Positions 1 to 64,000 of a stretch of 64,000 nucleotides of DNA are shown here, one piece after another. This DNA is from Limnoperna fortunei. Lineage: Eukaryota > Mollusca > Bivalvia > Mytilida > Modiolidae. Under the pieces are notes generated by a model. It had not been told where the DNA came from, searched no databases, and saw only the letters and a list, made by a program, of their open reading frames with translations. The DNA is taken from the NCBI GenBank assembly GCA_944474755.1, contig OX104111.1:101733178-101797177 (forward strand). Reading direction: 5' to 3'. Numbering within the stretch: position 1 is the first letter of the stretch; every line of letters begins with the position of its first letter. Position numbers and translations under genes: made by a program.

Positions 1-756
1 TAAACCAGTTAACATTTTTGGACATTTGAAATATTGAAAGTAAAAGAAAGATGCAGGAAATTGCAATTGAGACCTGTATTTTTAAAAATTGATTAAATAA
101 TTTATTTCTATTTGATGCGACAACAACAAAATAACTGGAAAAATTTAAAGTGCATAAAACCAATAATAAAGAAACTTTTTCATAATTTTAATTTTCGACA
201 GGAAGTACAGATTCGTAATATTGCCCTGTGCCATCTTTGTCCCAAATTATTTACATTTGTACCGTTTGTTAAATCTTCAATCTCAATTGGGATAGGGACT
301 GGCTATCGTTTGTTTTAAAAATAATCGAAATTCTTAATACATTGATTTATTTGTTATTTTTATTCTGCAAAGATGTATGTGCAAATCTTGTTTACTGTTA
401 TTCATTATGATAATCAGCTGCAGCAGCACAGGCAGCTATGGCATATTAACTGTTTACATCACGAAAATTGTTTAATACACCATTAAAAACAGTAGCAAGA
501 ATTTCATTATTGTTGGACATAATTACAATGCGTTAATTACATAACTGACAATAAAGATGAAAGCAGATTGAATGATTCAAGATTTTATTAATCAAACTCA
601 GGCGCTTAAGCGCAACATAAGCATTATACATGCATCAAAATGTAAATTTTAACAAAACTGACATAATGTACATATGCATGTGTAAATGTATGAAGGAAAA
701 ACATGGGGGATAGTGAATACAACTTCAACTATAATTGATATATTCGAAACAGCTGG

Positions 757-3700
757 TTATAACAAGGAACACATTTTCTTAATAAATATGGATACATTTA
801 TCAACAACTTTATATTACATAACTGGAAAATGCCTATCATTTTATTTATGCTTGGATATATAGTAAAATACCTTGGAATATATTTATTCCGAATTTCAAT
901 AAAATCACTATTATTACAAATGAAAAGGTAATGGAATTCATCTCCAATTGCTCCGATATTACACTTTTGACATATTCTGTTGTCTCTTGGTATCTTATGC
1001 CAACGTCCGGTTTCAATTGGAATTTTAATATTAGAAGACGTAGTTTAGTAATAAGCATACTGTTTACTTGATTTAGTCTGAGTAGATAAGTCTCGAGCTT
1101 AAACTCATCTTTAAAAGAGAGGTAAAATGTTCCTCTGGCTGAGTTAGCAAGATCAGACCTCCATTTTTGAATAAACTGATCCCTTAAAATCTGCTTTACA
1201 TGTATCTTCAACCACTCGTTACTAACAATTATGTTATCAGTATACAGAAAGCTCATCCCAGTATCATCTAAAATGGATTTAATACATTGCAACCACTTAA
1301 ACCCGTTCTCTTCATTCATATAATGTTTATATAAGAGTAAATAAATTTTGGAAGATAAAGTTCTGGATGAAGTAAGTCTATTCCAAAAAGTAAGCATACG
1401 ACATTTAATGTCAATATTCAGCGGGTAACGACCTAATTCTCAATATACCATGTTGTTTGGTGTAGTCGATCGGACTCTAAGTATTCTCTTGAGAAACTGG
1501 AGATGAACTTTTTCAATGTTATCATTTTTATCGGACCCTGTGACTTCACAAGAGTAAAGTAATATGGGTTTCACCAGAGTATCAAAAATTTTTAACTGGA
1601 GGTCAATTGGCAAATTTAGATTTCTAATTTTATAATACACTGAGTATAAAGCTTTTTGTGCTTGCTCAACTAGTTTTTTCTTTGCGTTTACAAAACTATT
1701 GTTAAAATGAAAAAGAATTCCTAAATAATTATACGAATCACAGACGTCTAGAACATTATTGTTAAAAGTTAATACAACATTTTCATTAACTCTCCTCTTT
1801 TTAAAAACAACAACCTTTGTTTTTTCAACATTAACTTGTAGTTTCCAAATACAACAATAGTCTTGAAAAATATCTAACATTGTTTGCATGCCTTCGACAC
1901 TCTCAAGTAAATATCAATTTGCTCCTCAGAGGCATTACCAAACATAGTTAAATCTTCTACACCATTGAGGTCTAAGTATTGCTCCATATCATTAATAAAC
2001 AAGGAGAACAAGAAAGGAGACAAGCTCTCACCTTGTCTTACTCCTATGTTACAAGCGAAGAACTCGGATCTTTGACCATTTTTTTTTACACAGGATTTTA
2101 CATTCTGATAAAGATTTTTTATAATTTTGAAACATTTACCATTAATGTTATTTTGTAGTAATTTTTGCCATAGCCCTACCCTCGAAACTGTATCGAATGC
2201 TCGACTAAAATCGACAAAAGTGCAAAATAGTTTCTTATTTTTTGAAATATAAAAATTGATTAGACTATGTAATGTAAATATATTGTCACTGGTTGAATGT
2301 GACTTCCTAAATCCAGACTGGACTTGTGATATTAGACCCACCTCATCCGAAAATTTAGTTAATCTATTATTTACTATTCCAGTGAAAACCTTCCCAAAGC
2401 AACTCATCAAAGTGATCGGTCTGTAACTTTTCGGGTCTTTAGTTAACCCATTATTTTTAAATATGGGAGTTATAACACCAACTGACCAGCTGTCAGGTAT
2501 AATACCAGTATCAAAGATATAGTTAAAAAGTTGTACATAAATTTCAATCATAATATCACAAGTATGTTTTAGGTACTCATTATATACATCATCAAGCCCA
2601 CATGATTTATCATAACGCAAGTTCATAATAACATCTCTAATTTCAGACTGAGATATAGGAGCATTTAAAACTTCATTCTCTTGATTTTCGATTAATTCAT
2701 AATTTAACTCATCAACTTCCTTGTCGGTTTCATTTACATTTCTAAAATATTCGTATAAATCTGATAGCGACGCTTCGACCGGTTGCTTGTCCTTCTCTGA
2801 AATACGATTTAGGATACTCCAAAATTGTTTGGGGTCAGAGGAGTTGGCTGTACGGATTTCGTTCAAGACTTTGTTTTGATACTTTTCAAAACTTCTGTTT
2901 AGCGTCTTTTTATATTCGCGACTAGCTTCAGCTAAACAGTTTTTATTTGCAGCTGTCTTAAACTTGTTATAAGTCATTCTTGCCTTATGGAAAGCATTTC
3001 TTTTCTGTTTACATTCATTATTGAACCATTGGTCATGAACCTTTTTTCTACAATTTTTCTTAAACTTGTTACATTTAACTACTGTACCGAAAGAAGATTT
3101 TGCCGCGCTGTCAAATAATTCACATATAAGATTAACAATAGAATTTACGTTTTCAGGGTCGGTTTCTAAACTAGAGTTGCGCTCATTATAAGCAAGTTCA
3201 TTTACCATGAAGCTAATCTCATCAAGTCGATCATCATTAGTGATTCGCTGTATGTACATGTCGCGTTTATTGGTGTCCCAGCGTTTTGCACGTTCTAGGG
3301 CTGTATCGTTTTCGCGTTCGTCGCGTAATTGCTTATTTTCAAAAGCGGAATTTGACAAAGATAAGCGTAGCGGGCTATGGACATCCGAAAACATTGGCGA
3401 ATACTCCTGTACCTCAAAATCTGATATATAGTACAATAAATTAGACGAGCATAAGCAATAATCAATTACAGTTTTATCTTTACATGTTCTCTCACCAATA
3501 GATTTGTCAATACCAGCCCTACCATTCATAATATAAATATTATTTTTTCTACAAATATCAAGTAGTTTATTACCAAAAGCATTCACTATACCTTTACAAG
3601 AACTTTTTCTATGCAGAGGCATTTTTACGCGGAGTAGATTCTCATAATCATACATGTATGTTATAAGGTCTGTTTCATCATTTAAATTAAAAATATCAAG

Positions 3701-4207
3701 CAAAGCTTCATCAGGTTGAACAAAGTCCTGAAGGGTACCGGTTTTTGCGTTCAAATCGCCCATAAGACACATAAAATCCCCATTTTGACTAAAACTGACC
3801 AGATCATTTTCTATTTCAATAAATGCATCATCAGATGAGTACTTAGTACCCTCAGGGGGGATATATACTGACCCTAGCAATAGATTATTCAGACCTGTAG
3901 TAAATAGAAGATTAATTTGAAGCCACAGTACGAAATCACAATCAGATTCTATAAAGTCAATATTTGAAATATATTCATTTTTATATAAAACAATGATACC
4001 ACCAGATTTTCTAATAGCATTTTTTCTATATTTTGCTTTAAATGAATAACCATCGGGTAAGTATAGCTTATCATATTCATCAATTTTAGTTTCTTGTAAC
4101 AATAAGATATCAAAACGTTTTATAAATAAATGAAAGTCAGGATTCAGTAGCTTTGATTTCAGACCACAGACATTCAGACTACAAATTTCAAGTTTATTTT
4201 TGTGCAC
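757..4207 (-). pseudogene. LINE ORF2, endonuclease-reverse transcriptase, catalytically dead
   Basis: The protein starts MHKNKLEICSLNVCGLKSKL, the first strand of an APE-type endonuclease, followed by LLQETK, GDLNAK and SDVHSPL motifs. The RT part shows YRPITL, QSGFRKSHST, CTFVDFSRAFDTV (motif A) and GVRQGESLSPFLFSLFINDM. Motif C (YADD) should follow but is absent: around 1906 the sequence jumps from ...EQIDIYL to a different frame reading ESVEGMQTMLDIFQDYC. The next block continues to 1440-1442, where TGA sits in place of the Gly expected before ELGRYPL. After a further frameshift near 1020-1045 the C-terminal zinc motif CQKC...DEFHYLFIC is readable at about 900-1000, and the natural stop is at 757-759. 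Confidence 0.88.
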
Positions 4208-4234
4208 ATCTTGAGACTCTCTATCCCTCCTGTC

Positions 4235-5323
4235 CTATGAAAACCTGACGCCAGTATTACGATTGATTTGTCCATCCATGTCCTGTGTCGGACTGCGTTC
4301 TGGAAAGTATCTTCGCCCATCTACATACAACTTGTCTACAACTATGTTAGCTCGCCTGCCCTGCTCACGAAACTCCTTCATTATAGGAACCAGTTCCCTT
4401 CGTCTATCACTAATCTCTTGCGGATATTGTGGATAAACCTTGTATGGTTTGTCTTTTAAATTAGTTTGTGCAGCCGCCAATACTTTCTCTTTGTCTTTAA
4501 AGTGTACAAATCTAGCTACTATTCCTCTGGGTTTTTGATCGTTACGTTTACGGAGGCGGTGCACATTTTGAAACTGAATATTATCTTCAATATTAAGTAC
4601 TTCCTTGATAAAGGTTTTCAGTACGGACTCTGTATCTTCCCTCATTGCTGGATTTGGATTATAATTTTCATGTATATTGTCAAAGATTAAATTATATTTC
4701 ATTGATCGTGTCTTTTGATCCAGGATTGTTTCGTGCAATTCGTTTGTATGGGATTCAAGATCCTTTCTAGCACATTCTAGTTCAGATATTCTGTGGTGAA
4801 AGTGTTTCATGTCTGTATCATTGTTAATGAACTTTTGATCCTGGTTTTGTACGGACTGCTTAAGCTGGGATATGTCTTTGTCCACTGCGTTAAATTTCGC
4901 CTCAATTATTGACAAACGCTCACAAACGTTATCTAACAAATCTAATTTTTGTCATTTAAATTGAATATCTTGAAGTATAAAATGTAAATTGTTAACAGGA
5001 TGTTGGTTAACTATCTGGATCGATGGATCGTTTGTTGTTGGTTGAACATAACCTTGTCCTTGACAACTAGGTGGGGGCGGTGCATTCGCTTGGTTAGTGT
5101 TATTGTGTATTGGTGTCGATTTATAAATATTCTGTAATTGTGGTTGTAATTGGTGGTATGACACACAAGGCGATGAGACTATTGGTATGTTTGGTGGCGG
5201 TCCATATAAAGTATGATTTGCGCTTTGTAGCGCATTAAAAGTCAAGTTGTTTTGTGGTGTTGACGGTGCACTCGACATGGTAGATTCATTTATCCGCTTT
5301 CGCTTTGATTTGTTTTTGCCCAT
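4235..5323 (-). pseudogene. LINE ORF1, L1-ORF1p-like RNA-binding protein with one nonsense codon
   Basis: This is one reading frame of 363 codons starting MGKNKSKRKR, broken only by TGA at 4952-4954; the frame is the same on both sides. The N-terminal part is basic, then rich in Pro, Gln and Asn and looks disordered. After the stop comes a heptad-like coiled coil with many Leu, Gln and Asp residues. A single-stranded nucleic-acid-binding core follows, with the motifs MKYNLIFDNI, VHRLRKR and ARFVHFKDKEKVL, ending in a C-terminal part with VDKLYVDGRRY. That order matches L1 ORF1p (Transposase_22-type), which trimerises and coats LINE RNA. The ATG at 5323 is chosen because it precedes the basic start typical of these proteins. 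Confidence 0.8.
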
Positions 5324-5517
5324 GCCATGTACTTAAGTGATTAATATCAAGAAACTCACACTTCTTGTCAAAGTCATCATTCAAGATAATAATATCTCCT
5401 GGCTCCGACTCCGTCTGACTATGAAATTTCCTGAAATTGATCCCACTATCACAGGTGTAAACCACTATCCGCCATGTTTTTTCAATGATAGGTTTAATCA
5501 ATGTGAATATGATTGTT

Positions 5518-5785
5518 CACCTAGCCAGCTTGATCGCGTAAGAATATATGAACAGAATTTTTATTTTTATTCAAATGCAAAGAACAAAATTATTACATTT
5601 CGCAATACAAAACATACTGTTTTTCACCTGAAAAATAATCAAAACAATATTACAGATAGAAAGTACTTCGGTAAATGCAACCATCGAACTATATTATCGC
5701 GCAATAGCTCAGTAAACCGTACCTGAAATTAGTTATAACCCCACGTGTGATACAATGCAATGATTTGAGTTATGAAAATGCACGC
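5518..5785 (-). repeat. Dispersed repeat, inverted partner of 15838-16103
   Basis: This stretch is close to the reverse complement of 15838-16103: both carry gcgcgatwattagttcgatg-type and caggtgaaaaacagtatg segments. It lies just upstream of LINE ORF1, so it could be LINE 5' UTR or an older repeat into which the LINE inserted. The match ends near 5518 and near 5785. Confidence 0.75.
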
Positions 5786-8700
5786 AAAATTGACTTTTGA
5801 ATTTTAGATTGGCTTAAAAAAATTTATGTGTGGGGACCAATCACAATAGGTTTTTTTATATACATGTAACCGGAAGGCTTGCATAGCAAGCATATCGGAT
5901 TTTAGATCGAAATAAAAACACCCACTTGGTATGGCATGGCTGATAAACATTCGCTTAGTAATCATCAATGCAACTTATAAAATAAACTTTTTCCTATAAG
6001 GTCCTATTTAAAGCTATGTCATGCATTCGGGGCTAGTTTGAATTTCCAATTTCTAAATTCGCGCACATGTAATCTTTTGTGATATATTTAAATCATAAAT
6101 ATATTTGAATTAAAACTTATTTTCACGTTGTTCAGTTAAATAAATAATTCACATGAGAACATGTATTAATTGCATCTTACAGTCGTCATACTCCGGATTT
6201 TTATACACAAAATAACTTGTTATTCTGGTAGTCGATTTTTCGTCTGAAATTGTATACACGAAACAGCCTTTTATTCTGGTTTTCGATTTTTTAAGCTACG
6301 TGCATCAATAGCGCAATCACAGAAAGATAAAGTACCAGCATAAAATAGCCTCCAATTATTATTAAGTTCCGTAAAAAGAATAACAAAATATTTGTTATTA
6401 CATGAACATTTAGTATCACTCAAGCATATTGGAGTTAAACGTCATATTTTATCTTGATTTTTTACTCGGTTCATTAATGGTAACTAAGTATACTTTAAAA
6501 TATGTTTTCCGTTACCCATCCTTAGCAACGAAAGTGAATACAAATATATTTCCGCCCTGGGAACTAGAAATTAAAGGAACCACAGAAACAGCTTCGTCTA
6601 CATCATTTTTAGACTTATAGCTCGAATGTGACACCAACGGTCATCTTGGCACAAGAATTAACGACAAACGAGACGATTTCGATTTCAAAATCTATATTTT
6701 CCTCAAATGAGTTTGCAGTGAGTATGGTCATTTTGCATTTCTTCGGGATAAACTATAGATACCAATTCCTTGTCGAAAAATATTGGAATATTTCGTTTGA
6801 AAATATGGTTGCAGATAGTTTTCTCAACTTCAGTGTACAGGGAATTGCAACGATGATTGTTGGATACAACTATTAGTGATAATGATACCCTTCCATGCAT
6901 TATTATCAACATACAAACTCACATTCTACAATAATGGAAGTGGGAGGTTTGGCATGCCATAAAACATGGTTTAACCAACCATTTCTTTTGAGATGCCTGT
7001 ATCAAGTCAGAACCATTGCTGTAGTTACTATATTTTTGGTTGTTGGTTCTGGAGTTTGCCGGTTCTTGGACTGATTTGCGGATTGTCTTTTTTGACAGTT
7101 TTATTGGTGTTCGGTATTTTGTTATTAAGGCCTTAATATTATCTCGTGCCCTCAACATATTATCTCTATAGCGCTCGATTTATTATCTCGAGCTTTTCAT
7201 TCGCCCAGGGCCTATAGTTCGCACGGTTAATCGTACAAACTGTTTGTACGGGGAACAATTGCCAAAATATTATGTTCTCGCAGCTAGGCAGTATCTGTTT
7301 GTTTGAATTCTAAATGTTGATTTCTTACTCCGACTCTGTAATTTTCATTTGTTACGAACATGCCGTGTATTCGGGTTAAAAAGCTATATAGTGTTTAAGT
7401 ACAAATTTCACACAGGAATGAAATACACGTAAAGTTCAACTATTGTAAATGCACACATGTAGGCTGTTAAGGTGACAATGGTTTTGTGCGCATGCTCCAG
7501 CAAAACAAAGATCACATATATATAGATGGAATAAATGTACGTGACACAACACCAATGAAAAATTAGGAAATAATTCGTGCATACCATACTTTACTTTCGT
7601 TTTAACGTGGGTGTACATTATATTCGTGAATATTTTGCTACTGAAACCGATAACTTACGCATGTGCGAACTAAATTTATTGGAGTTTTAACATGGCTTTG
7701 TTCATATAGGGCAAAAGCATGACGTCATATTAGAATGGTTATTTTGAAATCTACAATGGAAAACAGATAGCAGCCTTCTGAATGAAGTCATACAAGTAAA
7801 CCAAGGACAGTAATCTGCTCTAATCTATCAATATATTATTACGAAAAAACATGTTTTTGTATGACCTGAGAAAATTCAAATAATCGTTAATTATCAAAAG
7901 TATAACGAATTGACTCTAACAATAAATAATAGATGGAGGGGAGCGTCTATATGAACCCGGGTTGAATTCTTCGAAGAAAAAAATACTAATCCGGAAAAAA
8001 TTACTGAATTTATCAACACCAACACAAATGAATACTAAGTAATTGGAATTTATGACTGGGGATCGTTAATCATTTACGTTGCTTGTTTGTTTTGTCCGTC
8101 AATTTCGTTTTAATGTCGTGCCTTTCCGTCACATTTTTCTCTGCAATCGGCTCTTGATATTTGGGTGCAACTTTTCCTATGGTACTGTAAGGTGTATGCG
8201 TTTTCATGGTCCTCGCTTATCTACTTTCGTTTTACGAATACTTATTGCGGTAAAATACGCAATTTCCGTCGGAGTAATGTGCATAGCGTATCTACTTTCT
8301 GTTTACTGAATACTTATAAAATGGTAGCCTTGAAGTTGTCCAGATAAGTTGTTCCGATTTTATATGAATTCCGCAACGACTACTGTAATAGTTCTTTTTC
8401 TTTGACTGAGCGTCATATCTTTAAGAATTCTTTTTAAAAGAGTCTTGCATGATATATTAATCCATATTAAGTATCGATACAATCTCCGTTTGAATGGAAT
8501 AAAATGAAAATCAAATTGCCTGGTTGTTCCATTTCTCTTTGTCGAAACTTGCATGTCCTTCTTAAAGGCTAATGACAAGCTACTAAAGCAGAAAACAAAC
8601 ACAAATGTATATCAACGTATGTCGAGCGCTTTAGATAACACATTTAGTCTGTCTTTTGATATTGAAAACTGCATTTCTTTGACCTCTTCAGTTTTTGTTT

Positions 8701-10269
8701 GATCACGACAAAATAAGGAATATTTATTAAAAAAAAGTTACAAAAGATTCGCATTTGTATTTTAAAACTAGACAATTTTTTAACATTTCAGCTTATAGGA
8801 AACCAGGATTATTCATGACGGATGGCATGTTTCACATCCAATCAAGATGACATCAGGTATTGTAACGTAACAGAGCGGGTAAGGGTGTCCGAGTATATTT
8901 TTCCTGGATGATAAGTGGGACTGATCACCCGCCCGTTCTTGGTGTCCGAACGGCAGTTGGCTCTCGGTATGGCTTACATGTCAGTATTTGGAGATAAACT
9001 AGAAATTTGGCTTATGAGTGTGTGTGTTTCTTTGTAATAAATATTAAATATAAAAGAAACAAAAGTAACGTTAAATAGCTTGTATTAAATTCAAAAGTGA
9101 TTTGATATTTAAATAATTTACTTTAGCTTTAGACACTTTGTTGAAAGTTATTCATTTCTTAGTTTCTATCCACACTAAAATGGGGGATGGGATTCCTTAA
9201 ATATTATGCTTACAAAAATTATTAATCAGGGAAAAATTATGAAAAACCATCTTAAATTAAAAGCTTAAGTTCTCACCGGAATACATTGTTAAAAACTAGT
9301 TATAACGGTCCTGTTTTCAAAATGGTACTGTTCCGCTATAGTTAAAGACAAACAACAAGCTAACTTGGTAACGCTGGCTTCCGGAATTGGTAAAACTGTC
9401 AAGGTTTTGGCTTTGGTTATAATTTTGGCTCTGTCTTAGGTCTTATCTTACTACGGAATGTTGGAGATCAACAAAACTGGGATTTGAAAATTCGCAGTAT
9501 TTATACTACTGCGTTACCAAGTACCAAAATAACAAAGTTCCAAAAATTTCCTAAATTACCAACTTGCCAATGGTTACCAAAATGACGTTCAAAATGTTGA
9601 AAAGATGATATCATACTTGACGTTAAAATAAATAAGGAAACGTTCCGAATCAATATATTGGTGAGAACAAATATGGCGTGTGGGATTAAAAGTTGTTAAG
9701 AACGGAATTTTGAAACGGAAACGACAGCTATATCCGTTCAACATGGTATCACTGTTGAACATTTTATAATTTATTAACACAATAATAATACAATATCACT
9801 ACACCAGCATTTACACTTTTAATAAACTAAACAATCATTTGTACAAAGTTACAAAACATTCAGTTCTGTAATTTCAGACAAAAATTTTTTTAACTTAATA
9901 AATCTGAAACAATAATGGGCGTTAGAGATCAATCAATATGAAACGGGAAATATCCATAAAAGACATAAGAATATCATTCCTGCAAAGTTTGGGTGCAATC
10001 GGTCGATTGGTTTAAGAGAAGAAGAAAGTTTCAGACGGAAGGGGCGCGAGATACAAAGTTATACTTTTTACATATCAATACAAGAAATAGTACTTATTGA
10101 GATTAGGAGTAGTCAATAGGTCCTTTCGTTGAGAATTCATGCTCATCGGTGCCGGTAGACATATTGTTGTAGGATTATTCAAAATGCGGTAGCCTTTGAA
10201 GCATCACCCAATATTTTAATTCAGGTTAGTCGCTATTTATTAAGAAAACTTGCTTCAGCTGAGGCTTTC
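5786..10269. other. Intergenic, no gene recognised
   Basis: This is AT-rich sequence with only short ORFs (under about 85 codons) that show no domain, codon pattern or splice structure. I see no confident element boundaries in it. Confidence 0.6.
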
Positions 10270-11396
10270 TACGGAAGCCCATTAGTGCCAGGGTTATTTT
10301 TTCTAACTCGTTATTACGACTTATCTAACTCGTTATAACAACTTAACTAACTCGTTTTAACGACTAAGCAACTCGTTATAACGACATAGCTAACTCGTTA
10401 TCACGACTTAACTAACTCGTTATAACAACTTACAAGCTCTAACTCGTTATAACGACTTAGTAACTCGTTATAACGACTAAGCTAACTCGTTATAACGACT
10501 TAGCTAACTCGTTATAACAACTTAGCTAACTCGTTATAACGACCTAGTAACTCGTTATAACGACCTAGTAACTCGTTATAACGACTTAGCTAACTCGTTA
10601 TAACGACTTATCTAACTCGTTCTAACAACTTAGCTAACTCGTTATAACGACTAAGTAACTAATTATAACGACTAAGCTAACTCGTTATAACGACATAGCT
10701 AACTCGTTATAACGACTAAGCTAACTCGTAATAACGACTAAGAAACTCGTTATAACGACATAGCTAACTCGTTATAACGATTTAGTAACTCGTTATAACG
10801 AATTAGCTAACTCGTTATAACAACTTAGCTAACTCGTTATAACGACTAAGCTAACTCGTTATTACGACTTAGCTAACTCGTAATAACGACTAAGTAACTC
10901 GTTATAACGACATAGCTAACTCGTTATAACGACTTAGTAACTCGCTATAATGACTTAGCTAACTCGTTATACCGACTTAGCTAACTCGTTATAACAACTT
11001 AGCTAACTCGTTATAACGACTAAGCTAACTCGTTATAACGACGTAGCTAACTCGTTATAACGACTTAGTAACTCGTTATAACGACTTAGCTAACTCGTTA
11101 TAACGACATAGGTAACTCGCTATAACGAGTTAGCTATGTCGTTATAACGAGTTAGCTAAGTCGTTATAACGAGTATCTAAGTCGTTATAACGAGTTTCAG
11201 CTTGTAAGTTGTTATAACGAGTTAGTTAAGTCGTGATAACGAGTTAGCTATGTCGTTATAACGAGTTACTAAGTCGTTATAACGAGTTAGCTAAGTCGTT
11301 ATAACGAGTTAGTTAAGTTGTTATAACGAGTTAACTAAGTCGTAATAACGAGTTAGAAAAAATAAAACACCACCCTGGCACTAATGGGCTTCCGTA
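10270..11396. mobile_element. Foldback DNA transposon with tandem-repeat arms, 6-bp duplication
   Basis: The left end tacggaagcccattagtgcc (10270) and the right end ggcactaatgggcttccgta (to 11396) are inverted copies. Both are flanked by gctttc (10264-10269 and 11397-11402), a perfect 6-bp target duplication. The interior is a tandem array of 19-23 bp units, most containing the palindrome TCGTTATAACGA. The array runs in one orientation to about 11115 and in the opposite orientation from there to 11355, so the element can fold into a long hairpin with unequal arms. It encodes no protein and is presumably non-autonomous. Confidence 0.92.
10303..11355. repeat. Minisatellite array with orientation switch
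   Basis: About 45-50 imperfect copies of a 19-23 bp unit (taactcgttataacgac plus a variable ttag/aag/ctag spacer) fill the foldback element. The polarity of the unit reverses at about 11115. The TCGTTATAACGA core is itself self-complementary. Confidence 0.93.
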
Positions 11397-11835
11397 GCTT
11401 TCCGATAAGCAGACATGCATAGAAAAAATTGACCGGACGACTTTAAAAAAAACATTCTAAACGAAGAAACCTGGTGGATACATTTAAATAATTGCTTTTT
11501 ATTTCAGGTAAATAAAATGGTTGTATTCAACACTTTCTAATGCTTGAGGAGCAACATTTATCTTAAATGTTGTATTTTGTCGCGATAAGTCGCCATTGTT
11601 GTCATTACAATACATGAATTAGAAAAGACGACAAATAAAGACTGACACAAAACTTAAACTTACAAAGAAAAACGAGAGAAATATGCTACGAGAAAGTATG
11701 GTGAAACCTTCTGTATTACTGAATTTTAAAGTTCTATAAAGTTTAAACTAGTAATATTATTATCGGCATTTCAAAATCTAAAACGTTTATTAATAAGTAT
11801 GGCATGTATATTTGAGTGTGGGTACGAATAGAGTT

Positions 11836-11893
11836 CACCGCTTTTTTCAGCAATTATCAGCTGTATTATGGCGTCCCCTGTTTATGAAATATT
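11836..11893 (-). repeat. Probable SINE 3'-tail fragment
   Basis: The sequence resembles the reverse complement of the conserved SINE tail seen at 17341 (gtgtttaacgcc ... cagctatatcatggcgtcc), with several mismatches and no tRNA head. Confidence 0.45.
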
Positions 11894-12752
11894 TTTATGA
11901 TTTATTACTACTTTAAACAAGCTTTAGAATAAAATTGTAATTCAAATTGCTTATTGGTCAAAGCAAAGCGATGTGTTCATAGTGATTTTTTTCACAAACA
12001 ATTTCCACTATTTAAGTGTGTTTTATATTCGCCAACATCTTAACGATAGCACATATCAAATGACTTCACATCCTTAAATAGATAAACATTATGTTCAATA
12101 AGGTATATCCGTCAACTAGTACAATGATTTTTATCAAATTGATAATCGTAGACATCTTGTAAATACCCTAAAACTTTAGAAGGGAAAAACCCAAACTACT
12201 TCACCGTTTTTAACCCTAAATTACAAACATATTATGTTTAAAAACTTCTAACCGTATTAAATCATCTGTAACAAACGTTTTTTATCAAATTGATACTTAT
12301 CAACAATTTTTCAATGGCCCGGCTGTAATTGCTCAGGCAAAAACTTGTTAGCACCGTTCGCTCAACAGTGAACACTAAGGATCCCATTCGTATGTAAATT
12401 GATATGCTGTTTCAGTCCATTCTGAAAACAGTCGGCTCCCGGTTTCATTGCTCGATTTGGGGGTCCAGTTCGAATTTTTTTTAATTTTGTTTAAAATTAT
12501 TGGTTGATACTGGTAGTATAGATATGTTCGTATTACACGTAAACAGTAGACGAGAGCTACGATACATTTCATTGGGTTATTTTATTTAGTCCAAACTCCG
12601 GTTACCACCAAAAGGCAATAATGCAAAAAATGAATTAGCGATATCAGGGGGTGATGATGGAGCGGATGTGGACACAGTACACATGACTTGGGTTGATGCT
12701 AAATTAATTTTTGAAAAATGCACGAAAAATATCAAAATACAACACAACGTTT

Positions 12753-12812
12753 AAAAATAAGGCATATATTGAGACATTTTCATTTAATGTATCAATATAT
12801 GCCTTATTTTTA
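12753..12812. repeat. Short perfect hairpin
   Basis: The arm aaaaataaggcatatattga is followed by a loop of about 20 bp and its inverted copy tcaatatatgccttattttt. It could be a small MITE end or a simple palindrome, and no function is evident. Confidence 0.8.
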
Positions 12813-13651
12813 TACCCCACCACACAAAGAGTTGAACCGTTATGTAACACAATTTGAATGTGTATATGTCCGTCGTTTTGTTCCTCCTCTAAGGAATTTT
12901 ATTCTTAAACATGTTATGATATGGGTACCTTTGGTTTGAAGGTCTTTAATTTGATACAACAACTAAAAACTCGGTTTTATCTTGGAAAACCCTCCAAACC
13001 ACCAATTTCGATGTGTTTGTTTATGAGTAGATTTAAGTGGGGGATATCGTTCCAGCACCTCACCCCACCCGACCCAATATATCATACAGTTTAGGATGCT
13101 GGTACGTACCTTTCATATTTTTTTAATAGTCTCCTTATTTTTAAAACCATAGACCTCGGATTAGTACATTAAAAGTTTTGCCACTTTTTTTTCTGCGTAT
13201 CTGTTTTGTTCTACCAGAAAATGTTATCTCCTGTTCTTTTTACAGGCATAGTATATAATTTTACATACACTATAGCTAGTTTCAATTGTGTACTTTTTTT
13301 TAAATAAACAAATAACAAGCAAAGAAAGGTTACACCCATATCCAGAAATGTTCTACATTGTATTGATTAACAAAAGCATAATATATTTTTAAAAGGCGTA
13401 TGATTTATATTCTTTGCGACGGAATGGAACTTTAGCCAAACAATTTTCAAAAAGTTTTAATCCTTTGAAAATTGTTAGATATTTAAAACAGATGGTTCAT
13501 TATTTTGTAATTTCGATTTTTTAACCACTTTAATCTACATATAACGTAATGTTATTGTGAATATATGAGCTTTAAATTTGTTGATTTAACAAAGTTACGG
13601 GTGTATTTTGCATTCATAGAAATCCTCTCTTCCATTGAAATAGGAGAATTC

Positions 13652-14032
13652 TATCTCAAGCCAATGGACAAAAAGCCGTATTTATTGATATTAATAATTT
13701 ATTTATTTATATCAATACTTCATTTATTAATATCAATAATTATTTATTAATATCAATAATTATTTATTGATATTTGTAATTTGATTTATTAATATCAATA
13801 ATTCAAATTATAAATATTAATAATTCTCAATGGAATTATTAATATTTATAATTCCATTATTGATATCAATAATTCCATTATAAATATCAATAATTCATTT
13901 ATTCATATTAATAAAATGAGCTGATTTATTGATATTAATAATTCATTTATTGATATTAATGATTCACTTATTGATATTAATAATTCATTTATTGATATCA
14001 ATAATTCATTTAATTCACTTTGGCTTGCCATA
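13652..14032. mobile_element. Small foldback element with AT-rich arms, 6-bp duplication
   Basis: The left end tatctcaagccaatgg and the right end (reverse complement tatggcaagccaaagtg) are imperfect inverted repeats. They are flanked by gaattc at 13646-13651 and 14033-14038. Between them lies an AT-rich array of roughly 21-bp units (tttattgatattaataattc and variants) in both orientations. Layout, 6-bp duplication and TAT..CAAGCC ends match the style of the elements at 10270 and 21212. The duplication is itself palindromic, so the boundary is slightly less certain. Confidence 0.75.
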
Positions 14033-14949
14033 GAATTCCTATACACAAGCGTTTGATGTGTTCGCCATTGCTAAAGGCCAAACGACATTTGTGACGTCAG
14101 ATTGAAGACATCTGGCATCCTGTTTACCACATTTTGTTCATGCGACAGAGGTTGAGGTTCATGGACAATAACAGGTCACTTACCCTGTATCTCAAAATAT
14201 TTGCTTGACGCATTTAAACTGATGTAATAGGATGATTGCATGATAATTATTTATATTTAAACACAAAGTCCCGTTATATCTAACGAATATTTATTGAAAC
14301 AAAAGATCTACTGTAAAAAGTAAACTGACTGTTTTATAATGGTCTATCATGTTTTTTGTTAAACTTAGTACAGTAGATGAACGTATGTGTCACTCAATGT
14401 GCAGACCTATATTTTTCTAACTACAATGCTACATTTTTAGATAGTATAGTCGAATACGTCGTTGGGAAGCTCATGTAATGTTTTCAGCTCATAGCATTTT
14501 AATTCCAACGTTTTAATCGTTTACTATTAAGATGTCGTTTATGACGTAACACACTTTGTTTGAGATTTTTGGTATTGAGACATTTAACGAATGAAGAAAG
14601 TGTCGATAAACTATTATTTATTTTTTTTATAGTTTTGGATCAAAACGAGCTGTACCTGTCTATTGAGCACAAAGTCTCCCTTACTATCAGAGAAGATTGC
14701 TGGTATGAACAGTTTTTGGGATGTCAGTGGTATTTGGATGGCTTGGTGCTCTGAGATATATTTAGTAAGCTTGGTTACACTCATTAGGAATTATGGTAAA
14801 TGTATAGGCAGTATATGATAATGATTAAACAGGTTATAGGATTATAAGGGGTAGACTGTTTTCCCGCCAAATTTCTCACGATTATTTACATGTTCACCAT
14901 ATTGGTCACAAATTTAGTTTATTTTAATATCGATCTGATCTGACAAAAT
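14033..14949. other. Intergenic, no gene recognised
   Basis: AT-rich sequence with one 64-codon ORF (14560-14754) that shows no recognisable domain. It may include the degraded N-terminal part of the Tc1 element that follows, but I cannot read it. Confidence 0.5.
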
Positions 14950-15482
14950 AATCTAGGCGATTGCGCGTTTGGAGACAACGAGGTACTGCTTACAACCAGA
15001 ACAACATCCTAGGCACTACAGCGTTTGGCGGTGGTGGTGTTACAGTGTGGGGAGGCTTTTTATACGACTGTTAACTGAATCTGTATGTGGTTGACGGGAG
15101 AATAACAAGGCAGAAATATCGAAATGACTTCATTAACGCTATTATTGTGTCACATCGCTTGGTAACAGAATCATCTTTATGGATGACAACACAAGACCTC
15201 ACCGAGCTGCAATTGTACGTGATGTTATCGAGAGGGAAGCTATTGAGCATCTTCCATGGCCATCCATGTCACCCGATATGAATCCAATTGAACATTTGTG
15301 GGATATCATTGGCCGTAAAATTAATAACAGAGCACCTGCTTGTCAAAATGTCCAAGAACTACGTGTTGCCATTAAAATGAATGGCAGAATTTACCACATG
15401 CTACACTTCGTCGTTTAGTCAACAGCATGAGGAGGAGAGTTCATGAACTGTACCGGAAGCGTGGTGGTTACACCACTTACTG
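14950..15482 (+). pseudogene. Tc1/mariner-type DD34E transposase remnant
   Basis: The catalytic half of a Tc1-like transposase can be read across three frames. The block up to TVWGGF ends in an in-frame TAA at 15072-15074. VVDGRITRQKYRNDF follows. After a frameshift near 15172 comes MDDNTRPHRA, then PSMSPDMNPIEHLWD. The Asp of DN and the Glu of IEHLWD are separated by 34 residues, the Tc1 spacing. After another shift near 15400 the C-terminus reads LVNSMRRRVHELYRKRGGY, typical of the family. The DNA-binding half is not recognisable and no terminal inverted repeats could be placed. Confidence 0.88.
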
Positions 15483-15837
15483 AGTATTTCAAAGTGTCTT
15501 TTCTTTACCTGAACGTTGACCTGTGATGATATATATTAACTTTAAGTTCATGAAATTGCACTGTTTTTTTATATCTTTGCTTTGAACTTTTTTTCATCAA
15601 ACAATAAGTAAAGCGACTGTAAACATGTTGTTTGTATGTTTCATTTGTCATTAATGTTCAATAAATTGTCATTTCTTTTAAAAAATATTACAATATATAA
15701 AATCTTAAATGAGTCTATAGAAAATAAAGTATGATAACTGAATTTCTGTAAATATTGGGACAGAAATAATGTAACCTATATTTTAGTATGTTTTTCCTTC
15801 CTTTAAAATTGTTAAATTCTTAATTTTAATTTTTGCC

Positions 15838-16103
15838 ATTTTCATAACTCAAATCATTGCATTGTATCACACGTGGCGTTATAACTAATTTCAGGTACGG
15901 TTTACTGAGCTATTGCGCGATAATTAGTTCGATGTTTGCATTTACCGAAGTAAGTACTTTCTACCTGTAATATTGTTTTGACTATTTTTCAGGTGAAAAA
16001 CAGTATGTTTTGTAGTGCGAAATGTAATAATTTTGTTCTTTGCATTTGAATAAAAATATAATTCTGTTCATATATTCGTACGCGATCAAGCTGGCTAGTG
16101 TTG
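15838..16103 (+). repeat. Dispersed repeat, inverted partner of 5518-5785
   Basis: High similarity over about 265 bp to the reverse complement of 5518-5785, with scattered substitutions (for example cgtggcgttat against cgtggggttat). There are no obvious inverted ends or flanking duplication. Confidence 0.75.
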
Positions 16104-17340
16104 TATTCATTACATTATGTGCACGTGATTATGTGTCATAACCATTTATTGTAAATCACGTGTTGTAAATGTGTTGAACAAATAAACATTTCGTACTATT
16201 ATCATAAATGCACATTAAATCTGCTCTCATCTGAATTTAATTATATAACAAGAAAAGGTATGCGTTAAACCCATATCCAGAGATGTTCGATTTATATGTT
16301 ATAGGTGTATCCCATTTGGTTTAATAGTTTTTTTTTCAATTTGTTTTATTTAAAATTTTATCATATGCTGTAAAGGCAGGGGCGTAGCTAGACTAGTTAC
16401 AATGTGGATTCACAAAGAACTAGTGAGGTCCGGGTATGCACCCCGGAATATTTTTGAAAACAATGGTGCAATTTGGAGAATTCTAAAGTGGTTTATTTAG
16501 AACTGAAATGGACAGTTTATTGATTACAGGGATAGATTGCAATTTTGTTCTTAAAATAATGTGGATTCAGTCGCGTACTCGCGTATAGGCAGCTACGCCC
16601 CTGAAAGGGATGCAAATATAGACGATTGTGAAAGGCAAGAAATAATCATCTTGATTATAATATCTCAACTTTGAGAAGAGTACTGTAATAAAAAAAGCAA
16701 AGTTTTCGAAGAACATATATATATTGTTTACCAATAAAAATACATTGACCATAGTCAAGTGGTTCTGTGGGGGAAAATGTGAATGTAAGATCGGCAGTTA
16801 TCGCGTCCTCGGAAAATCAAAGAAAACATACCGACAAGTTACAATTTTTATTGATTTAATTTTACTGTAATTACAATTGTTTCAAAAGATTTGCAATTAA
16901 ATGTATTTTAAACGTCAAACTAGCATTCATGTGCATAAACCGATTGCTAAGAACTTTATAAAATTTTCAGAATTTAAAATAAAAAAAAAACAATTAGAAG
17001 AAGAGTCTTATTTTGCAAAACAATTGATGAGATTATTAACTTCTACAATTATTTTCAACAATATAAACTGTTGATGACCTTTATCAAACAATCAATCTAT
17101 TTTCTCTATAAAGCATGACCAATACACGTTTATTGACGTTCTTTTATTGGTTTTAGATCAAGTTGAGTCCAATTATCATCATAACAAATGCTTATCTATG
17201 TTTCATTTAAATTGTTGTCAGCAACGAATAAAACAGCGAAATTTATTGCGTCACGTTTAAGAAATTAAGGTCCGTAACACCGTTTGTGAGCGCTAAAACA
17301 CTTAAAGACATTTAAGTAATGTGTCATAACTGCTAAAATA
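16104..17340. other. Intergenic, no gene recognised
   Basis: AT-rich sequence without domains, splice structure or clear repeat boundaries. Confidence 0.55.
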
Positions 17341-17612
17341 CATTGTTTGTTTGTTTGTTTGATGGTGTTTAACGCCACTTTCAGCAATTTTTCAGCTATA
17401 TCATGGCGTCCAGTTTTTATTTGGGGGAGGAAGCCGGAGTACCCGGAGAAAACCCCCGACCTGCGGTAGGAAAACTGGCAATCCTTGTCAATTAAGATTG
17501 GAGTCGAGTACACCCTGCCTGCAGTGAGAATCGAACCCGCAATCTCAGTGTTGACAGACCACGTGATCAATAGTAGACGAACTATTTTGACCACTCGGCC
17601 ACCGAGGCCCCC
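17341..17612 (-). mobile_element. tRNA-derived SINE, full length
   Basis: Read on the minus strand, it begins ggcctcggtggccgagtgg (an A-box-like tRNA head) and has a B-box gggttcgattc. A conserved central block follows (accgcaggtcgggggttttc), then the tail atagctgaaaaattgctgaa and gcgttaaacaccatcaaaca, ending in a (caaa)n run. Other copies are at 27721 and 57505, with fragments elsewhere. The architecture fits the bivalve RUDI/MetaSINE-type families; the family name is a suggestion from memory. Confidence 0.9.
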
Positions 17613-20180
17613 CTAAAATACATTGAAAAGCACTTCAGAACATCATTAATATATTACTTATATTTAGCACCTAAAGGCAAAATAATTTAAAATGCAGTGC
17701 CTTTATTGTACGTAACATATAATGTACGTAATGTTAATGTATGTAACGGTAATTTACGTTACATTACATGTGATGTTATATATTATTTTCCATTACACTA
17801 TTTATTGTAGATGAGTTTGAGCCAATAAAATTATTTATATTTGTATTTGTATTTGTATTTTAATAATCTCTCATATTACAATACAAAATGGGTTCCTGTT
17901 TTAATCCTCCATTTACTTTAATTGAGTTTCCCCGATATGGTTCAACCATATCTTCTCTTGTTTAAACTATGTTTTCAGGTATTGTGAAAGCGTTGTGCAT
18001 TCAACATGTCTATACTGAAAGTCACGCTGTCTATGCGGCGGCTTTTTGACTGACACATAAAAACTGTTTACCGCGTTAGGTCTAGCTTATGCTCCTTTTA
18101 TAGATCCAAAAATATGCAAATTGATTTCAACAATTTATTTCCTCAGTTTTGAAAAAAAAAAATTAATTTTGATAAGTAATTATAGTAATTATAGTAAAAT
18201 CTGACCTAAATTACAAAGGAATTGAAAGTTAGGAAGAGTCGATTGTTGTCTTTTCGAAATTCTTCGAATTTTGTCTGCAGTTAAGGCGGGAAAACTCGCA
18301 GTTTGTCCGAATACCTTAAAAGTCACGAATACAAAACAACGCATGGTCCCTTAAGACAACAAAAATGTAAAAATTTATGTAGCAAAAGTCAAATGTCAAC
18401 AACAAAGGAATAAAATAAAATGTGGACGTGTTATCGAGAAAATAATTGTTCTATTAGATTTTGGCAATATAAAGGTACAACACTTAATAATAAAAAAAGC
18501 AATAATAAAAAATGCAAGCAAAAAAATGAGCGCACGGGTGGGGGTGTGACATTTAGTATAGTCACGTTTGTTATGAACACAATTTTTAGCGATTTAATAT
18601 AACTTTTGATGTATTTGCCGCACTTTTAATTCACACTTTAAAAAATCTAAGTACATTTTAGAAATGAGTTTTTTTCTTAATAATTTTTCCAAGAATATTT
18701 AGATAACAACACACATTTTTTGTCATATTTATACGTCTTTTTTCATGTCTAGTCGTTTTCGTTACAGTTTTTTTCTTATAAACTTGCCACTGCAATAACT
18801 TATGTTTGTCAATACAGAATAATTTATGTAAATATGGATTTATTCTTTATATTAGTGTAATTTCTGCCTAAGCGGCCATTGCCAGTATTCAATCAGCATC
18901 ACAACCATATCTACTGTAGAGAACAATACATGGATATTGTTAATGAGTTATGTTTCAAATTGTTTAACAGCATGACCACGTGTTACTACGTCCTTGGTTG
19001 CGTGATATTATCGTTGATTTCCGATCGGAACACAACTTTGTAGAAGTCCAGCCAACGAGTAAATTTCTTCTTTTAAAAATAGATATAAATTTTGTTTCAA
19101 ACCTCGGGACGGATCTAGTTAGAAGTTTACGCCTATGTCTGTACAGGATGAACTTCTGTATTGACCAATCAAAAATGTCTTATCCAACCATTATTGTTCA
19201 TTGTTCGGAATCTCTCTGGCATTATTGTAACTTTTTTCATAACTAAGACCCAAGTTAAGACAAAAGATTACGTTTGATTGGTTTATTTTTTGGGGAATAC
19301 CCAAACTTTTCTTTGGATAATATTTATATCAAAAATTTCAATCTTAGATGACCTGTAATGGGATGTTTTAAGATCTTCACAGAGACAACAACAAAAAGGG
19401 GGAGCTAGTGAAAGATTTAAATTTAATTAGATTGATAGAAAAGATTCGAAAATTGCTGACTAAGCAGTTTCTATAGTGTGTATTAGACAATACTTTCTTT
19501 TTGAGTACTGCCTTCAGTTAGTTTCAATAATAGATACCACAATCTATGCAAAAATAACTTGGATGTACTCTCAGAAATAAAAATCCACAAAACTTAATCT
19601 AACATTTAATGTATTTCCACAGATCCAATGTTTGAATACAATCAAATTGTTTGCATGTATAAATAGACAATAATACAATGAAATTCAAAACGAAACTATA
19701 TGCACGCATCTGTATAATTACTTACAGATGTATTCTGATTGAATGAAAAAGCTTAGGTCGCACAAAAACATGATCAGCCAAAAAGTTAATGTAGGTAAGT
19801 GAAGCATCCGTTTTTAGCGGCGGGATCTGGTCTAGAGGTTACACCACCAGGCGCTGACGCCCTAGGTGTTATAAACTGACCCGTTGGAACATCTATGTAT
19901 ACATGTAATTTTCAGAGTTGAAATTAAAACGAAATTGTTTAATTACCTAAACACATTTAAAAAAATGTTACATTATAAATTGTTGGATGTTTAATTAGAC
20001 AAGAGCTTCAATGTTTTTTCTGCTAAAATTTAGGTAGTGGTATTTTTTTCCTCACAATTTTAGTTGCCTTGGTTTTTTTAAAAGTGGGAAATACCTGGAT
20101 TGAAAAATGAACATCGATCTGATTATGGGGGCATCAGCAGACGTTCAAAATTGACAACAATGATAGGGGCATCAGCAGAC
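17613..20180. other. Intergenic, no gene recognised
   Basis: AT-rich sequence. A short (tatttg)n microsatellite lies near 17838-17862. ORFs of up to 88 codons have no recognisable domain. Confidence 0.55.
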
Positions 20181-20348
20181 GGTCATAATGGGGCAGCAGA
20201 AGACGGTCATAATGGGGCATCAGAAGACGGTCATAATGGGGCATCAGAAGACGGTCATAATGGGGCATCAGCAGACGGTCATAATGGGGCATCAGAAGAC
20301 GGTCATAATGGGGCATCAGCAGACGGTCATAATGGGGCATCAGCAGAA
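20181..20348 (+). repeat. 24-bp minisatellite, 7 copies
   Basis: Seven units starting ggtcataatggggc at 24-bp intervals (20181, 20205, 20229, 20253, 20277, 20301, 20325). They differ mainly at gcagac/gaagac. Because 24 is a multiple of three, several frames stay open and give artificial repetitive ORFs. Confidence 0.93.
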
Positions 20349-21211
20349 AACCATTTCAAATACAGTCAAAAGTATGTTAAAAACTCGATTCAGTTGTATC
20401 TGCATGTCCCAAACATTTATATACTGTTTATTACATAGAGACACAAAGGGAAAATATTCGGTTGAATTAACGAAATAAATCGTGCTAGTGAGGGATGCCA
20501 AAAATAGAACTCCAGAGGTTGGTGAAGATTTCATGTTTGTTTTACAATCTGTGCTTTATCATATAGTATCTTGTGAATTACACGTAATTAAAGGTAATCT
20601 GTATTAATAAATTCTAACATGTGTTTATAATAATGTTACAACAATAGAGGTAATGAAGTTTGTGACCGAGAAGGTGTAACCGCAGTGGGAATTATTTCTG
20701 GAAATAACTTCTAAAACTTAAATGCGCATGAATTTACTTTACTACAATTATTATGTTTTTATAACATGCAATTGTCGACAATTCTTAACAGCAAAATTCC
20801 TGATAACTTTTCTTTCCTTTATCTACATGTTTGTATGTTTATGCATCCTTGTAAGCGTTAAAGATGATAGGATTTAAAATATATGTTTTCATTGTTTTTT
20901 TTTCTTATTAAGGGAGCATGTAAGGGACTTAATAAAAATTTATCAAATTACTTTGATGATTTTGCTAATTATGTTACTTATCAGAGCCCTGCCACTAAGT
21001 GGGACGACCTTCCGTCCATCAGAAACTAGTCGTGTCCGCGAGCTATAATTTTTTTCTATTTTGAGGTAGGCTTTTGATTGATATTTGACATGAGGATAAT
21101 AATATCACGAAAATTGTTGCCATACCATAGTTGATGACATTTGACCTCAAAGTCAGCGGAGCCCACAGGTAAATTCGCTACTAAAATGATCAAGTGATGT
21201 TAATGGAACAC
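20349..21211. other. Intergenic, left flank of the large transposon
   Basis: No gene recognised. The last six bases, gaacac (21206-21211), are the left target-site duplication of the element starting at 21212. Confidence 0.65.
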
Positions 21212-22140
21212 TATGGAACGCCGTAACTGCCTTATGTGTACTTGCTTTTATATATGCACATACTTTTTCTCTATATGCACATACTTTTTCTCTATAGGCA
21301 TATACTTATCTATATATGCACATACTTTTTCTCTATATGCACATACTTTTTCTCTATAGGCATATACTTATCTATATATGCACATACTTTTTCTCTATAT
21401 GCACATACTTTTTCTCTATAGGCATATACTTATCTATATATGCACATACTTTTTCTCTATATGCACATACTTTTTCTCTATAGGCATATACTTATTTATA
21501 TATGCACATAGTTTTTCTATATATGCACATACTTTTTCTCTATATGCACATACTTTGTCTATATACTTTTTCTCTATATGCACATACTTTGTCTATATAC
21601 TTTTTCTATATATGCACATACTTTTTCTCTATAGGCATATACTTATCTATATATGCACATACTTTTTCTCTATATGCATATACTTATCGATATATGCACA
21701 TAGTTTTTCTATATATGCACATACTTTTTCTCTATATGCACATACTTTGTCTATATACTTTTTCTATATATGCACATACTTTTTCTCTATATGCACATAC
21801 TTTTTCTATATATGCACATACTTTTTCTCCATATGCACATAGTTTTTCTTTATATGCACATACTTTGTCTATATACTTTTTCTATATATGCACATACTTT
21901 ATATCTATATGCACATACTTTTTCTCTATATGCACATACTTTGTCTATATACTTTTTCTATATATGCACATGCTTTTTCTCTATATGCCCATACTTTGTC
22001 TATATACTTTTTCTATATATGCACATACTTTGTCTATATACTTTTTCTATATATGCACATACTTTGTCTATATACTTTTTCTATATGTGCACATACTTTG
22101 TCTATATACTTTTTCTACATATGCACATACTTTTTCATAT
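21212..22140 (+). repeat. Left terminal inverted repeat with minisatellite array
   Basis: A unique end (21212 to about 21249) leads into about 35-40 units built from tatatgcacatactttttc and variants: an 18-bp tataggcatatacttatc form near the outer end, and a longer form with tttgtctatatac near the inner end. The ordered variant pattern at the outer end matches that of the right repeat in inverse orientation. Confidence 0.92.
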
Positions 22141-23295
22141 GATCACATCCACATTAATTTAAAGACAACTCGGACCGTATAGGAAGACAACTTGGAAAAT
22201 CTGTGAAGTCATCTCAGCTAATAACGTCTAAAGAATTAACAATTATTTTGTAAATAAATGTGATAAATTCGTTTTATCGCTATTTTGCAGTATTTTCCTT
22301 TGATCTTTGTGTGCGATATTATTCCATCTCACTCTACTAGCTTGAGATGGGCCCATCTCAGCTCGCTGTCAAGACGTCGTTAAGTAATACGGTGACGTCA
22401 CAATGTAACAAAACAGCGATAAACAGATTATTTACGTTTTATGAAACTGGATGCATTTTCTCGGCATCTCATCTCAGGGCTTTCGCCCTTCGATGAGATA
22501 TGAACGAGAAAACGCATTTCAAAAAACGTAAATAACCTATAAATACATGTATTAATTTTCATGCTGTCAATGATAAATAAGCTGAATATTAAGCCAATCA
22601 CACATTAAATTACTAATGTTAATCCCTCGATTGGGGACATATATAGTATATATTGTTTCTGCCTCAATAAAAACAGTTTGTATAACAATGATTAATTAAA
22701 AATTATTTAAAGCAAATATTCCAAGCCAAGTATGTGAAATGAGATAAATTAAATTATATAACATTTAATGGAAACCTTCCATTTTCCATTCTAATAACCT
22801 GTTGTGGAAAGATGCAAAAAAGGCCGCATGTGAAACTTGTAAATGAAGGAAAGAAGACGAGAGATTATTGTTTGACTTACTTTTAAAAAAATCTTTAATT
22901 TTATCAATTGATTGGCTTAAAATGCATTTAAAAGTATTGTTTTAGCATGAAAACAACCTGGAATAGGCTTAAAGAGCAAGCTATCGAGCTAAGTGTGCTG
23001 GAAAGTTATGTTAAGCATGAGTATCCTAAAAATAGATAGCAGAACCCTGGCAGTGTCTAAAATATATATGTATCATGCTGTTGTCTGAATTATCTAACCT
23101 GGGCATCATTATAGTGCTGTTAAAAATTATGAAACACTTTGTAGTTCTTCGTTTTACTTTCCTTTTTTGGTTTGTGTTTGTTGTTTGTGTTTTTTTTTAA
23201 ATAAAAGAAGCATAAAAATTTATTAATACATAAACGGTCCGAGTTCTCTCAGTTGTCGGGTCGAGTTGACTTAAAATTAGACATTCTTTTAGAAA
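22141..23295. other. Transposon interior upstream of the ligase gene
   Basis: No ORF of note. It contains a palindromic repeat at about 22270-22535 and the presumed promoter and 5' UTR of the SAM-HECT gene. The sequence ttcttttag directly before the ATG region could be a splice acceptor for an upstream noncoding exon. Confidence 0.5.
22270..22535. repeat. Palindromic MITE-like repeat
   Basis: Two nested inverted pairs are visible. The segments ttttatcgctattttgc and aaaacagcgataaa pair across about 22270-22422. The segments ttatttacgttttatg and ttcaaaaaacgtaaataa pair across 22428-22534, with ctcatctc/gagat arms inside. No target duplication is clear. Confidence 0.6.
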
Positions 23296-24760
23296 ATGGC
23301 GGGAAGTTCCGGCGAAGATCAAATGAAGAAAATTTTAGAAGATTTAAATCTAAACCAATTAATTCCCAAATTCCAAATGGAAAGTATTGATTTGCAAAGT
23401 TTTTTAAGCCTGAGTGAATCTCAGATCAACAAATTAGGTGTTCAAAAATTGGGTGACGTTGTAAGATTGACCAATAAAGTGCGATTAGAACTGCAAAAAG
23501 CTGAAACAAAACAAGTTGGCAAAGAGCACAAGGCATCTACCTCGACACAAAAATCATCATCTGATCTTGCAAAAAATATTATGGAGCATAGAAACGCTCT
23601 TTTTGGATCGGGGAACAAGAGAAAATGTAACAAGAGATCACGTGTTTTACCTAATTTTAACGAATCGGAGGATGTGGGTGATCAAAATAAGTCAATCAAA
23701 AAGAAAAAAAATGTAAAAAAAATCTAGATCCTGGACAGTAACAGTCGTTTGCCTAGCAGATAAAGATTCAAAATATGTTCCATCACCTATTGATAGAGAA
23801 ATCCTATTTAAAGCTGGTCTTGGGCAGAAGAAAATTAAGTTTGATACAATTGATACAGAAGCAGACGTTTTAGAAAAAATAGTTTCAGATGAAATTAGTG
23901 ATAATGAAACAGTTGGCTTTCCACAACTGAAGCAATGTGGCGGCATAGAATTGCTTTTATGCCGTCAAAACTCCAGAGAGTTAAGTCTTGTGGAGTGTGA
24001 GTGGAATGTGCGCAATCTTAAATCTTATTTAGGACCACAAGCCAAATTATATGTCAGACCCATTCAAAAGAGCCTTTCTGTTGAACCTGTTGTTACATGT
24101 TCAGATGAACAAGCAAAAATAAAATGTCGTAACTGTTTTATTGAATATTCTGTCAGAGAGCTGCGTGAACATTTAAAAAAATGTAACAGCTCTTCCTGCT
24201 TAGAAAATACAGAATGTAGTGACAATTCTACACACAGTAGTGATGGTGAAGATCTTACAGACCCCCAGTTGACAAACAGATGCAATATTATTGATAATGC
24301 ATATACAAGTACATGTGGAAACATGAAAGTGGCATGTAGTGATGTACTAAGTACCATGCCCCATACAAAGGATTTAAATAATAATAAACCTATTAATCCC
24401 ACTACTAATTTTGTAACTACTACATATACTAGTTCATTACATGTACCAAATGCAGAAGACATTAGCAACCAGCAACTTAATATAAATCATGATAAGGACA
24501 AATTAAATACAAATCAGGACAGTAGTGAATGTAGTAACTCGTATACATATGTTTTGATTGAATCGGATCTAGATAATTTCAATAAATCTCTCGACCATGA
24601 GATGATACAGCACATTACAGAATCGACACAAGTAAAATGCACAAGTGAAATTGACTCTATAATTTCAAATTCCATTGAAGCTATTTTCCTGCAAAATATA
24701 ACAGAACCTGTTGAAATTCTTAGATTTATTCAAGAACAAATAATAACTGGAAGAAAGCTT
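23296..24760 (+). CDS. SAM-HECT gene exon 1, part before the insertion
   Basis: The ATG lies in a good context (aaaatggcg). It encodes the SAM-like domain (helices MKKILEDLNL, LIPKFQ, LGDVVRLTNKV), a basic linker ending KKKKNVKK, and after the frame change a conserved block (WTVTVVCLADK, GGIELLLCRQNSREL, WNVRNLKSYLG) followed by the UBZ-like finger at 24125-24184. The frame changes in the A8 run at 23715-23722: upstream reads frame 1 and stops at 23725-23727, downstream reads frame 2. One A fewer would keep the frame open. Confidence 0.82.
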
Positions 24761-25639
24761 CAGGGCTCACCACACTGGGCGAAGTGGGCGACAAAGTCGC
24801 CCTACTAGGACCTGAAGTCGCCCTAAGGCGCCTCAAAAGCGAAGTCGAAGTCGCCCTGTCATTTCCCTCAAGTCGCCCGATGGTTCACATAAGATACTTG
24901 TAAATCTGGTCCAAATACTTCACCCAGGCTACCAATTTATCAGTAAATGTGTAATTCCAATAAAAAACGGCAAACAATATGCGTATTTAACATATTTTCA
25001 AACGATTTACGTCTTTCAAATGTATTACGCGCCATTTGTTTATTTACCGGATGTGACTAATTACCGGAAGTGAACAACGAAGAAAAGTAATGTACAACGG
25101 CCCATAATGAAAAATCGTTATTTTTTTGATAAACAAACCCTTTTAATTGGTTTCAAACTTCAGTTCTTTCAAAGAGTATTGTACTTTAACAATATTATGA
25201 TACAAGAACTCATGAATGAAGTTTATGTCTACACATATACAAATATTTTTGTTGATCTATTTTTATTTGTGAATACCTTGTATGGCTACAAGTACTGAAG
25301 TAGATATAAAAATAGTCCCTACATCTGGTGTTTTTTTCATTGATTAATGATAAAGGTTATGTGCTGTTTGATATTGCATAAAATGAATAATAATGAAAAC
25401 GAAAGAAAAAAAACTGAATCTAAGTGTGTTATGGTTTTAGAACACAAGAGAAATAATCCTGGAAATTGATGTAAATAATGAAAAATGTATGTAACTACTG
25501 CGAAATTAATTATTTGTACGGTCCCGCTGACTTCTCCCTAGTGTCTCCTGAAGTCTCCCTATCAGGGCCTGACTTCTCCCTGTTTGGCTGCCAGGGAGAA
25601 GTCACTTCTCCCTACTTTTTTAGAGTGTGGTGACCCCTG
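24761..25639. mobile_element. hAT-like non-autonomous element inserted in exon 1 of the ligase gene
   Basis: The ends are cagggctcaccacact and, inverted, caggggtcaccacact. They are flanked by agctt at 24756-24760 and 25640-25644. CAGGG ends are hAT-like, but hAT usually duplicates 8 bp and only 5 bp match here. Inside each end are short repeats (gcgacaaagtcgccc on the left, cttctccctgg-type on the right). Leaving out the element and one agctt joins ...GRKL to DISCRSS in frame, so the insertion clearly postdates a functional exon. Translation into the element meets a stop (SPY*) at once. Confidence 0.85.
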
Positions 25640-25644
25640 AGCTT

Positions 25645-25800
25645 GATATTAGCTGTCGTAGTAGTGGAGAGGTATGTGAAGGACAAACAAACTTTATAAT
25701 GGTCAACCGTAAGAAAATTCTAGAAACTGCTTTGGAAGAAATAGCAGAGATCAAAGAAGAGAATTTGAGAAAGACTCTTGAAGTACAATTTTATGATGAG
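25645..25800 (+). CDS. SAM-HECT gene exon 1, part after the insertion
   Basis: Fifty-two codons running from DISCRSSGEV to RKTLEVQFYDE, where LEVQFYDE is the usual entry to a HECT domain (the V-x-F-x-E strand). The exon ends at the donor gatgag|gtaaat at 25800/25801 in phase 0 and joins TAADFGGPRR in the next exon. Confidence 0.85.
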
Positions 25801-26719
25801 GTAAATTTGTATAAAAAAAGACAGAAATCATATTTTCAATTATAAATAAAATAGCTATTTTAGAGCTCATGTTGGAGGGTGACTAGACATAATTATATCA
25901 TGGTCCCATTTCACCTTGTTCAATATAAAAAGCAAAGTTTCAGTTTTTATTGTATTGTGCAGTAGAAAGCATAATGATTTTTGTCATACAAATGTAGCAT
26001 CATATTTACATTGTATCAATTAAACAGGTTATGTTTTTTTTTTTAACAAAATGAAAAAAATAAAAAAGGGAATTCTGGTTTATGTCCTAATTTTTACTTT
26101 GTATATAGAATGTAGTGTAAAAATACTGTACATGCGGATACCAGTACAAAGTCAATACCAATCAGAACCAATCTCAGCTCTTAATTCAAGGGTTCGTAAA
26201 GAGAGCGAGGAGGTACAAGTACAATATGATATCCATTTGGAACTATTTTCAGTCATGACTCGGACTACTAATACTAATGACTAAGCCAAAATGTCTGATA
26301 CTATTTGAGAGATGGATAGCCCTTAAGGATCTATTTTAAGTGCACCCTCCAAAAGGCTGCATGCCAAATGTAGAGTAAATGGTCCTGCTATACTTGCAAT
26401 ATCAGTGTTGACAAGCAATTGTTTATTACAAAAAAACGGCAACATTCTAGAAGTTCCAGCATATGATATTTACGTTTCACAATTTGTATGTTATGCTAGA
26501 CCTTATGATTAATAATAAGATTTTCTGGACTTGGACACTGCTGTTAACCACTTCGCTTCTCAAACAGGAGTTTTTTGTACTAGTTTCACTATTCACTAGT
26601 ACATGTAGGTTGATGTTATCTTCTATGGATGTCACCATGATTTATTAATCGATTGTTATGGGAAATCCATCTAAAAAATATGAATCATAACTAGTATAGG
26701 TAATAATGATAATGAGTAA

Positions 26720-26886
26720 CACAAATGTTATTCCAGTTTTCTTACCAAAGGTTGGTGGTTTTCTCCAGGTTCTCTGGCTTCCTCCCCCATAAAACATGTA
26801 AAAGCTGTTCACCATAATATACAATGTAGCTGAAAAATTGCTTAAAGTGGCATTAAACACCATTTAGACAAACAAAGCAAACAAAT
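26720..26886 (+). mobile_element. 5'-truncated SINE in ligase intron 1
   Basis: Contains the SINE centre (ccagttttcttaccaaagg), cttcctcccccataaaaca and the tail agctgaaaaattgcttaaag with gcattaaacacca and a caaa-rich end. The tRNA head is missing, as expected for 5' truncation. Confidence 0.8.
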
Positions 26887-27384
26887 ATACATGTAATTAG
26901 AGCACAGGGACTCGAGTCCCTATGGTTAAAGACACTCACTGCTAAACACATAGTCCACCTGATTGGACCCATGCTTATTATTGTATTAGATATTTGAAAT
27001 GTATATACCAAATTAAAGATTTGAAGGTTTTTACTGTACTCTATCCTCGACCTCCCTTAAAATACAAACTGGTGTATATGTAGCTAAATATTGCTTAAAG
27101 TGGAACTACTGCAAGTCTCTTTTGAAAAAAACCAAATAATAAATATTGGTTTGTATATTTAATAAGCTTAACATGCATGTACAGGTTAACTTAAGTTCAA
27201 TTTGGGGGTCTGCTATATAGTATAATTTCTTTTAGCTATTTCATATCCACATTCTCCACAAATGGTAGAATTTTTCCAGCATTTAGCTTTGTCTATAACA
27301 GCAATCAGACATTTCTCAAATGAATACATTTGTACCTCAGCTAGTGTTTAGACTTTCAGACCCTAAAAATGAAAATTTAGGTAC

Positions 27385-27432
27385 CTTCTAAATATAGCTG
27401 AAATATTGCTTGCTGTAAAACATCAATAAATC
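27385..27432 (+). repeat. SINE tail fragment in ligase intron 1
   Basis: A short match to the SINE tail (atatagctgaaatattgctt followed by gtaaaacatcaataaatcac). No head or central part is present. Confidence 0.5.
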
Positions 27433-27498
27433 ACTCTCGAAACAGTTGTAGAATATCATTGAATGAATGTATTTCTATGTTATTATATATTTTTATAG

Positions 27499-27631
27499 AC
27501 AGCAGCAGACTTTGGTGGACCAAGACGAGAGTTTTTCAGATTAGTTTTGGCTGAAATTGAAAAGAAGTATTTTCAAAATGGATTACGAGAGTACATGGCA
27601 ATGGACTACACAACTGTTGGAAAAATAATGG
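27499..27631 (+). CDS. SAM-HECT gene exon 2, HECT N-lobe start
   Basis: Acceptor ttttatag|acagcagc, donor aatgg|gtcagt. Encodes TAADFGGPRREFFRLVLAEI and MDYTTVGKIM, the conserved opening of HECT domains. Ends in phase 1. Confidence 0.9.
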
Positions 27632-27720
27632 GTCAGTTTATACATGTACTAGTAATTATGTTTAAATGATGTGAAGAATGTTTTTGCAACTATTAGCTAT
27701 ACAATTACATGTGTACATAT

Positions 27721-27985
27721 GGGCCTCAGTGGCCGAGTGGTTAAGGTAGTTCGTCTACTGATGATCACGTGGTCTGTCAACGCTGAGGTTGGGAGTTCAA
27801 GTCTCACTGCAGGCAGGGTGTACTTGACTCCAATCTTAACTGACAAGAATTGCCAGTTTTCCTACCAAAGGTCTGGGGTTCTCTTCTGGTACTTCGGCTT
27901 CCTCCCGCAATAAAAACTAGACGCCATAAAATAGCTGAAAAATTGCTGAAAGTGGATAAACATTATTCAAACAAACAAAACATGT
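27721..27985 (+). mobile_element. tRNA-derived SINE in ligase intron 2, full length
   Basis: Starts ggcctcagtggccgagtgg (A-box-like), has a B-box-like gggagttcaagtctc, the central block tttcctaccaaaggtctggg and the tail atagctgaaaaattgctgaa, ending in caaacaaacaaa. Same orientation as the host gene. Confidence 0.9.
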
Positions 27986-29685
27986 GTACATTGTATATTC
28001 CTTTAAGAAACTTTGCAGCTGATGTCATTCAGAAAATATGAATTACTTTCTCAGGGATAGAGCTTAACTTTTTTCCTATAGTAACCAGTGAGCCCATGAC
28101 TAAACAAATCCAGGGGCCCAACTTTTTTCAGCGCAAGTGAGTTTTAACTATAACTCATATGATCATGTGTACAATTTTGATTATACTATATGGACATGAA
28201 TTCAGAAGTTATTGTCTTGCTTATGATATTTTCACTAAATGTACCTATGTTGGGTCATTATATAAAAGTAATTGAATATTTTAGTCTGTTGGATGCATGT
28301 ATTTTGTCTCCTGAATTAAGATTAGTTAAAGAATTATCAGGCAGACAATACTTTTTAATGGATTATCCCCCCCACCCCCACTCCACACAGAGATACAAGG
28401 TATTTGACTCAAAATCCTACATTTCTAGCATTATTACCTACCTTTATTCTTCAAAATTAGGAATTTATATAACAAATTAGCCTATTTCCATTTTATTTAT
28501 GCAGGAAAGTGTCCACCCATTTTCATTCAAGATTTAAGATTTGTGAGACAAAACTGCCACAGATGCTAACAATAGATATAATTATAAACATGACAAATGT
28601 ATGACTGACATAACTACAATATATAGAGTGATATTGTACTTGTCTTGTTTTGGATTAAAGAAAATAATGAATGTTTTCTATATTTAAACTGCACAATAAA
28701 TTTAATATTTCATTGTGTTGAACTAGAAGCAGAAAATGACATGCATAGCATGTATATTCAATGGAAAATCCATAAATTCTTTAACAATTTATATTGTAAT
28801 TGATATGTTATTGTAATTTATTTTAATATGTTAAAAGTGACTTCCAAAATACTAATTATTATTATTGTGTTTTAATCTTTACAGTTGTAATTTCAAACAG
28901 GAACATCGTATTTGAAATCGCCGGCATCAAATTCATACCTACTCTGGTGATTTCCGTATTTTATTTGCTTTGTACTGGTTTCCGCCAGTAGTAAACTCCA
29001 TGCTATACATGCAAAGTGAAAGTCAGGCTGGAACCAGCTTACACTGTATTGATTATTCCCCTTTGAAAAATGTCGTGTAAAACATTTCAAGACTATTTCT
29101 GACGCAAATGTCTATTACATGTAAATTGTTCTATCTATTCCCGATTTGGATTATAATTATGCCACTTCACCAAATATCATACAGGCGCAAACTTTTGCTA
29201 CTAACATCATTTTTAAGGACAAAACTTGAAATGCGTCTTAGTAACTTAGCGTTCATTGGTTGGTGCATCGTACTACACTTGTCACATTCGTCAACTGGGC
29301 GATCTAGACACAGGCATTTGGTTGCCCACGGGAAATTCTACTTGCATTGGCGACTGGGCAACTTAAGTTTTATCCCTGTTTCTACTAGTAAGAAACAAAA
29401 GTTAAATATTATAAACAAGACTATTGTATTTTAATCAAAGTATTCAAAGTTCAGAGTTGTCCTATTTTCTACGGGCCGATTGGTCCTTACTACGGTACAA
29501 GTTGTCACTATCCAAGTTGTCCGGTTACCATTAATACTACCTTAACAAGGCCTTCTTGATATGAACAAATCATGCATGTACTAGAGTATGCATACCAGGT
29601 AGCATCTTAACATGAAATTGCTTTTTAAACAATGTTCATTTATAGTAATCACTATATTTATTGCATTTAAATTTATTTTAAACAG

Positions 29686-29825
29686 CATTAAGCATACTGC
29701 AGAATGGATGCATGCCTACGTTTTTAGGCGATGAGATTTTAAATGAAATATTCCGTGTAGATGATCCTAGCTCAATTTGCACCAAAAATTTGAGAATCGG
29801 CTTAGATTGTTTAGGGCTTGTACGG
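29686..29825 (+). CDS. SAM-HECT gene exon 3
   Basis: Acceptor aaacag|cattaag, donor gtacgg|gtaagt. Encodes (A)LSILQNGCMPTFLGDEILNE and GLDCLGLVR; with the previous exon it reads GKIMALSILQNG. Ends in phase 0. Confidence 0.9.
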
Positions 29826-29858
29826 GTAAGTATACAATAAATTATGTATGATTTTTGT

Positions 29859-30173
29859 CATCGTCGAAACCCTCGTCTGGTCGCGTTCTCGCTTTGCTAC
29901 CACTTACCGACCGTGGGCACACTTGTAGATACTTTCTCATTTTCATGAATATTCATTAAATTTAATTATCCAATGGGAACGACGGATAAAACATTTATTA
30001 ACCGAAACTACGTAAGTTATGTCTTTTTTGATTACGCTTCGCCGGAAGTAAAAGCAACCAATCAAAATAGGACATTAAATATTTTTGAAAACAAGAAAAT
30101 ATCTACCAGTGTGCCTACGGTCGGTAAGTGGTAGCAAAGTGAGAACGCGACCAGACGTGGGTTTCCGATGATG
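29859..30173. mobile_element. Long-TIR MITE with 9-bp duplication in ligase intron 3
   Basis: Inverted ends of about 60 bp (catcgtcgaaaccctcgtct outside, ccgaccgtgggcacac inside, with good matches on the right). They are flanked by gattttTgt (29850-29858) and gattttAgt (30174-30182), 8 of 9 identical. Long inverted ends plus a 9-bp duplication are typical of Mutator-like elements. It has no coding capacity. Confidence 0.8.
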
Positions 30174-30249
30174 GATTTTAGTTATTACATTGACTATATG
30201 TTATAAAATGAAATACCTGCAGGGTCTGCTCTACCCTAACCATTTTTGA

Positions 30250-30375
30250 TATGAATTTCCAGGTTTACTGATGCGGGATGGGAGTATTCACTTACATGTA
30301 AATTCAAAATGGGCGTCATGATATACATGTAGCTGGAAAATTGCAGAATGTGACTCTTAATCAATTGCATTAAAA
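30250..30375 (+). repeat. Degraded SINE-like fragment in ligase intron 3
   Basis: Weak match to the SINE second half: gggcgtcatgatatacatg then agctggaaaattgcagaatg and a short A-rich end. The head is not recognisable. Confidence 0.45.
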
Positions 30376-30637
30376 CAAACTAATAAAATGTTAGTTTTTC
30401 TTACAATCATCTACTTTCACAACATATACAAGTTCTCAATACAATTCTCTTTTAACCATAATGATCTTTTAAAAATTAAAATGAATAAACCAGTTATAAA
30501 AAAAAACCAATTAAAATAATGGGCAGCTTAGATGTATAGATGTATCATGGTAGAGAAATAGTGAGGAGCCTTTGTTTTGATACTGCAACTAAACCTCATT
30601 GTTAGGGCATCTTGTTCATTAAAAAATATATTTTCAG

Positions 30638-30812
30638 ATTGGGACTGTAATTCCCGCTTTTGTCTACCTTCTCAGACCAAGATCTGTACCACTGACAATG
30701 AAAACCATTTTACGTATCTTAAAGCCATTATTTTCGGAGGAAGGATCCAACATCAGAATTTATGAAGACTGTTCTTATGCAGCATTTGTTAGATATGTAA
30801 GATCTGTTGGAA
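30638..30812 (+). CDS. SAM-HECT gene exon 4
   Basis: Acceptor attttcag|attggg, donor ttggaa|gtaagt. Encodes IGTVIPAFVYLLRPRSV, LKPLFSEEGSNIR and YVRSVG, part of the HECT lobes. Ends in phase 1. Confidence 0.9.
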
Positions 30813-31394
30813 GTAAGTATGATGTTTCAATATTTGACGTTGTTTAGTAGAAAATACCCTCGAGACAACAACCACTCCCTCAGACATCTAAATCAGCACG
30901 ATAGCATCTTTCAGCCTAAAATAAAATGTAAAACTCGTACTGAAGTGCAGACAGTTCATAGACTGCAGTAAGAAAAAAAAAGAATTTTATGCAAACTACA
31001 AGTTTTTTGGTAAACTGTCACTAAATGGAAATATTCAAAGTGACAAGGAAGAGCCCATTCTCATAAGATATTGAACAAATAACAGTATATAAATAAAATA
31101 CAGATGAGAGTGATATAGATGACAATGTTTTTTGGAAGGGTAACTACTTACTTGCTAACAATTCCGATTTGGCAGGATTGTTCAGATTTTTACATTGTTA
31201 TTCCGCTTTCTGGTTTCATGCAGGTCAGATTGTTCTGCTTTTAATTTTTCTTGTTATAATGTTCAAAAAGACACTTGTAAATATATTTCAAATCTGATTA
31301 TATAAAGGGCAGACGAGATCTCGATTACAGCATGTTAAAAAATGGTAAATCATTGATTCACCAGGAAATTTTTCAGGATTTGGAGAGCTTTATT

Positions 31395-31617
31395 ATACCC
31401 CCACTTTTATGAGAGGGGGCTATATTGCAATCACCTCGTTCATATGTCCGTACGGTGCAAAATTTTGTAACAGATTTCTCGGCTTCTACTAAAGGGATTG
31501 ATTTCAAATTTGGTGCACAGCTTTAACATAATGAGTTGTACCATGCCTCCCATTTCCAGGTCAGTCAGTTATCTACTTCCTGATTTCCTAGTCGAAAAAT
31601 GGTCGAGTGGGGGTATA
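31395..31617. mobile_element. Short inverted-repeat element with taccccc ends in ligase intron 4
   Basis: Left end tacccccacttttatgag and right end gagtgggggta are inverted, with TA on both outer sides, consistent with a Tc1/mariner-type MITE. Similar tatacccca ends occur near 12814 and 51150. Confidence 0.55.
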
Positions 31618-32379
31618 CTTACATGTAGCACGACTTTTGCAGTCACGCTCTATAAGCATCCATTGTACTGGTGACATAAAATTGTACAGTATAAACAAGT
31701 GTATTCTTTTAGTTGCAGCTTATATATTAATAAGAAAAATCAATGATTAAAATAAAATACGTTTATAAATTTTTTAAGAACGTTAATTTTAAAACTAATT
31801 TAAGAGCGTTTGTTTATCAATCGGTTAAAATTTTTCATTAAGGTGCACTGTACTCTCCTTTTTCAAATTGGTCACTCTCAGTAATTAGACGTACCTCAGA
31901 AATAAACAAATGGGAAGTAATCCATTTGAAGCACATGAAATGTACGAAAAATTTGTTAGATATGCAAAATCTTCACAATTTGTATTTGCATTACAGATTT
32001 AATCATAAGGTGGAGGTCTGTGTGCATCAGTATAATATAATTGGGAATCTATTTCAAAGCTTCTGTCGATGACAAAAGTGGCAAGAGCTAAAAAATTTAC
32101 TGGTTCACTAGTGAGGAAAATACAATTTTCACCCCCCAACAACAAAAATGTGAACCACTCGTATGTTTCACTCTGGAGGATATGTTGCTGTTACATGTAA
32201 TACCATTAAAATCTTTTGTAGATACCTTTTCATTTTTTGTTCACCTATCACAACTCGCAGAAAGGTAATATTTTGGTTTTTACAAAAAACGTGTGGCATG
32301 GGGGGGACTGTGCCCTTGAACCCCCTGCTGACCTGCTTGGACACTCCAATATGTTGGCAACAAGTATGGTAATAATCTG

Positions 32380-33434
32380 GACCTTGTTCATCACGTGGTT
32401 AAATTTTAAGCAAGAGTTATAATTCATAACCCAGGGTTAAAATTGAACCTAGTGTTAAATTTTGTTGTCATCCTGTGGTTAAATATAAACCATGGTTAAA
32501 TCCTTGGTTATACTGTAATATTTAACCCACCTTCTAGGGCTAGGTTAAATATTTAACCAAGGGTTTAAATTATTCAAAATGGCTGTTTAAACTTAAATGT
32601 AACTCGAAGAATTTTAACAGTAACCATGAGCTACAGTCCATTTTTATTCTTTAACAAATAAAATATTAAAGTACCCACGCAATATACAGTTGAAATACAA
32701 TCAGTTTAGTTTATAAAATAATCAAATATTATGCTGGAAAACAGGAACCGGTGCTGTGCCTGTTTTTTATGAATAATGCTATAAAAAAAAATTACATCAT
32801 CATTTTAATTTGCACAATTTTCTTTTAATAAACGACATTTTAAAGCATTTAAATTAGTTTATTTAACTGCAGATGCCTGTCAAAGTGCTGTGTTGCTCTA
32901 ATGTCATTATTGAATCACATTGGAACATGGAAGAAAGGTGAAGGTCATATTTTCTTGGAAAGTAAACAAACAGGTGATGAGTTTTTTTTTTAAAGTTTTT
33001 TCGTTTAGAATTGAATGGAATTTATCTAAAATTACTTCATTGGCTGTTCTGACTGCAACACCTACTGAAGTCATCTTATTAGCAATTACTTTTTTTGTTT
33101 TGTTGGCATAGTTGTTTGCTTAGAGTTTAAAATGTTGTAATATTTATCCAATATTGTTTTATATAGTCAGCTCTTCTTCCTTCCTAATTTTTTTTCACCT
33201 GGGATCATCTGCCATTGGAAGAAGGATGTGCAAGGAATTAAGGCTTATGGGAAATACAAAACCTAAGTTAAAATTTAACCATTGGTTAAATAATTTAACC
33301 ATGTTATATAACCAAGTGGTTAAGTAAAGATGAGCAATAGGAATTTAACCCTATGTTATGTAACCAAAGGTTAATCATTTTAACCAATTAAACCTTAGGT
33401 TAAATTTAACCACAAGATGAACAACTGGGTCCAG
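32380..33434. mobile_element. Foldback-like element with ggttaaa repeats in ligase intron 4
   Basis: The ends ctggacc..ttgttcatc and gatgaacaa..gggtccag are inverted, with gtggttaaattt continuing inward. Both arms are rich in ggttaaat/atttaacc motifs (32390-32580 and 33260-33425) in mixed orientation. The centre is unique, with no coding signal. No clear target duplication is left. Confidence 0.7.
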
Positions 33435-33559
33435 GTCAATTGTAAAAATACTGATGACTGGTGGAACAGTGAAATCAAGAACTTTTAGAGTAATTGGTAA
33501 AAATGCTATAGAAAATAAATACTTAAGCATAATAATAAAATATAACACTGCACTGCAGG

Positions 33560-34380
33560 TATAATAATAATAAACGCCTTTATTTCAACAGGATAACACA
33601 ATTTAGTATACAACTAGTTTTGTCAATGTGGTCCTGCATTATATACATATTTTACGACATACAATAATATATAATAAATAGTATGATTAAATTGATAAAA
33701 AAGCAAAATAACACTAGTACTGCACAAGAATATTCATATGTAGATTCACAGATAATTACTTATAAAATTACTAAATTAAATATTGCTTTTTAAAGGATTC
33801 TAATACAGTACAGCTACAAAGATTTGTTGATAAACTGTTCTAAAAATTTCAACCACATATTTCAAATGACCTTTTATAATACTCAGTTCTAGATTTAGGT
33901 ATCTAAATCAAATTATTATCACTTTGGCGTGTTCTTCTTGTGCTAACTTCATGTACAAACTTAAATACATTCATATATTCAGGTGTTAAATTTTTCAAAA
34001 CGTTGAAAATAAGTATGGCTTTTCTGTAAACAAAGTAATCTTGAATAGGCATCCATTTTAACATTCTAAAACGATCTATAGATGGAGTCATAACATTTCT
34101 TTCATTTAAAATAATGCGAGCTGTTTTTTTTTTTGCAGTTTACACACTTATTTATATTTGATACATTTTTGGCTTCAGACCAAATGGTATAACAGTAATT
34201 ATAATGTGAGAAAATTACACAATTGTATATTTTTAGCAAAGCTTCATTTGACAGTAAATTTCGTAAACGCTTCAGTATTCCAAGTTTTTTGGAAATTTTG
34301 TTCACTACAATGCAGGTTCCAGGCTTAGGAAAATTACAAAAGTTTAACATGTTTATGAGTGTCAAACCCAGCGTTAACCT
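33560..34380 (-). pseudogene. 3' fragment of a second LINE reverse transcriptase in ligase intron 4
   Basis: On the minus strand, LGILKRLRNLLSNEALLKIY, FSHYNYCYTIW and, after an A-run frameshift, MLKWMPIQDYFVYRKAILIF, LTPEYMNVFKF and STRRTRQSDNNL. These match the C-terminal part of LINE RT proteins. The 3' end carries a (taa)n-like run near 33562-33575. It is 5'-truncated and frameshifted, and differs from the LINE at 0.75-5.3 kb. Confidence 0.82.
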
Positions 34381-34675
34381 GGTACAGCAATTTAATTAAA
34401 ATTAATACCTTCCCTTACTCCCACTTTTTATTATTGTCAGGCATTGGAGATATAATAACAAAATATTGACCTTTTGATATAAATATATTCCAAAGAAAAG
34501 TTTAGACATCTCATAAAAAGTAACCATTCAAATGTTATTTTCTCACCCGAGGTATAGAAATATCGTGATTTCCTGTTGGTGAGATTTCTCACTGGTGAGA
34601 TAGCTTATTGTGACGTCAGTTTATTATGACGTCATGGATGTTTCAGTTACGTGTACACAAATAGCACCAAACATG

Positions 34676-34880
34676 CTGAAGAAATGCCCAAATAATCTGC
34701 AACTCTGGTTAGAAAAAATATCAAATCACTCGAGGAAAGTCGATTAAAGAAAATTGCAAACCTGCGGGGAAAGATATCTGTTTGTCCAATCCCTCGGTAG
34801 AGCCTCGGGATGGACAAGATATCTTTGCCCTTGGGTTTGAGATTTTCTTGTCTTGTCTTTCCACTTGTGATAGATACTAT
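34676..34880 (+). repeat. Palindromic dispersed repeat, copy 1
   Basis: Shares aactctggttagaaaaaat, the central palindrome (tcggtagagcctcgg) and the gagattttcttgtcttgtc region with 45372-45560. This copy lies inside the large transposon and the other outside, so the family is independent of it. Confidence 0.8.
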
Positions 34881-35453
34881 TTGTCATATATATGGGATTC
34901 TGGTGGCATTGGCATCAACACTTAACATTTTGCTTTATATCTTTTTAAGCATATGCCCTAGCTCCATCAAATTTTTTGTCCAATGGTAGCTTATGATGAG
35001 TACTTGCAAGTCAGTCACATGTCACATGACCTTGACCTCAATTTCACAGTCCAGCGACTATGTTGATTTTTTTTAATGAGGGCAGTTCCTCTGTAACTAT
35101 GCATGATAGGTGACAATATTTGGAATATAGGTTGCTGATGAATAGTACATGCCTGTTGTAAGGAGACACCTGACCTTGACATAAATTTCATGGTCCAGTG
35201 ATTGTGTTAAAAGTTTTTTTATTAGGTCAGTTTCTCTGTAACCATGCATTGTATATTTTTAATGATAACAATTTAATGCTGTTTAAGTGGTGTTTACGAC
35301 ATAATTCTTTTCATTACAGATTTTGTTGTTAGAATGCCTTGGACAGTGGTGTAACAACACAACAGTAAACCAAAGCTATATGTGATGTACATTTCTGTTT
35401 TGATGTATTATTTCCAATCAGAACACTGAAATATCAACTTACATATTTTACAG

Positions 35454-35719
35454 GTGGAAGAAGACCGGGATTGTCACTGAGTAATATAATTGAATTTGTG
35501 ACAGGGGCATCAGAGGAGCCAGTATTGGGATTTGCACAGCAACCATCAATAGAATTTGTTCAAGTTAGAGATGACCTTAGTTTCCTTCCCACAGCTAATA
35601 CATGTTCAAATTCTATGATGCTACCAAGACCATCACCAGACCTTTCATTACCTGCAGATGATAAGCTGTTTGACCTCTATGATTATGCCTTTTTGAATAC
35701 ATACTATGGCTTAGTCTAG
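35454..35719 (+). CDS. SAM-HECT gene exon 5, catalytic C-lobe
   Basis: Acceptor ttttacag|gtggaag. Encodes GRRPGLSLSNIIEFVTGASE, then LPTANTCSNSMMLP with the predicted thioester Cys codon at 35603-35605, and the terminal FDLYDYAFLNTYYGLV before TAG. The C-lobe has the expected Thr-Cys pair. Confidence 0.92.
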
Positions 35720-37413
35720 ACAAGGCATACTTGATGTTAGACCTTAATTTTTTTAATGCAATTAAAACTCTAGAATATACATGTACCTGTATATTATTGT
35801 AGATGTGTGTGTTTATTGTTACAACTATTTGTTTCTAAATTAAAACCTTGATCAGTTTTTTTCACAGTGAACAAATTTGTTTTTTTAATGATGTGTCAGT
35901 TAATTGCATCTTAATTTTTTTTTAAAGCCAAAAGTATTTCTCCCTGAATCAGTCATACCTTATGGTTTTGAACATTTTAAAATAATTATTTTTAAAGTTA
36001 GAATGTATCCCCAATTGACTTGATGTAAAATACAGCATTTTTTACCTTTCCACATGTGATAGTAAACACACATATTTATTTGTTTTGCCATGTTGTCTAT
36101 TATACAGAAAGGTTCTTAAATTGAAGCATATTTAAGACTGTCCTTTTAAAGTATAAAAAGGCTTTAAGACATATTTCTTTTTGTACAGTTTTTTTATTTG
36201 AAAGTACTAATTAGATTTCTTTGAAATTTAATTTTTTTTATGTTTCTACTAACCAAGTTCGATTTAGGTAGTTGGGAGTCGAAGCAGAATATTTTGTCTG
36301 ACTTATATTAAAGAGTTTTCCTTAATTATCTTTTTGAAGTTTAAATAAGTGACATTTCTTGTCCTCAAGTATTACAGTTCTCAGTTAGTTGAAATAGGTC
36401 ATGCTGGGTAAAATATAAATTTCCTGTATTTAAATAGAAAGCGGATACAATTTAAAAAAAAAAAAACAAGATTGACATTTTTACACATATTATCATGTGT
36501 TTTTTAAGATGTTAAGTAAATTTAGAAATTTTTAAGTCATTAACTATTTGTTTTATCATTCTGAAGGATTGTGTTTGATTTTCTTAAAAGTTTCTTTCAA
36601 GCCCTTAATTTGAACGGCTTTTAAATGGTATTTAATACTTTTTGTTTAAATGTTGATCCCCATAAATTCCATCAACATATTGGTATGTTAATAGCTGAGA
36701 CTTTTGAATTGGTTTAATTGGTTATAATCTAATTCCGAAATTTATTGTGATTCTTATATTTGATAGATATTTGAGAAAAATGTGCAATTATAAATTATAT
36801 TCTTAACTTGATTTAAAGATTTAATTTCTTATTAATGTCAGACAATTATTGATTATAGGTTTTATCTTCGAGATTGAAATGAAGTGGCTCAGTGGATCAT
36901 TAGATCAAAGAACTAAAACAGTAATCTGCATATCACTTTTTTTCTTACATTGTGATTTCACTTAACAATATTCATAGAAACTGAATAATTATCCATATCA
37001 TGCAAGAAGAGTGAAATGGATTTTCTCAGATTGCCTGATCAGAGAAAATAATTGAACAAACTATTTTACAGCAATATCTTAATTTACAATATCATTTTCA
37101 AGTGTTTGAGTAAGACAAAACTAAAGGTAGATTTCAAGTGGTCTTGGCTAGTTATTCAACTGTGTTTGTTCCATCCCCTTGGCTTAGGAAGATGGGTAAT
37201 AGACAGTGTTTTGCCCCTTCATCCATCAGTCTGTCCATCTTAATGTAAGTTCATCACATCTTACCTAAGTTTAGTGTTAATGTCCACATTTGTTGTAAGA
37301 TTACAGCTTGTAATATTGCAGGCTCTTGGGGCATAGGGATTAGCTGTAATTTCCTAGTGTAACGTGTTTATTTATTGTTTATTTGATTGCCTTGTGAATG
37401 AAGTAAAGATCTG

Positions 37414-37540
37414 GAGTCGATTTCACAAAAAGTCATAGGCATAAAATCTATCGTAAGTATTGAAAGATCAAAAGGAAATCCATTGTGACGTCAATACTTA
37501 TGATAGATTTTACATTTACGACTTTTTTTGAAATCGTCTC
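37414..37540. mobile_element. 127-bp hairpin MITE with probable 8-bp duplication
   Basis: Ends gagtcgatttcacaaaaagt and, inverted, gagacgatttcaaaaaaagt. Inner arms ctatcgtaagtattga / tcaatacttatgatag. Flanks aagatctg (37406-37413) and atgatctg (37541-37548) agree at 7 of 8 positions. Confidence 0.7.
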
Positions 37541-38364
37541 ATGATCTGTGTTATTGGACTATATACTGAATTGACACAATGAACATTTTTGGCACGGTTT
37601 CATGAATTACAGACCTGGGTAATATTATGGTGAAGTTGGGCAAGTGGGGAAAATAGGATATTTCTTTTGTGTAGTCAACTCCTTCTTGTTTTCAAGCCAG
37701 ATCTGAAGCTTCACAGAAAGATTGCAAATTTACTGCTGCTATGAAATTGATAAATGATTTTTTCCAAACATTGCAGACTTGGGAACTTAGTCATTTTTCA
37801 GAACATATGCAGAAGAGGATACCTATTTTGTGTAATCAACTCCTCCTTCAACTTTCACCTAGATCCTAAAACTTCACAGAAAGATTGTACACATTGAAGT
37901 TGCGCATTTCCTATTATGGAATTGTTCGAGGAATTTTTTCCCAGTTTTTAGAAGAAGGTACCTATTTTGTGTAATCAATTCCTCTTACAGCATTCAACCC
38001 ATATACTTGAAACTTCATAGAAAGATTGAAATGGTGCACCTGATCTCATGAAATTGTTCAAGGAATGTTTTCCTATTTTTCTAGACATGGGAACTTAAGT
38101 CATTATTTAGCACATTTTATTTAGATGGTTCTGTTTTTGTATAAAAAAATCCTCAAACATTTTTTCACACAGATCATAAACCTTCTAACACCCCATTTAT
38201 GAAGGCACTTGCTTCACAACTAAGCTATTTCAGACTTCTGTGATTTTAAATATTGTAATTTTTAAGTCAATTTTACCTAGCAGAATAATTATATGCAGTA
38301 TTATTTGCTTTTGTTCTAGTCAAATATAATATATATTACATTTGTATTTACTGTGATTGATCGT

Positions 38365-38540
38365 ACAGTGTTATAAATTGGGTAGATTCATATAAAGCCT
38401 GTATGATTTCTGAAAGAGTTGTGTTGAGTTGCAATCGGCTGTATAGACCCAAGGCAACACAGACAGTCTATACAGCTGATTGAGACCAAATACAACTGCC
38501 TAAAACATAAAGGCTTTGTATGAAATTTTATAACACTGTT
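38365..38540. repeat. Hairpin MITE-like repeat
   Basis: Ends acagtgttataaa / ttataacactgt are inverted, and the arms continue through tcatataaagcctgtatg and ggctgtatagac. No target duplication found. Confidence 0.65.
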
Positions 38541-40554
38541 TTAAACCAGTGAAAACACATTAATCTGACTGTTTTGACATTAAAAAAACTATTAATTGTT
38601 GAAAATAACATGCAATAGACTGAACTTTATGGAAAAACTGGAAATTATACTAATGCAGGGAATGTTTCCTGTTATAAAATTTATACTGTGAATATTTCTT
38701 ATTAATTTGATTTGTAACTATTATAAAATGGTTAAGTTCTTATTTCTTTTAAGTCATTGGTTAATAATTAGTTATATGTGAGGATTTAGCCTCAAGAAGT
38801 TGAAAAACAACTTTTGAATTACCCCTGGCATCTGCATCTACATCTTGATAAAAGAATTTCATGTCATGGAGCTGTTAAGATTAAATTTTGTACATAATAT
38901 AAGCAACCAGGAATAGTGACATACCATTTATTATATCCCTATTTACAAAGGGGCATTGGTCAGTTATTATAAGTATTCATAACGGCTTGATTTTCAATTA
39001 AGTAATGGACCTTAGTTACTTTCAAGAAGTAAATAGGTGTTATCGTCATCCTAAGAAATAATTCATGTTAATATATAAAGTTGTTATTTTGAAAAACCGT
39101 AAATTCTTTTAGTTTGCCAGCTCATAATAGAGGACTGTTGGAATATTCTCAGCATCACTTCCATGTGATTGTCCACAGCCAGTGTTGGTATGCAGATGCA
39201 TCATGGGGTTATTGATGACTTATTTTCTGTAGTTAGTTTTGTTTAGATTTTATATCTTGTTAGTGTTCTGATACTGATATTCATTTAAGTTTTTAGCTCA
39301 TCTGGCCCAATGGACCATGAAAGCTATTGCCATCACAAGGTGTCCTTTAAGTGTTTACTTTTCAGTTTTTTATCTTCACCCTTTTCACTGTTAGGGTAGA
39401 TTGATGCTAACTTGTAAAGAAAACATACATGTATATGAAAAAATCAATTGAACATATGTACAAATTATATGGCTTCCATGCACGATTCTAGTTTCTGATT
39501 GGCTAATGCTTATAAAACAGCATGGTTACCACCAAAAGCATTTGTATCTTCCTATGAAAGTGTGCTACATAAGCATTTTTGTGTCAGGTGAGCAATTCAG
39601 ACTCGAATCTCATAGCCTCTAGTTTTAGATGTTGGATTTTTTGGAACAAATTTGCATAATTAAATTAAGGGTTCTTAAATGGTGTTCTTGACCTAATTTT
39701 TTTTAATGTTTCAATCTGATTAGATGTCTATAAGACGGGCATGTTTTCTCGGTCTCAATCAAATTTTCATATGCTTGAGTAATATCTTCAAATTTTTAAA
39801 TTAAAAAAATATAACTTCTGTGGAAGTGAATACTCTTTACTCAGCATATTAATGAGACATTTAGTGTATCCACTCTCATTTTTAAAAAAATTCATAAATG
39901 ATCATGTGCAAGTTGTTAAGCCTGAAATTGTGAATGTAAGATTTATAGATCAATCCATCTTGTTTTAGCAATGGTTAAAAATATTACGAATTTCAGAACA
40001 ATAGTAGGTCATTGACCTTTACCATTCAGTTTTAAACTGACTAGTAAAGGTTTGAAATGACAAAAAATGGTGTTGCTTCATTTTTGTCAACTTGTATACA
40101 TATTAGTATACATTAAATAATCAAGTGGTGAATATCTGTCGGTGTACTAATTGTTTATGAAATTAAAATTTTCGTTAATAAGCTTTTGTATGTATTTTCA
40201 TTACTGCACAACTGAAGAATTGATGCCATAATCTATCTTAAAAACTGATGTACCAGAACAAAACATGACAAAAAGAACCTTATAATACAGGATATGAATT
40301 TTTAATTTTGTAAGTTCAGAAATGTTTCTGCATTTCATATTGCAATATACAAAAGACTGGACAAAAATACAAAGAAAGAGTCATGTATTGAATTATGTCA
40401 ACTAACTGCAAGTTTCATGGTCAACCAGTCATTTTTAGAAATAATAAATACACTGCAGTAGTTATAAATTTACAGTAACTCAAGCTTCCTGTCGATACAG
40501 ATAGAACTGTTTTTGTTGTTATTTTCATAATTACAGATATTCTTGTAGTACAAG

Positions 40555-41898
40555 TTAATTGTTTTCTGTAATAATTTCCAGTGCTTTCACATAGTCATCA
40601 ATACTAAAGTTCTCGCCCGTTGGAATCAATTCGCGGTTTAAAATAAGCTTACAATGTTCGTTTATTAAATTTATAGGTTGAAATATTGGCCGTTCTCTAT
40701 CAGTTATAATTTCATTTTCGCCATTCCCTTCAACCCCAAATTCTTGTAAATCTGTCTCGTTCATCTGAAGACTAACAGGATTCTGAATTTGCCCTGAGGC
40801 CCAAAGCTGTAGAGGAGAAGATTTAACCGTTCTAATTCTGTGACAAGACCATGCTGTACACCACATTTGCAACCTTCTGTTTATTTCATTCATGTAAATG
40901 TAATGCAGTGCTGCCAAGTGAATATCATTTAAGGGATCTAAAATTTCTTGATCCTCCATATAATAGAATAGATGGTAAAAGTAACATAAAACGCCTTCAA
41001 AGACGTCCCTCCAGAGTCTTTCTATACGCTGATTGTGAGTGCTAGGACCTGTTATCATGCTGCCATTACCTCGTTCCTTTAGCATATAATCAGCAACAGA
41101 AACATTTTCCCGTCCCTTGTCGGATCTGACTTTCAATGGCAGGCCATAGTTAGCCACACCCGTAAGAAAGCTTTCCAAAACCGTTTTAGAAGTATTGTTG
41201 TCACTACAGTTGAGAAACATAATCATTCTACTAAATCCATCAATGGCACCAATGATAACAAACCTCCATCGAATAAGCTTATGGTTGGTGTCTATATGCC
41301 ATAAAGCATTAGGGGCCATCACATTATAAACTCTGCGATGAAGACGTCCTGTTTTTCTAGCTACAACACCAGACGAATCTATTCTGTGGATAGTGTCCCT
41401 GAGTCTCCATCGTTGTATTTTTAAACCCTTCGTTTTTATCAATTCCCGCAGCATTTGCTCACCACACATTGGAAAATCTTTTATGATTTCAGATACAATT
41501 TCATCCAAGGAATCGTCATCTATTTCTGAAAACCCTCGTTTGGATAGATCAAACTGAGCCATTCGACGATATATAGTACGCTCGGATACTCGCAAAAGCT
41601 TTGCTATGTCCGATATATGAAACCCACAGTCTAACAAACTGTCTAAAGTTAATTTGTCAATGTCAAATTTTGGAGCCCCACAGTTTCCTCCGATTCTCAA
41701 TGGTTTAGTTGTTCCATATTTTATACATTCTGATCGAAGTTTCATCATGTCTGTTGAATTTGAAACTCCTATAGATTCCAAATCGCGTTTTGAAAGCAAG
41801 CTGATAATATCGGGAGTAATGTTTTCCCGTTCAAAATGCTCATATACATCTTGTAATCCAACCTTTTTTAACACAGTAAGCATGAAGGGCTCGGCCAT
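40555..41898 (-). CDS. SAM-HTH-DDE transposase/integrase, intact
   Basis: A 447-residue uninterrupted ORF. Residues 1-62 form a SAM-like domain (FMLTVLKKVGLQDVYEHF, LLSKRDLESIGV). Residues 93-112 are a helix-turn-helix (ISDIAKLLRVSERTIYRRM), followed by a helical spacer. Residues about 198-300 form an integrase (rve, RNase H-fold) core with WHIDTNHK, RSDKGREN and NQRIERLWRDVF; the catalytic triad is D203, D260 and E293 (56 and 32 residues between them). HTH-plus-rve proteins with NHKLIRWR and RIERLWRD motifs are widespread in invertebrate and fish genomes. The IS3EU group is one possible assignment, which I cannot verify. The ATG has context aaatggcc and sits about 74 bp inside the right minisatellite array. 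The gene has no introns and converges on the ligase gene. It is inferred to cut and join the 21.3-kb element ends. Confidence 0.93.
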   Translation of the reverse strand: MAEPFMLTVLKKVGLQDVYEHFERENITPDIISLLSKRDLESIGVSNSTDMMKLRSECIKYGTTKPLRIGGNCGAPKFDIDKLTLDSLLDCGFHISDIAKLLRVSERTIYRRMAQFDLSKRGFSEIDDDSLDEIVSEIIKDFPMCGEQMLRELIKTKGLKIQRWRLRDTIHRIDSSGVVARKTGRLHRRVYNVMAPNALWHIDTNHKLIRWRFVIIGAIDGFSRMIMFLNCSDNNTSKTVLESFLTGVANYGLPLKVRSDKGRENVSVADYMLKERGNGSMITGPSTHNQRIERLWRDVFEGVLCYFYHLFYYMEDQEILDPLNDIHLAALHYIYMNEINRRLQMWCTAWSCHRIRTVKSSPLQLWASGQIQNPVSLQMNETDLQEFGVEGNGENEIITDRERPIFQPINLINEHCKLILNRELIPTGENFSIDDYVKALEIITENN

Positions 41899-41971
41899 TT
41901 ATGTTTCAAAATCGATATTTCCCGTGATTCTTTAAACCATGTGCAGCACACTTTCATAGGAATAATAATTC

Positions 41972-42551
41972 GCATATAGGAAAAGTATGTGCATATATGG
42001 AAAAAGTATATAGACAAAGTATGTGCATATAGAGAAAAAGTATATAGACAAAGTATGTGCATATATAGAAAAAGTATATAGACAAAGTATGTGCATATAT
42101 AGAAAAAGTATATGGACAAAGTATGTGCATATAGAGAAAAAGTATGTGCATATATAGAAAAAGTATGTGCATATATAGAAAAAGTATATAGACAAAGTAT
42201 GTGCATATAGAGAAAAAGTATATAGACAAAGTATGTGCATATAGAGAAAAAGTATGTGCATATATAGAAAAAGTATGTGCATATATAGATAAGTATATGC
42301 CTATAGAGAAAAAGTATGTGCATATAGAGAAAAAGTATGTGCATATATAGATAAGTATATGCCTATAGAGAAAAAGTATGTGCATATATAGATAAGTATA
42401 TGCCTATAGAGAAAAAGTATGTGCATATAGAGAAAAAGTATGTGCATATATAGATAAGTATATGCCTATAGAGAAAAAGTATGTGCATATAGAGAAAAAG
42501 TATGTGCATATATAAAAGCAAGTACACATAAGGCAGTTACGGCGTTCCATA
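41972..42551 (-). repeat. Right terminal inverted repeat with minisatellite array
   Basis: This is the reverse complement of the left end: the unique end ggcagttacggcgttccata finishes at 42551. The same unit variants follow in the same order inward. The array stops about 74 bp upstream of the transposase ATG (41898), so it probably contains or borders that gene's promoter. Confidence 0.92.
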
Positions 42552-43632
42552 GAACACTTTGCTTGTAAAATCACTATGATTTACATAGGCTTAACATGCT
42601 GAAGATGAGAATTGAGGCATGGATATATTTAGGTAATTAACAACAAACCAATGATATATTTTTCAATGAAAAAAGCTACTTAATCATATATTTTACAGAG
42701 GTAAAAGAGTGACCCATTCGGGTCGCACATCAGTACCCAATATATACCAAGTTACCCCCCCCCCCCCCCGTGGGATGATATAACACTGATATCTAGTTTT
42801 CACTAAATCGCATCTACATTTCATTAGATGTACTTTTCAAATTAAGCTAAATTACGTTATACTTCCTAATATAAAATCAATTCAACGAGAAAATGATACA
42901 CAACCAAATACGCAACGTCTGACATTGTATACTGAAGTGTTAAGTGCACTCACATCATTGTCAGATACTGTTAGTAACGTCCTTTTGAACGGTAAGGGAT
43001 ATTTATATTTTTTACGCGTAATAACACATTTGCAATTCGGTAAACACAGTTTCTACAGCACACTTATAGTGTTGTCCTGCAATAGAAATAGAAATATGAT
43101 CCAATGCGTGTATGCGATAGATTAGCGGAGAGCATATAAAATACATATTAGTTCATAATTTATCTGTGGCTTTGAGTGGTAAGTTTTTATTTATTTAGCT
43201 TACTTTTATTTTATTTTTTTTATTGATATACGCATTACTTTTACGTATATGAGGGCACAGTGTATGCAGTTAGTTGATGAGGGTTGTTTACTCTGTACTG
43301 AATATCAGACAAGGGAACACGCAAATGTTGACTTATTCGCAACGATATACATTTATTTCTCTTAAAAAAACTGAAAATGTATTCATATAAACTCATATAA
43401 AATGTTTATATAAAAAGGGTGGGTGGGTGGTAAAAATGATTTTTTAACAGAAATTCAGATTTCTGAAAATAAACAATAACAATGAAAGGGAAAAACATGT
43501 GATTGTCATAAAAAGGCACATAGTAATTTTGGTTGTAGTTTTACTTTAAAAATTTTGTAAATATACTATTAACAACACATAAGTGACTTTTTTGGTAAAA
43601 AGATGGATCTTAGATTTCTGGAAATAACAATT

Positions 43633-43818
43633 ATACAATAGTTGCTTATATAGAGGGCATTGTCATGATATCTTGACTGCACAAGGGAGAGTGGTATTGC
43701 CTGAAACATTGATAATGCCCAAGCCAAAGGCAAGGGCATTATCAATGTTGAAGGCAACACCACTTTCCCGAGTGCTATCAATTATCATGACAATGCCAGC
43801 TATATAAGCAACTACTGT
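43633..43818. repeat. Near-perfect hairpin MITE
   Basis: Left caatagttgcttatatag with ggcattgtcatgata pairs with right tatcatgacaatgcc and ctatataagcaactactg. The inner arms (cattgataatgcccaag / gggcattatcaatg) also pair. The whole 185 bp folds on itself. Confidence 0.8.
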
Positions 43819-45049
43819 ATTTATTTCATTGAAGAATTAAGATACTATGTAGTTTACACTGTATTATTTTATTTGTAGCTGTATGATTTGGATGTTGGCC
43901 TGATGATATATCATCATTCGGCATTTTCACAATATACACAGTCAGTTTTCTAAACTGAATGACATTTTTTTCTTTATTTATTTATATATTTAAAAAACAG
44001 TTTTATGTTGCTTGTTACTGGGGAGGGCATTACCACGACGTGACGTGATAATGCCCTCACGTCAAATTACTGCAGATTAATTAATACAAGCTGACATTGT
44101 TTTATCCAATTAAAACAAACATAATTTTATTGATGAAATAAATGAAATTAAAAGATACAGTGAACAATTGTAATCAATGGCAATAAACAATATATTCAAT
44201 TGCGTTTTCATATAAATACTAGTTCTTTTTACCATCAATAATACATATTGGAACTTTTTAAAATTTAATGGAAAATTTAAGATATTTGAGGAAGTATACA
44301 AAAACTTTAAAACAACAATTAAAATGGTTGTAAAAATGACAGGTAATGTTTTTAGATATAGTTTTCGTACTAATAAGTTTTTGATACTATTAACAACATA
44401 ATTATATGGGAATTTAAAAAAAAAAAAATTTTAATTAAAAATTACAGATTTCTGGAAATAATCAATGAAATGTGAAAAAATAAATTGTCATGAAAGTAAA
44501 TTGCCCTAAAAGTTTATATATCTTATTTTTGATACAAATTGGTTTTGAGATATTTAAACACAAAGAGAGTAATTTTTAGGAAAAAAATTCATTTAAATTT
44601 AAAGAAAAAAGGAATCACATATGTTTGGAAATAATCAATACAAGAGATAATTGCAACCAATTGGAAATCAAAATCATTTTAATTATAACTATCTTATAAA
44701 TACACATATAGGCTATTTATTACGAAAAGCACATGTGGGATTTTATTTTGGAACACACTGCTTTCCTCGTCACCACTGACGCGTATCAGACCGTTTTCAG
44801 TTGTACCGGCGTATTTGGTAACGTCGTTTTAAAACATTTTTCAGTAATCTATGCAATTTTGAAAACCACTTATATATCTGCTTAAGTTAAGAAGATTAGA
44901 AAAAAATATGAAACAAGCTTTTTACTATAAGTACAAGGGAAATATCCACACAACATAAAGTTGAAGTTATCCGAGTAAAAAATATCCTTTGTTGTCATTT
45001 ATCCAACTCGTAAATTTCTACCTGTAGTACTTTTTGCAAACAGTTGGAG

Positions 45050-45320
45050 AAAAAGGAATGAACCGAAACGCTTATTAGTCAAACCGGTGATACAGTTATA
45101 GTATAAATTTACTGCCATGCAATTATTTGATTTCTTAGGGTTTCTATTCTCAAACTGTAGATTGCATTAGCCGGAGTTGGTACACGTTTTGGAATTTTGG
45201 AATAAAAGCTCTACAACATCTTAATCATTTGGATTTTAAATATGTTTTGGGTTTGATCGCCATTGACGAGTCTTGATAAGACGAAACACGCGTCTGGCGT
45301 AGTAAATTTATAACACATTG
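45050..45320 (+). repeat. Mussel-type dispersed repeat
   Basis: Contains gacgaaacacgcgtctggcg, preceded by cattgacgagtcttgataa and ggaattttggaataaaag. I recognise this as a very common dispersed repeat in Mytilus genomic sequences; this is recall, not a search. Confidence 0.6.
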
Positions 45321-45371
45321 TCTCATGACATTTGATTATTATGTTGAGATTGCTTATTAGTCAAACATAGG

Positions 45372-45560
45372 GAAGAAATGCATGAAAAAATCAGGAACTC
45401 TGGTTAGAAAAAATGTCAAATCAGTCGTGGAATGCCGATTCAAGAAATTAACAAACCCGTGGGCAAACATATATATTTATCCAATTTCTAGGCTCAGCCT
45501 CGGAATGGGCGAGATATGTTTGCCTTTGTTTTCGAGATTTTGTCTCGACTTTTAACTTGT
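45372..45560 (+). repeat. Palindromic dispersed repeat, copy 2
   Basis: Same family and orientation as 34676-34880, with aactctggttagaaaaaatg and the palindrome taggctcagcctcgg. Confidence 0.8.
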
Positions 45561-45773
45561 AATAATTCATGTTTGAAATAAATACAGCATTGAGTATGGA
45601 AGAACTCGTGAAATAAAATATGCTATATACACGAATATGAATTGAAACAGAAAGAATCTGTAACGTTTAAAATGTCTATAATTCGTACAGAAAAATAACT
45701 GTTCTAATATATTATATAGTACAAGTTTACAGTCATCAGTATTGTATACATTTATTTGATTTCAGCAATCCAA

Positions 45774-46225
45774 ATGCACAACGAAGTAAACAGAAGAATG
45801 TCGCGTAAAGAGAGAATAAGAAAGTGTTTGATGAATAACTTCCTGATTGTGATGATGATAATGGCTGTTGTTGTTGGAATCGTACTTGGGATCAGTCTAA
45901 GAAAAATATGGTCTCCTAATGAAAAGAGGAAACTACATTTTCTACGATTTCCTGGAGATTTATTGATGAACATGTTGAAAATGTTAATATTGCCTCTTAT
46001 TATATCCAGTATGATCTCGTCGTTAGCATTTCTTGACGCAAAGTCTTCTGGGAGAATTGGCGTCCGTGCTATTGTTTATTACATGATAACAACATTTATG
46101 GCCGTTGTTCTGGGCATTATACTGGTATTAGCCATATCTCCAGGGACCAAGGGAGACAGAAATATAGATAAATCAGGAGCTGCTAAACACAGTAATGCAT
46201 TGGATGCACTTTTTGACTTGGTGAG
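45774..46225 (+). CDS. SLC1A: SLC1 exon 1
   Basis: Encodes the N-terminus and TM1-TM3 ([58 protein letters not shown]). Donor ggtgag|gtaaag, phase 2. Confidence 0.93.
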
Positions 46226-49200
46226 GTAAAGATTTCAATCACTCAAGATTTGGACAACGCTGTAATAGAATATAATGCTATTATCATTACACTCCATTAA
46301 CATATACTAATCCTGAGATAATTGTTATGACAGGGACAAATAATCTCAAATTCTACAATCTTCAAATTGGCAGAAGAAAAACAGAAAACATCGTGTTTAA
46401 CAGTCATTTTAACAGTAATTAATTTTAATTTCTATTAAAGTTTCTTCTTTTATAAACGAATAAATAAAAGCCACATTTACAGCAATCATAATGCCTTCAA
46501 GCAAAGAGCAAAAATGCAGATTGAGGATATACATATATGTTGGTTTGTCTGTTTCTTGCAAACTATAGTAATAATATTTGAAGAGTTATTTTAACAATAT
46601 TTGTTTTACTGATTTTTCTAGAAACTGTTTTCCCGAAAATTTGGTTGAAGCATGCTTCAGAAGTGTAAGTGATTTATTGAGTTTTCATGAAAACCATGTT
46701 ATTTAAATCTTAACTTTATACTGAAAAGGGTCTGGGTGTTCAAGGGAGAATACTTGTTCTTGTTTTCCCGTACAACCCTACATAAGTCTATATTGTAGCG
46801 AGCAGTTTTAATGGCGGAGAAGGCTGGAGTACCATATATGGGACAAACCGAGTTTACCAATACCCTAGACAACGAACTAAGAAGCTTAACAGAATAACTT
46901 ATTCCTAATGTTAAATGATGTTATTTTAAATGTGATACAGATAAAACATATGTGTGTCAAAGCTTTAACTGATAGTTCTCATCAGAAGAGTACATGCATG
47001 TATTTTCGATTTCCAAGGATTACAAAAGTTTTGTATGTAACATAAGTTATTCAAAAATAATGGCTAACATTTCTGCTGCTATTGTGAGGTGTCATTGAAG
47101 TTCGTTTCGTATTAGAACCAACTTAGTATTATTTTTCAGCAAGTAACAACAGTAACGCAACTTTCAGTCAACGAAACGCGCTATAACAAGACATCTGAAA
47201 ATGGTTAGTATATCACATCATGTATTTACAAAAGTAAATCGGATATCATTAGTTTTGCATCGTTTTCATGTTGGTTATTCTAGGACCATACTGGGAGGGT
47301 TCACAGTTCTTGCCCCATGGAGCAGCTCAGCGCGTCCCCGAGTGGTGGATAGTGGAGATCTCTCTCGTTAGGAGGTTGTCAGGTCATAATACGGAAAGCC
47401 TGACCGTGGACCGTAGTTTGTAATTTGTTTGGAACGTGCCATGCTCCTTGCACTATAAAGACCCCTTTTGAAGATTTCGGAAAAGAGTATGCTAATTGTA
47501 GCCGCTACAAAAGAATAAATTCTCCGTCCCTACCCAAAACTCCATAGGTTTCCATTTGTAGTCTAAATTGTGTTCCTTGTATTCCATCCCACCCCTTTTC
47601 CGTTGATTGTTTTTTAACATGTTTTCGTTCTGAATATAGCTGAAATACTGCTTGTTGAACGTAAAGCAAACAGCCAATCAATCAACGAATTAATGCTGGC
47701 TACTGGACTGGTTTTTCAGGGATTCACCAACAGAGCTACCAAGCATGTCCTATATGGTGGCGGATATTGTCTCGATTGGGGTTGTCAGGTGATAAATGGT
47801 AAGCCTATTTGCGGGCCATAGTGGGTGATCTGTTTTGAGAGTTCCACACTCATAATAATTACCACGTTAGTATTTTGACCACAGTAGGCGAATTGTGGTG
47901 CTACAATCATTGGTGTCTTTGTCTAATTCTTTCTAATGCCTAATTTAATTTGTTCAAACTGTATTAAACAAAAGAACTTAAGTAAAAAACGGTCTGACAT
48001 CTTGGGCAATCGGAGAGTGAAATCGAGCAGGAGTAACAGTATATTTGAGTGAATTTGGTTTATATTCTGAGCCTACATTGCAATCATTTAAGATAATTAG
48101 AAGAAAAAAGTCAAACCAATGCCCCAGTGCGATAAAATACATGCGGAATTCGGCTTGAGCTTGTTCGCTATAGAAACCAATTTTTTCCAATGTTGCTGAC
48201 ACATCGATCACTGTTCAACAATTTATCGACACCAAAAATAATTAAACTTTATATAATGATTCCTTTCAGAGACTACTTCCTATAATGTTGTCTCCGTCGT
48301 GGACAATCCTAAAGTTGAAATGGAGAGAGGCATGAATATATTAGGACTCGTCGTTGTTTCCATATTTTTTGGATGCACGCTATCGCAAATGGGAAAGTCT
48401 GGGAAACCTTTGGCAGATTTCTTCCAATGCCTGCTTACTGCTACCATGAAACTTGTAACGCTAGTTATATGGTAAGTTTTCAATTCAATTGCATAAGGCG
48501 TTTCGAGTAATTTTTTTCTGTAATGTAATATTGTATGCACCATACAATTAAAATTAACGTGCTTTTCCCAGTTCAACCTCACCTTCTTTCCGGAAGTTTT
48601 TCTGATAACGATGTGATTCATTATGCTGTCTTCTAAATGCTGGATGCAAAAAGGAGTTTAGCAATTAATATTGTTTATTTTTTGTCTTTTGAATCTTATT
48701 AATAATAATAACTACTAAAATAGGGGAGTTCGAAACGGTTTTGGATAATAAATTGGTTTCAGATATACACAGAGTACGATACTTTTTTTTTAGAAAAATA
48801 GGAAGAACAATTACCGAAAAGTCGAAGAACAATTACAAATCTGGATGTAGACAAACATAGAAAATACAAAACAAAAAGTCCAAAACACAAAAACAGAAAA
48901 TGATTACCCTAACCCAATAAAAAAACAACAGGTGCGCTAAAGTACTCCGGACGAGTAAGCAGTGTCTTCTTGTAATTAAACACCCGTCGAGTACTCATCA
49001 TGTATAGGAAAAAGTTAAACCTAGGAATAGGAAATACCGAGAAAATATCGGATCTTATTTGAGAGATGTCTACAACATTAGATTAGGCACTGCTGAAGGG
49101 TTAGATTTAACTCAGTGAGAAATATATGTCACTTATCAATTCAAAATAAATAAATTTGGGGAATCAAAAAATATTCTGGCGTACTCCTCAATGAATTTTC

Positions 49201-52200
49201 ATAAAACTTGATTCCACATATAATAACGGTTCCAGAGGGGAAGTCCTGCTATTCAATCATTTTTTCACCCTTTGGACAAAGATTTTTTTAAAACTTGAAA
49301 CAGTTGATCAAGTAGCTTTGTTTCAATTAACAACATACATACAGGTTTTTAATAAATTTTCTTTCCGCTCTGGGAATTTTAACATAAATTGTTCATGTAC
49401 GTAAGCATGATTCCGATGCTCCCTCAATTATCGCAGTAAATGTAATATAAAGTTGTCTTTTGTTTTTTAGGTACTCACCAATTGGTATTATATGCCTAGT
49501 TGCAGTAAAATTGGTGGAAATGGACAACTTGGAGACGGTTTTTACGCAGTTAGGTTACTACATGGCAACTATCCTGTCGGGGTTAGCTATACATGCGTTT
49601 ATTGTTTTACCTCTGATATATTTAATTGGTGTTCGAAAAAATCCGTATACATTCATGTTTCACATGATGAAGGCGTTACTCACAGCTTGGGGGACAGCAT
49701 CAAGGTATGTTGCTTCTCGGTAAAAATGCATGCCTGCACCAAATCTTATGAGCATTTAGGATAGATTAACTTCTAAATCTTAAAAAAAAGTCAACACCCT
49801 ACAACTTTTGTACTGTTATGGAATCAAAATATTAATGGTACTTCATACATTCATATAAGTTTTTTCCTACTGCTACTAAGCCTCCAACACATAATTTATA
49901 GTTTTCTACAATGAACCTTGACCTTTATTAGTAATTGTATGCGAGTTTGTACCTTAGTTTAGACTACTAAGTGGAACCTTTAATATCTGCGTTACATGCA
50001 AAATTGTATAACTGCATGAGTGCGTTGTTGGGTGGCGTGTAAAATATTTCAAAAGCGCAAATATTTTAAAATGTTTTAGCAATATTAATGTGTAAATATG
50101 TCATTAAAATCTTACCAGACCAGACAAATTTGAAAAAAGACACACAGAAAGGTCCGTTTATCTGGATGACTAAAGAAAAATTTCTGACCTCATCAGACAT
50201 TTTAATGTTATGTGTTTATGAAGTTTATTTTTACATTCAGTTCAGCGACGTTACCTATAACAATGGAATGTCTAGAAGTCAAAAACAAGGTGGATGCACG
50301 TGTAATCAAATTTATCACACCAATAGGCGCCACAATCAATATGGATGGAACAGCACTATATGAAGCAGTGGCAGCCATTTTTATTGCACAACATCTTAGA
50401 ATTAGTTTGAGTATCGGACAGGTTATTGTTGTTAGGTATGACAATAAAATGTCTTAAAATTAACAGATTTTAAATAGTTTCAATGATGGAAGTCGAGTTT
50501 GTTAGTGTAACGAAATGTGAATATTAAATGAATGTAAATTGTCAGACAATTTTTAATTCATCTTTACTATTTAAAAAAGAAAAACCTATAATCGGTATTA
50601 TTAGTTCTGAAACGCGTTTGTTATAATACTAAAAACACGAACATTTTGGATTTGCGCATAAGTTTATTAAGAATAACTAGATATCCATCTCTGTGGGCTC
50701 CGCCTACATTGGTAGCCTTATCATTATCTACCAGCATACCTCTACCCACATATCAAAAGAAAAAAGTTGAGCTCGGACAAAATTAGTTTCAAACGCACGG
50801 ACGGACGGACGGACGGACAGACTGATTACATGTACTATAAGTCATCCGGCACTAAGTGGCGACCGGGGCCCTAATAATGTGGAATTGGGTAACATGCCCA
50901 ATTATTCGTTTATCCATTTAAAGGACAGTGTTGTCGTATGCTTTAAGTTTATTGAATTCATTCAAGTTTGTATTGGAATGTTTGTACAATAAGCACAAGA
51001 AAACAATCTGTTACAGTCCGTTGTGTAAGTGTGGCTTTGACATAGATTGTAGGGCAATTAGTTAACAATAAATTATTTCATAGGTATTAATGGTGTAAAT
51101 TAATTTCCAGTATCCTCTAATACAGTAAATACAGTAAGTTTGAATTTGTATACCCCACATTAACAAAAGGACAGCTGTCAAAAGCTGTTATTCTCATGTT
51201 ATCTTTGGGGATAACGTAAAATCGACCCGAGGTGATGCTTATCTTAATAGTATTTATTACTTTGGTGACATAAAGTAGAAAAAAGAGAATACAATAAATG
51301 TGTTTGTCCGTTTTGCTGCTGACTTTAATTTAAACACGGTACTAACATTAGGTAGGATTAGTTATCGTTAAAGCTGTATTCAGAAATGTCATATAATTTG
51401 TTTTAGTTTAACTGCAACAGCCGCGGCTATTGGTGCTGCAGGTATTCCACAAGCAGGCCTTGTTACCATGGCAATCGTTTTGTCTGCTGTGGGACTTCCA
51501 GTAGATGAAATCACTCTGATCCTTCCTATTGACTGGTTCTTGTAAGTTTATTATTATTATTTTTTTTAAACTGTAAATTAATTCTTGTATATATATTCCC
51601 CACATTATTGCATTAAATGTGTTTTGACATTATTTAGGCTTTGGAAAAGTTTACTAACAAACGGACAAAATGGAAAGGTTTTAATTATTGTTGTATTTTA
51701 ATAATAGAAACTACAGATATCTTACAAGTTTGCTGATATATCATAATGAAATAAACAAAAATCCATATGTTTTACAAGTAGATGTACCGTATCCTACGAT
51801 GTCTGTCAACAGATACCTAACATAAGTATAATTTAAGTTCCAAAACATCTTCTCCTTAGAATCACTCAAGGGATTGACTTCAAGCTACTGACATGAATCT
51901 GGGTATATGTTGTATACAGTACGCGGACACTTAATCAAGAATCATCATATAAAGTGTGCATAAAATTCAAGGCAAACATTTCCAAAAGCCATTACATAGC
52001 ACTTGATTGAATATATGACAAAAATATCTTTTTTACCAATACTAAACAGTCTCATATATTATTATTTAATAAACCAATATTTTTCTGTATTTATTATTCA
52101 AAGAGATAGATTCAGAACAACCGTGAATGTTTTGGGAGATGCATACGGTGCAGGCCTTGTTGATCATTTATCAAAAGGTGACTTAGAAGAAATGGACAGA

Positions 52201-52329
52201 AGAGAAGCACAGGAACGCGAAGAAGAAGAGAAGTCCGATGAAGTTTTAATAAACGGTGATGTAGAAAATCAAAGAAAAAATGTAACGAGCTTCGAATCAA
52301 TAAATATGGAAATTCCAGGTCAAGGTTGA
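45774..52329 (+). CDS. SLC1A: SLC1-type excitatory (acidic) amino acid transporter, eight coding exons
   Basis: Joined exons 45774-46225, 46622-46664, 47140-47203, 48270-48471, 49471-49704, 50241-50435, 51407-51541 and 52104-52329 give 1551 nt, 516 residues, with all phases matching. The family couples Na+ (and H+/K+) gradients to uptake of glutamate or aspartate at the plasma membrane. Visible landmarks are TM2 [18 protein letters not shown], a loop with NET and NKT glycosylation sites, hairpin 1 SSSATLP (about 331-337), TM7 NMDGT (365-369), hairpin 2 [12 protein letters not shown], and TM8 [17 protein letters not shown]. In TM8, D443 and R446 match the residues that hold the substrate amino and side-chain carboxyl groups in EAATs, so an acidic substrate is likely. 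The cytoplasmic tail is Glu-rich. The ATG at 45774 follows a good acceptor (gatttcag|caatcc), so an upstream noncoding exon is likely. Confidence 0.95.
46622..46664 (+). CDS. SLC1A: SLC1 exon 2 (43-nt microexon)
   Basis: Acceptor tttttctag|aaactg, donor agaagt|gtaagt. Encodes [15 protein letters not shown], the conserved segment after TM3 in EAATs. Confidence 0.92.
47140..47203 (+). CDS. SLC1A: SLC1 exon 3
   Basis: Acceptor atttttcag|caagta, donor aaaatg|gttagt. Encodes [20 protein letters not shown], the glycosylated extracellular loop. Ends in phase 1. Confidence 0.88.
47283..47697 (+). mobile_element. Dispersed repeat A, long copy in SLC1 intron 3
   Basis: Starts ccatactgggagggttcaca, includes agccgctacaa and the block ccctacccaaaac, and ends with a SINE-like tail atatagctgaaatactgctt and aaagcaaacagccaatcaat. 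Related copies or parts are at 47700-47910, 55165-55315, 62304-62527 and 63765-63860. The tail suggests a SINE, but I do not recognise the head. Confidence 0.75.
47700..47910 (+). repeat. Dispersed repeat A, diverged partial copy
   Basis: Matches the first half of the neighbouring copy: gttgtcaggtgataaatgg, agcctatttgcgggcc, agttccacact and ttgtggtgctacaa. It is in direct tandem with it. Confidence 0.6.
48270..48471 (+). CDS. SLC1A: SLC1 exon 4
   Basis: Acceptor cctttcag|agacta, donor atatg|gtaagt. Encodes the end of the loop, then [20 protein letters not shown] (TM4/5 region) and [20 protein letters not shown]. Ends in phase 2. Confidence 0.93.
48805..49090 (+). repeat. Dispersed repeat B, copy 1 in SLC1 intron 4
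   Basis: Contains gtactccggacgagtaagca and the cacccgtcgagtactca region. Shared with 58425-58800 and 59850-60260 in the same orientation. The gctccgg-cgagtaagcag core is familiar from mussel DNA. Confidence 0.78.
49471..49704 (+). CDS. SLC1A: SLC1 exon 5
   Basis: Acceptor gttttttag|gtactc, donor atcaag|gtatgt. Encodes [39 protein letters not shown] and the start of hairpin 1 (TAWGTAS). Ends in phase 2. Confidence 0.95.
50241..50435 (+). CDS. SLC1A: SLC1 exon 6
   Basis: Acceptor tacattcag|ttcagc, donor gttgttag|gtatga. Encodes [13 protein letters not shown] and [20 protein letters not shown], the Na+ and substrate site region. Ends in phase 2. Confidence 0.96.
50670..50885. repeat. Dispersed repeat with (ggac)n in SLC1 intron 6
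   Basis: A conserved-looking segment with atccatctctgtgggctccg leads to a short acggacggacgg microsatellite at about 50800-50820 and then taagtcatccggcactaagtg. A weaker relative (ccctgccactaagtgg) is near 20988. Confidence 0.55.
51407..51541 (+). CDS. SLC1A: SLC1 exon 7
   Basis: Acceptor tgttttag|tttaac, donor gttctt|gtaagt. Encodes [20 protein letters not shown] (hairpin 2) and [15 protein letters not shown]. Ends in phase 2. Confidence 0.95.
52104..52329 (+). CDS. SLC1A: SLC1 exon 8 with stop
   Basis: Acceptor attcaaag|agatag. Encodes [20 protein letters not shown] (TM8 with substrate-binding D and R), then an acidic cytoplasmic tail ([14 protein letters not shown]) ending MEIPGQG and TGA. 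Confidence 0.93.
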
Positions 52330-54951
52330 ACTATGAGATCCTGAAATATATGTATTATATATAAACATAAGAACATCGTAAGGCAATCTATGACAGAACA
52401 TCGCCAAAATCTTTCGGTGCTTCCATGTTGGTTTCATGAAATAAAAATACAGGTTTATCAGCTTTAAATAAATTGCTACAATACAAATACAATAAAGTTG
52501 ACTATGCTTGTTGTGGAGATTTTTAATTTTTAATCTATAACTTGATTGGGTGCATTGTAAGAAAAGCAGACATTTTTTATATTTACCAACCAAAATAGTT
52601 TGACAAATGTTAAAGTACAATGGTACGATGCTAACAATTTCTGCGCTTTATGCACATTTTGTTGTACTTATAAAGATACTTTTGAGCAAAACTATACATA
52701 TTGTCAAACTAACTCAAGACCTTTGTCATAAACTGTTTTCTTGTCTTCAATCATATGTCGCGCGCAGAACAAGACAAACAGATTGGACATTCACCATATT
52801 TACAACCTTTTAATGCCACTTTACCATGTGAAAAAAGGAACTGTAAAACGCATACACCCCAATGTAATATTTTTTAAAACTAATAAAAGGCGAATTAATA
52901 GCACATCATATAAATGTGATATATTCTTTTATGATTGGCAAACAACTACATAACAATTGTAATGTGAGAATCGTGTACGACATCAAACATTTCGCAGGAG
53001 TTGTTCAAGTAAGTAAACAAATCTAAACATTTGTAAGTCAATATCCAGACAACATGGAATAACAATAAAAGGAACATTAAATATTCCAAAAAATACACCA
53101 CAAGTTCCCGAAAATCTAAAAGTCAAACAAGATGTCTGGAAAACACTGTCATTTCATCATTATGGGCAATGCCCTTCGAATATTAAGATGATCAATAAGT
53201 AGTGACATTATACAGTCATCGTTTATTCTTGACAAACAGAAATAAAAATAATAAAAGAAACAACAATAGTTCAAGTCAGATTATGACCAAACAAACACTA
53301 AGTAATGTACAAGATTATAACGTAAATTAACGTTTGAATGTTAGTCCAATATAATTTATGCATATTTTGTTACCCAGGAGAAAACTATGAAAGTTTTAGA
53401 TATTTTTAGATAGGATTTTCTGCCATAACAATCACGATAGTAAATTACATCTCGACCATTATTAGAAAGTTTTTGATAAACATAATTCTACATTTTTGTT
53501 CCTTTGCCAAACATACGGTCTAAATGCTAATAATTAAGTAAAAATTGTTTCTCTTCTACATTGGTTGTATGATTAATAAATATAAATATTTCTTATTTTG
53601 TCCCCTTTAGCTTAATATAATGTAATAATATTTTTGGGGGAGGGGGAAATCAAACACACTTCTTTCATTTATTATAGTACAGTGTATCGTCACTTACACT
53701 TCCCATCTGCGATGTTCGATAGCAATAGTATTTCACATCCTCTTTTAGCACTGCTGTTTGTTTTTCGCTACATACGTTCAGATATAAGTAAAAGCACATT
53801 TTGTCAAAACAAAAATAAATTAAGATGTCAGTTTCTGCAAGGCATTTGTCATAGTTTATAATAACCTAGATCTTAAGCCTGTTATATGATTAAAATAATA
53901 ATGACAACTTGTAACAAGACAACATAATACAGTCTCCAACTAACTTCCCATCATTAAAAACGTGTTTCATGTTTGAAACGGTAATCTGCTAGCTAAAACT
54001 GATTTAAATCTATACATTGACTGATTGAATGGTTGCGTAACGTAAAGCAAGCAGTGTGTAGCTATATTTAGGACGAGAATTAGAAATTAATCAATTGGTA
54101 AACTGGATAGCCCAATTAGGACTGCCACTGATAAAGTATGAAGGGTTAGGTAGAAAGAGACAGCTTTTTATGCGCTTACTAATTATTCAAACCTAAATAA
54201 GGGGTCTTATAATAAGCATGACACTCTTCAAACACGTTGATCCTTCTAAACTCTTAAACGGAAAGCTTAACCTATCCTCACCACGGAGACGTACTGGGCA
54301 GCACTGTTAAGAATTGAGAACCGTAAATACTTAAAACTATTGTTTTAAATGTACTAACTTCCGTAGTATTGAAACCCATTTCTTTACTTGTCTTTTTTAT
54401 GTTCCGCCAACAAAAGTAATGGGACCTGCAGACTTTTGGTCTTTTCGTTCGTTCGTCCGTCCTCTACCTTTGCGTTGAAGATTTTTTCTAAAATGAATTC
54501 TCATCTTCATGAAACTTGGTACACAGTTAAAACATGTTGAGATTTCCTTAATGGCTTATTTCTGTAAGACTGTTGAGAATATTTCACTGTTGAGAGATTA
54601 AAAATATGTGCCAAGCGAGACGTCAGTACAACAAGAAACGTTTTCTTGTTTTGTCGAACTCTTTGACTCGGAACTTAAATGTTCCACCATTTTATTAAGA
54701 AAGCAGGAAAGCTAAGTGAAGAACATTACTAAACCACATTTTGTTTAACACTGATCAATTTGAAACTGGAAAAAACATGTCCTTGCTGAATGAATTTAAT
54801 TTACTAAATATATTAACAGTTCTTTATATTGTTCAGTAATTCAAATGCTATGCTGCGTCTAATAACGATTAAGATAGAATCACTGTTCTAATCAAACAAA
54901 CTAATCCAATAAAGAAATGTAATTACAGTCATAGATTAAAGACCAATATAT

Positions 54952-55020
54952 TGTTTTGTTTGTTGAATGGTGTTTAACGCCACTCTCATCAATTTTCCAG
55001 CTATGTCTAAATAATGTCAA
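54952..55020 (-). repeat. SINE 3'-tail fragment
   Basis: Reads tgttgaatggtgtttaacgc and cactctcatcaattttccag, the reverse complement of the SINE tail. The central block and head are missing. Confidence 0.7.
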
Positions 55021-55164
55021 AACGATAAATTGTTCTCCTTTAGATATACATGTAATAACGGTGTCATTACTAAAGATTTCATTAGTTCAAAGTATCATTT
55101 TGAGTGTGAGGTCATTTTTCTAGATCATACGCGTTTAGATGGCGGCGACAATTAAGGCTGAAAG

Positions 55165-55315
55165 GAGATTGATTGATTGATTGACTGGATGTTTGCTTTA
55201 CGTCCTGTGAAGAGTATTTCAGAAAGGGTCTCCCCTATCCGCCAACCGGTGACGCGCTGGGCTGCTCTGTGGATCAAGCACTGGGAAGGACGCCAGTAGG
55301 GTTCCAGGGCAGAAG
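55165..55315 (-). repeat. Dispersed repeat A, internally deleted copy
   Basis: On the left is the tail (gattgattgattgactgg, tttgctttacgtcctg). On the right is the head region (gtgacgcgctgggctgctct, then caagcactgggaa), which matches the reverse complement of 47300-47340. The middle is missing. Confidence 0.7.
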
Positions 55316-57504
55316 CTGAGAGTATTTATTCACTGAGGTAAGTTTGATCTATTAAAACATAGAATCTGAATGTCTTTACCGTTTGTTGTATTTTGTTTAA
55401 TTATATCTTGCAATTTGCAGAAATTATGAAAACAACAGTATTTCATCTTTAACAGCATTACACTTGTGATACAGATCAAAATAAAAATGACTATTTCATA
55501 CCAAATGATCAGATATTTTAACAGAAGTATGTAAAGTCACATGATAAAAATGTGACAGTAAAGACAATTTGCGTGTTGGTAGAGTATCGCGATGCATGGT
55601 AAAACATTTTTAGAATTAATAATTCGCTACACTTATTGTACGATTAAACAGTTTTCAAAGGATTTATGGATGCATAAAGAAGACCAATTCCCTCACAAAC
55701 ATCTTATTCTTTTAAATTGCGAAACCGTTTAATTATCATACTGTAATTTTGCACAAGGTTATTACGCCATCTTGTTTCTGAAAGTAGTTGAGTAAGCGTT
55801 GAAATATATTTTTTCAAAAGATCTACCTGAAGTCATTTTAACCAATCGTATGAAAGTAATCCATTATGTGCAAATCATATAAGAATTAGCTATGTTTGTA
55901 ACTAATCAACATCACATCCATAGTACGAAACAGAGATCGTACAATAACGATGAAATGCTAAGGCGGATGACAAAACAACGATGTCCATCGAGCAATATAT
56001 ATTTGACAGCAATTGTCAGGTTGTATCTTATTGTTTATTTGACTTCAAATACTAGTAATATTTTTTGCATTTCTTTTGCAGCGTGTTTGAATATATCGCA
56101 GTTTGCACGAGAAAATGAACTTTTCCCATAGTACATTCATATTAATGCTATTTGTATAGACCTTATAATTGAAAAAGCGCAGTGTTATTACTCTAGTAGA
56201 CAATTTACAGTTGCCAAATTTAATTCAAGAGTGGAAGGATAAGGATAGAGAAACAGTTAACAAATAGAATGACCAGTTAAAAAAATGTTTGCTTAAGTTT
56301 CGTGAACAATCTGCTGTATCAATTTACTATGCCTATATAGGGGACAGAGAGAGCTACAATTAAAGATATAGGATACGGTCAGACCCTGATAGCCATGCCC
56401 AATATTTGACAGAGAAAAGGAACGATATAAAACGCCGCTATGAAGTCTACTTCCATATTTCAAATTTGACGGTCCGAGTACAAGACAACAAAGAGAAAAT
56501 AGAGAAACAAGATGCGGGAAAAAGGAAACTTAAAAGGGAATGGATTTCATGATAGCTAATAGTCTTGTTAATAATTCACACATGGTCAAAACATCACTCA
56601 AACAAAAATTCACAGTCTGATATAAATATACTGAGAAACTCCGAGATACCACATGCTAGAGTAGGGAGAAAAAAAAGAAGAGAAAGGATCGCGCTTAAGC
56701 GTACGGAACTATCGAAAAACTGGAGAAAGTTATAACAAAGCAACAACAACAAAAAATTAAGAAAGACAGACACGAAACTAGAAGAATAGATTTTATAATA
56801 CATAATGTAATTTAAAATAAAAATAAAAAAAGCTAGAATTAATCAACAAAATCAGAAAGCGGAAAAACTGCATTATGAAATATAGAATCAAAGGATGATT
56901 TAAAAAAGAATATGTTTGTCAGAGTATTTAAAAGGGCGACAGGAAGGAGTAGACACGGAATGGGAAAATCTTTGAATTATTTAACAGACCTCAATGATAA
57001 TTTGAAAGAGGGACAAAACCGTGATTTGAAGAATTGGAATGAAAAGAAAAATATACAGCTTCTTCCAAAGGGACAAAAACAGTACAGTGACCTTGGAAAA
57101 AAGAGACGGATAAATGCAGAAGCGGTTTTTGAATGACATCCATTAAAATCTACATTAAAAGTTTGTCAATGAATACAATAGACAATATTTCTTACTCGAG
57201 CTTTTGTAAGTTTACCATTCAATATCATAGAAATAAAGGCGTTTGAACGAAAAACTTGTTGATGCAAGCTACAGGAGAACATGAGATTATAGGTAAAGAT
57301 GCTTCACAAGCAAGAGTTAATAGGTTGAAAGGATAATCTTAAAGCACGTAAGAGTGTTTTTGCAGCACGAAGAGATACCACTGAGCGTATCGAGACTATA
57401 ATAGATGTCTGAACTTGAATCTTCTATAATCACCCATAGCTAACGTAGCAAAACAAAACAGAGGAAACAGAATAAGATGGTAAAAAAAGAAAAATTATAA
57501 AAAA

Positions 57505-57765
57505 ATGTTTGTTTAAATGGTGTTTGACGTCACTTTTACCACATTTAAGCTATATCATGGCGTCCAATTTTAATTGGGGGAGGGGGGCAAGTCGGAGTAA
57601 CCGGAGAAAACCCAAGACCTGCGGTAGGAAATATGGCAATCCTTATAGATTGGAGTCAAGTTCATCCTGCAAGCAGTGAGACTTGAACCCGCACCCTAAG
57701 TGTTGACAGACCACGTGTTCAATAGAAGATGACTAACTTAACTATTCGGCCACTGAGGCCCTCTA
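57505..57765 (-). mobile_element. tRNA-derived SINE, full length
   Basis: Inverted copy ending in ggccactgaggccctc (the tRNA head), with B-box complement gagacttgaacccgc, central ttttaattgggggagg and acctgcggtaggaa, and tail tggtgtttgacgtcactttt. Confidence 0.88.
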
Positions 57766-58424
57766 CAAAAAATCCAAAGACGAACAGATCTTTGTCATTT
57801 CGTACAAGAAATTGATCACCCTTTTAAAGACACATGTAAACATGTATTAAATATACAACACCAGTAAAATAGTTTAAAGTGACTGAATAAACCCTTTAAT
57901 GAGATCGAACCAGTATTACGTATTGACTTCTCGGAGAACTTCCAATGCAAACTCAGTAACGAAACCGTGCATTTTGGTGGTTCATACCTCTGTTTTGTAT
58001 CGGGAAGGAGAGCACGTAAGTTCATTATGGCCCATTTCAGATTTCTTGAGTCACGGACCTAGTGCGATTTTTGCACACTTAGATTGTGTTCCCAATAACG
58101 TTACTGATACATATCCAGCTTTATCTTCCTTACCTTTCATCAGCGATGGTCCGACCAGTCAGGAAGAATATAAATTCATTTTCTTCTTATTCGATCGATT
58201 CCCGCAATTTCACCTTGAACATTCCTGAGGCAGGGCATGGGAAGTAAAATGACCAGAAAATATTAGAGGGGTAAAAATGGTGGAAACTCTCCAAATAATA
58301 AGCCAGATAAAGGGGAATATACAAGATTTACCACGCAAATGTAAACTTCTATACATCGAGAATTCACGATAACATATTTTTGAATACCTGGAAGGTAATG
58401 TAAAGACATAATTTTATTATAACT

Positions 58425-58800
58425 TTAAACTACAAAGCATCATAATATCAAGTAAAATAGCAAGAAAACCTACCAAACAACAAGAGCTTAAAGTCAAGAA
58501 ATGATTACAAATGCAGATTTCAACAAATATATACAACACGAAACAATACCAAAAAACAAAAACACTAAAAGTGAGAACCCGAACCCAATAAAAAACTGGG
58601 ATACTACAGACGAATAAACGAGTTCTGAATCCACGTTGGATAAAGACGAATTCAGGAAAATATCCGCTCGTATTTGACAAATGGATTTTCTACAACGATC
58701 AATTAAGTCATGGTGATGACCATATAATTTCTGAAGACATAACATCAACCTAGATACAACAAATCGTGGTATGAGTAGCTAAGTAGTCAACAGCAGTGTC
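58425..58800 (+). repeat. Dispersed repeat B, copy 2
   Basis: Shares acgatcaattaagtcatggt, gatgaccat and acatcaacctag plus gtagtcaacagcagt with 59850-60260, and gaacccaataaaaaa with copy 1. Confidence 0.8.
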
Positions 58801-59074
58801 TGGTCTAGGAAATCTGAAAACCTTCAAATTTATATTTGTGCTTCTTCACGTGACGTAATTGGTAAGATGAGAGATAAGCATTTTATTCAAGGTTTTCTTA
58901 AATACTGTATGCAGGCATTAAACAGTTGTTTACACTAAACGAACTAATATATTAAAGCCTATTAAACAGACACACGGTGGAAGGGAACTTAGTATATATA
59001 GGCTAATACACATGTGCCTGAAAGGGTCTCTTTTTTTACTACCTTTCCAAAGTATAAGAAACGATAACTCTTTT

Positions 59075-60678
59075 GAGGCATAATCTAAAACTGGTCTGGC
59101 CTCACCTGCCTTGCTTGGCCTGGCCTTATAATTGGCATGGCCTCAAATTTGGCCCGGCCTAAAAATAACATTGTTTTTTTACAAGGCCTTAAAATTGATC
59201 CGACCTCAAAATTAACTTCTATAATGTATGGCTTGAAAAAAGGCATCATTTAATAATTAAATTTGTAAAATTTATTATTTTAAATCTGCTTACCCAGTAT
59301 TGTTTACGTTTAGTACTTATCTGATAAGCTGCGTTAAACTGGTTATGTAGACAACTGTATTTTAATTGCATCGCCTTAACTAAAGTTATAAAATGTTATG
59401 TTTCTAATCATTTGTAGTATATTATGTTTCACTTTAGGTCATTTTCTTTCAGTTGAGGTCATTGATATAAAACTGACAAAGGTGCGTTATTTTTGTATAA
59501 TTTTAATTTTTCTACATTGCAAAATTGGTGACTTGTATTTTTTATTTAAAAAAAAGTTATTAGACATTTGGTAACACATGTTTATATTTTTATTTTCTCA
59601 TCACAGCTTACATTCGATCAACTTAAACTATACCCTGTTTTAAAATTTGCAAACATAATCCATGGTCATGTCATCAATAAACATTATTCGTTTAAACTTC
59701 GTATTCATATGCTATATCTCATAATGTTTTCTCATATTTTACAGTCTGGACAATTTGTAAATCTGTAATGACTTACTGCATGTATGGTTCCAATTTTCAT
59801 TGCTATTAATGTCTTAACACATTAAATTTTAAGATATGTTTAGTAAGAAAATAGCAAAGAAAACCGACCGAACAACATTAGCCAAAAGCCAAGGGACAGT
59901 TATAAATCCGGATATAGACAAACCCAACACAAAAACCAAAAACATAAAACACAGAAAGAAAGTAACCTGAACCTAATAAAAACCATGGGTGCACTCAGGT
60001 GCTCCGGTCGAGTAAGCAGTGCCTGCCTCTAATTAGAAACCCGTCGAGTTACTCACTGTCATGTCCAGGGAAAAGTCAAATCCAGGAATATGAAACACTA
60101 CTTATGACGCAGCGAAAATGTCAGATCTTAGTTGAGACACTGATTTCCTATAACGATCAATTAAGTCATGGTGACGACCATAGAACTTCTGGAGAGATTA
60201 CATCAACCTAGGTACATACCCTTGTTTGAGTAGTTAAGCAGTCAACAGCAGTCAATCCAGCAAAATAAAAATGTAAACAAAAATAACCCACTCGTACGGT
60301 CTTATCATTAATTTAAAGATAACAGAAATCATAAATCAGCAGAGTTAAAACACTACACTACAAATGCTTCGAAACACAATATTTTGTTACATAGACGATG
60401 CACTATAACTACAGTTATCCTCCAAACCACTTTAACACATCTAATCAAATAAGTATACTAAATTGACAATAAATACTGATAAGCACATTTTAAAAATGAT
60501 ATTTTACAAATTTATTGTCATAAATAAACGTATTCAGGTCAAACACCTAATGAAGCCAATTTTAAAGCCAGGCCATACACTTAATGAAGCCAATCTTAAG
60601 GCCAGGCCATAATTTTAGCAAGGTTTTATTTTAGGCCAGACCAGTTTTTAGGCCAAGCAAGGTTTTAGATTATGCCTC
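59075..60678. mobile_element. Inverted-repeat DNA element with 6-bp duplication
   Basis: Ends gaggcataatctaaaactgg (left) and gttttagattatgcctc (right) are inverted. They are flanked by tctttt at 59069-59074 and 60679-60684, a perfect 6-bp duplication. Both subterminal regions carry short ggcctggcc/ggccaggcc repeats in opposite sense. The interior holds a copy of repeat B and no coding sequence, so it is non-autonomous. Confidence 0.85.
59850..60260 (+). repeat. Dispersed repeat B, copy 3, nested in 59075-60678
   Basis: The longest copy: gtgcactcaggtgctccggt, cgagtaagcagtgcctgcct, cgatcaattaagtcatggtg and the ending gcagtcaacagcagtc. It lies wholly inside the inverted-repeat element. Confidence 0.82.
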
Positions 60679-60687
60679 TCTTTTCAT

Positions 60688-60743
60688 TGTAATCTATATA
60701 ATAAAACAAGAAAATATGATGAAATGTAAATGTGTTGATAGGC
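60688..60743 (+). repeat. Direct repeat, first copy (second at 61144-61198)
   Basis: aatctatataataaaacaag and the following atgaagtgtaaatgtgtt-type sequence recur about 456 bp downstream with few differences. Confidence 0.8.
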
Positions 60744-62303
60744 TTCCCTTGTATGCATGTAAATAGGTCGATAAAGGTGTCGTCCAATCGACATTCTAAT
60801 GCTGTATTTGGTAGCAGTAATTTAAACTGGGTAGCAACTGCTGCCACAACCACCACCTTGTTTTCTGTCATTGTTTTCTACATTTTACTTTCGGTTTTGA
60901 TTTTATAGGGGACGACTGAAACGGCATTTTAACCATCTAAGTTCTGACTGAATCTCCAGCTATCGGAGCAGTTGGATGAATTCGTAGAACGCGGAGAAGA
61001 TTATTTTTTTAAAGACAACTTCTGTTTCTGGACGCGGGCGGGTTTTCCGGTTAATGCGGGCGGAAGAAATTTAGTTTTTTTCTTTCTGAAATAATTTTAC
61101 GTGCGGGCGGTCCGACGAACAAGCAATTAATTCGGCGTGGCCTAATCTATATAATAAAACAAGAAAATATTATGAAGTGTAAATGTGTTAATAGGAATGC
61201 ACACGGATGCTAGAATTAGGTGCAATTCTCAACCACTGTGGAATAAAGCGGAAATGAACAGTGGAAGAAGAAATTCTCAGAGACAAGAAAACAAGATTTC
61301 GCTTTCAATTGTATGTGTTATTTTCGTTTCCTTATACTAATTATTCCATCAGGAAAAATATTATAATAATAATTATAGAATGCTTTTTCTATCTGTATTT
61401 TTTTTCAAGGAAAGAACTTTTAAAATATAATAAAAGTTCCTGATATATGTGCAATAATACTAAGAAATATTTCTTTTAAATTATCAATTGGCCATGCAAA
61501 CATATTCAATATATCTCAAAATATTAACTTGTATATATCCATTAAGATTCCTTTTACAATATATGTTATTTACAATGTAACAAATGTTCCACTGCAAAGG
61601 AACTTTCCTGATGCAGTGTAACATCTATTACACAACATATATTCCAAAAACAACTATTGTTACACGATAAAATTTCCTTGGAATAAATATAATGTGGAAG
61701 TTTTGTTCTGTGAAAGTACGTCCAATTTTATAAAATCCATTAATATCCATGATTCGGGTGGGTTTTCAAAGCTCCGTGCAGACCTGTACCTAAAAGTACC
61801 CTTAGTTACCCCCTCGTGAACAGACACTACAACAGATTATTATTACTGTCCTAAAACGTTATCTTTTTACATGGGAATTATACTGTTCAAAGATTGTACC
61901 AGGTAAGTCGAATATTTTGCCTTTGATTATCCATTAATTTAAAGAAATAAGCAACCAAATGATATCAAAGGGAAAACGGGTAAAATCCGGTGCTACCTTT
62001 TCTGCATTTTGTTATTGTATACTAGTACACGTACCACTGGAATCAACCAAGCTGACAATGTTACGCCATTGAGTGGGTCTGAAAGCAGTGTATTAGCATT
62101 AACTGCTGTAAAATAATGAAAACATATTACACTAATTGAGTTGAACGGAATGTATTCTAAATCGAGCAATATTTCATTTTTATATTCAGGACGAGAACAA
62201 GTTAAAAATAAGTCAACGAAAAAAGGTTCATGAGACATCAGGTACATCAGGACTGCTGCTGGAAGAGAATAGAGTAACGTGTAGTGACAGAGAAGTTAGC
62301 CTT

Positions 62304-62527
62304 GTGTAGCGGCTACAATAAGTCTACTGTTTTTAAATTTACAAAGGTGGTCTTAATCGTGCAAGAAGCGTCAAACTCTCCAAACACGTTACACACTATG
62401 CTACGCGACCAAGCTTCTGTATAATAACCTGAAACCCCCATTCTAACGAGAGGGTTGCCCTTATACGCCATCTGGAGACATGCTGTGCAGCGCTATAGAT
62501 CGAGAACTGGAAACCCTCCCAGTGTGT
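62304..62527 (-). repeat. Dispersed repeat A, inverted partial copy
   Basis: Reverse complement of 47283-47514 at reduced identity: tgtagcggctacaa at the left and gaaaccctcccagtgtg at the right, with cgtgcaagaagc in between. Confidence 0.72.
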
Positions 62528-63764
62528 TCCTAACGTATAGCACGTGATACATAGCTTCTGCATTTTATTAACGTGAGATGTTTATAAATTTTGAGTGTGA
62601 AGTCTTTATTGTTTGATGTCAGTTTTGCATTATTATTAAAAAAAATCGGCATGTTTGGTTCCGCATTATTGGTTTTAACTATATTTGCACCTGCATCTCC
62701 CAAATGGTATCAGTCAGATCATTCCCAAACATTAAGATGGTTTTTTTGGTTGTTGCTATTCGATCCTACATCTCCGTTCAATATATAAAATGATGTTCGA
62801 CTTACACTGATAATATCAAGCTGCAGCCAGATGCGATCTGCTAGCCTTGACCAAGCCAAATAAAGCGTGATTTCTCTATTTATAACAGTAACCTCTTTTT
62901 ATAACAGTTATATTTCTGTTTTAGATGTCGGTCGCATTATGTCAAGAAAAGGTAAGTTATTCATTGACAGGCAGATTTCAATTTTGTTTTATTAATTATA
63001 AAGACATGTAAATTGCACATATAAATCGTAATTGAGAAGGTTTTTTGTTAAGCCTCGGGGGATGACGAATTTCGGCGAGCCGTTGGGCGAGTTCAATTCG
63101 ATTCTCAAGACTTGTATTTTTATAAACAAAAATATCCCTCACAATGTGATGTTTCCTCATCATGTTATGTTTACTTTGAGGAAAAAGTCAAATTTTGGAG
63201 GGAAAGCTCTAAAGGGAAAGAAAAGGCATATACATTCTGGAAAGGGGGGAAAGAATATAATTAGGCATATACCCTACAGATGTAACAATTCCCGAATGCA
63301 TTAAGATACTCAGCCAATCAGAAACCAGGATTATTATATAAGGTGTCATTATTCATTAAAACGTGACATAATTCACATGCTATAGATAGGGAATTTTATG
63401 GGACATTAAATGATACCGTGCCACGATGCATCGTTTTTAATATTCATGAACACACGTTTTACTGAATTACAAATCCGCTATTGGAACAACTGTGCATAAT
63501 AGCAATCTATTTCAGAAGACAATTATTTCTTTGACCTTGGACTAATAAAAATAATTTCATATTGGCACAACTCAAAAGCTAAAAATGGGATTAAGCTGAC
63601 ATTCAAATTGTTCTTCATTTAAAGCACTTAACAACTGTGCAAAGTTTTCACAAAATCTGCTTTTCAGGTTATCTTTTGAAAAAAGCCCATTTTTGACCTT
63701 TTTTAAATTGGCCTTAATAAAAAAACAATAAGGTTTGAACTTTATCTTAATTTTATAGTACTTA

Positions 63765-63860
63765 ACAGTTCCGCCCCTACCCAAAACGCCATACTTTTCC
63801 AGTGGCAGTCTAAATTGTATTCCCGGTGTCCCATCCAACTCTCTTTTTCCGTTGATTTTT
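63765..63860 (+). repeat. Dispersed repeat A, 3' block only
   Basis: Matches 47521-47612: ccctacccaaaacgccatac, agtctaaattgtattcc, cccatcca and ttttccgttgatt. Confidence 0.75.
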
Positions 63861-64000
63861 CCACCGAGGCACGGACGGACGGGAATATGGAAATGATTTC
63901 GATAACGTCAAAACAAAACGAAATATATATAATTAATTGACGGAGTGTCGGAAACATAAGACTATTTTTGAACAGTTTTATTGCCAATTTCATTGCATGC

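What the first reader, a model, noticed from the sequence alone, without database searches (positions are those of the whole stretch)
21206..42557. A 21.3-kb DNA transposon with minisatellite inverted ends carrying both a DDE transposase and a HECT ubiquitin ligase
Seen directly: identical inverted ends (tatggaacgccgtaactgcc...), inverted tandem arrays inside each end, and a perfect 6-bp duplication gaacac outside both. Inside are exactly two gene-scale coding units, convergent, apart from debris of nested insertions. From family knowledge: an rve-type DDE enzyme can move DNA with inverted ends, and HECT enzymes attach ubiquitin. Inference: one mobile unit in which a host-like ligase with introns travels with the transposase. 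I do not know whether this composite has been named.
Basis: partly seen in the sequence, partly recalled or inferred. Interest (0 to 1): 0.95.

Follow-up and report, generated by a model that had tools for sequence, protein, structure and literature searches.

The report
Two-gene jumping DNA with ubiquitin ligase
This is a real 21-kb mobile DNA element that carries both the enzyme that moves it and a ubiquitin-attaching enzyme, and the same pair of genes travels together in many related elements across this animal's genome.

Summary
Confirmed, with corrections. 21212-42551 is one DNA transposon: TATGG..CCATA ends (188 bp identical, inverted), 6-bp duplication gaacac, and the target repeat elsewhere in this genome holds a single gaacac (three sites read). 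Nine further copies with these ends each have their own perfect, different 6-bp duplication; two of them (C3, C13) carry both genes, seven carry neither.

Termini, duplication length and integrase-type DDE transposase fit the known IS3EU superfamily. New is the partner gene, a SAM + HECT ubiquitin ligase convergent with the transposase. In this genome 20 of 30 HECT clusters lie 2.1-6.3 kb from a related transposase, all 20 convergent (chance about 0.09). A divergent family (transposase 53% identical, no minisatellite at its end) has four copies holding both genes between related ends and perfect 6-bp duplications. So this is an old two-gene architecture, not one capture. Both proteins begin with a SAM domain; I infer that the ligase docks on the transposase (35-40%), untested.

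The window's own HECT gene is broken (frame break; 879-bp nested insert). My searches of open papers found none joining IS3EU and HECT; Repbase could not be searched.

The parts
21206..21211 (.). left 6-bp target site duplication gaacac
   Evidence: paralogous empty sites with a single gaacac
42552..42557 (.). right 6-bp target site duplication gaacac
21212..22140 (+). left terminal inverted repeat, TATGG..., with minisatellite array
41974..42551 (-). right terminal inverted repeat, ...CCATA, with minisatellite array; outer 188 bp identical to the left end
40555..41898 (-). intact 447-aa transposase: SAM (41737-41871), HTH, rva_4/rve DDE core with D203, D260, E293
23296..24760 (+). HECT gene exon 1, first part: SAM domain (23335-23478), CCHC finger motif; frame break in the A-rich stretch 23701-23722
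24761..25639 (.). 879-bp nested insertion in HECT exon 1, CAGGG..CCCTG ends, AGCTT duplicated at 24756-24760 and 25640-25644; copy C3 lacks it and has one AGCTT
25645..25800 (+). HECT gene exon 1, remainder
27499..27631 (+). HECT gene exon 2
29686..29825 (+). HECT gene exon 3
30638..30812 (+). HECT gene exon 4
35454..35719 (+). HECT gene exon 5 (C-lobe) with the catalytic-Cys motif TANTC

Best explanation
A cut-and-paste DNA transposon that fits the IS3EU superfamily, from a lineage that carries two convergent genes as one mobile unit: a SAM-HTH-DDE transposase and a SAM-(CCHC finger)-HECT ubiquitin ligase. Shown: one unit with defined ends, 6-bp duplications, an empty target, further copies holding both genes, and the same convergent pair in divergent families between related ends. 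Inferred: the transposase binds the ends (terminal motif, and in this family the subterminal repeats), cuts, and joins the element to target with a 6-bp stagger, as integrase-type DDE enzymes do; the ligase is a kept partner, most likely brought to the transposase or the transposon-end complex by SAM-SAM contact, where it ubiquitinates the complex or a host factor that restrains the element (this last step about 35-40%; the number below is for the unit and its conserved two-gene make-up).
For: Ends and duplications: 10 of 10 copies of this end family with both ends read; 5 of 6 pairs of the divergent family. Empty site: 40 of 40 scored matches (2039 candidates) to the joined flanks start at 37-42 and reach 149, the junction being at 79; 39 of 40 have the length of an ungapped match; three read by letter show one GAACAC. 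Both genes in window, C3 and C13, and in C11, C14, C7, C4 of the divergent family. 20 of 30 HECT clusters have a listed transposase 2,075-6,310 bp away, all convergent; expectation about 0.09 if placed at random. All 5 transposase matches that cover at least 440 of 447 residues without a stop (C1 window, C3, C6, C11, C14) have a convergent HECT partner. HECT exon 1 is open without stops in C6 and C11 families. Transposase: D/D in 30 of 30 and E in 29 of 30 aligned relatives, intasome-like fold. HECT: Pfam HECT and SAM, fold, Cys aligned to that of AREL1. IS3EU termini, duplication and TIR criteria from passages of PMC10045372 and PMC12730594.
Against: In the window's own family 7 of 10 copies with both ends read carry neither gene, and of 22 unpaired ends read inward (20 for 3 kb, 2 for 10 kb) only one, C13, shows the transposase and none the HECT. 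9 of 30 HECT clusters have no listed transposase within 20 kb and one cluster is mixed; only 20 of 92 listed transposase clusters pair with a listed HECT (many are fragments, and only 94 of 1088 and 61 of 236 candidates were scored). The HECT gene is damaged in the window, C3 (middle exons missing) and C13 (stops), so this family may no longer need it. One of six divergent pairs (C10) has no matching duplication. SAM kinship is not exclusive: the HECT-SAM profile scores BICC1 SAM at 45.2 bits, like the transposase SAMs. No function was tested.
Confidence: 0.92

Rival explanations
1. The ligase is a counter-defence cargo: it marks a host silencing or chromatin factor for destruction, independent of the transposase, as the TET/JBP gene of fungal IS3EU elements is proposed to counter methylation.
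For: Fungal IS3EU elements carry TET/JBP and alpha-kinase genes, the kinase opposite in orientation to the transposase (passages of PMC12730594). HECT open frames are kept in divergent families and 20 of 30 HECT clusters pair with a transposase.
Against: Both proteins start with a SAM domain of one class, which a free-acting ligase would not need. No host target is known.
Confidence: 0.35
2. Passive passenger: a host HECT gene was captured once and hitch-hikes without a role.
For: Damaged HECT in the window, C3 and C13; gene-less copies are the majority of the window's family.
Against: The pair recurs convergently in divergent families (transposase down to about 50% identity); exon 1 open over 516 and 507 codons in C6 and C11; the eight usable of 91 pairs of last exons give dN/dS 0 to 0.52, though few pairs are usable and several are near saturation.
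Confidence: 0.15
3. Pseudo-composite: two short array elements happen to flank unrelated genes.
For: Arrays are long and repeated; gene-less large copies with the same ends exist.
Against: No inner ends in the window, one shared duplication and single-copy empty sites, the same whole unit in C3 (90% of C3 covered by the window element; the main pieces 96-97% identical) and C13.
Confidence: 0.01

Closest known systems
IS3EU superfamily (Repbase; termini TA..TA, TAYGG..CCRTA in the fungal families; PMC10045372, PMC12730594, passages seen)
   Same: TATGG..CCATA ends, 6-bp duplications, TIR over 30 bp, integrase-type DDE transposase without HHCC-type match, first catalytic D at residue 203
   Different: Carries a SAM-HECT ligase instead of TET/JBP or alpha-kinase; transposase bears a SAM domain (I could not check whether listed IS3EU members do); minisatellite TIRs up to about 0.9 kb; 14-38 kb long with both genes
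TET/JBP-carrying IS3EU of rust fungi and Tuber (PMC12730594, passages seen)
   Same: IS3EU with an accessory enzyme gene opposite the transposase
   Different: The accessory enzymes are a dioxygenase and an alpha-kinase, not a ubiquitin ligase; fungal, not animal
KolobokP (PMC9587614; search listing and start of abstract only)
   Same: Animal DNA transposon with a second enzyme gene, found in molluscs among others
   Different: Kolobok transposase and a homing endonuclease
Bivalve and coral HECT proteins of databases (for example P0121, Mytilus edulis)
   Same: SAM + HECT, 58% identity to the window's pieces
   Different: Annotated as genes of unknown role or as HECT-type ligases; not labelled as transposon genes in the answers seen

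Membership tests
IS3EU | termini TA..TA / TAYGG..CCRTA | tested here: met
   TATGG..CCATA in the window and the eight pairs; C13 has one end altered to ..CCAGA; divergent family TATGG..CCATA
IS3EU | 6-bp target site duplication | tested here: met
   10 of 10 in the window's end family, 5 of 6 in the divergent family
IS3EU | TIR longer than 30 bp | tested here: met
   188 bp identical; both ends of C11, C14, C7 and C4 match a 70-mer at 100%
IS3EU | integrase-like DDD/E transposase, no HHCC motif, first D 100-300 residues in | tested here: met
   rva_4/rve, HTH and SAM upstream and no HHCC-type family among the 14 Pfam matches; D203, D260, E293; fold
IS3EU | transposase falls in the IS3EU/GingerRoot clade | not testable with these tools
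   Repbase sequences not available
HECT ubiquitin ligase | HECT C-lobe with catalytic Cys | tested here: met
   Pfam HECT 3.6e-08; Cys aligned with AREL1; intact motif in 13 of 14 last exons compared, one (C2_47) with an extra residue
HECT ubiquitin ligase | HECT fold | tested here: met
   model of homologue P0121 (mean pLDDT 65.4): top PDB matches are HECT domains, E 6e-9, but TM-scores are low (TMq 0.14-0.31)
HECT ubiquitin ligase | ligase activity | not testable with these tools
   needs protein
Ginger1/Ginger2/Polinton | 4-5 bp duplications (Ginger) or 6 bp with polymerase and capsid genes (Polinton; gene list recalled) | tested here: not met
   6-bp duplications; the ORF list and the Pfam scan of five ORFs of the element showed only transposase, SAM and HECT

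The most novel reading that the evidence does not exclude
A lineage of IS3EU transposons in bivalves, and perhaps corals, encodes its own ubiquitin ligase as a dedicated transposition partner: the ligase and the transposase bear SAM domains of common descent and co-assemble at the transposon ends, so that ubiquitin controls the life of the transposition complex. Against proof: SAM kinship rests on 56 columns and no binding was tested.
Probability: 0.37. Interest if true: 0.87.

Novelty: new variant of a known kind. Interest (0 to 1): 0.68.

Why it matters
It adds ubiquitin ligation to the short list of enzymes that DNA transposons carry besides a transposase. Because the pair recurs in divergent families of one genome, and the ligase shares a protein-contact domain with the transposase, it makes a concrete question testable: does a transposon control its own transposition complex, or its host, by ubiquitin? 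It also suggests that at least part of the repeated SAM-HECT genes annotated in bivalve genomes are transposon genes.

Tried and rejected
Rejected: pseudo-composite of two arrays; host gene merely spanned by ends (copies C3, C13); association confined to one copy.

Led nowhere: viral-contig scans for the transposase, the HECT, the terminal 20-mer and the array unit (none); genome-contig scans (none; one 4.3-kb locus, L001, a HECT gene piece in a contig of a MAG named for a sponge symbiont, probably host DNA, with no transposase match by the scan). Contig lengths of transposase and HECT homologues (118 and 128 typed): three shared lengths, all about 2 kb, from different sources and too short for both proteins, and none among those of 5 kb or more (52 and 93); the lists are capped at 120 best, so this is not evidence against. 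SAM as exclusive link: not shown, BICC1 scores as well. Empty allele: only paralogous empty sites were sought. The CCHC finger (20 of 132 homologues by a regular expression) reminded me of UBZ4 ubiquitin-binding fingers; recalled, not tested.

Rows dropped: of 156 listed HECT matches (some in both), P0165-P0168 were left out of the 132 used; the SAM tree used 30 of 120 listed transposases, 11 chosen HECT SAMs and four solved SAMs; dN/dS used 8 of 91 pairs.
Full report
Observation. The ends are as described. TATGGAACGCC... starts at 21212 and its reverse complement ends at 42551; gaacac flanks both. The outer 188 bp are identical, the arrays inside each end are inverted copies that stay collinear for about 420 bp and then differ. 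The terminal 20-mer is found nowhere else in the window at up to five mismatches, so the arrays are not short elements of their own.

Genes. The transposase (40555-41898, minus strand, 447 aa) is intact: SAM, HTH, and an integrase core (Pfam rva_4 5e-76, rve). D203, D260 and E293 stand in the catalytic places; D and D are kept in 30 of 30 aligned relatives, E in 29 of 30. Its model (mean pLDDT 79.2) matches retroviral intasomes and IstA. The HECT gene runs from 23296 to 35719 on the plus strand in five exons with GT-AG introns, read against the intact Mytilus edulis homologue P0121 (58% identity). It holds a SAM domain, a C-x2-C-x11-H-x3-C motif, and a HECT C-lobe whose Cys aligns with that of AREL1. 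In the window this gene is broken: its frame breaks in an A-rich stretch, where copy C3 also breaks though with other run lengths, and an 879-bp element sits in exon 1 with AGCTT on both sides; C3 has the empty site with one AGCTT. Homopolymer error in the assembly is not excluded for the frame break.

One mobile unit. The window lies in a 1.34-Gb genome. A search with the terminal 69-mer gave 40 full-length ends, 40 being the number scored of 205 candidates. Eight further inward-facing pairs were fetched; together with the window, nine of nine show perfect 6-bp duplications, all different, and homology that begins at TATGG and ends at CCATA. A tenth, C13:3667644-3685276, has GGCACC on both sides. 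Three of the ten carry both genes: the window, C3 (14,025 bp, 90% covered by the window element, main pieces 96-97% identical; middle HECT exons missing) and C13 (transposase 96% with one stop; matches to all parts of the HECT gene, with stops). The other seven carry neither gene; six of them share a different interior and are 10-20 kb long, one (5.6 kb) is partly like them. Among 22 unpaired ends read inward (20 for 3 kb, 2 for 10 kb), only C13 showed the transposase and none the HECT. So the gene-bearing form is the minority of its family, as autonomous copies often are (general knowledge).

Empty site. The window's two flanks joined (149 letters, junction after 79) match a dispersed repeat: 40 of 40 scored matches (2039 candidates) run from 37-42 to 149 at 93-95%, and 39 of the 40 have the length of an ungapped match. 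Three read by letter have one GAACAC at the junction.

Recurrence in other families. The transposase search scored 94 of 1088 candidates and gave 105 matches; the HECT search with P0121 scored 61 of 236 and gave 71. Joined into 92 and 30 clusters, 20 of the 30 HECT clusters have a listed transposase within 20 kb at 2,075-6,310 bp, and in all 20 the genes face each other; one cluster is a mixture of two neighbouring elements; nine have no listed transposase. Random placement would give about 0.09. Three of the 20 are the window's own family; the others have transposases about 47-68% identical to it. Conversely only 20 of the 92 transposase clusters pair with a listed HECT; many of the rest are fragments, but this limits the claim. 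All five transposase matches that cover at least 440 of 447 residues without a stop have a convergent HECT partner.

Ends of a divergent family. Copies C11 and C14 (transposase 53% identical to the window's) agree at 99.8% up to TATGGAACGCCATAGCTGTCTTATG and not beyond; this end resembles the window's over its first 26 bases or so and has no minisatellite. Its 70-mer finds paired ends, and duplications are perfect in C11 (26.5 kb, CATTTG), C14 (28.3 kb, AATAAT), C7 (14.3 kb, GTTTTG) and C4 (38.4 kb, ATCTTG), all four with matches to both genes inside, and in a 4.7-kb copy on C1 (CCATAA); a sixth pair, C10, has none. In families C6 and C11 HECT exon 1 is open over 516 and 507 codons; in 14 last exons the Cys motif stands in 13, one having an extra residue; dN/dS for the eight usable of 91 pairs is 0 to 0.52. 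This supports, without proving, that the ligase is kept by selection.

What it is. Ends, duplication and transposase type meet the published description of IS3EU (TA..TA termini, usually 6-bp duplications; TAYGG..CCRTA and TIR over 30 bp in fungal members; passages of PMC10045372 and PMC12730594). Placement in the IS3EU tree could not be tested. Fungal IS3EU elements carry TET/JBP and alpha-kinase genes, so an accessory enzyme opposite the transposase is a known kind; the ligase is new in the literature I could search: no paper holds IS3EU with HECT (35 papers hold IS3EU), and searches found none; two searches gave papers that by title do not concern this. Only open-access PMC texts are held, and Repbase was not available.

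How it may work. The transposase part is inferred from its family. For the ligase, the SAM domains are the clue. The transposase-SAM profile scores the window's HECT SAM at 31.6 bits and three others at 38-44, against 23.3 bits for the best solved chain with the full transposase profile. The reverse is less clear: the HECT-SAM profile scores the window transposase at 46.8 and 114 of 121 transposases at a median of 35.7, but BICC1 at 45.2. A tree of 45 SAMs puts the 30 transposase SAMs in one group next to three HECT SAMs (96/88), with solved SAMs outside, on only 56 columns. The solved relatives (BICC1, ANKS3, ANKS6, tankyrase) include SAMs that polymerise (recalled). I therefore favour a ligase that docks on the transposase or its complex, at 35-40%; a free counter-defence ligase stands at about 35%; a passenger at 15%.

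Distribution. Transposase relatives: 2069 proteins, the best named ones from bivalves (Crassostrea, Mytilus, Pinctada, Mizuhopecten, Dreissena) and one coral. HECT relatives: 48 and 108 proteins in two searches, among named ones bivalves and corals, and a weak tail of vertebrate HECT proteins in the first. The host species was not identified.

Noticed in passing
G000 C8, C9, C14, C4, C1 (L010-L015, L019-L025): Large elements of 10-20 kb with the same ends but without either gene; they share another interior whose listed ORFs are short, LINE-like or repeat-coded (not searched in Pfam).
   Followed up: partly
G000:C4:55104566-55124457 (L021-L023): A 19.9-kb copy with internal array sequence at about 10-11 kb, apparently two elements in tandem within one pair of ends and one GTTTCA duplication.
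   Followed up: partly
window 23701-23722 and copy C3: Both copies break frame in the same A-rich stretch with different run lengths: inherited lesion, assembly error or transcript slippage; unexplained.
   Followed up: partly
G000:C4:90916613, 90919997, 90923381: Identical ends of the divergent family repeat every 3,384 bp beside the C4 element.
   Followed up: no
G000:C15:9922862-9959819: The repeat into which the window element inserted occurs eight times at about 5.3-kb steps, a tandem array.
   Followed up: no
window 10303-11356: 48 copies of a 22-bp palindrome-like unit.
   Followed up: no
window 20166-20347: 24-bp minisatellite, 96% matches, open in a reading frame that repeats GHNGASED/GHNGASAD.
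   Followed up: no
window 846-4951 (-): LINE with endonuclease and reverse transcriptase, frames broken.
   Followed up: no
window 45720-46229: Exon of a sodium:dicarboxylate symporter gene 3.2 kb beyond the right end; the element is not seen to interrupt it.
   Followed up: no
window 29866-30165: Fold-back element with 88-nt arms inside the transposon, between HECT exons 3 and 4.
   Followed up: no
L001: Animal-like HECT gene piece with introns in a contig filed under a Cycloclasticus symbiont MAG of a sponge; probably host contamination.
   Followed up: partly
P0256: Paramuricea clavata protein named Arylsulfatase B is a SAM-HECT family member by sequence.
   Followed up: no
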